From Komarekiella atlantica HA4396-MV6 (GTDB lineage Bacteria > Cyanobacteriota > Cyanobacteriia > Cyanobacteriales > Nostocaceae): 34,947 bases of DNA. The stretch covers positions 1 through 34,947 of the forward strand of contig JAHHHK010000051.1 of assembly GCA_019359395.1 (NCBI GenBank), written 5' to 3'. The first letter of the stretch is position 1. Every line of letters begins with the position of its first letter. Positions 1 to 34,947 of this stretch are shown one piece after another. The notes beneath the pieces are model-generated. The model worked only from the letters and a program-made list of their open reading frames with translations. It had not been told where the DNA came from and made no database searches. A program made the translations under genes and the position numbers.

Positions 1-125
1 GATTTGTTGACACCATTCTCAACTACTGAGGCGTTCGTTCTATCGCTATTGACTAAAAAAATTCATCTTTTGCGATCGCTCAACTGAGAGCATCCTCACC
101 CTAGATCACCAAAAGTGGACAAGAC
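1..125. other. Gene-free left edge
   Basis: No open frame with coding character is seen here. One HIP1 octamer lies at 72-79, so this may be host DNA or the outer edge of the phage-like element. The first ten bases (GATTTGTTGA) recur at 14981-14990, and 10-22 (ACACCATTCTCAA) recurs at 18023-18035. Confidence 0.5.
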
Positions 126-160
126 CCAAAAAAGAACCCCCTAAATGCTTAGGGGGGGGT
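126..160 (-). terminator. Rho-independent terminator ending the minus-strand block
   Basis: Read on the minus strand, CCCCCTAA, a 4-nt loop and TTAGGGGG form a perfect 8-bp stem (137-156), followed by a TCTTTTTT run (127-134). It lies about 25 bp beyond the stop codon of the 72-aa gene and closes the leftward transcription block. Confidence 0.85.
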
Positions 161-185
161 TAAGCAATGAATGGAATCTACGCAA

Positions 186-404
186 CTATCCTACTTCAGA
201 GAAATCAAGATAATACTGTTTGTTTACCTTAAGGAATTCCATAACGTTAGGATTAGTGATTGTCATTTCAAGACGCCCGTTAGGTGTAGCCTCCCAGAAA
301 TCTTTGTTCTCTCCATCTGTCCCTACAACTGGACTTAATTGAACCTCAACGCTTACAGAATCAGGCGATTTGTTCACTGCATTAACTTGAAATTTTGCTC
401 TCAT
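186..404 (-). CDS. Small phage-type protein, 72 aa
   Basis: This is a small soluble protein with no membrane segment. It reads as mostly beta, with motifs ATPNGRLEMTITNP and YYLDF near the C-terminus. From memory this resembles a family of 70-90 residue proteins of unknown function common in phages (pattern ATPxGxxxMxITNPxAxxFxxGKxYYxDF). The ATG at 404 is preceded by AAAGGTAG, an acceptable ribosome-binding site. It sits between two intrinsic terminators (421-450 and 126-160), so it is probably transcribed alone or by read-through. No function is assigned; a minor virion or single-strand-binding-like role is only a guess. Confidence 0.75.
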   Translation of the reverse strand: MRAKFQVNAVNKSPDSVSVEVQLSPVVGTDGENKDFWEATPNGRLEMTITNPNVMEFLKVNKQYYLDFSEVG

Positions 405-420
405 TGTTTCTACCTTTTGT

Positions 421-450
421 AAAAAAAAAGCCCCTAGGAAATTAGGAGCT
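421..450 (-). terminator. Rho-independent terminator between two minus-strand genes
   Basis: On the minus strand, AGCTCCTA (450-443), a 6-nt loop and TAGGGGCT (436-429) pair over 8 bp with one G-T wobble. A run of T residues (429-421) follows directly. It lies between the 154-aa and 72-aa genes and should reduce transcription of the latter. Confidence 0.85.
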
Positions 451-475
451 AAGACATTTAAGGATGAAGTTAGTC

Positions 476-940
476 CTATCTATCAGGATAATCCCTAATC
501 GTAAATTGTCCTTGTTTTTGCAAATATTTTTGTACATCTTTGACTTCTTTCTCTACATCTTTTGTCTCTTCTCTTACTTCCTTGATCATACCCTCCACTC
601 TTTCCCACTTATGGTCTATCTTCTCATTAATTTGTCCTAGCACCATCTGGACTACATCATTGCGATTAGCGTAACTAGATAAATGAATATCAAACTTTTT
701 ATCTAAAGCAAGGGCGTCTTTCTGTAAGAGTTTTACATCTGATATCACACTAGCGTGAGAGTTTAAATCCTCCCTCAAGTCCCTAATATCGTTAGTGATG
801 GTATTGAACTTTGAAATCATCTTGATAGCTAACCCTATCAACATTGAAACGCTTACTAGGCTAGTCAATAGGACACTGGTTAACTCTAGGCTAATCGTGA
901 ATGTTGGAGCGCTCGGATTAGCGGCTATGTATGTTTTCAT
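476..940 (-). CDS. One-TM coiled-coil protein, holin- or spanin-like topology, 154 aa
   Basis: There is one hydrophobic segment at about residues 17-42. A long charged, heptad-patterned helix follows (about 45-140, with KEVREETKDVEKEVKDVQKYL near the end). There is no cleavable signal peptide. The order of a short outside N-terminus, one TM and a cytoplasmic coiled coil is known from phage membrane proteins and small holin-like proteins, but nothing here proves a lysis role. The ATG at 940 directly abuts the tandem operator-like repeat (941-968) and has no Shine-Dalgarno sequence. It follows the 788-aa coiled-coil gene with a gap of 33 bp. Function is unknown. Confidence 0.7.
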   Translation of the reverse strand: MKTYIAANPSAPTFTISLELTSVLLTSLVSVSMLIGLAIKMISKFNTITNDIRDLREDLNSHASVISDVKLLQKDALALDKKFDIHLSSYANRNDVVQMVLGQINEKIDHKWERVEGMIKEVREETKDVEKEVKDVQKYLQKQGQFTIRDYPDR

Positions 941-968
941 AGTTATCCAATAAGTTATCTAATAACTT
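941..968 (-). repeat. Tandem GTTATYCAATAA repeat, copy 1
   Basis: Two adjoining near-palindromes (GTTATCCAATAA, then GTTATCTAATAAC) end one base before the ATG of the 154-aa gene. In the mRNA the repeat occupies the place of the ribosome-binding site. It belongs to the family of nine sites described in the findings. Confidence 0.85.
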
Positions 969-973
969 TCAAA

Positions 974-3340
974 TTACTCACTCCTCCTAACATCGCTGCT
1001 ACCTATTTCCGTGGTTACAGCACTAGCAGTTTTCTCATCTCCTACCAACTTCTTGATAGCATCCTCACCATCTTTCTTACTCTTCTCAAATTCCTCCTTC
1101 TGTCCCTTCAATTGATTGAAATTATCCCCAATAGATACAACCTCACCTGTTACCTGACTGAATGCTGATACTGCATTCTCTATAGGCTGCAACCCCTGTA
1201 AAACATTATCCCACTTAGCTTGTTGAGCAGTTCTAGCTGTAGTGAATTCACTCATATCAGGAAATGCGTTCTCAAATACAGCGCCAGCACGCTTGAGCGC
1301 ATTTCCTATCTTTCCTGTATTGTTAGCAGCTAGTTCAGTGATGCTTCTGGTCATGTCAAGCATGGACTGAACTGAGAACAATATATTGGTTCCAGACTGA
1401 TATATTCTATTAGCTGCTTTGTATGCGTTAGTTAAATTGGTGAAGTTTTCCGCCCCAAATATCGTCTTGAAAAAGTTAGCAGTCCATTCACTGACTATCG
1501 ACCCGAACCCCGCTTCCTCACCCTTCTCATTCTTCCATTTAAATCCAATAGATTGAGCAACATTGTCGATACCTGCAAATAAAGTTTGAGCAATATTATT
1601 AGACAGCATTAACGCATTATGAAACACAGTAATCAAAGTAAGAATATTCAATACTCTATCAACCTGCAAAGTGTTCCACAATCTTCCGAATGTACCTGAC
1701 AAACCTTCTGGTAATTGCGCTCCTATTTTAGTGTTGATAGTATTCAGCAAAGTTAATTGAGCAGCATTAGCACCAGTGTTTAAAACATCCAAGGCATCTT
1801 TTACCTTGTTATTCGTGTTGGCATTTATTTGACTAGCGTTATCATTCAACGCTTTGTTCATGCATCCACCCGGTTGAGTTGATTTACACACTCCCGTTGC
1901 TGTTGCATTTTCTATTTGCGGAATTGTGGGTATATCGGGACGTATAGCGTTAGCGGCACGAGCAGGTATAAGTGCTACTAATCCCGTAAGGTAATCAAGT
2001 TTTGGTATTGCTTGCTGATTCACTTTTTCCTGTTCTCTGAGTCCTGTATCAATCTTCGTAAGGTCAGTTTTCACTGTACTAATATCACTTTTAATTTTTT
2101 CGACTTCTCCAGTTATTTGATTAGTCTTTGTTTGAGTGAATGCTACCCTTGCCGATAAGTCTGGTATCTGGTTGATACTCCTTTCGGCTTTAGAAAAATC
2201 TTGTTTTAGCGCTCCCACTTCCGCTGCTACTCCAGTTGTTCCCCTAGCTACAGTTTGAATACTAGGAACTATAGTTTCTTGAATATAATTTCTGTCAGCA
2301 AATTTCTCTTCTACAAATCTTCTCTCTACGTAAGTTCTGGTAGTTTGTTCTACTGCGCTTACTTGCTTAGCAATAGTTGCAGGGATTGTAGCTACGGTAG
2401 CAGTTACATTTTTAGCTGTAGTAATTGCTTCTTGAGCTGATGATTGAATATTGGATATCAAGGTATTTAGAGAAGCTACTTTCTCGTTAGCTACTTTTGC
2501 TTCTAGCTGAGCTTCTTGCAATCCTTTTTGAAGAGTAGTAACTGTAGTGGATATCTGCTGCTGAAAGTTTTGATTAACTCCAGAGAGATATCTGTTAACT
2601 TGTTGCTGTAAGTTGTTTATTTTTTCATCTACAACTTTCCTACCTTGCCTTGTTTCATAGAGTGCATCATTACTTTGTTTATTAGCAATAGCTATTTTAT
2701 CCTCTACAATTTTTCGTCCCTGCCTTGTCTCGTAAAGCGCATTATTCGCCGCTTCTCTAGCTTTTACTGTGTTGCGCTCTAATCCACCAAAATCCTTGCT
2801 AAGTCTGTCAACGTCAATATTATTTTTTGTTATTTGTTTGACAGTATTTTCTAAATCTTTTTTGACATTATCAACACGGGATTTAATGGTTCCCAATGTA
2901 GTTAGTATTTTTGAGCCATCTAATCCAAGTCTTAAAAGCTGTTTATCTACAATATCATTAATGCCATTTTGAACTAAAGTAGAGTGGATTACTGCTGCTG
3001 CTAGACCCCCTTGCATGACGAGAAAAATTAGCTGACCACCCAAAGCACCAGCATTCTGAGGCGTACCCCCTCCCGGCATTTTTTTGTAGAATGCATCGTT
3101 GAGCTTCTTGATGTTATCTGCTGTCTTTGAAGTTTTTGTAATTGTGTCTTCTACCTTAGTGAATTTACCATTTAAGTAAGCGCTTCGTTTTAGTATGCTT
3201 GTTAATCCATTAGCTATCCCTGGGATGCGTTTTATCTCTCTGAGTCTTGCATAAAAACCACGAGTAAATTTTGCTGATTCTAGATAAAAATCCATCCCTG
3301 CTTTAGTAGTAATAGGAACACTAGGCGGCGGCAAACTCAT
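974..3340 (-). CDS. Large coiled-coil protein, candidate tail tape measure, 788 aa
   Basis: Most of the protein is heptad-patterned helix. Hydrophobic stretches lie at residues ~100-128 (GALGGQLIFLVMQGGLAAAV) and ~560-590 (VLNILTLITVFHNALMLS). A near-exact 25-residue duplication carries NALYETRQGRKIV (from ~200) and DALYETRQGRKVV (from ~226). Two Cys lie close together at ~485-493. Length, coiled coil and internal hydrophobic helices are what phage tape-measure proteins show; at about 1.5 angstrom per residue it would set a tail of roughly 0.12 micrometre. I recall cyanobacterial proteins with the same C-terminal pattern (HNALMLS, ITELAANNTGKIGNAL). The start overlaps the stop of the 101-aa gene (ATGA), so the two are translationally coupled. 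A fibre or adhesin-like role is the alternative. Confidence 0.7.
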   Translation of the reverse strand: MSLPPPSVPITTKAGMDFYLESAKFTRGFYARLREIKRIPGIANGLTSILKRSAYLNGKFTKVEDTITKTSKTADNIKKLNDAFYKKMPGGGTPQNAGALGGQLIFLVMQGGLAAAVIHSTLVQNGINDIVDKQLLRLGLDGSKILTTLGTIKSRVDNVKKDLENTVKQITKNNIDVDRLSKDFGGLERNTVKAREAANNALYETRQGRKIVEDKIAIANKQSNDALYETRQGRKVVDEKINNLQQQVNRYLSGVNQNFQQQISTTVTTLQKGLQEAQLEAKVANEKVASLNTLISNIQSSAQEAITTAKNVTATVATIPATIAKQVSAVEQTTRTYVERRFVEEKFADRNYIQETIVPSIQTVARGTTGVAAEVGALKQDFSKAERSINQIPDLSARVAFTQTKTNQITGEVEKIKSDISTVKTDLTKIDTGLREQEKVNQQAIPKLDYLTGLVALIPARAANAIRPDIPTIPQIENATATGVCKSTQPGGCMNKALNDNASQINANTNNKVKDALDVLNTGANAAQLTLLNTINTKIGAQLPEGLSGTFGRLWNTLQVDRVLNILTLITVFHNALMLSNNIAQTLFAGIDNVAQSIGFKWKNEKGEEAGFGSIVSEWTANFFKTIFGAENFTNLTNAYKAANRIYQSGTNILFSVQSMLDMTRSITELAANNTGKIGNALKRAGAVFENAFPDMSEFTTARTAQQAKWDNVLQGLQPIENAVSAFSQVTGEVVSIGDNFNQLKGQKEEFEKSKKDGEDAIKKLVGDEKTASAVTTEIGSSDVRRSE

Positions 3341-3642
3341 TTAAATATTCCTCCAAATATTTGAAATACTTCAAGCGCTTCTTTGAAAAAATCTGTAGCT
3401 AGATTTTTAAATTTACTCAATAAATCCTCGATACTTGCACAGTAACTTTCTAGTACCGATACGCGTTTTGCTAACGCTGCTAAATCAGCTTGATTATTTT
3501 TTGGATGCTGTGGATTTCTTGAGTTATCATCCTCTAATCTTTTCACCCTATTTTCTAATTGCTTATTTCTATTATTCGCTTCTCTAAGTGCTTTATTTAA
3601 ATTAGCTAAAGCTGTATCAATATCCTTGCATTGTTCAGCCAT
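3337..3642 (-). CDS. Small coiled-coil protein, 101 aa
   Basis: The N-terminal half is a strong coiled coil (ALREANNRNKQLENRVKRLE). A polar linker (SRNPQHPKNNQ) and a second amphipathic helix ending in aromatic and hydrophobic residues (FQIFGGIFK) follow. It is translationally coupled to the 788-aa gene through an ATGA overlap, which suggests a partner or chaperone for it. The ATG at 3642 lies ten bases after the tandem repeat at 3653-3678. There is no clear Shine-Dalgarno sequence. Family unknown. Confidence 0.7.
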   Translation of the reverse strand: MAEQCKDIDTALANLNKALREANNRNKQLENRVKRLEDDNSRNPQHPKNNQADLAALAKRVSVLESYCASIEDLLSKFKNLATDFFKEALEVFQIFGGIFK

Positions 3643-3652
3643 GATTTGTATT

Positions 3653-3678
3653 TTATTGGATAACTTATTGAATAACTT
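3653..3678 (-). repeat. Tandem GTTATYCAATAA repeat, copy 2
   Basis: TTATTGGATAAC followed by TTATTGAATAACTT. It lies between the 191-aa and 101-aa genes, overlaps the stop codon of the former, and is 10 bp upstream of the ATG of the latter. Confidence 0.85.
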
Positions 3679-4252
3679 AAGAAATACCTCTAGCTAGATT
3701 ATTGATTTTATCTGCTGTACTTTTGCAAGGAATACAACAATAGCCAGGATATTTATTGTGTGTACATTTTATTTGCCCTAGAGGGCAATCTTCATTACAA
3801 GAAACTTTATAATTGCATTCAGAAACCGCGACTACATAAAGATTGTTTCCGTTGCTGTCTTTTACCACCAGCCCATTGTCACCGCTAGGAGTGAATTTTG
3901 TAGAGGATAAAGTTATCACACCACATCCAATACTAAAAGCATCGTTTAATAATCTTTCCCCAGTAGGCGATACTGCCCAAGATTGGTATCTATTACCGTC
4001 ATATCCTGTACTGTCAGGCACAGCCCGAAATTCTAAAGTTTCATTTTCGTAGAGAGCTATTTCTCGCGTTTGATTTTGGCACTGAGATACTGGATTCGCT
4101 CCACTATAGCTATATGTAAGATTTCCCGATCTACCACGAGCATCTACAGGAGTACAGGTAACAGAAAAAGGTGGATTATTTATCTCTATTACCTTAGTGA
4201 TACCTTTATCAATCAAACTAACCTTTCCTTTTTGCTTGCCTTCACAATGCAT
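3677..4252 (-). CDS. Cys-rich beta protein, phage-appendage-like, 191 aa
   Basis: The N-terminal ~140 residues look like beta strands rich in Ser, Thr, Gly and Asn. The C-terminal ~45 residues hold a dense cysteine cluster (CNYKVSCNEDCPLGQIKC, then YPGYCCIPC), the spacing of a small disulfide- or metal-stabilised module. There is no signal peptide or membrane segment. It starts 2 bp after the stop of the tail-fibre-like gene, so the two are surely co-transcribed. A virion appendage or host-contact protein is the best guess from position; no enzyme motif is seen. Confidence 0.65.
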   Translation of the reverse strand: MHCEGKQKGKVSLIDKGITKVIEINNPPFSVTCTPVDARGRSGNLTYSYSGANPVSQCQNQTREIALYENETLEFRAVPDSTGYDGNRYQSWAVSPTGERLLNDAFSIGCGVITLSSTKFTPSGDNGLVVKDSNGNNLYVVAVSECNYKVSCNEDCPLGQIKCTHNKYPGYCCIPCKSTADKINNLARGIS

Positions 4253-4254
4253 AT

Positions 4255-4851
4255 TTAGCCAACCTTAAATAATTCAATAATTGTAAAAATTTCATTTGGA
4301 CTCCCAAACCCTGTAGCATTCCCCAGACCCCATGTTGCTTGGCTGGCATTGCAATAATATTGAATTTGAAGATTTTTATTAGCTGCAATGGCAAATTGCC
4401 CTTTAATAAAGCAGTGCCCTGACTGGACGCTAGAGCCTGATAAGAAATATTCACTACTGGAATACAAAATGTCTGTATTATTAGTTATATTTCTTAATCG
4501 ACACCGCGTTCTTCCGCTTCCCTCAAATGGAATTTGAGCAATAATCCTATAAATTCCAGAAGGTAATGCAAATGAGTTGCTACCGAGTGTTACTGCTGCT
4601 GTTTCGTCGTTCTGGATAGTATTAATAACTCTTGTTTGCCAACTACCAGTAACGGATGAGCCACCATGAGTATTATCAGGTTTTGTGTCTAATAATTGAA
4701 TATATTGATTATTAACAAAACTACCAATACCAGATAAAAAATTACCTCTAGTAATATGCTTAGTTGTACCATTTGATTCTTGAATCGGTATAATATCCGT
4801 ATTTTCAGGCACGGTTTTTTCAGTGCCTAAATCCTTAATCTGTTTGAACAT
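4255..4851 (-). CDS. Tail-fibre-like protein with C1q/TNF-like beta domain, 198 aa
   Basis: The N-terminus (IKDLGTEKTVPENTDIIPIQ, then THITRGNFL-like wording with NGTTKHITRGNF) matches the short linker found at the start of many phage fibre proteins. The rest (GSWQTRVINTIQNDETAAVTL, then FALPSGIYRIIAQIPF, RCRLRNITNNTDILYSSSEYF and IFTIIELFKVG) follows a jelly-roll receptor-binding domain I know from phage tail fibres. The normal form of that domain is about 130 residues and looks complete. The gene overlaps the upstream 118-aa gene by 17 bp. It probably sits at the virion surface and binds the host envelope. I am fairly sure of the fold class and less sure of the role. Confidence 0.75.
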   Translation of the reverse strand: MFKQIKDLGTEKTVPENTDIIPIQESNGTTKHITRGNFLSGIGSFVNNQYIQLLDTKPDNTHGGSSVTGSWQTRVINTIQNDETAAVTLGSNSFALPSGIYRIIAQIPFEGSGRTRCRLRNITNNTDILYSSSEYFLSGSSVQSGHCFIKGQFAIAANKNLQIQYYCNASQATWGLGNATGFGSPNEIFTIIELFKVG

Positions 4852-5191
4852 AGCTTTCTAAAATAATTGTTTCTGTTAGATAAACGTTGCCATTACGTTC
4901 TTTGGCGTAGGCATCCCAGCGAAAGATTTCTAGAAGTTCATACAACTGACGATTGTCGTATCCGATTGGGGTGTTATTTTCGTCTGTGATTTTATTGCCG
5001 TTTTCATCGGTTAAGTAACCCTGAAAATTACTAAGCGCATAGAGGATGATTGCAACTACTAGTTGCTCGGCTTTATTACTTGCTGCTGGTGTAAAGCCGA
5101 CTGCTACCAAATCAGCTTTTTTGATTACCAATTCAGTAGCAGTTTGACTAGCACTTTCACCGAATAATTGCTGAAGTGTTAGTGCTTGCAT
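4835..5191 (-). CDS. Paralogue B of tandem phage-type pair, 118 aa
   Basis: Residues 5-50 (LQQLFGESASQTATELVIKKADLVAVGFTPAASNKAEQL) align position by position with the neighbouring gene at 5191-5526. The middle (DENGNKITDENNTPIGYDNRQLYEL) differs. The C-terminus (WDAYAKERNGNVYLTETIILESY) again matches the end of the paralogue (TTRNNTIYLRNTISVEV). The ATG at 5191 overlaps the stop of the upstream paralogue by one base. No membrane segment. The pair resembles short virion components lying beside fibre genes; the exact role is unknown. Confidence 0.7.
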   Translation of the reverse strand: MQALTLQQLFGESASQTATELVIKKADLVAVGFTPAASNKAEQLVVAIILYALSNFQGYLTDENGNKITDENNTPIGYDNRQLYELLEIFRWDAYAKERNGNVYLTETIILESYVQTD

Positions 5192-5526
5192 TAGTAGTCA
5201 TCGGGGTCGATTGTGTCAGCACCAACCAGAAATCTATCAACTTCAACGCTGATAGTATTTCTCAGATAAATGGTGTTGTTACGGGTAGTGATAGCAGGCG
5301 AAAACCCATCTACTACAGCTACGCTTTGGTCAATATTGGTGTCTCTAGCTTCATCCGTGAGTGCTGCTTTAAATTTTAAGATGATTGCTAATAGTAAAGA
5401 CTCAGCAGTATTGTTTGCTGAAGGAGTCAAGCCAGTACTAATTAAATCAGACTTCTTGATGATTAAATCAGTAGCATCTTGAGTTGAGTTATTACCAAAA
5501 ACTTGAATTAATGTTGGTTCAGCCAT
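5191..5526 (-). CDS. Paralogue A of tandem phage-type pair, 111 aa
   Basis: The start is placed at ATG 5526 (MAEPTLIQVFGNN). A longer frame back to 5583 would translate the tandem repeat as FKLLNNLFNNYYN and is not credible. The N-terminal half (TQDATDLIIKKSDLISTGLTPSANNTAESLLLAIILKF) is paralogous to the next gene. It is the first gene of the leftward block, 20 bp after the operator-like repeat at 5547-5574, and faces the rightward block across about 100 bp. Function unknown, probably structural. Confidence 0.7.
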   Translation of the reverse strand: MAEPTLIQVFGNNSTQDATDLIIKKSDLISTGLTPSANNTAESLLLAIILKFKAALTDEARDTNIDQSVAVVDGFSPAITTRNNTIYLRNTISVEVDRFLVGADTIDPDDY

Positions 5527-5546
5527 GTGTTTATGTGTGTTGTAAT

Positions 5547-5574
5547 AGTTATTGAATAAGTTATTCAATAACTT
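5547..5574 (-). repeat. Tandem GTTATYCAATAA repeat, copy 3
   Basis: GTTATTGAATAA followed by GTTATTCAATAAC. It lies in the divergent region between the leftward and rightward blocks, 20 bp before the ATG at 5526, where it could control both directions. Confidence 0.85.
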
Positions 5575-5628
5575 GAAAAACATCTCTCTATGCTAAAGTA
5601 AGCATAATGTATAAACCTATACTTGACA

Positions 5629-6438
5629 ATGCCTGAACCTACCTTTAATGACGTTGAATTACTACAACAATTTTGCATCAGGTATGTAAACAAAGCTGTT
5701 CGCGAACATTTTAATGACATTAATGATATCGATGATTCAAACTTAACTACCACCAATTCACGACATGTAGCTAAGCTAGTTTCTTTACATAAAGACAAAG
5801 ACCCTATCACCTTGACTGTTGCAAGACTATTAGCTTTTTATTTTGCTTGCGGTAGCTTTGAGGCTCAGCCTATTTACGGTATTCCTGTTACTACGTTTCA
5901 CGAAAGTAATTACCTGAAACCTCAAGTATCTCTGCATTTTGCAGAGAAAGTTTCAGAAGCAAGCACTCACAACAGAAAACCAGTATTAGCGTTAGTCAGC
6001 TACAGGATAACTGACGAAAATCTAAGCATGGCTGAGGTTAACGCTTTAGCTGTCAAAATTAAAGCTGATTTTGCTACACCTAAACTTCACTTCAAAAAAG
6101 GTAGAACCAAATTCAGTTACAGGGATAAAGTAAAAGGATACGAATTTATTTTGACTGCTTTTGATGAAACGAATGCTGAAAAAGTAATTAAAGCTGTCTT
6201 GAAACTAAATAATCATGCTTATGACGACGAACGTTTAACAGATACAGAAAGTAGAAAAAACTGGAATGTTACAGGAACTCAAACAATACTAGGTAAAACC
6301 TATAAAAAACCACAAAGACGACCTGTAGCTGATGTGTACTTTTCACATGCTGAATTAAAAATTGATGGATTACCAGAACCAATCGTACTTGTAGATACCA
6401 CTGGAAGATTTGCAAAAGCATTACAAAAAACATATTAA
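5629..6438 (+). CDS. Unknown protein opening the rightward block, 269 aa
   Basis: I do not recognise this family. The protein is soluble and mixed alpha/beta. It has a basic middle (KLHFKKGRTKFSYRDKVKGYEF) and a basic stretch near the C-terminus (KKPQRRPVADVYFSHAELKI). ATG 5629 was chosen over the in-frame TTG at 5623 because it starts the coherent sequence; neither has a Shine-Dalgarno sequence. Just upstream lies CATAATGTATAAAC, a possible -10 region, which would give a nearly leaderless mRNA. GTATAAACCTATAC (5609-5622) fits an NtcA half-site pattern but is badly placed. A nucleic-acid-related role is a weak inference from the basic patches. Confidence 0.65.
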   Translation: MPEPTFNDVELLQQFCIRYVNKAVREHFNDINDIDDSNLTTTNSRHVAKLVSLHKDKDPITLTVARLLAFYFACGSFEAQPIYGIPVTTFHESNYLKPQVSLHFAEKVSEASTHNRKPVLALVSYRITDENLSMAEVNALAVKIKADFATPKLHFKKGRTKFSYRDKVKGYEFILTAFDETNAEKVIKAVLKLNNHAYDDERLTDTESRKNWNVTGTQTILGKTYKKPQRRPVADVYFSHAELKIDGLPEPIVLVDTTGRFAKALQKTY

Positions 6439-6534
6439 ACAAGAAACCAGAAAAAACCATAAGGTCTTAGCTAGAAAAAACAGTTAATTTTGTGATTTAA
6501 CCTAAAAGTAATCAAACCAACCACAAGAAAAAAT
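6439..6534. other. Spacer between first two rightward genes
   Basis: This spacer is AT-rich, with a weak inverted repeat (GTTAA to TTAAC around 6483-6502). There is no terminator and no copy of the tandem repeat. The following gene lacks a ribosome-binding site. Confidence 0.4.
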
Positions 6535-7134
6535 ATGCCGCTGTATAGAGGTAGAAAATCGTTACAAAGAGCATTGCTGCTTTTACGGCGTGCTGGAGCA
6601 GCAGAAGGAAGTACCGACCTCCCTGAACCACCTGCTGGAACTGAACTACATAAATACTGGGAATTAGCGACTGGTAAACGCAAGCTTAACTATGTTCGCG
6701 CCGCTAGCTCTAATCCTGGGAAAAAGGTAGCCGCTAAGATTCACCCGTTCGGTATCAACCCCCCTGCTGCTACTCCACCCCCAACATTAGTTAAATACAG
6801 CAATCGTGCGAAAGGTGCAATGTCTGCTCAAGTTGGAGACGCTGGGGACTTAAATCACGTTACTACTGCTGATGCTGACCCAATTAACAGAGGGCGGAAT
6901 TTCAGAGCAGCAACGATTACAGTTTTTAATCCTACCGGAACCGAGACGCCTGAAACCAGTCAAACACTGGGTAGCTCCTACAAAAAGAGGGCAGGCGCTA
7001 GCTACACTTTCCCATTCGGAACTAACCCAACTGGAACTCTTGCTTACAGCGAAGTTCGCGCTGATTTGCTAGGGAAGGCAATTGCCCTCAACCCTGATGC
7101 ATCTGTTTCGTTTAAACCTGAGATTTTGAAATGA
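6535..7134 (+). CDS. Basic, Pro/Ala/Thr-rich protein, possibly structural, 199 aa
   Basis: The N-terminus is strongly basic (MPLYRGRKSLQRALLLLRRAG). The rest is Ala, Thr, Pro and Gly-rich with beta character and two echoing motifs, HPFGINPPAATPP (~76) and FPFGTNPTGTLAY (~163). Thr/Ala-rich composition and an arginine-rich head fit a small coat or scaffold-type protein, but no family was recognised. It overlaps the 73-aa gene (ATGA, 7131-7134), followed by a further overlap to the 123-aa gene, so the three form one translationally coupled unit. Confidence 0.65.
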   Translation: MPLYRGRKSLQRALLLLRRAGAAEGSTDLPEPPAGTELHKYWELATGKRKLNYVRAASSNPGKKVAAKIHPFGINPPAATPPPTLVKYSNRAKGAMSAQVGDAGDLNHVTTADADPINRGRNFRAATITVFNPTGTETPETSQTLGSSYKKRAGASYTFPFGTNPTGTLAYSEVRADLLGKAIALNPDASVSFKPEILK

Positions 7135-7352
7135 GTATAGACCCCTTGGATGTATTGCAAGTAAGCATTAGTACAGGGGGTCATATTCCTTGTATTGATG
7201 AATGTCGTGAAATTATTCGTCAGGTTGATTCAGTTGAGTGCTTGATTGAAAAATTTCTACAGCTTGAGATTGATGCTGAAGAATACCTTGATGGTGTTGA
7301 TGATGCTGGTGTAGATATGGATGATTACACTTTATGGCTACCGACGCTTTAG
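7131..7352 (+). CDS. Acidic small protein, 73 aa
   Basis: The protein is highly acidic, especially residues 47-66 (DAEEYLDGVDDAGVDMDDY), with a hydrophobic helix before it. It starts in an ATGA overlap with the 199-aa gene and ends inside the start of the 123-aa gene. Small acidic proteins in such positions may be chaperones or DNA mimics. No homology recognised. Confidence 0.6.
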   Translation: MSIDPLDVLQVSISTGGHIPCIDECREIIRQVDSVECLIEKFLQLEIDAEEYLDGVDDAGVDMDDYTLWLPTL

Positions 7353-7705
7353 GGGATTGGGAACACTTGGGGACAGTTTTGATAGATAATCAATGGCGAC
7401 TGTTTCCAGTCTCTACAGTGAGCGAAATTTTTAGAATTACTACCACAGTAGGAGATGATTGGAATAAGTTGCTTAAAAGTGCTGCTTATATCCGGTTTTA
7501 CTATCCAGACGGAAATAAATCCGAAAAGGTATACATTCGTGTAGAAAATGAAGCAAGAATAAAAGAAATTCTAATACCTACTGAGTTGAAAAGCAGAGGT
7601 TTTATTCTTAGAGATATTGGTGTTATTTGTTCTCACCCTAAGAAGGATGAATATTCTTTGGCATCTTTCGCTAGGTGGACAATGAAGATTGAAGCATTGC
7701 TGTAA
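7334..7705 (+). CDS. Unknown beta-rich protein, 123 aa
   Basis: The pattern RFYYPDGNKSEKVYIRVENEARIKEILIP suggests a beta sandwich. The ending SFARWTMKIEAL is reminiscent of minor virion proteins, where a Trp plus an acidic C-terminus is common. It overlaps the 73-aa gene by 19 bp. No membrane segment or catalytic motif. Probably the end of a three-gene unit; about 165 bp of non-coding DNA follows. Confidence 0.6.
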   Translation: MATDALGDWEHLGTVLIDNQWRLFPVSTVSEIFRITTTVGDDWNKLLKSAAYIRFYYPDGNKSEKVYIRVENEARIKEILIPTELKSRGFILRDIGVICSHPKKDEYSLASFARWTMKIEALL

Positions 7706-7804
7706 AAATATTTTTATTTTCTGAAAAATTATCCTGAAAATATCCACAAGAATTGAATAACCAGCAGGTTGATAAACTTATTAAGCAAATATAAAGAAGA
7801 GTAA

Positions 7805-7831
7805 ACACGGGGTTGACACGTGTGTTTTTTT
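7805..7831 (+). terminator. Weak intrinsic terminator
   Basis: A five-base-pair stem, ACACG (7805-7809) with CGTGT (7819-7823), is followed by seven T residues (7825-7831). It lies about 100 bp after the 123-aa gene. It contains TTGACA (7813-7818), so a promoter box is possible, but no -10 element is found at the right spacing. Confidence 0.45.
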
Positions 7832-7850
7832 ACATACTGTTTTGCAGGCG

Positions 7851-7862
7851 GTTATCCAATAA
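7851..7862 (+). repeat. GTTATYCAATAA half-site, copy 4
   Basis: A single unit, GTTATCCAATAA, lies ten bases before ATG 7873. It is the only start-associated copy that is not a tandem, and the only one followed by a Shine-Dalgarno-like AAGG. Confidence 0.65.
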
Positions 7863-7872
7863 AGGCGCAAGG

Positions 7873-8148
7873 ATGAAAACACTGAAGTCAGCAGTAAAAA
7901 AAGAATTAGTCCAAGAACTTAGAACTTTAGCGCTAGAAGCACATACTCTTGCAGTTCAAATTGATGAGTTAGGACTTCTAGACACACTAGAAAAGCGATT
8001 ACTTCAATTACCTGAAATGATAGAACTGCTAAAACAAGCTGCCTGGGAAGCGAGAGAAGGTAAGTTCGAGTTAGCATCAGAAATTATCTCTCGCGCTAAA
8101 GATATAGCAGCACAAGAGAGACTCGATTCAATCCAGGAAAAAATCTAG
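7873..8148 (+). CDS. Small all-helical protein, 91 aa
   Basis: ATG 7873 is preceded by CAAGG. An upstream in-frame TTG (7813) would translate the terminator and the repeat and is rejected. The whole chain is predicted helical, with LVQELRTLALEAHTLAVQIDELG and a second helix bundle ending in AKDIAAQERLDSIQEKI. No family recognised. It opens the second rightward unit of the element. Confidence 0.6.
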   Translation: MKTLKSAVKKELVQELRTLALEAHTLAVQIDELGLLDTLEKRLLQLPEMIELLKQAAWEAREGKFELASEIISRAKDIAAQERLDSIQEKI

Positions 8149-8152
8149 TTAG

Positions 8153-8203
8153 ATTGAATAAGTTGTTGTTGTAAGACTTATTCAATAACTTATTCAATAA
8201 CTT
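8153..8203 (+). repeat. GTTATYCAATAA repeat cluster, copy 5
   Basis: ATTGAATAAGTT (8153-8164) is followed, after a 12-nt spacer, by a tandem pair CTTATTCAATAA / CTTATTCAATAACTT (8177-8203). The cluster therefore has three units and is the largest in the window. ATG 8211 of the next gene lies 7 bp downstream. Confidence 0.85.
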
Positions 8204-8210
8204 TAAGAAC

Positions 8211-8498
8211 ATGGAAGAAAAGCAAGTTCACTGGACAGAATTATACGGGAACAAGTTTCGATTTCTTCCTCATCCCTTGATGTTGACGCCTGAAGGATAT
8301 GAACTAAGGATTAGCACCAAGATTGCAGGTGAGTCGAAAAATGTATCAGTTCCAGTTGTCGTGCGATTTGATGAGAATTACGTGATTCAATTCATTGCGA
8401 ATATTCTCAGCAGATTGCAACCATCAAAATACAATGACTGGCAAAAAATAGTTAGCAAGGCTTACGCTGTCTGGAATGAAAAAAAAGGTAAGGAGTAA
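8211..8498 (+). CDS. Unknown protein, 95 aa
   Basis: A beta-rich first half (YELRISTKIAGESKNVSVPVVVRF) is followed by a helical end. The ATG lies 7 bp behind the repeat cluster, without a Shine-Dalgarno sequence. It overlaps the nuclease gene by 23 bp, so it is translationally coupled to it and may be its partner or regulator. No family recognised. Confidence 0.6.
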   Translation: MEEKQVHWTELYGNKFRFLPHPLMLTPEGYELRISTKIAGESKNVSVPVVVRFDENYVIQFIANILSRLQPSKYNDWQKIVSKAYAVWNEKKGKE

Positions 8499-8952
8499 TC
8501 CATTTTGGAGAAATCCAGTAACAGGGCAATGCTATTCACCGGGTACTAGTATCCCTCTAATTCAAAGAAAAAAGCTTGAGCATTGGGATAGTGCTTTAGA
8601 GTTTGAAACTTATTGCAAACTTCGAGCTAGATTCAAGACAGCAAGAATTATCCGACAAGAAGAATTAACCTTACTTCCGAAAACACTTTGCTTCTCCGAG
8701 TTAACTTGGAAAGTAGACTTTATGTTAGTAAGTTCTTCTCAAGATATCCTTTATGTTGAAACTAAAGGTCAGTGGATATTGCATGATAAATCTGCTATGT
8801 CTGACTTTTGCAAAACACTAAGAATTCTAGAAAATCAGCAACCAAAGATATTTCATTCATTAGTGGTTGTGAGTGACTCTAGCTTTAGAATTGCAGGCTC
8901 AAATATATTCACTACTCGGATAAAAGAAATTGAAACCTTGCGATTTGCATGA
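8476..8952 (+). CDS. PD-(D/E)XK nuclease, phage type (DUF1064/TnsA-like), 158 aa
   Basis: The catalytic pattern is visible: acidic residues E42/E44 in a helix (ALEFETYCKLR), D81 in LTWKVDFML, then E95-x-K97 in LYVETKGQW, with a following helix and beta strand (HSLVVVSD). This is the order of small PD-(D/E)XK nucleases of the DUF1064/TnsA-like type found in phage replication regions, where they act as resolvase-like or structure-specific endonucleases. Length is normal. It is coupled to the genes on both sides (23-bp overlap upstream, ATGA downstream). Fold assignment is firm, substrate unknown. Confidence 0.75.
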   Translation: MKKKVRSNPFWRNPVTGQCYSPGTSIPLIQRKKLEHWDSALEFETYCKLRARFKTARIIRQEELTLLPKTLCFSELTWKVDFMLVSSSQDILYVETKGQWILHDKSAMSDFCKTLRILENQQPKIFHSLVVVSDSSFRIAGSNIFTTRIKEIETLRFA

Positions 8953-9404
8953 ATATATTGGTGATGAAAGATAGTTTCTGGGATGAACCTACTATCAGGT
9001 ATGTAGGTAGAACCAGAACAGGATTAAGGCTAGGAAATCCGTGGTGTGAAAAGTATTCTAGGCAAGCTAGATACTTTGTAGAAACCAAACAAGAAGCGAT
9101 AGATAATTATAGAGAATGGTTGCACAAAAAAATCATCAAAGACTACATCCTTGGAGTCCCTACGATAGCTTTTGATAAATGGGAAGTTGGCTATTTAACA
9201 CAAGTAATTGTACTTGCTAGGGATATTCAATCTAATCGCGTACTATCTCTTGGTTGTTGGTGTGTAACTACCTTGAACTATGAACCAGTACCAGACGGAC
9301 AAGAAAAATGCCATGCAGAGATACTCTACAAAGCGTGTCTTCAATTGATTGACCACTGGAAGAAGCAAGATTTATTAGCAGCGAGAAAAAATGCAAATGA
9401 GTAA
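8949..9404 (+). CDS. DUF4326-family protein, 151 aa
   Basis: RTRTGLRLGNPW near residue 20, AIDNYREWL near 50, then LGCWCVTTLNYEP with a later EKCHAEIL motif match the Cys/His pattern of DUF4326 (usually GCWCxPxxCHGDVL). In this copy the two halves are separated by a longer loop. The family is common in phages and mobile elements and has no settled function; the CxC...CH residues may bind metal. The start is the ATGA overlap with the nuclease gene. It overlaps the next gene by 14 bp. Confidence 0.75.
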   Translation: MNILVMKDSFWDEPTIRYVGRTRTGLRLGNPWCEKYSRQARYFVETKQEAIDNYREWLHKKIIKDYILGVPTIAFDKWEVGYLTQVIVLARDIQSNRVLSLGCWCVTTLNYEPVPDGQEKCHAEILYKACLQLIDHWKKQDLLAARKNANE

Positions 9405-10122
9405 GTTTTGGTACATGCCTGCTAAAGAAGGCAATAAATACGCTTATGTTGGTACATCCAATTGGGCAGAGGCTAACAGTCAAATTGACTTTTCGGAACT
9501 TGGTTTTTGTGATGACGACAGCTTCTATTATGTATTCGCTTATGTTACGAAGTTCAACGGAATCGCGAAGCTTAGGGATGACTCATGGTCATTTGAACCG
9601 CAGTTAATTCAATTTAAGGTAGCTAAAAAAGATTACGAAAAGACCGATAAAGAAGGCAAACAACAAAAAGTTGTTCAATCACGGTTAGAGAAATGGTTAT
9701 GCAAGCTATTTGATGAACTTGATGAAGGTATCTACTCAGGTTCATTAAGCTTGCAAGATTGCTCAATGGTTGAAAGTTTTGTAACTGGATTGGACAATTC
9801 AGGCAAGCCTGTTGACCCTACAACACTCAAGATAATGCAGGGAACTTATGCATCTTTGGAGCTTGTTGAAAAGCCAGAGAAAGTATTACCTGAAGATATT
9901 AAAACACCTAGCGGTAAAAGCTACAGCAAGGGTGGATACGCTAAAGGACAGACTGAACTAGAAAAATTGAATGATAGGGTTAGTTTCATCTGTCAGCAAG
10001 TAAATAACCAGACTTCTATTCCTGTTGAAAACTTTGCTCAACTAGTAGACATTCTGGAAATTAGTCCTGAAAAAGAAACAATCAGCAAGATACTTTCTCT
10101 GTGTACCAGCTTAATGTCTTAG
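9391..10122 (+). CDS. Unknown protein of the replication-type operon, 243 aa
   Basis: The N-terminal half is beta-rich and aromatic (FWYMPAKEGNKYAYVG, then SFYYVFAYVTKF). A charged middle (KKDYEKTDKEGKQQKVVQSRLEKW) and a helical C-terminus (LVDILEISPEKETISKILSLC) follow. Position between a nuclease/DUF4326 pair and a P-loop ATPase suggests a DNA-binding accessory factor, but no motif proves it. Start at ATG 9391, or 9397 two codons later; GCGAG upstream is a weak ribosome-binding site. Confidence 0.6.
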   Translation: MQMSKFWYMPAKEGNKYAYVGTSNWAEANSQIDFSELGFCDDDSFYYVFAYVTKFNGIAKLRDDSWSFEPQLIQFKVAKKDYEKTDKEGKQQKVVQSRLEKWLCKLFDELDEGIYSGSLSLQDCSMVESFVTGLDNSGKPVDPTTLKIMQGTYASLELVEKPEKVLPEDIKTPSGKSYSKGGYAKGQTELEKLNDRVSFICQQVNNQTSIPVENFAQLVDILEISPEKETISKILSLCTSLMS

Positions 10123-10130
10123 TCTTCTAA

Positions 10131-10159
10131 AAGTTATTGGATAACTTATCCAATAACTT
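10131..10159 (+). repeat. Tandem GTTATYCAATAA repeat, copy 6
   Basis: GTTATTGGATAAC followed by TTATCCAATAACTT. The two units mirror each other, so the whole site is almost a perfect palindrome. It lies 16 bp before ATG 10176 of the ATPase gene. Confidence 0.85.
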
Positions 10160-10175
10160 ACACAACACTCATATT

Positions 10176-11399
10176 ATGACTGAAACCATACCTTACCTTG
10201 ACCCTAACGAATTCTACAGACAAGAGATGGATTCATGGGAGGAGTTATGGGATAACAGCCTTTCTCTATCTCAGAATGTATCCAATATCCTCAATCAAGC
10301 TGTACTTCTTCCACAAAGAGATTTGATGTTGCCTATTCTTGCTACCTACATCCTTATTCCTAGCAAGTGGGCGAGAATTCTGCCTATTCTGTTTAGCTGG
10401 GGTGGCAAGGGTTCTGGGAAGTCCACTACTGCTGTATTTGCTGCTAAATTGCATGGATTAAATCAGACTTTCTCAGCTACAGATACATTTTCAGCTATCA
10501 GGAATGCCTTGGATAGCATGAGGTGGATAGACCCACAAGACAAGCAATTCGAGAAAGAAGGAGTACTTTTACCATGGGATAACATCCACATTGGAACACT
10601 CAAGCGAGACGAGAGAATCTATCAGCTATTACTGTTTGGGTATTCTCGGTCAAGCGATAAAATCTCTATTGCATCGCCAGATGGAACTAACAAAGAGTTC
10701 TTTGTATTCAGCCCAAAAATTATCAGTAGTGTAGACGACATTCATCTATTCCCAGATTTTGAAGAACTGCATAGAAGGCTGCTAGTAATTCCTCATAAAT
10801 CATTCGATGACTTTACACCAGAGGAGAAATTACCCTATCAAAATTTTGATGTTCATACAGACAAAATAGACTTGGACGCTGTTTACTGGGATGGAATTGA
10901 AGATAAGTTTTTTGAATTCTGGAACAATCCAGAGAATGGAAAACTTTACGCTAAATACAGAACTACGCTAACTCGCAAGGGGAAGAAGGCTTTTGAACAT
11001 TCGATGAAAACTTCTCAATGGATTATTTCAATTGACTTAATTGTGACTGGATTAGTAACAGGAACTTGGAGAAACATACCAGAGGCGATTAGACATTTAG
11101 AGAAGTACTGGAAATTTGCTGATAAATACATCTTTGGGTTAACGTCAGCGACAATTCAACATTTACGAGATTTCATTCATGAGGAAACAGGGAATCAGAA
11201 AAAGGTAAATGATGAATTAATTAGATTAGGAAGAGAACCAATTGAGTTAATAATTTCACCTCAAAAATTAAAATCTCGGATTAAATATCACAACGATAGG
11301 GGTGAACTGGATATACCACCGATGCCTAGAGATATCGTCAGCATTATGAGCAAATTGGGTTGGAGGCTAACGAGTAAAGGATGGATGGAAAAAAAATAA
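10176..11399 (+). CDS. P-loop ATPase, replicative helicase-like (SF3/AAA+ type), 407 aa
   Basis: ATG 10176 (MTETIPYLDPNEF) is chosen; an upstream TTG at 10137 would translate the repeat. Walker A is GGKGSGKST at residues 76-84. Walker B is LLPWDN at 131-136. A sensor-1-like strand FVFSPKIISSVDD lies at 177-188 and an arginine pair LHRRLLVI at 199-205. This order resembles the ATPase part of phage and plasmid primase-helicases (DUF3631/D5-like). No primase domain precedes it, and the C-terminus is a small helical DNA-binding-like region. It overlaps the 103-aa gene by 19 bp. A packaging ATPase is the alternative. Confidence 0.7.
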   Translation: MTETIPYLDPNEFYRQEMDSWEELWDNSLSLSQNVSNILNQAVLLPQRDLMLPILATYILIPSKWARILPILFSWGGKGSGKSTTAVFAAKLHGLNQTFSATDTFSAIRNALDSMRWIDPQDKQFEKEGVLLPWDNIHIGTLKRDERIYQLLLFGYSRSSDKISIASPDGTNKEFFVFSPKIISSVDDIHLFPDFEELHRRLLVIPHKSFDDFTPEEKLPYQNFDVHTDKIDLDAVYWDGIEDKFFEFWNNPENGKLYAKYRTTLTRKGKKAFEHSMKTSQWIISIDLIVTGLVTGTWRNIPEAIRHLEKYWKFADKYIFGLTSATIQHLRDFIHEETGNQKKVNDELIRLGREPIELIISPQKLKSRIKYHNDRGELDIPPMPRDIVSIMSKLGWRLTSKGWMEKK

Positions 11400-11692
11400 G
11401 TAGATGGTATACGCTTTTGTGGATAGAAACTACAACTAGTAAATTTTACGTAGCGTTACCTTTTAGTAGCTTGAATAGTGCAATTTTGAGTTTATTCGAT
11501 AAAGGTAGCTTTTCACCTAATGAATTCAGCAGAGAGTTTCAAGAAATCGAAAAGGCTTGCACTGATAGTCCTATTGTTTGTCACTGCGTTGATGATGATA
11601 TGCCGAAGTGGATTTTAGCTGAAGAGTGTATTGTGGCTTTACTGTTGAAGGAATTGAAAAGGCGCAAAATTTCCGTAGCACTAAACCAATAG
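11381..11692 (+). CDS. Unknown protein, 103 aa
   Basis: ATG 11381 lies inside the last codons of the ATPase gene, so the two are translationally coupled. Mixed alpha/beta (ISRWYTLLWIETTTSKFYVAL, later CHCVDDDMPKWILAEECIVALLLKEL). Three Cys at about residues 65-87 are noted but form no known motif. Possibly an ATPase accessory factor, from coupling only. Confidence 0.6.
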   Translation: MDGKKISRWYTLLWIETTTSKFYVALPFSSLNSAILSLFDKGSFSPNEFSREFQEIEKACTDSPIVCHCVDDDMPKWILAEECIVALLLKELKRRKISVALNQ

Positions 11693-11695
11693 AAA

Positions 11696-11935
11696 ATGAA
11701 ACTAAAAGAAAACGACTTCGTGACGGTTCCTAAACACGAGTACATAATACTCACTTATGCCTTAATTTTAGGAGCAGAAATACTCAGGCAAGAAACAAAA
11801 ATGCCAGGAAGGTACTGGTACTCATTGTTAATTGAAGAGTCTAAACAGAGGTATCGCGAGCTTACGCCAGAAGAGATTGACTGCGTAATAGCAGAAGCCG
11901 AAAAAGTAAGAAAACAATTTGTAGAGCAAGCATAA
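11696..11935 (+). CDS. Small helical protein, paralogue 1, 79 aa
   Basis: The pattern VPKHEYIILTYALILGAEILR, then RYRELTPEEIDCVIAEAEKVRK is repeated in the next gene (IPRDEYILGELMLGDAICLL, KYQELSSEEVEEMIYSV). The two are diverged tandem duplicates. There is a 3-bp gap after the 103-aa gene and a weak ribosome-binding site. Function unknown. Confidence 0.6.
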   Translation: MKLKENDFVTVPKHEYIILTYALILGAEILRQETKMPGRYWYSLLIEESKQRYRELTPEEIDCVIAEAEKVRKQFVEQA

Positions 11936-11943
11936 GGAGAAAG

Positions 11944-12210
11944 ATGGAACCTTCAAAAACTGAAATGATGCAAATACCTAGAGATGAATACATTCTCGGT
12001 GAATTAATGTTAGGTGATGCAATATGTTTGCTTGCCAGCATAACGATGAAAGTTTCTGATGAAGATGTTGAGACAGTTCTTATTAGATGGCTTGATTACT
12101 TGAGAAACAGAGCAGAAGAAAAGTATCAAGAACTTTCTTCTGAAGAAGTAGAAGAAATGATTTATAGCGTCAGGATGACTTGGAGAGAAGGAAAGTACAA
12201 ACTTGATTGA
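11944..12210 (+). CDS. Small helical protein, paralogue 2, 88 aa
   Basis: This is the second copy of the duplicated family described for the gene at 11696. It is preceded by a strong AAGGAGAAAG ribosome-binding site, unlike its paralogue, which suggests higher translation. It is acidic and helical, with no catalytic motif. The next gene follows after 10 bp. Confidence 0.6.
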   Translation: MEPSKTEMMQIPRDEYILGELMLGDAICLLASITMKVSDEDVETVLIRWLDYLRNRAEEKYQELSSEEVEEMIYSVRMTWREGKYKLD

Positions 12211-12220
12211 GGATAAAGCA

Positions 12221-12559
12221 ATGAGACATGTGATTAAGGTTTGCGGTGGTGGAGAAATATCGGATATTGATGTAGGAGATGAAAAACTTAGCGAGAAATT
12301 CATCAAGGATAATATCGGGATTTCGGATGGTCGTAGTTGGTTTGAGAGAGTGCGATTTCCTGGTATTGGCGAGGTCGATATTATCTGTGATGAAGAAGGA
12401 AAGTTGAAGAGTTTAAAGCCTTCTTTGCTGTTTGAAAATGATTACATTGCAGGGGATTGCTTAATCGTAAGCATAGAGTACGACGATGAAGGTGAATTTG
12501 CATGGTTTGGATTGAGTGAGGAACAGAGTGCAGCAGTGATTGAGAGAATTGTCTTCTAG
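12221..12559 (+). CDS. DUF3846-like protein, 112 aa
   Basis: ATG 12221 follows GAGG at 9-bp spacing; an upstream TTG at 12203 overlaps the previous gene and is less likely. The C-terminal half (ICDEEGKLKSLKPSLLFENDYIAGDCLIVSI, then WFGLSEEQSAAV) fits the DUF3846 pattern (xNEEGKLxxLpxN...DxIxGxflI...sLtdee). That family occurs in phages, plasmids and conjugative elements and has no proven function. Call by motif memory, moderately sure. Confidence 0.6.
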   Translation: MRHVIKVCGGGEISDIDVGDEKLSEKFIKDNIGISDGRSWFERVRFPGIGEVDIICDEEGKLKSLKPSLLFENDYIAGDCLIVSIEYDDEGEFAWFGLSEEQSAAVIERIVF

Positions 12560-12566
12560 GGGAGTT

Positions 12567-13292
12567 ATGGATAAAGCTAAACGAGCAACAATTCAAATTG
12601 CAGGGATTGAAGTAGAGGTGTTTCAGTTACCTGACGGTGAGTATGTGATGAGTCAAACTCAGGTTGCGGGGGCGGTTGGGAAGCCTGAGTGGAGCATTCG
12701 GGATTTTTTATCCTCAAAACAGTCAAAAACCTTGCTAGGTAAAAACTATAGACTCGGCAAAAATTCAATCCCAGTCGATCATGAGACTTGTCGCGGTAGC
12801 ACTCGAATTCAAATTCTACCGATTGGACTAGCTAGCGCTTACTGGCTAAACCAAGCATTTAAGGGCAATGTCAAAGCTGAATCGCTAGCTTATGCGTGTA
12901 TGAAGGAAGCGCTAGAGCGTAGGTGTGATAAAGCTTTTCAGCAACAGAAGGCAGAGCAAGAGTATGAAGAACAAGCGGTTATCAGCCGTCAGACCTGGGA
13001 ACAATCCAGAGGATTCCTGAGAGATGCTCATTCTTCACTTGTGAATTGCTGTCTAGCGTGGGGTTTTGATGGAGCGAGAACCCACAATGAAATTACTCTT
13101 GCTGTGTGTGGAAAGACAGCTAAGGAGTTAAGGGAAATGGAAGTGATTGAAGGTAATCCAAAAGTAGGACTTAATCACATCCAGGATAAGGAAGTGCTAG
13201 TGAAGATAGCGAGAGTGAAAATAGAATTCTCCCGTTATCGTTCCGGCACTATGAAACAACGAGTTACACGAGCAGTAGAAGCAATCAACTAG
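12567..13292 (+). CDS. Antirepressor-like / KilA-N-like DNA-binding protein, 241 aa
   Basis: ATG 12567 with AGGGGAG just upstream decides the start; the frame runs back to 12540 without a better start. The N-terminal ~100 residues (IQIAGIEVEVFQLPDGEYVMSQTQVAGAVGK, then IQILPIGLASAYWLNQAFKGN) follow the pattern of phage antirepressor and BRO/KilA-N-like N-domains. A coiled linker (QQQKAEQEYEEQAVISR) and a C-terminal helical domain follow (EITLAVCGKTAKELREMEV). Such proteins bind repressors or operators in phages. Here it could counteract the regulator of the tandem repeats, which is inference. Confidence 0.55.
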   Translation: MDKAKRATIQIAGIEVEVFQLPDGEYVMSQTQVAGAVGKPEWSIRDFLSSKQSKTLLGKNYRLGKNSIPVDHETCRGSTRIQILPIGLASAYWLNQAFKGNVKAESLAYACMKEALERRCDKAFQQQKAEQEYEEQAVISRQTWEQSRGFLRDAHSSLVNCCLAWGFDGARTHNEITLAVCGKTAKELREMEVIEGNPKVGLNHIQDKEVLVKIARVKIEFSRYRSGTMKQRVTRAVEAIN

Positions 13293-13303
13293 GAGATAAA
13301 TGC

Positions 13304-13708
13304 ATGGAAATTCTAACAGTTCGGGCGTCTTTCATATTACCTACAGGTAACAATAATAAGGAAGAGATAGGGTTTACTGTTCGATTAGGACGTGGTGAAA
13401 ATATAGGGCAAGCTGTAGCTGACTTGCGAGAGCGAGCGATAAAAATAGTGGGACAGTCAGCACAAGAATTTTATTACCGTAGGCATGAACTTGAAGAAGC
13501 TTGCGGAACATTAGAAAACAAACTAGCCAAGTTACGTAGCGAGTGGGATGCTACTGCTGAATTTTTACGCAAGCAAGGCATCAACCCAGAATGTCCATCC
13601 CTGCCTCAATTCGATAATCTGCTATCTGCTGCTAGACCATTAGATGAGGTGGTAGCTGAACTTGATTATGAGGAAGATGAGGAAGATGAGGAAGATGAGG
13701 AAGATTAA
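13304..13708 (+). CDS. Coiled-coil protein with acidic repeat tail, 134 aa
   Basis: AGGAG lies 8 bp before ATG 13304. The middle is helical (EEACGTLENKLAKLRSEWDATAEFLRKQG). The C-terminus is EEDEEDEEDEED, encoded by a pure 9-bp tandem repeat at 13670-13705. Such acidic tails occur in SSB-like proteins and DNA mimics and can change length by slippage. An intrinsic terminator follows 18 bp after the stop, so this is the last gene of the long rightward operon. Confidence 0.65.
   Translation: MEILTVRASFILPTGNNNKEEIGFTVRLGRGENIGQAVADLRERAIKIVGQSAQEFYYRRHELEEACGTLENKLAKLRSEWDATAEFLRKQGINPECPSLPQFDNLLSAARPLDEVVAELDYEEDEEDEEDEED
13670..13705 (+). repeat. Four exact copies of GAGGAAGAT
   Basis: Four in-frame 9-bp units encode (EED)4 at the end of the 134-aa protein, directly before the stop codon. 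They are identical, which suggests recent expansion by slippage. Confidence 0.9.
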
Positions 13709-13725
13709 TTAAAGGTTTCTCCCTT

Positions 13726-13755
13726 AGTCCTCTATGCACAGTAGGGGACTTTCTT
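13726..13755 (+). terminator. Rho-independent terminator after the long operon
   Basis: AGTCCTCTA (13726-13734), a 7-nt loop and TAGGGGACT (13742-13750) pair with one G-T wobble, followed by TTCTT. An ATG at 13734 lies in the hairpin and is therefore not the start of the following gene. Confidence 0.75.
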
Positions 13756-13765
13756 GTATGCGTGA

Positions 13766-13793
13766 AAGTTATCCAATAAGTTATTCAATAACT
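13766..13793 (+). repeat. Tandem GTTATYCAATAA repeat, copy 7
   Basis: GTTATCCAATAA followed by GTTATTCAATAAC. It ends one base before ATG 13794, the same geometry as copy 1, and again no Shine-Dalgarno sequence is present. Confidence 0.85.
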
Positions 13794-13997
13794 ATGAGAC
13801 AACGTACTTTAGACAATGGCTATAAAGTAGTAATCGATATTTGTCAGGTATATGCTAAGGGCGTCCCGATAAAATGCGCTTATGCTGTGATAGTAAACAG
13901 TAAACATCGACCAGTGAGTAACCAGTATACTTATTGGCGATTATGCGATTGTGAGGCAAAGTTTCACAAGTTGGTAAAAAAGTACAGCAAGTACTAG
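13794..13997 (+). CDS. Unknown small protein, 67 aa
   Basis: The start is placed at ATG 13794, directly behind the repeat. A longer frame from 13734 would translate the terminator and the repeat. The protein is basic and Tyr-rich (GYKVVIDICQVYAKGVPIKCAYAVIV, then WRLCDCEAKFHKLVKKYSKY). It reads as beta-beta-alpha with three Cys. It converges on the ribbon-helix-helix gene with 4 bp between the stops. Family unknown. Confidence 0.6.
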   Translation: MRQRTLDNGYKVVIDICQVYAKGVPIKCAYAVIVNSKHRPVSNQYTYWRLCDCEAKFHKLVKKYSKY

Positions 13998-14001
13998 CAG
14001 A

Positions 14002-14190
14002 CTATTTCTCTCTATCCTTATCTAGCGCGTCTTGGATAGCACGCCTACAAAATTCAGGTGGATCGTCTTTCGCTTTAACTTCTTCTTTCATTTCTTTTGT
14101 GACTCGAAAACTTAACTGATCGCTTAACACCTCATTCCCTTTTTGCTGTGCTGGTTCAAAATTTTGAGGATTCCCTTTTGGGTTAGGCAT
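14002..14190 (-). CDS. Ribbon-helix-helix DNA-binding protein, 62 aa
   Basis: A polar N-terminal arm (MPNPKGNPQNFEPAQQKGN) is followed by a short strand LSFRVT (26-31) and two helices, KEMKEEVKAK (32-41) and PPEFCRRAIQDALDK (44-58). This is the strand-helix-helix order of CopG/Arc-type dimeric repressors, and small cyanobacterial plasmid proteins begin in the same way. Such dimers bind short palindromes, often in tandem. It is divergent from the SAP-domain gene over an 11-bp perfect inverted repeat (14248-14288), which fits autoregulation. It is the only compact classical repressor fold I see in the element and so the first candidate to bind the tandem repeats. Confidence 0.7.
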   Translation of the reverse strand: MPNPKGNPQNFEPAQQKGNEVLSDQLSFRVTKEMKEEVKAKDDPPEFCRRAIQDALDKDREK

Positions 14191-14247
14191 TGTTTAGAAA
14201 TATAAATAAGGCTTGATACTAACGAAACCATTAGAATAGATTGTTTA

Positions 14248-14288
14248 ATCGGTGGTGAACTGTTTTCCAGACTGGTATCACCACCGAT
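14248..14288. promoter_or_regulatory. Perfect 11-bp inverted repeat in a divergent promoter
   Basis: ATCGGTGGTGA (14248-14258) and TCACCACCGAT (14278-14288) are exact reverse complements, 19 nt apart. CCAGACTGG, a smaller palindrome, lies between them. The site is between the ribbon-helix-helix gene (minus) and the SAP gene (plus), 14 bp before ATG 14303. It could be an operator or an mRNA hairpin in the SAP leader. Confidence 0.7.
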
Positions 14289-14302
14289 ACCACTTTTAAA
14301 AA

Positions 14303-14692
14303 ATGGTTGATTCTATGTTTACACGATCGGAACTCGAAATCAAAACAATCAGGGAACTTGATGACTTGTGTAGGCGGTACGGATTAAAGCCTACCGGGAA
14401 CAGAGGATACAAGACAAGTTACCTTACTTCTCTTATTGCATTCCCGGCGATCGCGCTTAATCAGTTTCAGCAAGGTAGGGGATTGAAACCACCTACTTTT
14501 GAATTCATGCAAGCACTCTGTGAAGCGATAAGTGCAATGAGTTCACCTACGGATGAACAAGCAGCGCTCATCAAAGCATCTATGGAGGGCAAGTGCATGA
14601 ATTACCCAGACAGATACACTCAAGAGAAGCTGCTAGCTATGCATAAAGCCAAGATGTATCTAGAGCTAGCAATGGGATTGTTAAGTCAGTAA
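14303..14692 (+). CDS. SAP-domain DNA-binding protein, 129 aa
   Basis: Residues 15-47 (TIRELDDLCRRYGLKPTGNRGYKTSYLTSLI) show the SAP pattern: helix, LxxLCxxxGL, K/R-P-TG, then K..YI..L. SAP domains bind AT-rich DNA. The rest is helical with no enzyme motif. Start is ATG 14303 or 14315; neither has a ribosome-binding site, and the leader can fold into the 11-bp stem. It carries the only HIP1 octamer in the element (14447-14454). An intrinsic terminator follows. Confidence 0.7.
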   Translation: MVDSMFTRSELEIKTIRELDDLCRRYGLKPTGNRGYKTSYLTSLIAFPAIALNQFQQGRGLKPPTFEFMQALCEAISAMSSPTDEQAALIKASMEGKCMNYPDRYTQEKLLAMHKAKMYLELAMGLLSQ

Positions 14693-14713
14693 CACAACAC
14701 CACCATTCAACCT

Positions 14714-14745
14714 CAATCCCCTCTGTGTATAGAGGGGATTTTTTA
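14714..14745 (+). terminator. Rho-independent terminator after the SAP gene
   Basis: A perfect 10-bp stem, AATCCCCTCT (14714-14723) and AGAGGGGATT (14730-14739), with a 6-nt loop, runs into a T-rich tract up to 14745. Confidence 0.9.
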
Positions 14746-14772
14746 TTTATTGGATAAGTTATCCAATAACTT
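14746..14772. repeat. Tandem GTTATYCAATAA repeat, copy 8
   Basis: TTATTGGATAA followed by GTTATCCAATAACTT, directly after the terminator. No gene start lies close, so it may serve a promoter of a non-coding transcript or a structural role such as an iteron. Confidence 0.8.
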
Positions 14773-14850
14773 TAGAATTATCTCTATATATCAATACCTA
14801 TGTACTATTTTCTTGCCCATTCTCAATAGTGGATGATAATGACTCTCACG

Positions 14851-14921
14851 ATAGGCTAATTCCCGCCTATAATGCCCTGCAAGCGGGTATGCGCAAGGGA
14901 ATGAAGAGAATGCACTCTCAT
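14851..14921 (+). ncRNA. Candidate structured RNA or attachment/origin region
   Basis: Three successive stems can form: ATAGGC / GCCTAT (14851-14870), ATGCCC / GGGTAT with one wobble (14872-14890), and ATGA(A)GAG / CTCTCAT (14901-14921). An alternative pairing AATTCCC (14858-14864) with GGGAAT (14897-14902) would enclose the second stem, so the fold could switch. ACTCTCA flanks the structure as a direct repeat (14842 and 14914). No family recognised. Confidence 0.35.
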
Positions 14922-14995
14922 CTCGTAATAGGTGGCTTACTGACAAAATGAGCTAGAATCCTTATGGTGTATAGGTTTATGATTTGTTGAATATT

Positions 14996-15010
14996 TTATT
15001 GAATAAGTTA
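14996..15010. repeat. GTTATYCAATAA repeat, copy 9
   Basis: TTATTGAATAAGTTA, one and a half units. It is the rightmost copy, and no further member of the family with two units is found up to the window end. Confidence 0.65.
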
Positions 15011-15037
15011 CAGACTATCTATATGCTGTAAGATGGT

Positions 15038-15133
15038 CGAGCATTATTTGAGCATGAATACTGTGTATAAAATAATGCTTAATCGTTATCCTGACTTACT
15101 GATTATTAGTGTTTTGAGCATTAGATGAGCATT
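15038..15133. repeat. Repeated (T/C)GAGCAT motif with perfect inverted repeat
   Basis: The octamer (T/C)GAGCAT(T/G) occurs at 15038, 15049, 15115 and 15126. AGCATTATTT (15040-15049) has its exact reverse complement AAATAATGCT at 15070-15079. The cluster lies about 50-140 bp before the phosphatase gene and looks like a multi-site operator. Confidence 0.55.
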
Positions 15134-15180
15134 TTTAAGGGTTTAAAGGCTGAAAGTATATATTTGAGGGAGTTTTGCCG

Positions 15181-16533
15181 ATGACTCGTGTCATCATTGT
15201 GCGCCACGGTCAAAGCGGCTATAACACCGAGCGGCGTATTCAAGGGCGCACTGATGCGTCGAAATTAACAGAAAAAGGTCGTAACGATGCCACTAAACTA
15301 GGCAAAGCCCTCAGTAATATTTTATTTAATGCAATTTACAGCAGTCCCTTACAGCGAGCAAAACATACAGCAGATATTATCCACAGTGAGTTAGCAACTC
15401 ATGCAGGACAGTCTAACGTGCCCCAAGCTTCTGATCATCTGCTGGAAATTGACCTGCCTTTGTGGGAAGCAATGCTTAGTGCTGATGTTAAGCAAAAGTT
15501 TGCCGAAGACTACCGCACTTGGCATGAGCGTCCCCACGAAATGCGGATGCTCTTGAAAGATGCGGAGGGGACAAAAGAACATTTCCCTGTCTTGGCTTTA
15601 TACAAACAAGCACAGCAATTTTGGCAAGAAATTTTGCCCCGCCATCAAGGCGAAACCATTCTCATCGTTGGACATAACGGCATTAATCGCGCTCTGATTA
15701 GTACGGCGCTGAATATTCCCCCAAGTCGCTATCATTCAATCCAGCAATCGAACTGTGGCATCACCGTACTAAATCTTTCTGGGGGATTAGGAGAACCAGT
15801 CCAACTAGAGTCTTTGAATCAAACACAACATACAGGAGAAACTCTGCCTTCATTGCGACCGGATCATCAGGGAGTAAGATTGCTGTTGGTGCGTCATGGG
15901 GAAACTGAGTGGAATCGCCAAACCAGGTTTCAAGGACAAATTGACGTTCCCCTAAACGATAATGGGAGACAACAGTCACAGAAAACAGGTGAATTCCTGC
16001 AAGAGATAGCGATTGATTTTGCAGTGAGTAGCCCAATGCTGCGTCCCAAAGAAACAGCAGAGATTATCTTAAAGCACCATCCTAGTGTAGGGTTGGAATT
16101 GCAAGATGGTTTAAGAGAAATTGGTCACGGACTCTGGGAAGGAAGATTAGAAACAGAAATAGAGCAAGAGTTTCCCGGCGAGTTGCACCGCTGGCGGACA
16201 ATCCCAGCAGAAGTCCAAATGCCAGAAGGAGAAAATTTGCAACAAGTGTGGGAACGCAGTGTTGCAGCTTGGCAATCAATTGTAGAAATAGCATTAACTA
16301 AACAATTCAAAACTGTATTGGTGGTAGCTCACGACGCTACTAATAAAACTTTGCTTTGTCATATTCTCGGTTTACCACTAGAAAATTTCTGGAATTTCCG
16401 CCAAGGTAATGGTGCAGTTAGTGTCATCGACTATCCTGCTGGTCTGAATGGTTTACCAGTATTGCAAGCGATGAACATTACCACTCACTTGGGTGGAGGC
16501 GTACTAGATAAAACAGCAGCCGGAGCATTGTAA
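15181..16533 (+). CDS. Two-domain histidine phosphatase (phosphoglycerate mutase family), 450 aa
   Basis: Two complete histidine-phosphatase domains lie in one chain. The first begins VIIVRHGQSGYN (RHG at 8-10) and has its second histidine in IVGHNGINR (~164). The second begins LLLVRHGETEWN (RHG at 238-240) and has VVAHDATNK near the end. These arginines and histidines form the phospho-histidine active site, so both domains look active. Cyanobacterial double-domain members are annotated as phosphoglycerate mutase-like; metal-independent phosphoserine phosphatases and alpha-ribazole phosphatases belong to the same family, and the substrate cannot be read from sequence. GAGGGAG lies 8 bp before ATG 15181. 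Several HIP1 sites follow from here on, marking host chromosome. Confidence 0.85.
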   Translation: MTRVIIVRHGQSGYNTERRIQGRTDASKLTEKGRNDATKLGKALSNILFNAIYSSPLQRAKHTADIIHSELATHAGQSNVPQASDHLLEIDLPLWEAMLSADVKQKFAEDYRTWHERPHEMRMLLKDAEGTKEHFPVLALYKQAQQFWQEILPRHQGETILIVGHNGINRALISTALNIPPSRYHSIQQSNCGITVLNLSGGLGEPVQLESLNQTQHTGETLPSLRPDHQGVRLLLVRHGETEWNRQTRFQGQIDVPLNDNGRQQSQKTGEFLQEIAIDFAVSSPMLRPKETAEIILKHHPSVGLELQDGLREIGHGLWEGRLETEIEQEFPGELHRWRTIPAEVQMPEGENLQQVWERSVAAWQSIVEIALTKQFKTVLVVAHDATNKTLLCHILGLPLENFWNFRQGNGAVSVIDYPAGLNGLPVLQAMNITTHLGGGVLDKTAAGAL

Positions 16534-16542
16534 TAAAAGTGA

Positions 16543-16661
16543 GGAGGCAGGAGGGAAGCAGGAGTGAGGAATAAAAGCAGGAGTCAGGAGGCAGGAGTCA
16601 GGAGCAAAGAATAAATAACTGTAATTCTTAACTGATAACTGATGACTGATAACTGATAACT
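16543..16661. repeat. Short tandem repeats before the dihydroorotase-like gene
   Basis: Two simple-repeat tracts occur: AGGCAGGAGTCAGGAG-type units (16543-16605), and repeats of the ACTGATA heptamer with variants (16631-16661). Heptameric STRR repeats of this kind are usual in intergenic DNA of heterocystous cyanobacteria. The tract touches the start codon at 16665 and leaves no Shine-Dalgarno sequence. Confidence 0.75.
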
Positions 16662-16664
16662 GTT

Positions 16665-17981
16665 ATGGCTGAACTACTGCAACAAGTACGGGTAATTGAC
16701 CCTGGTTTTGGAACTGACCAAATAGCTGATGTGCTAATTGCTGATGGTGAAATCCGAGCGATCGCCCCGCACATTTCTGACATTAGTCCCGATACTAAAA
16801 TCAGAGATTGTCGGGGATTAGTTCTTGGGCCTGGGTTAGTGGATTTGTATAGTCACTCTGGCGAACCGGGGTATGAAGAACGAGAAACCCTCTTGTCTTT
16901 CTTACAAGCTGCGGCTGCTGGCGGTTTTACCAGAGTTAGCATCTTACCCGATACATCTCCATTCATCGATAACCCGGCTCTGGTGGCGCAGTTACAAAAT
17001 AAAGGTGGGGAGATGGGTGAGAAGGAGAAAATTAATTTGTCTCCCCCTACTTCCCCTCTTCCCCTACTTCAAGTTTGGGGTGCTATTACCCTAGATGTAG
17101 CTGGTAAACAAATGACGGAATTTGCAGAGTTAGCAAATGCTGGAGTTGTTGGGTTCAGCGATGGTCTACCTTGGGAAAATTTGGCGCTGGTGCGGCGAGT
17201 TTTGGAATATCTCCAGCCATTGGGTAAACCAGTAGCATTTTGGCCTAGCGATCGCCAATTGACAGCAAATGGTGTAATCAGAGAAGGCCCAGAAGCAATT
17301 CGTCTTGGTTTACCACCTATACCCGCCAGTGCTGAAACTGCTGCGATCGCTTCTTTGTTAGAATTAGTTACCGCTACAAGCACACCAGTACACATTATGC
17401 GTGTCTCTACAAGTCGCAGTGTGGAACTGATTGCATCAGCCAAGGCTGCTGGCTTACCCATAACCGCTAGCACTACTTGGATGCATCTTTTATTGGATAC
17501 AAAAGCGATTAAAAGTTATCATACCAGCTTGCATTTAGACCCACCTTTAGGCAATCCCAGTGATGTAGCGGGATTGCGTGCGGGAGTGCGTGCGGGTATT
17601 GTGGATGCGATCGCCATTGACCACGCACCTTACACCTATGAGGAAAAAGTTCAAGCTTTTGCCGAAGCACCACCAGGGGCAATTGGTTTAGAGTTAGCAT
17701 TGCCCTTACTGTGGCAGTATCTTGTAGAAACTGGGGAATTTACAGCTTTAGAATTATGGGGTGCTTTGAGTACTCGACCAGCAGAGTGTTTGGGTCAGAA
17801 AGTGAGTGCGATCGCCACAGAGATTACCGCAAGCAACGCACCTGATCAACCAGCAGAACTGACTTTATTCGATCCGCAGCAAATCTGGAAAGTTGAGAGG
17901 AAAAATCTTTATACACTTTCTAGTAATACACCTTGGTTAGGTCAACAGTTGAAAGGTCGTGTTGTGCAAACTTGGTGTTAG
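16665..17981 (+). CDS. Dihydroorotase-like protein with degraded active site, 438 aa
   Basis: The chain has the class-I dihydroorotase layout: an N-terminal beta part, GPGLVDLYSHSGEPG (55-69), FTRVSILPDTSPFIDNP (88-104), VHIMRVST, and IDHAPYTYEEK before a GLELALPLL motif. In active enzymes the first motif is DxHxHxRxPG. Here the first His is Tyr62 and the Arg is Gly67, the second His motif reads HIMRVS instead of HIxHVS, and DHAPH is DHAPY. These are metal and substrate residues, so a non-catalytic PyrX-like partner of aspartate transcarbamoylase or a different amidohydrolase-fold role is likely. Residues ~113-135 are a low-complexity insertion from an intergenic repeat. Confidence 0.75.
   Translation: MAELLQQVRVIDPGFGTDQIADVLIADGEIRAIAPHISDISPDTKIRDCRGLVLGPGLVDLYSHSGEPGYEERETLLSFLQAAAAGGFTRVSILPDTSPFIDNPALVAQLQNKGGEMGEKEKINLSPPTSPLPLLQVWGAITLDVAGKQMTEFAELANAGVVGFSDGLPWENLALVRRVLEYLQPLGKPVAFWPSDRQLTANGVIREGPEAIRLGLPPIPASAETAAIASLLELVTATSTPVHIMRVSTSRSVELIASAKAAGLPITASTTWMHLLLDTKAIKSYHTSLHLDPPLGNPSDVAGLRAGVRAGIVDAIAIDHAPYTYEEKVQAFAEAPPGAIGLELALPLLWQYLVETGEFTALELWGALSTRPAECLGQKVSAIATEITASNAPDQPAELTLFDPQQIWKVERKNLYTLSSNTPWLGQQLKGRVVQTWC
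17005..17073. repeat. Intergenic-type repeat inserted in frame in a gene
   Basis: A purine-rich GGTGGGGAGATGGGTGAGAA tract is followed after about 15 nt by pyrimidine-rich CTCCCCCTACTTCCCCTCTT, which can pair with it. Such GGGGAGATGGGG/CCCCATCTCCCC modules are typical of intergenic DNA in Nostoc-type genomes. The insertion preserves the frame. Confidence 0.6.
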
Positions 17982-18183
17982 TTACGACTAATTTAATGTC
18001 TTCCTTCGATAACTGAGATTTTACACCATTCTCAATAACAATAGGATGGGCAGTATCCATAACGTAAAAATAAGGGTTTGAGCAAGTTGATCAGCGTTAG
18101 CTAATTTTGCGTATCAAGTTGCACGGCTTGAGAAGGTAGATAATATGTAGATATAAAGTTCCAATGGAGCGAACAAATATGTT

Positions 18184-18600
18184 ATGTCAGCAAAAGATAA
18201 ATTTCACGATGTTGTAAAATTAGGCTTACAAAAAGATGGCTGGACTATTACAGATGACCCTTTACGTATAGAGTGGGGTTTGGTTGAATTATATATTTAT
18301 TTAGGAGCAGAAAAGATTATTGCGGCTGAAAGAGAAGGGCAAAAAATAGCTGTAGAGGTTAAGAGTTTTCTTGGTCAATCAACTATTTCAGAATTTCATA
18401 CCGCATTAGGACAGTTTATTAACTATCGGTTTGCACTTTCCCAAGAACAACCAGAACGCATTTTATATTTAGCAGTTCCTTCAGATACATATGAAACTTT
18501 TTTTAAGCTGCCATTTCCTCAGATGATAATTTAACAATATCAATTACGTTTGCTAATTTATGACATTGAAAATGAGGTAATTGTCAGATGGCTAAATTAG
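18184..18600 (+). pseudogene. xisH: xisH, interrupted by one in-frame nonsense codon
   Basis: The N-terminal 116 codons (MSAKDKFHDVVKLGLQKDGW, later IAAEREGQKIAVEVKSF and ALGQFINYRFAL) are XisH, a factor of fdxN-element excision and a large family with a PD-(D/E)XK-like core (E..VEVKSF). Translation stops at TAA 18532-18534. Reading on in the same frame gives the expected tail (QYQLRLLIYDIENEVIVRWLN) up to TAG 18598-18600. That restores the usual length of ~138 residues and the usual overlap with xisI. A single sense-to-stop change is the simplest reading. The truncated protein still has the core, so partial function cannot be excluded. Confidence 0.8.
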
Positions 18601-18923
18601 AGGAATATAGAAACTATATTAAGCAGTTATTAACAGGATATAGTCAGTATGAAAAGTCTGATAGTGAAGTGGAAGCACAGACTATATTTGATACTGAACA
18701 CGACCATTATCAGTTAGTATATGTGGGTTGGGAAAATAAACGACGTGTATATGGTAGTGTATTACATTTAGATATTAAGAATGGGAAAATTTGGATTCAG
18801 CATAATGGAACGGAAGCTAATATTGGTGATGAATTAGTCGCTTTAGGCGTTTCCAAACAAGATATTGTGTTAGGATTTCATGCACCTTATAAAAGACAGT
18901 TTACAGATTTTGCTGTGGGGTAA
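18588..18923 (+). CDS. xisI: XisI family protein, 111 aa
   Basis: The sequence is a complete, typical XisI: MAKLEEYRNYIKQLLTGY, then IFDTEHDHYQLVYVGWENKRRVYG, HLDIKNGKIWIQHNGTE and GFHAPYKRQFTDFAVG. XisH and XisI are required together with XisF for excision of the fdxN element in Anabaena, but many xisHI pairs in cyanobacteria stand far from any such element and may be toxin-antitoxin-like. The start overlaps the original end of xisH (ATGG at 18588), so xisI was coupled to full-length XisH translation. The nonsense codon upstream may now uncouple it. Confidence 0.9.
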   Translation: MAKLEEYRNYIKQLLTGYSQYEKSDSEVEAQTIFDTEHDHYQLVYVGWENKRRVYGSVLHLDIKNGKIWIQHNGTEANIGDELVALGVSKQDIVLGFHAPYKRQFTDFAVG

Positions 18924-19144
18924 GATAGGTTAATGAGGAATTTAAATTTAATTAGGCGATCACTTAATTTGAGTTGAGTCTGAAAATGGAAATGGAATGA
19001 ACTCCTCAATACCTCGTTCCTTGACTCTGGCAAAGAATAGCGTGCAAACATCGTGTTAAGGGCATTCAATCGGTGTTAATGTAAATTCTCAAAGCAATTT
19101 GCAAATTATAGCAATACAATCTAACTTAGAGGAAAAATTACATA
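18924..19144. other. Spacer with a possible short gene remnant
   Basis: No complete gene is seen. On the minus strand (about 18955-19050) a 30-codon open stretch reading TLFFARVKERGIEEFIPF and ending at a stop has coding character without a start codon. It may be the last piece of a lost gene. Not identified. Confidence 0.3.
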
Positions 19145-19420
19145 ATGGAAACAAATACAGATATTTTAGTGAAAGTGACCGCAGAAGGTCAATTAGAACT
19201 TCCAGCAGAAATTCAAGCAAAACTGAGTCCTGGCGATGAATATATGGTATCAATTACAGAAGCGGAAATTGTTCTGAAAAAAATCCACAAGCCGACTGTA
19301 AACCTAGATGAATTTCTCCAACGCCTTGATGAATTGGAACCAGACCCTAATCAACCTTCTCTAGAAGAAATTAGTGAAATTGTCAAGGAAGTGCGACGGG
19401 AAAGACGTTCTAAAGCATGA
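19145..19420 (+). CDS. AbrB/MazE-like antitoxin, 91 aa
   Basis: The N-terminal 45 residues (ILVKVTAEGQLELPAEIQAKLSPGDEYMVSITEAEIVLKK) follow the swapped-hairpin AbrB/SpoVT pattern of DNA-binding antitoxins (GQxxLPxExxxxLxxGD). An acidic helical tail that should mask the toxin follows. AGAGG lies upstream at 19130-19134. It overlaps the PIN-toxin gene by ATGA, the usual order for such pairs, and probably autoregulates the operon. Confidence 0.8.
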   Translation: METNTDILVKVTAEGQLELPAEIQAKLSPGDEYMVSITEAEIVLKKIHKPTVNLDEFLQRLDELEPDPNQPSLEEISEIVKEVRRERRSKA

Positions 19421-19842
19421 GAATTGTATTAGATGTCAATGTTTGGATTTCGGGTTTGCTTTGGGGCGGTATTCCTAGTAAATTCTTGCATTTAGCACGA
19501 AATGAAAGAATCACCATTTTTGCCTCCCAAGCACTGTTTTTGGAACTAGAAACTACTCTCAGACGTGCCAAATTTCAATCGCGCTTAGAGATGCGAGGTT
19601 ATACAGTTGAATCTTTAATGTCTGTCGCAGAAGGATTTTCCGAATCGTGTTCGACAGAAGTTGTAGATGTTCCTGAATTACGTGACCCAGATGATATTGT
19701 GATTCTAGAAACTGCCAATTCAGCTAACGCTGAAGTTATTATTACTGGTGATTTAGATTTACTGGCCTTAAACGAATTTAACGGTATTCAGATTTTGACA
19801 CCACAAGTTTTTCTCAGTCAGTATTTTCCTGACAAGCTCTAA
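19417..19842 (+). CDS. PIN-domain toxin, COG1569 type, 141 aa
   Basis: A complete PIN ribonuclease fold: D6 in IVLDVNVWISGLLWGG, acidic E43/E45 in FLELETTL, D90/D92/D93 in ELRDPDDIVILETA, and D112/D114 in IITGDLDLL. These residues bind the catalytic metal. The sequence matches the putative PIN-family toxin-antitoxin component group (TIGR00305). It is coupled to the AbrB-like antitoxin upstream. It probably cleaves RNA when freed. Its end lies 13 bp from the truncated vapC remnant on the other strand. Confidence 0.85.
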   Translation: MRIVLDVNVWISGLLWGGIPSKFLHLARNERITIFASQALFLELETTLRRAKFQSRLEMRGYTVESLMSVAEGFSESCSTEVVDVPELRDPDDIVILETANSANAEVIITGDLDLLALNEFNGIQILTPQVFLSQYFPDKL

Positions 19843-19854
19843 TTTAGAAAAAGT

Positions 19855-19977
19855 TCATATAAACCAGTTTTCAACTTTTAGTTTGAGAATATCGGGATTT
19901 TCGATAAGATTTGAGTTAGGAATTGGGCGCAATGGCTCGGAAAGAATATTAGTATCTAATAAAAAGCGCAAGTTCAC
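19855..19977 (-). pseudogene. Truncated VapC-type PIN toxin, 40 codons left
   Basis: A GTG at 19977 overlaps the antitoxin stop (GTGA). The frame reads NLRFLLDTNILSEPLRPIPNSN, the unmistakable N-terminus of a VapC toxin (first catalytic Asp in LLDTNILSE), then changes to a short unrelated stretch and stops at 19855-19857. The remaining ~90 residues with the other catalytic acids are gone. The cut end lies right beside the foreign-looking AbrB/PIN pair, as if insertion of that pair or a deletion removed it. It cannot be an active nuclease. Confidence 0.8.
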
Positions 19978-20219
19978 CAAATTACTTCACGTCCTGATGA
20001 AGAATTTTGCACATCTGCAAAAACTTCGGGTTCAATACTTACTGCTTCTAATTCTTGTTCTTGGCGAAATTTTTCTAGGGATTTCCAGAATTGAAACTCA
20101 CCACTCACAATTGTTGTAGATTCGTATAGAATCTCAATGACTATTTCTTGCCCATCAGGAATGTTTATTTCCTGAAATATTTCTATACTATTTCTGCGCT
20201 TGATGCCTTTAATTTTCAT
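19974..20219 (-). CDS. VapB-like antitoxin, now orphan, 81 aa
   Basis: MKIKGIKRRNSIEIFQEINIPDGQEIVIEI at the N-terminus and EVFADVQNSSSGREVIW at the C-terminus match a family of cyanobacterial antitoxins paired with VapC. The typical linker (FWKSLEKFRQEQELEAV) is present. The gene is intact, but its toxin is reduced to 40 codons (19855-19977). It may persist as a regulator or protect against related toxins elsewhere. Confidence 0.75.
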   Translation of the reverse strand: MKIKGIKRRNSIEIFQEINIPDGQEIVIEILYESTTIVSGEFQFWKSLEKFRQEQELEAVSIEPEVFADVQNSSSGREVIW

Positions 20220-20225
20220 AATTTA

Positions 20226-20399
20226 ATGAAACTGCCTTGGGATGAATGGGAAGCAAGTAACCAAGAAATAGAAAAAGTGGCGTGTAAGTTTATTTTTGCT
20301 AATTGTTATGACCCACAAATTGCCAGCATCGTACTACAAACACAACAAGAAGATTCTTTTGAAGATTTATTGACCCAGTGCCAAGTAACGGAAACCTAG
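20226..20399 (+). CDS. Small unknown protein or gene remnant, 57 aa
   Basis: MKLPWDEWEASNQEIEKVACKF at the start and ASIVLQTQQEDSFEDLLTQC near the end look like coding sequence. The ATG lies 7 bp from the start of the divergent antitoxin gene, with no ribosome-binding site. It may be the C-terminal fragment of a longer lost protein. No family assigned. Confidence 0.35.
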   Translation: MKLPWDEWEASNQEIEKVACKFIFANCYDPQIASIVLQTQQEDSFEDLLTQCQVTET

Positions 20400-20466
20400 A
20401 AGCCGCAATATTTCGTGGTAAATGACTTATTTATAAATCTTAACAATTTGCTGTAAGCCTTATATG

Positions 20467-22137
20467 TTAAAGGTTACAAGTCTCATAGCGAGAGTAAATA
20501 TTCCATTCTACCAAGGGATTGGTGAGGTTTCTCGCAACACTTGAGACCGGGAGGTGTCCCACTGGGGCTGTGCCATCATACTTTATACTCTCATCTTTTA
20601 TCCAACCACCTAAAAACCATTTGGCGGATATCTGCCATCCTACACGAGTCCAAAAAGCATTCAGATTTTTTCCTACTTCTAGCCAGATTTTTTTCTGCAC
20701 ACTAAACCCAAAGCGCCCATTACTGTACTTTACCCACAGTTGGTCAATAGTGCGTAAGTCAGTGCAAGGAAAGTTTTTAATAGATTTGGGATCAAGCGAG
20801 CTTTCTTGTTCTTTGCCAGCGGCTTTGAGCATCACTGCCAGAGTTTCTTGATCTGCTTCTTTCCACTCTCCAGCTTTGAGTAAATCGCGCAACCGCGTAT
20901 AGTCTACACCCTTCTCAGAACTGAGATCATCATTCTCCTGCGTTGGTTTTGTCGTCGTTGTTTGAATAGATTGTTGTTCTTGTCGCTGCCTGTGTGCTTC
21001 TTGTTCTTGTTGTTTTTGTAACTTTGCCTGGTTAGATTGTTGTTGCTTCTGTAACTCCGCTGATTTTTGATATTCGGCTTCTTTAGTAGATGTAATCTCT
21101 AACTCAATTGGCGCTACATCCTCATCTCTTAGACCTAAAATATCCTGTTGATAATCCTTCAGTACCTTACGAGTATGTTCATCCAGAGGATATTTTTGCC
21201 CAACTTCTTCAACAAAAGCTTGTTTGTAACTTTCCAAGTTTGCAAACCGTCTGCGGAAAGGTTCTAATACTTCGCTTTCTATTTCCTCGGCTTTTTCATC
21301 TGTAATTCCAAATGTTTTCCGTTTCGGCTTTAAGATTAAGTAGGAAAGTTTACTAAGTTCACCATTTTGGGCATATTGTTCAACAAGCTTGCGATACTCT
21401 GCCTCTGCATTCTTGGGGGCATAGGCTAGTAGAATGTTAAAACCTTCTTTATCCAGAATCATGTCTGGCATCATCTTAGGCTTTACGGCTTGAACTTTTG
21501 CCTTAGCATAAGCGTGCAGTTCTTGTACATGAATATTGCCATCGTTGTCTGTGTCTGCTGCACCTGTCTCAATCCCCTCAACTAGATACTGAGTGTAGAG
21601 CGAAAGCGGTAAACCTTCCTGCTCAAATGAAGTTTGAGTTGCACTTGAAGATGTGAGAACAACTCGTCCCTCAGCACCTAGCTGCTTTTTGAGATCCACG
21701 CCGACACTTTTTGTCCGCCAACCTTGAGCGATCGCACCACTGTAGCAAGCATCCAAAATCAATATTTGTCGTTTGGCGTAGCAATTATATGATTGTCCTT
21801 GAATAAAATTTGCGTCTACAGCAGTAGCTTCAAAGTCCTTTTTAGCTGTAATCCGAGTTGTTAAATAAAGATGACCTTCATCATTAGTAATACCATGCCC
21901 AGAGAAAAACAATAATACTAAGTCCTCTTTTGTAGCTTCTCTAAATAGCTTTTGAATTGCCCTTCGCATGGCGATCGCATCGGGATTAAGCAGACGTTCA
22001 ATCTGCTCAAAATCTCCCAAACTTGGGTTTTGCAAAACTCGCTGCATAGCTTCCACATCATTGAGAGCAGATGATAGGGGAGGTATCCCTTCACCGTATT
22101 CACTGACTCCAATCAGCAGCGCTATCTTTTTAGCCAT
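20467..22137 (-). CDS. Caspase-like (C14) peptidase fused to a GUN4 domain, 556 aa
   Basis: The start is ATG 22137 (MAKKIALLIGVSEYG), four codons inside a GTG alternative at 22149. Residues 1-~240 form a caspase/metacaspase domain: catalytic H81 in LLFFSGHGI and C131 in ILDACYSGA. DTDNDGNIHVQE (195-206) is a calcium-binding-loop-like insertion. A helical region and a Gln-rich coiled coil (360-400, KLQKQQEQEAHRQRQEQQS) follow. Residues ~411-556 are a GUN4 domain (YTRLRDLLKAGEWKEADQET, then IDQLWVKYSNGRFGFSVQKKIW), which binds porphyrins in chlorophyll synthesis. It overlaps the small upstream gene. A tetrapyrrole-sensing death or conflict protease is inference; the domains are firm. Confidence 0.85.
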   Translation of the reverse strand: MAKKIALLIGVSEYGEGIPPLSSALNDVEAMQRVLQNPSLGDFEQIERLLNPDAIAMRRAIQKLFREATKEDLVLLFFSGHGITNDEGHLYLTTRITAKKDFEATAVDANFIQGQSYNCYAKRQILILDACYSGAIAQGWRTKSVGVDLKKQLGAEGRVVLTSSSATQTSFEQEGLPLSLYTQYLVEGIETGAADTDNDGNIHVQELHAYAKAKVQAVKPKMMPDMILDKEGFNILLAYAPKNAEAEYRKLVEQYAQNGELSKLSYLILKPKRKTFGITDEKAEEIESEVLEPFRRRFANLESYKQAFVEEVGQKYPLDEHTRKVLKDYQQDILGLRDEDVAPIELEITSTKEAEYQKSAELQKQQQSNQAKLQKQQEQEAHRQRQEQQSIQTTTTKPTQENDDLSSEKGVDYTRLRDLLKAGEWKEADQETLAVMLKAAGKEQESSLDPKSIKNFPCTDLRTIDQLWVKYSNGRFGFSVQKKIWLEVGKNLNAFWTRVGWQISAKWFLGGWIKDESIKYDGTAPVGHLPVSSVARNLTNPLVEWNIYSRYETCNL

Positions 22138-22600
22138 TTTTGCCGTCACCCATTGCAGCCAGAAGGTCTTTTGCTATTCTCTCACTTTCTAATAGCTCTC
22201 GTTGGCTTTTTGCTTCAATATTGACTTCTTTATCTCCAACTTTGACACTAATTTTCATCGGCTTGTCACCCAGGCGATCGCCCAAAAAGCTTAAAAACCC
22301 TTTAACATTCTTTATGCTCACTTCAGCCGTAAGCACTCCGATCAAAGTGGCAAAACCTTTACTTCCCGCTTCTGGGTTCAAATCTTCCGTGCGATCAGCT
22401 TTTTCCACCTCATTCAAATCCCGGATTTCCCGTAGCAGCTGCTTGCTCGCTATTTTCTGCTGTCTCTCATCATCTAACTCTGGATCGTCAATGGCAAAGG
22501 TGAATTTAATAGTGGGTTCGCCTGTCATTTTAACCTCTAAAGTCCCGTTATCTACGCAGTGTTCAGCTACACTTCCAAATTCTACGATTCCGGTCAGCAA
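22130..22600 (-). CDS. Caspase-associated small protein (EACC1-like), 156 aa
   Basis: The N-terminus reads GSVAEHCVDNGTLEVKMTGEP. The C-terminal half (KGFATLIGVLTAEVSIKNVKGFLSFLGDRL, then MKISVKVGDKEVNIEAKSQREL) has the helix plus beta-hairpin plus helix order I know from effector-associated constant components that accompany caspase- and CHAT-type conflict systems. The start is TTG 22600, or ATG 22529 with GAGG five bases upstream. The stop overlaps the start of the caspase gene, so the two are translationally coupled and probably act in one complex. No catalytic motif. The family name is tentative. Confidence 0.6.
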   Translation of the reverse strand: MLTGIVEFGSVAEHCVDNGTLEVKMTGEPTIKFTFAIDDPELDDERQQKIASKQLLREIRDLNEVEKADRTEDLNPEAGSKGFATLIGVLTAEVSIKNVKGFLSFLGDRLGDKPMKISVKVGDKEVNIEAKSQRELLESERIAKDLLAAMGDGKNG

Positions 22601-22942
22601 AAAGATAGTCCACAGGCGATCGCTTGTCGATTCAGTTTATACCTACGAGAAAAATTTCTCTTAACAAGATTTGAGAAAGCAGATTTATAGACAAAAAATC
22701 TAGTTTTTCTCTGCACTAGTGCTGCCTGTATTGTTAGGCTTATAGTTTTTACAATATGTGAACAAAGCTTACTCTTATCTTGTCCTTTCCTGTTGAGATG
22801 TGGCGTTTTGCTTGCTTTCCTGTGGGAGTACTACGACACAAGGCGAATTTGCTTTGTAGTATAAAACGCCTACGATGAAAGCGTAGACGTTGACAGTTAA
22901 TAATGTAATTAAGTCATCATTGTCAACATCAAGCAAAAATCA
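22601..22942. other. Divergent intergenic region of 340 bp with a palindromic repeat
   Basis: No gene. It separates the caspase module (minus) from the nuclease gene (plus). It holds the nested hairpin element at 22802-22886 and a GTTGACA (22889-22895) / TGTCAAC (22921-22927) inverted repeat 15 bp before the nuclease start. Confidence 0.6.
22802..22886. repeat. Nested-hairpin palindromic element (MITE-like)
   Basis: The outer arms GGCGTTTT (22802-22809) and AAAACGCC (22863-22870) enclose inner arms TACTAC (22829-22834) and GTAGTA (22856-22861). A third hairpin CTACG / CGTAG (22870-22886) follows. All stems are perfect. The architecture fits a non-autonomous palindromic repeat. Confidence 0.6.
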
Positions 22943-23578
22943 ATGACAATTCTCAACACTCGGAATTTATCCTTAGAAGAAATTCAACGTCTGTTTGGCT
23001 TTCAAGAACAGTACAGTGACTCATTTGCTCCTCTGTTATCCTTAGAACCTCTTATAGATGCAGAACAACAAGAACTTCTGCAAATTAGAGACGACTTTCG
23101 GCGTTACCTCACAGCAGGCAAAGTTTCTGAAGGTCAGGTCAAGTTTCTTGCAGTTGCTCCTTTACTAAGATTAGCTGGCTTCTATAGATATCCTCTTGAA
23201 ATTCGTTTAGAAGAAGATATAGCCGATATTGAAGTTGAAGATGAAGATGTAATTATTAAAGGCAGGATGGATATTTTAGCTGTAACCAAAGCTAAACATA
23301 CAAAAGCTAATGCTTATTTTTGGGTACTTTTAATTGAATCTAAAAACAGTCAAATTGATATATCAACAGGATTGCCTCAACTCCTAACTTATGCGTATAA
23401 AAGTTTAGATAAGCAAAAATCAGTTTGGGGTTTGACAACTAATGGCAGAAGCTATCAGTTTGTGTACATCGAACAAGGAAATCCCCCAATTTATCAGCTA
23501 ATGCCATTATTAAATTTCATGGAATCTCCGCGTGCAATTGAATCACTACAAGTGCTAAAAGCAATTTGTCAGCTATAA
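22943..23578 (+). CDS. PD-(D/E)XK nuclease-like protein, type I restriction N-domain-like, 211 aa
   Basis: A helix with EGQVKFLAVAPLLRLAGF (63-80) is followed by a beta core with D110 in IIKGRMDILAV and E132-x-K134 in FWVLLIESKNS, then a helix STGLPQLLTYAY. These are the acidic and Lys residues of PD-(D/E)XK nucleases as in HsdR N-terminal and related cyanobacterial proteins. No helicase domain follows, so it is a free nuclease domain. It could be a solitary defence or repair nuclease. It is divergent from the caspase module and may belong to the same island. The ATG at 22943 has no clear Shine-Dalgarno sequence. Confidence 0.7.
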   Translation: MTILNTRNLSLEEIQRLFGFQEQYSDSFAPLLSLEPLIDAEQQELLQIRDDFRRYLTAGKVSEGQVKFLAVAPLLRLAGFYRYPLEIRLEEDIADIEVEDEDVIIKGRMDILAVTKAKHTKANAYFWVLLIESKNSQIDISTGLPQLLTYAYKSLDKQKSVWGLTTNGRSYQFVYIEQGNPPIYQLMPLLNFMESPRAIESLQVLKAICQL

Positions 23579-23617
23579 AAAAAAGAAGGGGATACAATTA
23601 AATAATTCGTAATTCGT

Positions 23618-24090
23618 AATACTCGCGCCTGGCGCGAGAAGCAAGCTACGTAATGGGCTACGCCCCGCTGCGAAGCGCGTAATTAAGTTTTGTAATGGAG
23701 ATTTAGTGCAAAGTCGAGCCAGCGCTGCGGGAGGGTTTCCCTCCGCAGGCGACTGGCGTTCCTTGCGGAGGTTTCCTTCGCTCTGAACTTTGTAAGAGAG
23801 CGCAAAGTCGAGCCAGCGCTGCGAAGAGAAGTTGGAGCGGAGCGCAAAGTCCGAGCCGAGGCTTCCTCGGATCGGAACTTTGTAAGAGAGGCTTCCTGCG
23901 TTCGTCGAAGACGTTGCCGCAGGCATCCAAACTTCGCTTAGGGTTAGCCCGACCCAGGCGACTGGCGTTCCTTGCGGAGGTTTCCTCCGTTGGCGCAGCC
24001 CGCCGCAGCGAAAAGTTCTGTAGGCGGGTTTCCCGCCGTAGGAAACTTTTCAAGACAGGCATCTGAACTTTGTAAGACAGACCCCAACAC
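23618..24090. repeat. GC-rich mosaic of palindromic intergenic repeats
   Basis: This 470-bp block is far GC-richer than its surroundings and built of shuffled modules. A 31-bp segment occurs at 23746-23776 and again at 23955-23985 without mismatch. A 22-bp segment occurs at 23708-23729 and 23802-23823. GAACTTTGTAAGA occurs three times. Many modules are palindromes. Open frames through it are not genes. Confidence 0.8.
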
Positions 24091-24140
24091 AAAGCTTACC
24101 GGTTATGGAACCGAGGGACTTAAACCCACGGAACTCAGGA

Positions 24141-25655
24141 TTAACCTTTCAAATTATCTAATAACTTTGCTGTCTGCTGTGGTTGCACTAAACTATTAGC
24201 ACACAAAATACCAGAGGCCGCTACTGCTGGTACACCAATTCCCGGTATAGTGCTGTCACCGACGCGGTACAAACCCTGGATAGGAGTGTGCGTACTAGGA
24301 AACGTTCCCTTACCTGCTGAAATAGCGGGGCCATAAGTTCCCTGATAGCGTCGGAGATAATGAGCATGAGTCAGCGGTGTACCGATGAGTTCCAAGACGA
24401 TGCGATCGCGAATATCTGGGATAATCCGCTCTAAGGCACGATATAGAGATTGTGCTTTTTCCTGCTTCTTCTGCTCGTAACTATGATTCCGTTCCCATCC
24501 AGCATAAGGTTCGAGAGTATAAGCATGAACCACATGATGTCCTTCCGGCGCTAAAGTTGCATCCCACACACTGGGAATCGAGATCATGCACGTATTACCC
24601 GGTGTAGTAATATCTTGACTAGAATCGTGAACTACCACATGATGTCCGGTTAAATTCTCTAAACCAGCCGCCCGGATGCCTAAATGTAAATGCATAAAAC
24701 TTTCAACTGCTGCTGTATTTAAAGCAACTTGGCGATCAAATGCAGGTAAATCTTCAGGACGCAACAGGTGATTGTAGGTATCCCAAATCGTTGCATTGGA
24801 AATCACCACAGGCGCTTTGAGAACTTCACCCTTTTGCAACCTGACACCTACAGCTTTACCAGATTCCACCAAAATTTGCTCGACATGGCATCCCGTCCGC
24901 AACTCACCACCCCAGCGTTCTAATCCCCGCACCAAAGCCTTGACAATTGCACCACTACCACCCATAGGATACTCAACTCCCGCGCGGGAGCGTTCGCCTA
25001 ACATAAAAGCTACCTCTGGGGCAATTGTACCGTGTGCCTTTAAACCAGAGAGTAAAAAGCATTCCAGATCAATAAGCCGTCGCACCCAAGGATCTTGAAC
25101 TGTTGCATCCATCACATCGCCTACAGAAGCTTGGACAAGCGACAAGTTGGGTAGTATTTTGATCAAAGATGGCAGGTAACGGCTCAGCAACACTAGAATT
25201 ACCTGCCAATCAGCTCTTAAAGCCAGCGTAGGAATGCCTTTTATCGCCTCATACAAACCTAACAAGCGTTCTTCAAATCGCTGGAGTTCCCTAGCACCTT
25301 GAGGCGTAACTTTAGCGACTTGCTCTCGGTAGCGCTGAGCATTACTATAGACTGCAAAAGCGCTTTCAGGAAAGTGGTAGTGTCCCAAGGGATCATAGGG
25401 TATAACTTGAATGGATTCGCCGAGAACATCCAAAACTTGTTTTAGCGGATTCAAACTTTGGGTATCAGTCAGACCACAATAAAAGGAGGGGCCAGAATCA
25501 AATTCAAATCCGCGCCGTCTAAAGCTATGAGCAGCACCTCCACTAATTGTGTGGCTTTCACATACAATAACTCGTTTACCATAACGAGCAAGTAACCCAG
25601 CAGCACATAACCCGCCGATACCACTACCAATAACAATGACATCACTATCTTGCAT
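24141..25655 (-). CDS. CrtISO/CrtO-like FAD oxidoreductase, 504 aa
   Basis: An N-terminal Rossmann motif DVIVIGSGIGGLCAAGLLARYG with ESHTISGGAAHSF (FAD binding), then GFEFDSGPSFYCG, and a C-terminal GLYRVGDSTIPGIGVPAVAASG FAD-closing motif define the phytoene desaturase/carotenoid isomerase/retinol saturase superfamily. ATG 25655 (MQDSDVIVIG) is chosen; an upstream TTG would translate the intergenic repeat. In cyanobacteria such genes act in carotenoid isomerisation, ketolation or lipid oxidation. The DSGPSFYCG motif differs from classical CrtISO, so the substrate is left open. It is divergent from the MlaF-like gene. Confidence 0.75.
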   Translation of the reverse strand: MQDSDVIVIGSGIGGLCAAGLLARYGKRVIVCESHTISGGAAHSFRRRGFEFDSGPSFYCGLTDTQSLNPLKQVLDVLGESIQVIPYDPLGHYHFPESAFAVYSNAQRYREQVAKVTPQGARELQRFEERLLGLYEAIKGIPTLALRADWQVILVLLSRYLPSLIKILPNLSLVQASVGDVMDATVQDPWVRRLIDLECFLLSGLKAHGTIAPEVAFMLGERSRAGVEYPMGGSGAIVKALVRGLERWGGELRTGCHVEQILVESGKAVGVRLQKGEVLKAPVVISNATIWDTYNHLLRPEDLPAFDRQVALNTAAVESFMHLHLGIRAAGLENLTGHHVVVHDSSQDITTPGNTCMISIPSVWDATLAPEGHHVVHAYTLEPYAGWERNHSYEQKKQEKAQSLYRALERIIPDIRDRIVLELIGTPLTHAHYLRRYQGTYGPAISAGKGTFPSTHTPIQGLYRVGDSTIPGIGVPAVAASGILCANSLVQPQQTAKLLDNLKG

Positions 25656-25703
25656 CTTTGCCGCTTTACAGAGTCCAAAGTCCAAAGTCCACAGTAACTT
25701 ATT

Positions 25704-25750
25704 TTGACCCTTGACCCTTGACCCTTGTACAGACGCGATTAATCACGTCT
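25704..25750. repeat. TTGACCC heptamers and an AGACGCG palindrome
   Basis: TTGACCC is repeated three times (25704-25726). AGACGCGATTAATCACGTCT (25731-25750) follows, a 20-bp palindrome with one mismatch; two perfect copies occur at 32146 and 32185. Confidence 0.8.
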
Positions 25751-25784
25751 CTACTCTTAACCCCTGACCACTGATTTATAACCA

Positions 25785-26567
25785 ATGACTGAACCATTGA
25801 TTGAACTAAAAGGTGTTTCTAAGTCCTTTGGTAGCCATAAAGTTTTAGATAACGTAGATTTGACAATTTACCGGGGAGAAGCACTGGGAATTATTGGCCC
25901 TTCTGGGACTGGTAAATCCACGATTTTACGGATAATCGCGGGGTTACTGGCTCCTGATGAAGGAGAAGTTTATGTGCAAGGGGTACGGCGAGACGGTTTG
26001 ATTGAGGATGGTGGCGACCCGGTTGGTATTGGTATGGTGTTTCAGCAGGCGGCATTATTTGATTCGTTAACGGTGGAAGAGAATGTGGGATTTTTACTTT
26101 ATCAAAACTCAAAACTAAGGCGATCGCGTATCCGAGAACTGGTAAAAGAAAAATTGGAGATGGTAGGTTTGCCGGGAATCACAAATCTTTACCCAGCCGA
26201 ACTCTCTGGAGGAATGCGAAAACGGGTAAGTTTTGCCCGTGCAATTATGTCTAACCCCGATAACCCCTCAGAAACTCCAGAAGTTTTACTATACGATGAA
26301 CCAACAGCCGGACTTGATCCAATTGCTTCAACAGTGATTGAAGATTTAATCCGTTATTTGCAAAGCGCACAAGGAGTATGTGGTACTTATGCCGTTGTTA
26401 CGCATCAAGACAGTACCATACGCCGTACATCTGACAGAGTTGTGTTTCTCTATGAAGGTAAAGTGCAGTGGCAGGGTACAGTGAGTGAAATAGATAGCAC
26501 AGAGCATCCGTTGATTAGACAATTTATCAGTGGAAATGTGCACGGCCCGATTCAGGTAGCCGGCTAA
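25785..26567 (+). CDS. ABC transporter ATPase, MlaF/Ttg2A-like, 260 aa
   Basis: Walker A GPSGTGKST (38-46), Q-loop VFQQAALFDSLTVEENV, signature LSGGM (140-144), Walker B LLYDEPTAGLDP (168-179) and H-loop VTHQD. The form LFDSLTVxENVGF and the signature context SGGMRKRVSFARAI are those of the Mla/TGD3 lipid-transport ATPases. It is followed after ~110 bp by an MCE-domain protein, which confirms the assignment. The permease (MlaE) is not adjacent, as is common in cyanobacteria. The complex should move phospholipids or glycolipids between the membranes. Confidence 0.85.
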   Translation: MTEPLIELKGVSKSFGSHKVLDNVDLTIYRGEALGIIGPSGTGKSTILRIIAGLLAPDEGEVYVQGVRRDGLIEDGGDPVGIGMVFQQAALFDSLTVEENVGFLLYQNSKLRRSRIRELVKEKLEMVGLPGITNLYPAELSGGMRKRVSFARAIMSNPDNPSETPEVLLYDEPTAGLDPIASTVIEDLIRYLQSAQGVCGTYAVVTHQDSTIRRTSDRVVFLYEGKVQWQGTVSEIDSTEHPLIRQFISGNVHGPIQVAG

Positions 26568-26681
26568 TCAGTTTTGATTGATGTTAGCGGATAGCTACGG
26601 TTTAGCCCGTGCTGAGTCTTGAGTATAGTTATTTTCACTCACCACTAAGGACTCAGAACTAATTTTTGGGTGGAGAAAAAA

Positions 26682-28238
26682 ATGCGAGGTCTAATGACAA
26701 GCCGCTTCGCGTCTATGCGAACATTTAGAGAAGGTTCTGTAGGGTTATTACTCCTACTAGGACTGGGGGTATTTGGATTAATATTTTTGTGGTTGAATAG
26801 ATTTACTAGTGCTCAGAGTTCGTACAAAGCTATTGTAGAATTTACCAATGCTGGCGGGATGCAAAGGGGAGCACCAGTTCGCTATCGTGGCGTCAAAGTA
26901 GGCAGTATTTCTAGAGTTCAACCAAAACCAAATGCCGTCGAAGTAGAAATTGAAATTGCCCAACCTGACTTAATCATCCCGCGTAATGTATCGGTGGATG
27001 CTAATCAAAGTGGACTGATTAGCGAAAGCATTATCGACATCACACCAAAAGCAACGCTACCGACTGGAGTTGTCCTAGCTAAGCCACTAGAAAGAAATTG
27101 CGATTCTAGCCTCATTGTCTGTAATGGTTCTCGGTTAAAAGGTCAGATTGGCATTAGTGTTGATGACCTGATTCGCAGCTCAACTGACTTAGCCACTACA
27201 TACACTAATCCCAAATTTTATAACAACGTCAACAGGGTTCTAGAAACGACTACAGGCGCGGCGTCTAATTTTGCTGAACTAAGTGAGGATTTGCAAGCTT
27301 TAACTAAAAGCTTAAGACAGCAACTAAGCACGTTTTCCGCTACTGCTAATTCTGTGCAACAGGCGTCAAATAGACTCAGCACATCCACTGCTAAAACAGT
27401 AGATCAATTTGGCATAACCGCAAGTCAATTTAGTGCAACTGCAAATCAAGCGAATCGTTTGCTCAGTAACCTAGATAATCTAGTGACAACAAATCGTTCT
27501 TCGCTGGTTGGCGCTTTGAACAACATCACCGAAACCAGCAACCAACTGCGCGTTACAGTGAGTACCTTATCACCTACCGTAAGTCGGTTGACCCAAGGAC
27601 AACTACTACAAAACTTAGAAACCCTCTCAACAAATGCAGCGCAAGCCTCAGCCAATTTACGCGATGCTACTAAAACCTTAAACGATCCAAATAACGTAGT
27701 ACTACTGCAACAAACCTTAGATTCAGCACGGGTAACATTTGAAAATACTCAAAAAATTACATCTGATTTGGATGAGTTGACTGGCGATCCTGCTTTCCGG
27801 CAAAATCTCCGACAATTGGTGAATGGTTTAAGTGGTTTGGTGTCTTCTACTCAGCAAATGCAGCAACAAGCGCAGGTTGCTACTACTCTAGACTCGTTAA
27901 AAGCTGCTGTTAATCAACCAAATACTGTGATTAAGACAGCACCATCCCAGAAAGCGATAACACAGCAACAACGGCAGATTGCTGATATTTTGGACTCAGT
28001 AACAGCTACTTTTGATACAAATGCTGTGATTAAAACAGCACCATCCCAACAGATAATGCCTGATGACAAGCCCTTACGCGTCTACACAACTGATCCTTCA
28101 TTTGCTACTTTTCAAAGTGCTGGTATAAACCCTCAACTAATTCCCAGTCCATCTACCTCCAAGTCATCCCAAGAAGACTTATTGAAGCAACTGCGGGAGT
28201 ATGGGAAACAAAGGGAGCAACTGGAGACGGGAAAATAG
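26682..28238 (+). CDS. MCE-domain lipid-transport protein, MlaD/TGD2-like, 518 aa
   Basis: ATG 26682 follows GTGGAG; the frame could also start at GTG 26670. An N-terminal TM (about 21-41, GLLLLLGLGVFGLIFLWLN) is followed by the MCE domain (SSYKAIVEFTNAGGMQRGAPVRYRGVKVGSI, then ISESIIDITPK). A long helical, coiled-coil region of Thr/Ser/Gln-rich heptads follows (about 180-410). Near the end, VIKTAPSQ occurs twice with a 34-residue spacing. Cyanobacterial and plastid homologues have this long tail, which may span the periplasm. It is the substrate-binding partner of the MlaF-like ATPase. Confidence 0.85.
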   Translation: MRGLMTSRFASMRTFREGSVGLLLLLGLGVFGLIFLWLNRFTSAQSSYKAIVEFTNAGGMQRGAPVRYRGVKVGSISRVQPKPNAVEVEIEIAQPDLIIPRNVSVDANQSGLISESIIDITPKATLPTGVVLAKPLERNCDSSLIVCNGSRLKGQIGISVDDLIRSSTDLATTYTNPKFYNNVNRVLETTTGAASNFAELSEDLQALTKSLRQQLSTFSATANSVQQASNRLSTSTAKTVDQFGITASQFSATANQANRLLSNLDNLVTTNRSSLVGALNNITETSNQLRVTVSTLSPTVSRLTQGQLLQNLETLSTNAAQASANLRDATKTLNDPNNVVLLQQTLDSARVTFENTQKITSDLDELTGDPAFRQNLRQLVNGLSGLVSSTQQMQQQAQVATTLDSLKAAVNQPNTVIKTAPSQKAITQQQRQIADILDSVTATFDTNAVIKTAPSQQIMPDDKPLRVYTTDPSFATFQSAGINPQLIPSPSTSKSSQEDLLKQLREYGKQREQLETGK

Positions 28239-28341
28239 AAAGACGGGCTAAATATCTACAATTGTTGGCATGAAGTGTAGGGTAAATCTAGAAAGCCTAG
28301 CCACAAAAATGGTTAGCCATATAAAAGAAGTTTAAATTTAG

Positions 28342-28394
28342 AGCTTTGAACTTGGATGTTTGAGTATAAAACTCAATATTTCCGGTTCAAAGCT
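28342..28394. repeat. Nested perfect hairpin in an intergenic gap
   Basis: AGCTTTGAAC (28342-28351) and GTTCAAAGCT (28385-28394) enclose TTGAGT (28360-28365) and ACTCAA (28371-28376). All stems are perfect. No T-run follows directly. It may be a terminator-like structure for the MCE gene or a small palindromic repeat. Confidence 0.55.
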
Positions 28395-28443
28395 AAAATT
28401 TTTTGGTTAATAAATTAACGTGCGCCCCTCTTGGAGACTCACG

Positions 28444-28785
28444 TTAATTTAGTTGTGATAATTCATTTCTTACTTTCTCTAGCATCTCTTGATATAGAGG
28501 ATCTTGTAAACCACTTCCGAAAGACCCATTTAAATATTGCTGAAGAAGGTTTTCTGCCGCTTTGTAATCTGCGATCGCACTTTCTTTATTCCCTAAATCC
28601 TTGTAAAGATTACCTCTTAATAAGTACTGATCAGCATTAAGACTACTATCACCAATTAATTGAGTCAAATCTGAAATCGCTTTCTGTTTTTCACCTAACT
28701 TTTCATAAGCCCTAGCCCTATTCCAGTACGCAGAACTACTAAAACCAAACCTACTTGTAAATGTTGAATCAGCATTGTTTTGCTG
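28444..28785 (-). pseudogene. TPR protein remnant, N-terminus lost
   Basis: The frame from 28785 to the stop at 28444 carries two TPR units: SAYWNRARAYEKLGEKQKAISDL, then DQYLLRGNLYKDLGNKESAIADYKAA. A third partial helix pair follows. The frame begins right after an in-frame TAA (28786-28788) with no ATG. The first usable start, TTG 28668, would drop a whole TPR. This is the C-terminal end of a longer TPR protein, probably inactive. Confidence 0.6.
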
Positions 28786-29197
28786 TTAGACTTGTACACC
28801 CATCAGCATTCTCCCTCAGTCTTTTTCAAATATCAAACTGGATTTCCATATTATCTGTATTCCTAGAAACAGATTTTGCCAATTTTTATTAGTAAAACTT
28901 TTGCATATTCACATTTACTCAAAGTATCAAGCAAGTAAATTCTTGAAACTTTATGTAATTTCCTAATCAAGGCTTACTTATCTGATAAATTTTAGTTAAC
29001 CGTATTGTTAAACCTTCTTCAGATTACTCCTTTCTCAACGTAAAAATACCTAAAATTTTTGAGGAATCTCCCAGGAGGAAATGGCACAGGTAATTTTGTA
29101 GTAGAAATATAGAAAGTGTAATTAAAATCACTTTTCGATTTGCTATGGTGTGTCACTGCCGCAGTATTCCCCAGATAATATAAATGAGAACTGAGGC
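28786..29197. other. 400-bp AT-rich gap
   Basis: No gene, RNA or clear repeat was recognised. Near the right end, GGTGTGTCACTGCCGCAG and AGATAATATAAATG may include promoter elements of the permease gene, but no convincing -35/-10 pair is found. Confidence 0.4.
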
Positions 29198-29770
29198 ATG
29201 GAGAATAATATATTTTTAGACTTTTTAGCTAGCCTACAAAGACTACTTATAGGCTACATTCCAGCCGCCGTTTTGGGTAGTTTCACTGGATATTTAATAG
29301 GTATAAACGACCCAGTTTATCAGATATTTAGGCGGTTATTTCAAATACCACATAGTATCCCTCCTATAGCCTTGTTACCCATTGCGCTCATAGCATTTAA
29401 AGAGCTAGAACCGGCAGCCGTGAGCATAATTTTTATTGGGACACTCTGGACAGTAATTATTAATACGGCAATAGGTATACAGCATTTTCGCAGACAGGGC
29501 AATAACTTTCGAGTAGCTATCTTTCATATATTTCATGCTTTAAAAGTTGGCATTTGGGTAGCATGGTTTACAGTTATTGCTACAGAAATGCTCACAGGAA
29601 CAAGAGGACTTGGCTTTCTTGCTTGGGATGCTTATAAAGCTGGCAATACTGATTACATTATTGAGATGATACTCTACATCGGTATCATTGGCTTATTGCT
29701 GGATCAGTTACTAGATTTCACAGCAAACCTTCTCTCGCAAATTGTCACGGATGGTAAAAAATCTTCTTAA
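29198..29770 (+). CDS. NrtB/CmpB/SsuC-like ABC permease, short form, 190 aa
   Basis: Motifs SLQRLLIGYIPAAVLGSFTGYLIG, PIALLPIALIAFKELEPAAVSIIFIGTLWTVIINTAIGIQ and ATEMLTGTRGLGFLAWDAYKAGNTDYIIEMILYIGIIGLLLDQL are those of nitrate/bicarbonate/sulfonate permeases. The usual length is ~250-280. The first TM is missing, and the segment between NTAIGIQ (89-95) and ALKVGIWVAWF is about 17 residues too short, exactly where the EAA loop that contacts the ATPase should lie. No ATPase or binding protein is adjacent. The gene is either decayed or a family of its own. GAGG is only 1 bp from the ATG. Confidence 0.7.
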   Translation: MENNIFLDFLASLQRLLIGYIPAAVLGSFTGYLIGINDPVYQIFRRLFQIPHSIPPIALLPIALIAFKELEPAAVSIIFIGTLWTVIINTAIGIQHFRRQGNNFRVAIFHIFHALKVGIWVAWFTVIATEMLTGTRGLGFLAWDAYKAGNTDYIIEMILYIGIIGLLLDQLLDFTANLLSQIVTDGKKSS

Positions 29771-29841
29771 TTGAAGCTTGAGGTTGCATTGCCTACAAGT
29801 ATAGCGAAGACAGGGGCAATTACAAGAGACTTCTTACATAA

Positions 29842-29957
29842 ATGCTTAAAAAAGCGAAAATTGGAACGGTCGTTTTGCAATGATTGGTTTTTTATCCGCT
29901 GTTCTACTTGAAGTTTTCTCTGGTCAAGGCTTCCTCCATTTTTGGGGCATCCTATAG
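29842..29957 (+). pseudogene. High-light-inducible protein (HLIP) remnant with frameshift
   Basis: ATG 29842 opens MLKKAKIG. One base further, in the next frame, from 29865, reads [18 protein letters not shown], then [12 protein letters not shown] and TAG (29955-29957). NGRxAMIGF is the chlorophyll-binding helix of Hlip/Scp proteins, and the tail is typical. A single-base shift near 29860-29865 separates the two parts, and the Glu expected before NGR is absent. Either a sequencing error or a recent pseudogene. Confidence 0.7.
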
Positions 29958-30039
29958 ATTGATGTGGCTTTTTACATCTTTAGTTGAGGTATAGCAATAC
30001 TCGGAGAATAGTTAAACTGTACCCATGAAATTGACCCCC

Positions 30040-30084
30040 ACACATAAAACAACCCTCATCGATTGTCGTCAGTGGGGGTTGTTG
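30040..30084 (-). terminator. Terminator of the frameshifted secreted-protein gene
   Basis: AACAACCC (30048-30055) and GGGTTGTT (30076-30083) are exact complements with a 20-nt loop. On the minus strand the stem runs into TTTTATG. It lies 16 bp after the stop at 30100. Confidence 0.65.
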
Positions 30085-30099
30085 TTCAAAGTGTGACAA

Positions 30100-30601
30100 T
30101 TAAGGCGTCTCTATAATATCAGTATCAAACCTTTGTCCTGTTTCTGCGTCAACAACGATAGTTATTGATGACTTTTTGAATTTAACAGACTGCCTATTTT
30201 TCTGTGGCACTTCTACACCTAATGGTGCATCTATTTCAGCTACCCACACTAAACGTTTTGGGTGAACTTGTAGATTTTCGATAATATCGCCACCACGTTG
30301 CTTTTTATTTTCTAGATACTCTGAATATTTTGCTAACTTAATGTGCTTAAGCTTTAGATACTTTTTGAGTTTACCAATAGCATTTTCTTTCTTAATTAAT
30401 TGTACTTCAGTTTTGCTGCTATTGTCAGGAAACAGATAGTTAGGCGCTGCTTTTGATGTGGTTTCAACTTCACCCGATTTATCTAATTCTGGTGGACGTG
30501 GGTTTTGTTTTGGTTCTTGCTGGCTAGCTGTTGCAGCAGATGCTAATCCCAAACTCAAACATGCAACCAGTGCGTGCGATCGCGCTTAGTACTTTTTTCA
30601 T
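30100..30601 (-). pseudogene. Secreted protein with signal peptide split by a one-base frameshift
   Basis: ATG 30601 starts MKKVLSAIAR. From about 30570, one base off, the frame reads LVACLSLGLASAATASQQEP and continues for ~150 residues to the stop at 30100. Joined, the two make a normal signal peptide (basic n-region, hydrophobic core, AxA cleavage site at SAATAS). The mature part is basic (GKLKKYLKLKHIKLAKYSEYLENKK) and ends in a beta region (SSITIVVDAETGQRFDTDII). The break lies next to a HIP1 octamer. Without the shift the product would be periplasmic. Sequencing error or recent decay. Confidence 0.65.
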
Positions 30602-30723
30602 TTCTCAAACATCCTTGATTGATTAAATGGTTATTGATTGTAGAAGCCTATGCCATTATTCGCATTTTGCACTAGGCAGAAAAAATATTTTGAATGCTAA
30701 ACCATAGTTTGGTTAAATTCTCT

Positions 30724-31284
30724 CTACGCTGTCACTACAGGCTTTGACCAAATATATGGCTGAAATGGTTTGTCGAGAGGCGTTTTAGCGATGTGATTTG
30801 TGTAGTTGTGCATTACTTTAATTGCTATGCCAAGAATTACTTCTAGTACTTGGTGTTGACCATAACCAATTGCTAAAAACTCCTCAATTTCACTATCTTC
30901 AATCCAACCCCGTGCTTGAATCATTCGTTGCGTGAAATGGCGCAATGCTTGCAATTTTGCGTCCTTGAGTGGTGTTCCATCGCGTAGTGCTTGAATATCT
31001 TCAGCAGGCATACCAATCATCTTTGCCAAGCTGGAGTGAGCTGCCATGCAATAGTGACACTCATGTTCATAATTTGCCGTCAGATAAATAATTTGCTGTT
31101 CAATTGGACTGAAACTTGTTGTCTCAAACAAATCCCATAACGCTATCGAACCTTTGAGTAATGCAGGTGCTTGAGCGAAAATTCCTTCTAAATTTGGAAT
31201 AAACCCAAACGTTTGTTCCACGTGAACTAATGTCGCTTTGGAGTCTTCAGGGGCGCTATCAATCGTGTGAATGGTAAATTCCAT
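30724..31284 (-). CDS. AhpD-like / carboxymuconolactone decarboxylase family protein, 186 aa
   Basis: The motif YEHECHYCMAAHS (C76, C79, H83) is the redox-active E-x2-C-x2-C-x3-H signature of the AhpD-like branch. Helices around it (PIEQQIIYLTA, ALRHFTQRMIQARG) are typical. The family reduces peroxides or acts as a peroxidase-associated thiol protein. GAGG lies 9 bp before ATG 31284. It is divergent from a TetR regulator, and two matching operators lie between, so it is very probably the regulated target. Confidence 0.85.
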   Translation of the reverse strand: MEFTIHTIDSAPEDSKATLVHVEQTFGFIPNLEGIFAQAPALLKGSIALWDLFETTSFSPIEQQIIYLTANYEHECHYCMAAHSSLAKMIGMPAEDIQALRDGTPLKDAKLQALRHFTQRMIQARGWIEDSEIEEFLAIGYGQHQVLEVILGIAIKVMHNYTNHIAKTPLDKPFQPYIWSKPVVTA

Positions 31285-31310
31285 CGGTTGTTGCCTCGAA
31301 TGTGTTAGCA

Positions 31311-31330
31311 GGGAGACAAGTTTGTCTCCC
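31311..31330. promoter_or_regulatory. TetR operator 1
   Basis: GGGAGACAAGTTTGTCTCCC is a perfect palindrome, with core AGACAA-GT-TTGTCT (31314-31327). It lies 27 bp from the AhpD-like start codon. Confidence 0.75.
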
Positions 31331-31358
31331 TAAAGTTGGTGCTATTGTATTTCAAAAA

Positions 31359-31372
31359 AGACAACTTTGTCT
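31359..31372. promoter_or_regulatory. TetR operator 2
   Basis: AGACAACTTTGTCT repeats the core of operator 1 with one change in the spacer. It lies 13 bp before ATG 31385 and 45 bp (centre to centre) from operator 1. Confidence 0.75.
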
Positions 31373-31384
31373 ACTCATCTAACT

Positions 31385-31960
31385 ATGACTTCTGAATCGA
31401 GTCACACTCGGCAACAAATTTTAGAAACGGCTTCTGAACTGTTTTACCAGAAGGGGATTCAGCATGTAGGTATTAATGAAGTCATTGCAGCATCGGGCGT
31501 TGCCAAACGAACACTTTATCGTTGGTTTACATCCAAAGACTTGTTAATTGAGGAAGTGATGAAATATCGCGCCCTTCAGTGGTTACGCTGGTTTGAAACT
31601 GCGGTGTCAGAGCGAGGTAATACACCCAAAGAACGCTTATTAGCTACGTTTGATGTGTTGCGTGAGTGGTACTCAAGTCCCAATTTTCGGGGTTGTCCGT
31701 TCATCAATGCTGTTTTGGAAATTGCCGATGCCTCTCATAAAGCGCATCAGGTTTCAGTTGATTTACGTGAGTCGATTCGACAAATTATTATGGGTTTGGC
31801 AGATGAGGCTGGCATAAAAAATCCTGAATCCTTTTCACAGCAATATCTTCTTCTAATTGGAGGAGCCAGTTTAATGGCAACTATTGAACAATCACCCAAT
31901 GGAGCAACGTTTGCTCAAAGTGCGCTCTCAGTGCTGATTGATGCGAGCATAGAAAATTGA
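31385..31960 (+). CDS. TetR/AcrR-family repressor, 191 aa
   Basis: The N-terminal HTH is clear: TRQQILETASELFYQKGIQHVGINEVIAASGVAKRTLYRWFTSKDLLIEEV (about 8-58). The C-terminal ligand domain is helical (FRGCPFINAVLEIADASHKAHQ). ATG 31385 is preferred to TTG 31367, which lies inside operator 2. Divergent to the AhpD-like gene with two palindromes between, it most likely represses itself and that gene, perhaps in response to an electrophile or oxidant. Confidence 0.9.
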   Translation: MTSESSHTRQQILETASELFYQKGIQHVGINEVIAASGVAKRTLYRWFTSKDLLIEEVMKYRALQWLRWFETAVSERGNTPKERLLATFDVLREWYSSPNFRGCPFINAVLEIADASHKAHQVSVDLRESIRQIIMGLADEAGIKNPESFSQQYLLLIGGASLMATIEQSPNGATFAQSALSVLIDASIEN

Positions 31961-31964
31961 TAAT

Positions 31965-32131
31965 AGACCTCTTGCAAAAATCAGAAAACTATTAGTGTCA
32001 TTCTGACCAAAACGTAGTGGAGTGTACCCCTACGCAAAAGCCAAGCTACGCCCTGGTTCCCCAAGAAAGAATCTCACTCCTATGTTTCGCTTTGCTCAAC
32101 ATGACAATTTAAGCATTTATGCAAGAGGTCT
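31965..32131. mobile_element. MITE-like element, 167 bp, with terminal inverted repeats
   Basis: AGACCTCTTGCA (31965-31976) and TGCAAGAGGTCT (32120-32131) are exact inverted repeats; extended to 17 bp they differ at one base. No transposase frame lies inside. The termini resemble those of IS5-type elements, from memory. It starts four bases after the TetR stop codon. Confidence 0.7.
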
Positions 32132-32145
32132 AATGACCCTTGTAC

Positions 32146-32204
32146 AGACGCGATTAATCGCGTCTCTACTCTTAACCCTTGTACAGACGCGATTAATCGC
32201 GTCT
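32146..32204. repeat. Two perfect AGACGCG palindromes in tandem
   Basis: AGACGCGATTAATCGCGTCT occurs at 32146-32165 and 32185-32204, each followed by CTACTCTT. Together with 25731-25750 this makes three copies in the window. It is a dispersed host repeat and not part of the phage-like element. Confidence 0.9.
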
Positions 32205-32305
32205 CTACTCTTGACTCCTTTTTTGCAAACTACTTACCAATAAGCGGAGTACTGACGATGAATCAGTTAAAATCTGATTCAAACAATTGGTAAATTTCGC
32301 TAGTC

Positions 32306-33151
32306 GTGCCTACTTCTGCAAAAACCTTTCCTGTCTGGGCATTTTTCTCGCTGTTAACCAACGGCATATTGATGCTGGCGGTCATCTTGCTAATCTGGCA
32401 ACAGCAGAGATTGACTGCTTTTTTTGGGACTACAACTTCCCTAGCTCAAGTCAATCTGAACAGTGACCAAGCTGTTACACCTGTTTTGGGTTCCCGTATA
32501 AAACTCAATTACCAGCAGTGGGTAGACATCCTCAAGAAAGAAGCTGAGGTAGTCGCTAAGAAACGTCCTCCGTATTTAACTATACTGGCAGGAGATTCTC
32601 TGAGTTTGTGGTTTCCTGCTGAGTTATTACCTGAAGGCAAAAATTGGCTAAATCAGGGAATTTCCGGCGAAACCAGCAACGGATTATTGAAAAGATTAGA
32701 TCTATTTGACCGCACTCAGCCAGAGGTGATTTTTGTGATGATTGGCATTAATGACCTAATTCGGGGAATGAGTGATGAGGCAATTTTAGATAATCAGCGG
32801 CAAATTATGAGTTACCTGCGAAGGGTACATCCAACAGCACAAGTTGTTGTCCAGTCGATTTTGCCGCATGGGGGAGAAGAAACAACTTGGGAAGGACGGG
32901 AAAAACTGCTGGCTGTTGACAATAGTCGCATTCGCCAGTTGAATCAGCAATTACGAAGTGTAGCTGCTAACGAAGGTGTCAAATATCTTGACTTGTATTC
33001 CTTGTTTAGCAGCAAGCAAGGTAATCTCCGCCGCGAATTTACTACTGATGGCTTACACCTCAGTCCTGAAGGCTATATAGTTTGGCGTTCTGCATTGCAG
33101 ATTTATAGCAACGTGGAATTAGAACCCCAATTTCAAAAACAGAAGAAGTAG
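32306..33151 (+). CDS. Membrane-anchored SGNH/GDSL esterase, 281 aa
   Basis: An N-terminal TM (about 12-32, AFFSLLTNGILMLAVILLIW) anchors the protein. The SGNH blocks are all present: GDSLS with S98, the Gly block NQGISGE, the Asn block GIND (147-150), and DGLHLS with D248 and H251. This is a complete catalytic triad with oxyanion residues of a lipase/esterase acting on lipids or cell-wall esters in the periplasm. The start is GTG 32306, without a clear ribosome-binding site; a GAATCAG / CTGATTC inverted repeat lies upstream (32260-32280). Confidence 0.85.
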   Translation: MPTSAKTFPVWAFFSLLTNGILMLAVILLIWQQQRLTAFFGTTTSLAQVNLNSDQAVTPVLGSRIKLNYQQWVDILKKEAEVVAKKRPPYLTILAGDSLSLWFPAELLPEGKNWLNQGISGETSNGLLKRLDLFDRTQPEVIFVMIGINDLIRGMSDEAILDNQRQIMSYLRRVHPTAQVVVQSILPHGGEETTWEGREKLLAVDNSRIRQLNQQLRSVAANEGVKYLDLYSLFSSKQGNLRREFTTDGLHLSPEGYIVWRSALQIYSNVELEPQFQKQKK

Positions 33152-33314
33152 TAGGGAGGTAAAAGGTAGGAAAGGTGAAGAATTATTTTCCCCCACTCTC
33201 CCATTCCTGCATTCTTTCAAGAACAAATAATATGTTTGAACACAAGTCTGTATAAATCGCCTCTTGGCGCGAGAAAATAAAAGCTAGTGATTTAATTAAG
33301 TTGGCAAATCTAAT
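33152..33314. other. Spacer between esterase gene and ispH
   Basis: This 160-bp spacer has a purine-rich tract followed by a pyrimidine-rich tract (33152-33205) and a GGCGCGAG module near 33266 that also occurs at 23630. No gene is seen. Confidence 0.4.
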
Positions 33315-34520
33315 ATGGATACAAAAGCTTTTAAGCGATCGCTGCAACATTCAGAAAATTACAATCGCAAAGGGTTTGGTAATCAAGCAGAAGTTGCTAC
33401 CCAGTTGCAATCTGAGTATCAAAGTAACTTGATTCAGGAAATTCGCGATCGCGACTACATCCTACAACGTGGTAGTGTCACGATCCGTCTAGCGCAAGCT
33501 TTTGGCTTCTGCTGGGGTGTAGAACGTGCTGTAGCGATCGCTTATGAAACCCGTCAGCACTTCCCCACAGAACGCATTTGGATTACTAATGAGATTATTC
33601 ACAACCCTTCTGTGAATCAACGTATACAAGAGATGGAAGTAGAATTCATCCCCGTTGAAACAAATCAGAAAGATTTTTCTGTTGTCGCTACTGGTGACGT
33701 GGTTATATTACCTGCTTTTGGGGCTAGCGTCCAAGAGATGCAAATACTTCACAATAAAGGCTGTAAAATTGTCGATACAACTTGCCCTTGGGTATCTAAA
33801 GTTTGGAATACGGTAGAAAAACACAAAAAAGTTGATTACACCTCAATTATTCACGGTAAATATAAGCATGAAGAAACTGTAGCTACTAGTTCCTTTGCTG
33901 GTAAATATTTAATTGTGCTGAATTTACAGGAAGCAGAATATGTTGCTAAATATATTCTCAATGGTGGAAACCGTGAGGAATTTTTGGCTAAATTCGCTAA
34001 AGCTTGTTCCGCAGGATTTGACCCAGATCAAGATTTAGAACGGGTTGGTATTGCTAATCAAACCACAATGCTCAAAGGCGAAACTGAGCAAATTGGGAAG
34101 TTGTTTGAGCATACTATGTTACAAAAGTATGGCCCAACTGAATTAAATCAACATTTCCAAAGCTTTAATACTATCTGTGACGCCACCCAAGAACGGCAAG
34201 ATGCCATGCTGGAGTTGGTGCAACAAAATCTCGATTTGATGATAGTAATTGGTGGTTTTAATTCATCGAATACTACTCAATTGCAACAGATTGCTTTTGA
34301 CCGAGGAATTCCTTCTTATCATATTGATACTGTTGAGCGCATTAAATCAGGACATTCCATTGAACATCGGCAATTAAATGGGCAGTTGGTAATCACAGAA
34401 AATTGGTTGCCTATTGGAGAAATTATTGTGGGAATTACTTCTGGTGCTTCTACACCAGATAAAGTGGTGGAAGATATCATTAAGAAGATTTTTGACTTAA
34501 AGACAGGATCAATAGTTTAA
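33315..34520 (+). CDS. ispH: 4-hydroxy-3-methylbut-2-enyl diphosphate reductase (IspH), 401 aa
   Basis: This is the last enzyme of the MEP isoprenoid pathway, a [4Fe-4S] protein making IPP and DMAPP. The three cluster cysteines are C66 ([12 protein letters not shown]), C157 ([12 protein letters not shown]) and C288 ([14 protein letters not shown]). Other family motifs are [33 protein letters not shown] and ITSGASTPD. Length ~400 with an N-terminal extension is the cyanobacterial/plant type. ATG 33315 has no Shine-Dalgarno sequence. Three HIP1 sites lie in the first 230 bp. The products feed carotenoid and chlorophyll synthesis. Confidence 0.95.
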
Positions 34521-34537
34521 GCAGAAACTCAGCCCTA

Positions 34538-34563
34538 ACCCCTCTTTGGTAACCCAGAGGGGT
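34538..34563. terminator. Stem-loop after ispH
   Basis: ACCCCTCT (34538-34545) and AGAGGGGT (34556-34563) pair perfectly with a 10-nt loop, 18 bp after the ispH stop. There is no T-run, so it may be an mRNA 3'-end stabiliser more than a strict intrinsic terminator. Confidence 0.5.
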
Positions 34564-34654
34564 GATAATCGTTTGTAGTTGTTAGCTCATATATATAGCT
34601 ATATAGCGGTTCTTACCTCAGTGAGGTATAGGTTTATTTTGGGAGCATCCACTT

Positions 34655-34830
34655 TTGGAAGAAACACCGGGCGATTGGAAATCGCGCGTCACTTGCTACA
34701 AGTCTCTTAACCCGAAGGGCGCAGTGGCTTGGCTATACCCGCCTTTCCTGCGGAACGCTACGCGAACGCGGGTTTTGGAGAGTCCGCGCAGGCGGATGCG
34801 CGTTTGTGTAGTTCCAGCCTTTTATACCAA
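34655..34830. repeat. GC-rich palindromic intergenic repeat
   Basis: The composition and modules (CCCGAAGGGCGCAG, GGAACGCTACGCGAACGC, GTCCGCGCAGGCGGATGCGC) match the mosaic at 23618-24090. A frame through it is not a gene. Confidence 0.65.
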
Positions 34831-34884
34831 GTCCGGTTATCATAAACCACTTATAATCAAGGAAAAATAACCTCAAAAAATGAG

Positions 34885-34947
34885 ATGCCTAAAAAAGCGT
34901 ACTTAGCCAACCACTTTAATTCAGATGAACTAAAGCAGAAGTATCTC
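34885..34947 (+). CDS. Start of an IS630-type transposase, cut by the window end
   Basis: ATG 34885 opens MPKKAYLANHFNSDELKQKY, running off the window. From memory this matches the N-terminus of IS630-family transposases in cyanobacteria (MxKKxYLAxHFTSEELKxKYL). Only 21 codons are visible. The left end of the insertion sequence should lie shortly upstream, after the GC-rich repeat. Confidence 0.55.
   Translation, partial: MPKKAYLANHFNSDELKQKYL

Follow-up and report, generated by a model that had tools for sequence, protein, structure and literature searches.

Why does one short near-palindrome recur, mostly in tandem, before genes of both strands along 15 kb of cyanobacterial DNA, and what might read it? 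The window analysed here is a stretch of 34,947 nucleotides from Komarekiella atlantica HA4396-MV6. Its positions 1-15180 form an element whose other end lies on contig C17. A sequence-only reading had placed the motif at nine positions in this element and taken them for one element-wide regulon.

Array sites of the element

The unit is an 11-bp near-palindrome, TTATYSRATAA, which is repeated every 12 bp and forms seven tandem arrays in the window element (Table 1). An eighth array, degenerate with two mismatches, is at C17:288-312, and C17 holds one single unit besides; the first reading, confined to the window, has neither of these. The nine positions first reported are right within 2 bp, except that the one put at 8153 is the pair at 8178-8200; about 24 bp upstream of this pair is a degenerate third copy, ATTGAATAAG. 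The seven window arrays all fall between genes, though only 8.1% of the 23-mers there are wholly intergenic. The start codon of an element gene is found 2-22 bp downstream of seven of the nine window sites, on both strands, which agrees with the earlier count but for its range of 0-20 bp. A minus-strand promoter-like match (5629-5601) precedes the array at 5549 by about 30 bp, the array at 13769 comes after a terminator-like hairpin (13726-13750), and a TTGACA (7813-7818) upstream of the single unit at 7852 was read by eye, not being listed by the promoter scan. That scan listed fewer promoter-like sites in 1-15200 (26) than it did in shuffles (41.5 ± 6.6), and a single promoter-like match therefore means little.

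No clear Shine-Dalgarno sequence was read after the tandem copies in the window, as had been claimed. This absence is not a feature of the family, since purine-rich leaders do follow the arrays in the relatives G019 and G232, and AAGGATG follows the single site at 7852.

Table 1. Array sites, genes and other features of the window element and its right end
Feature	Position	Strand	Remarks
Tandem array, 2 units, period 12	943..965	.	2 bp before start codon (940) of 154-aa minus-strand gene
Tandem array, 2 units, period 12	3653..3675	.	10 bp before minus-strand gene starting 3642
Tandem array, 2 units, divergent region	5549..5571	.	22 bp before minus-strand gene starting 5526
Single unit	7852..7862	.	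10 bp before gene at 7873
Tandem array, 2 units	8178..8200	.	10 bp before p8211
p8211, 95 aa	8211..8498	+	conserved in related elements, no known family; candidate reader by elimination
p8476, 158 aa, core gene	8476..8952	+	resembles PD-(D/E)XK nucleases by eye; without family match
p9391, 243 aa, core gene, no assigned function	9391..10122	+	
Tandem array, 2 units, fully complementary	10134..10156	.	19 bp before helicase gene
Core ATPase/helicase-like protein, 407 aa	10176..11399	+	by eye, Walker A GGKGSGKST, no family match
Phage-type protein, 241 aa	12567..13292	+	phrog_32599; shared by the elements of the window, G019 and G232
Tandem array, 2 units	13769..13791	.	2 bp before small ORF at 13794
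62-aa ribbon-helix-helix-like protein	14002..14190	-	by sequence pattern; separate divergent module with own inverted repeat
Operator-like inverted repeat CGGTGGTGA...TCACCACCG	14191..14302	.	between 62-aa and 129-aa genes
129-aa protein	14303..14692	+	divergent partner of 62-aa gene
Tandem array, 2 units, right non-coding end	14747..14769	.	directly after terminator-like hairpin (14715-14740)
Single unit, right non-coding end	14996..15006	.	upstream of host gene start
attR, 21-bp attachment core	15180..15200	+	second copy at C17:2033-2053

Rarity outside the element

Are such sites special to the element? With up to three mismatches and on both strands, GTTATTGAATAAC has 51 matches against 18.0 ± 5.0 in 100 shuffles (largest 32), a count in which one palindromic site may appear twice. 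In the whole genome (7.78 Mb searched), the tandem pattern with up to three mismatches occurs eight times, seven times in the window element and once on C17, while a backwards-read control gave three. The proposed whole-genome motif search thus puts 8 of 8 tandem sites inside the element and none elsewhere in the chromosome. Of the 26 single units with no more than one mismatch, eight are on contig C45, two on C17 and 16 elsewhere; those outside the element are at background level, since the control also gave 16. Among 217 genomes of the family, the 23-mer with at most one mismatch forms dense sets only in the window genome (7) and in G343 (10), where at least one of the matches lies outside the element. 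It has no match in four other genomes of the same genus and one or two in each of 15 genomes; the control matched in three genomes (1, 1 and 4).

Same layout, different codes in related elements

The helicase was used as the probe to find related elements, and 34 related loci were obtained. Arrays are borne by 15 elements. Their period is 12 in the window element with C17 and in G019, G232a, G232b, G343, G694, G733, G719, G715, G801 and G567, and 13 in L008, G653, G457 and G178, the last being irregular. G232a and G232b belong to the same genome and are 98% identical over 12.5 kb, and G719 and G715 are closely related as well (helicase identity 93%). An unbiased scan for recurrent tandem palindromes was passed by 13 of the 34 loci. 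Ten of these fall in a peak at period 12, among them G566 with a trinucleotide-type repeat, and three in a peak at period 13. Its control, one Markov sequence per locus, gave zero at all periods. G019, G694 and G457 were missed by the scan and found by seeds and by eye.

Many helicase relatives are without arrays. In the remaining 19 of the 34 loci, several of which are short or cut contigs, seed search and scan found no such array or other repeats only; G717, one of them, has one degenerate GATGSCATC pair. The repeats of G566 and G421 were set aside as trinucleotide-type or other. So were the seven-base repeats of G624, G631, G569 and G567 (one of its two types), which we take to be of the STRR type. 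Cyanobacterial STRR sequences have a 7-bp repeat unit, unlike the arrays with their period of 12 or 13.

What is kept among the relatives? Their arrays consist of two or three near-palindromic units, 12 bp apart (13 in the more distant ones). The number of units per array is constant within an element, with pairs in the window and triples in G019, G232 and G343, and there are about 3-9 arrays per element. An array precedes the p8211 gene in 10 of the 15 array-bearing elements, and the helicase gene also in 10 (gaps of 19 to 106 bp where mapped), with five elements lacking it in each case. All five elements with a recognised integrase have an array on the 3' side of its gene. In three of them the array directly separates this gene from the first convergent one, in the window element it adjoins the end of the contig, and in G232b a small gene intervenes. 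Here the window element, G343 and G567 were counted for their match to Pfam Phage_integrase, and G232a and G232b for integrases 53% identical to that of the window element. L008 and G653 also bear arrays in the same place, but their integrase-like genes have no Pfam match and were excluded from this count. Some arrays sit between convergent genes; several others are within co-directional runs, where the upstream stop codon is 10-30 bp away and no promoter is visible.

The letters, in contrast, change. We counted 12 different codes among the array-bearing elements; G343 has the window unit, and all other relatives differ in letters, the unit of G694 being window-like. Thus the expectation that the motif would be conserved before the same genes in relatives is borne out for position and architecture but, outside G343, not for the letters. 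The proposal of an element-wide regulon is supported in part: there is one set of sites at gene or operon boundaries of both strands, with positions largely kept in relatives. Directly observed are the sites and their confinement to the element, where they lie and how they are spaced, and the different codes of the relatives.

Could the arrays simply be repetitive extragenic palindromes, spread by copying, without a binding protein encoded by the element? Near-identical short palindromes limited to intergenic gaps are in keeping with such an origin. However, elements that differ in code have arrays at recurring positions, and the period and the number of units are constant. A transposase was not noticed in the window element on casual reading. 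We consider this origin highly improbable.

Arrays as probable dispersed operators

We give a rough probability of 0.6 to the reading that the arrays are dispersed operators of one dimeric regulator encoded by the element, similar to stoperators and shifting in specificity from one element to another. One dimer would cover each 11-bp near-palindrome. Two or three dimers would lie side by side with their centres exactly 12 bp apart (13 in the more distant elements), a fixed spacing which implies that neighbouring dimers touch. Arrays stand before genes that open an operon or lie inside one, and others follow terminator-like hairpins, separate convergent genes or lie at the element ends; a regulator bound at such places might block the initiation or the passage of RNA polymerase. 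The integrated element would then be silenced, in a way resembling a phage repressor that stops transcription elongation at its dispersed operators. If the specificity of the regulator changes, the sites would follow, and all units of one element would change together. The outcome would be a private code for each element, as in heteroimmune phages. Protein binding, repression and immunity at the arrays are what we infer on this reading.

Might the arrays act as RNA instead? Control of translation at the RNA level had been offered as another choice, and more widely the transcribed arrays may fold into leader or intergenic hairpins that govern translation, processing or termination. Of 26 sites placed against their downstream gene, 18 were 2-30 bp before the start codon, which would suit such a role, as would the missing Shine-Dalgarno sequences in the window and the outer inverted flanks read around several arrays. 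The self-complementarity of the units is 67-81% in G343 and the window. In a permutation test, four of the seven multi-array sets have their units oriented at random as regards hairpin pairing, the fraction at or above the observed value being 0.43 in the window, 0.50 in G343, 0.64 in G232a and 0.88 in G719; the single C17 array is also random in this respect. A mild pairing tendency, outer units pairing somewhat better than random, appears in the other three sets (G653 0.05, L008 0.12 and G019 0.14), and four of four arrays in G653 are fully complementary. Yet fully complementary outer units occur in only three of seven window arrays and two of six G343 arrays, no more than random orientation gives. 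The random orientation fits a recognition of each unit in DNA rather than a single RNA hairpin. Besides, arrays are found between convergent genes and after terminator-like hairpins, a hairpin would not require a strict 12-bp period, and an Rfam search of window 1-15300 had no match. The RNA-level explanation is therefore weakened and seems rather unlikely, a hairpin role being somewhat less improbable in the three mildly pairing sets.

A further alternative is replication or partition, with the arrays as iterons or centromere-like sites for an initiator or partition protein and serving as operators as well. They are tandem repeats of constant spacing and adjoin the helicase and p8211 genes, and the core cassette looks replicative by eye, with its helicase-like and nuclease-like proteins. 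But the sites are spread over the whole element and not clustered at a single origin, and the scanned window proteins (24 with Pfam, 20 with PHROGs) have no match to ParA, ParB or Rep families. Plasmid iterons, too, are direct repeats at one origin by the Rep gene, whereas the arrays extend over 15 kb plus C17. Iterons had been suggested for the last two copies in particular; this does not hold up, as these have the same units as the others and the 14747 site follows a terminator-like hairpin. We regard this alternative as unlikely.

Candidate proteins for reading the arrays

Which protein would be the regulator of such dispersed operators? No known DNA-binding family common to all elements was found, and none of the four core proteins follows the code. 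For example, G343 has the window's unit, yet its core proteins are only 32-49% identical to those of the window, and G694 has a window-like unit, yet its core proteins are nearer to those of G019 and G232. The helicase has no match among PDB sequences at E up to 0.1. We consider p8211 a candidate reader by elimination only, since its AlphaFold2 model on three sequences has pLDDT 72.8 and pTM 0.48 and Foldseek gave no match with E ≤0.001; the idea of a recognisable DNA-binding fold in p8211 was dropped for the same reasons.

One tentative extension, possible but doubtful in our view, is that an undescribed regulator, perhaps p8211, builds rows of dimers on arrays of 12-13-bp pitch where transcription units meet. 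Since the arrays of each element would be switched together to a private code, this would amount to a modular and readable heteroimmunity system.

The 62-aa protein had been named as the binder before. Ribbon-helix-helix-type proteins are able to bind tandem sites, and this small protein is present in the elements of the window, G232, G019 (C71) and G694 (C101), with weak relatives in G719 and G715 by clustering. Nevertheless, it has no match in the array-bearing genomes G343, G733 and G801. G232a and G232b share an identical array code, yet the presumed DNA-reading strand differs between them (NLSFRV vs TVTFRT). This strand varies with the inverted repeat beside its own gene, Q going with CGGTGGTG and N with GGGTA, and the 62-aa/129-aa gene pair occurs without element-like arrays in four loci (L089, L090, L091 and L093). 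The protein thus goes with a different repeat and, unlike what CopG/Arc-type operators would suggest, not with the array sequence across relatives. It has no Pfam match and no PDB sequence match; an AlphaFold2 model from the single sequence (pTM 0.30) has two helices but lacks a strand, which speaks neither for nor against the ribbon-helix-helix fold. Judging by the variation of its strand and by the loci without arrays, it is probably not the reader, and its binding to the arrays is very unlikely.

Comparison with known systems

Is there any known system of this kind? In the parts of the literature covered by our search, neither the element family nor the 12-bp tandem arrays were found named, and the comparisons below refer to the available parts of the cited descriptions. 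Mycobacteriophages of Cluster A (L5 type) carry many short stoperators over the whole genome, which are bound by the phage's own repressor; their sequence differs between related phages, and the repressor distinguishes the variants (PMC6550527). The arrays are alike in being many dispersed sites in one element and rare elsewhere. Stoperators are, however, 13-bp and asymmetric and have mostly one orientation relative to transcription (PMC6550527), while the arrays are near-palindromic, tandem at a 12-13-bp period, placed before genes of both strands, and random in unit orientation in four of seven sets.

Cluster O mycobacteriophages have more than 30 dispersed copies of a 17-bp palindrome, TGTTCGGNNNCCGAACA, whose function is given as unknown; about one third fall within coding regions, and a close link to starts is lacking (PMC4351075). 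The likeness is in the dispersed palindromes, and the available part of that description does not mention tandem spacing. In Cluster K, the SAS and ESAS repeats lie just upstream of start codons; ESAS are inverted repeats that stay conserved in front of the same gene families, and their consensus varies from phage to phage (PMC3203893). Seven of nine window sites are similarly close to starts. But SAS lacks symmetry, has a single orientation in nearly all cases and contains a Shine-Dalgarno core (PMC3203893), whereas the arrays occur on both strands, lack Shine-Dalgarno sequences in the window, and lie in some cases between convergent genes.

The Nostoc phages A-1 and N-1, from the same host group, have phage-specific dispersed intergenic motifs, suggested as promoters or stoperators (PMC4916379), and dispersed motifs are also what the element has. 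In the 48.3 kb examined of phage A-1 we found 24 copies of AGAGTSACTCT, an 11-bp palindrome with a C/G centre; recurrent tandem palindromes with periods of 8-24 were absent from the examined parts of both phages. These are tailed phages with annotated terminase, capsid or tail genes, while one tail-fibre-like protein is the sole recognised match of this type in the element. Helicase relatives were absent from the viral contigs searched, and from the phage and plasmid collections searched by tblastn. The attR core includes the start codon (15181) of a host histidine-phosphatase/phosphoglycerate mutase-like gene.

Possible meaning of the different codes

Dispersed operators are already known from some phages. 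Then what is distinctive here? It is the letters, which differ in concert at the sites of each element, against an architecture and many positions that stay the same. The family therefore offers a natural data set on the recoding of recognition across an entire regulon, and suggests a DNA-binding protein among a handful of candidates. If an undescribed regulator is indeed at work, this would be a new DNA-recognition protein. The arrays also provide a DNA handle by which a family of cyanobacterial integrative elements can be found and named.

Tandem arrays and the extent of the element

The window (contig C45) has seven tandem arrays, each of two 11-bp units TTATYSRATAA at 12-bp pitch, and lone units at 7852 and 14996; contig C17, with the other end of the element, has a degenerate array and a lone unit near its integrase gene. 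Do such arrays belong to the element or to the genome as a whole (7,783,819 b in 80 contigs)? With at most three mismatches, the tandem pattern was found genome-wide at only eight places, the seven in the window and that of C17, against three for a backwards-read control. This bears out the sequence-only reading of an element-wide motif, since all eight lie in the element, and single units outside C45 and C17 are at background level (16 of 26 places, control 16). All seven window arrays are intergenic, compared with 8.1% of 23-mers there, and six of them, together with the lone unit at 7852, precede an element start codon by 2-22 bp. Sites 14747 and 14996 are both in the non-coding DNA of the right end, 5' of the host gene. 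Among 217 genomes of the family, dense sets of this code occur only here (7) and in the related genome G343 (10, at least one of them outside its element).

C45 is one whole contig of 34,947 b, and the right part of the integrated element covers its bases 1 to about 15,180. Host DNA follows from 15,181, beginning with a histidine-phosphatase gene (phosphoglycerate mutase-like, Pfam PF00300). C17 encodes a 469-aa integrase (Phage_integrase, E 6.6e-9) and has a 21-bp core in common with the window. In four of four other genomes of the genus, which lack the element here, the C17 flank directly adjoins the histidine-phosphatase gene. The insertion site of the element is therefore the start codon of this gene. 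We could read the core in three of these genomes, one copy differing at a single terminal position; the fourth is in reverse orientation. On C17 about 2.05 kb belong to the element, and on C45 about 15.2 kb. Since gene order between the integrase and the right end is mostly preserved in two copies in one large contig (G232a, G232b), apart from the homologue of the 5629 gene, which is placed elsewhere, we infer that little is missing between C17 and C45. A diverged repeat common to both contig ends is probably the reason why the assembly broke there.

The insertion is exactly at the start codon, so that the host coding sequence is kept and the right end of the element is now upstream of it. What used to be upstream of the host gene has come to face the integrase gene; it has a truncated frame of 18 codons that ends at a stop codon within an array unit. 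By eye, the element of Atlanticothrix (G019) appears to end just ahead of where an SMC-like chromosome-partition gene begins. With these two cases, gene starts may be the family's usual integration sites.

Coordinates of features (window positions unless a contig or locus is named)
Feature	Position	Remark
Contig-end repeat	66-127; C17:66-126	80% over about 60 bp
Tail-fibre family match	4255-4851	E 6.5e-15
Promoter-like match	5629-5601, minus	just upstream of 5549 array
TTGACA	7813-7818	before 7852 unit; by eye only
DUF4326 match	8949-9404
407-aa helicase-like gene	10176-11399
DUF3846 match	12221-12559
phrog_32599 match	12567-13292
Terminator-like hairpins	13726-13750; 14715-14740	each just upstream of an array
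62-aa gene	14002-14190, minus	pair with 129-aa gene spans 14002-14692
129-aa gene	14303-14692	divergent from 62-aa gene
Core	15180-15200	GATGACTCGTGTCATCATTGT; insertion point
Degenerate array	C17:288-312
Insertion point, 18-codon frame	C17:1970-2053
Lone unit	C17:1995	25 bp 5' of integrase start
Lysozyme/chitinase-like gene	L063 (G653) 12418-13062	by eye
Proline-rich 603-aa protein	L063 (G653) 4900-6711	by eye
Element end near SMC-like gene	L006 about 700-830	G019 C66

Related elements and their codes

With the helicase-like protein as probe, relatives were found in 2 of 60 genomes, 5 of 386 phylum-wide, 32 of 388 of the order and 14 of 217 of the family, overlapping sets in which the own genome is counted. 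They include Atlanticothrix silvestris CENA357 (G019) and a Calothrix MAG (L008, probably G706 C40); viral contigs, phages and plasmids searched gave no match. A four-gene cassette is common among the elements: by clustering, p8476, p9391 and the helicase are in 14 of 14 and p8211 in 13, that of the 14th, G567, being found by BLAST. The two G232 copies, at about 1.06 Mb and 6.16 Mb of C1, are 98% identical over 12.5 kb and have the same array code; their 62-aa proteins are different, as is the initial part of their 12567-type proteins, and one copy has a split helicase frame.

Among the window-element proteins scanned (24 with Pfam, 20 with PHROGs), the only substantial matches were to a tail-fibre family, DUF4326, DUF3846 and phrog_32599; none matched terminase, portal or capsid. 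The elements may be virus-like, as the lysozyme/chitinase-like and 603-aa genes of the G653 relative hint, with no capsid or terminase recognised in the window element.

Between elements the code changes while the array architecture stays. The window's unit recurs among relatives only in G343, there as triples at 12,12.

Array codes of related elements
Element	Unit	Pitch (bp)
G019	TACTYSRAGTA	12,12 (three units)
G232a, G232b	TACTTWAAGTA	12,12
L008	TTACTAWTAGTAA	13,13
G653	TTTGAWTCAAA	13
G457	AAAGTGTTAAC	13
G567	CTGAAAACGTTT	12
G178	GTTTAWTACAWTTG	13, irregular
G719, G715	GATGSCATC	12,12
G733	AATAATTSAATT	12
G801	GGTTWAACC	12
G694	TTATTTAAATA	12

When 34 loci were scanned without bias for tandem palindromes recurring within a locus, period 12 appeared in ten loci (one, G566, a trinucleotide-type repeat), 13 in three, 24 (twice 12) in four, and each of the remaining periods between 8 and 23 in zero to two; Markov sequences, one per locus, gave none at any period. 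An array stands directly 5' of the p8211 gene in 10 of the 15 array-bearing elements and 5' of the helicase gene in 10 of 15. In all five elements with a recognised integrase, an array lies 3' of its gene. In G232a, G343 and G567 the array occupies the gap directly between the integrase gene and the first convergent gene; in the window element it is flanked by the integrase gene and the contig end, and in G232b a 71-aa minus-strand gene intervenes between the integrase gene and the array.

Proposed mechanism and candidate array reader

How might the arrays work? Most likely they are binding sites of a repressor or stoperator type. One dimer would bind each 11-bp unit, neighbouring dimers would touch at the fixed 12-13-bp pitch, and the protein bound between genes and operons would block RNA polymerase and keep the element silent. 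The promoter-like match, the TTGACA and the two hairpins fit sites guarding leaders and unit ends. Terminator-like sites number 15 (9.5 in shuffles); promoter-like sites are fewer than in shuffles (26 versus 41.5), so the promoter evidence is weak. Alternatively, each array could act in RNA as a single hairpin, and the sets of G653, L008 and G019 lean mildly towards pairing, but unit orientation is random in those of the window, G343, G232a and G719 and in the lone C17 array.

Which protein would read the arrays? The 62-aa protein had been proposed, but it is probably not the reader. The inverted repeat between its gene and the 129-aa gene varies together with its presumed DNA-reading strand: Q-L-[SN]-F-R goes with CGGTGGTG (window, G019 C71, G019 C64), N-L-[ST]-F-R with GGGTA (G232a, G694), T-V-T-F-R with GGTGGTCT (G232b), and N-L-S-F-R with GGCAGGTAA, close to the N type (locus L091); the more distant pairs of L090 and L093 have other repeats. 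This strand is not the same in G232a and G232b, which have one common array code. Thus the protein, with its putative ribbon-helix-helix-like fold, most likely reads its own intergenic repeat. The pair also occurs outside the array-bearing elements, at G019 C64, G019 C7, G000 C38 (own genome) and G232 at 3,998,132, around which no element-type arrays were found. Equivalents of the window pair are in L088, L089, L092, G232a and G232b.

By eye p8476 is nuclease-like and the 407-aa protein ATPase-like, which leaves p8211 and p9391 among the universal proteins. The array before p8211 would suit its autoregulation. In its predicted structure (pLDDT 72.8) two long helices accompany a strand pair, and no relative was found in the PDB. 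By elimination we regard p8211 as a candidate reader, a lead and not a result.

Comparison with known systems

Nostoc phages A-1 and N-1 carry dispersed motifs of their own. The part of A-1 examined (48.3 of 68.3 kb; L119, 20001-68304) has 24 dispersed single AGAGTSACTCT and 54 TGACTCCGGGG, and that of N-1 (50.0 of 65.0 kb) has 59 TGATTCCGGGG. At 11 bp and with C or G at its centre, the palindrome AGAGTSACTCT resembles the window's units; no palindromes recurring in tandem at periods 8-24 were found in these parts. Dispersed element-specific sites are already known, and what is new is the tandem 12-bp pitch with a replaceable code in this element family.
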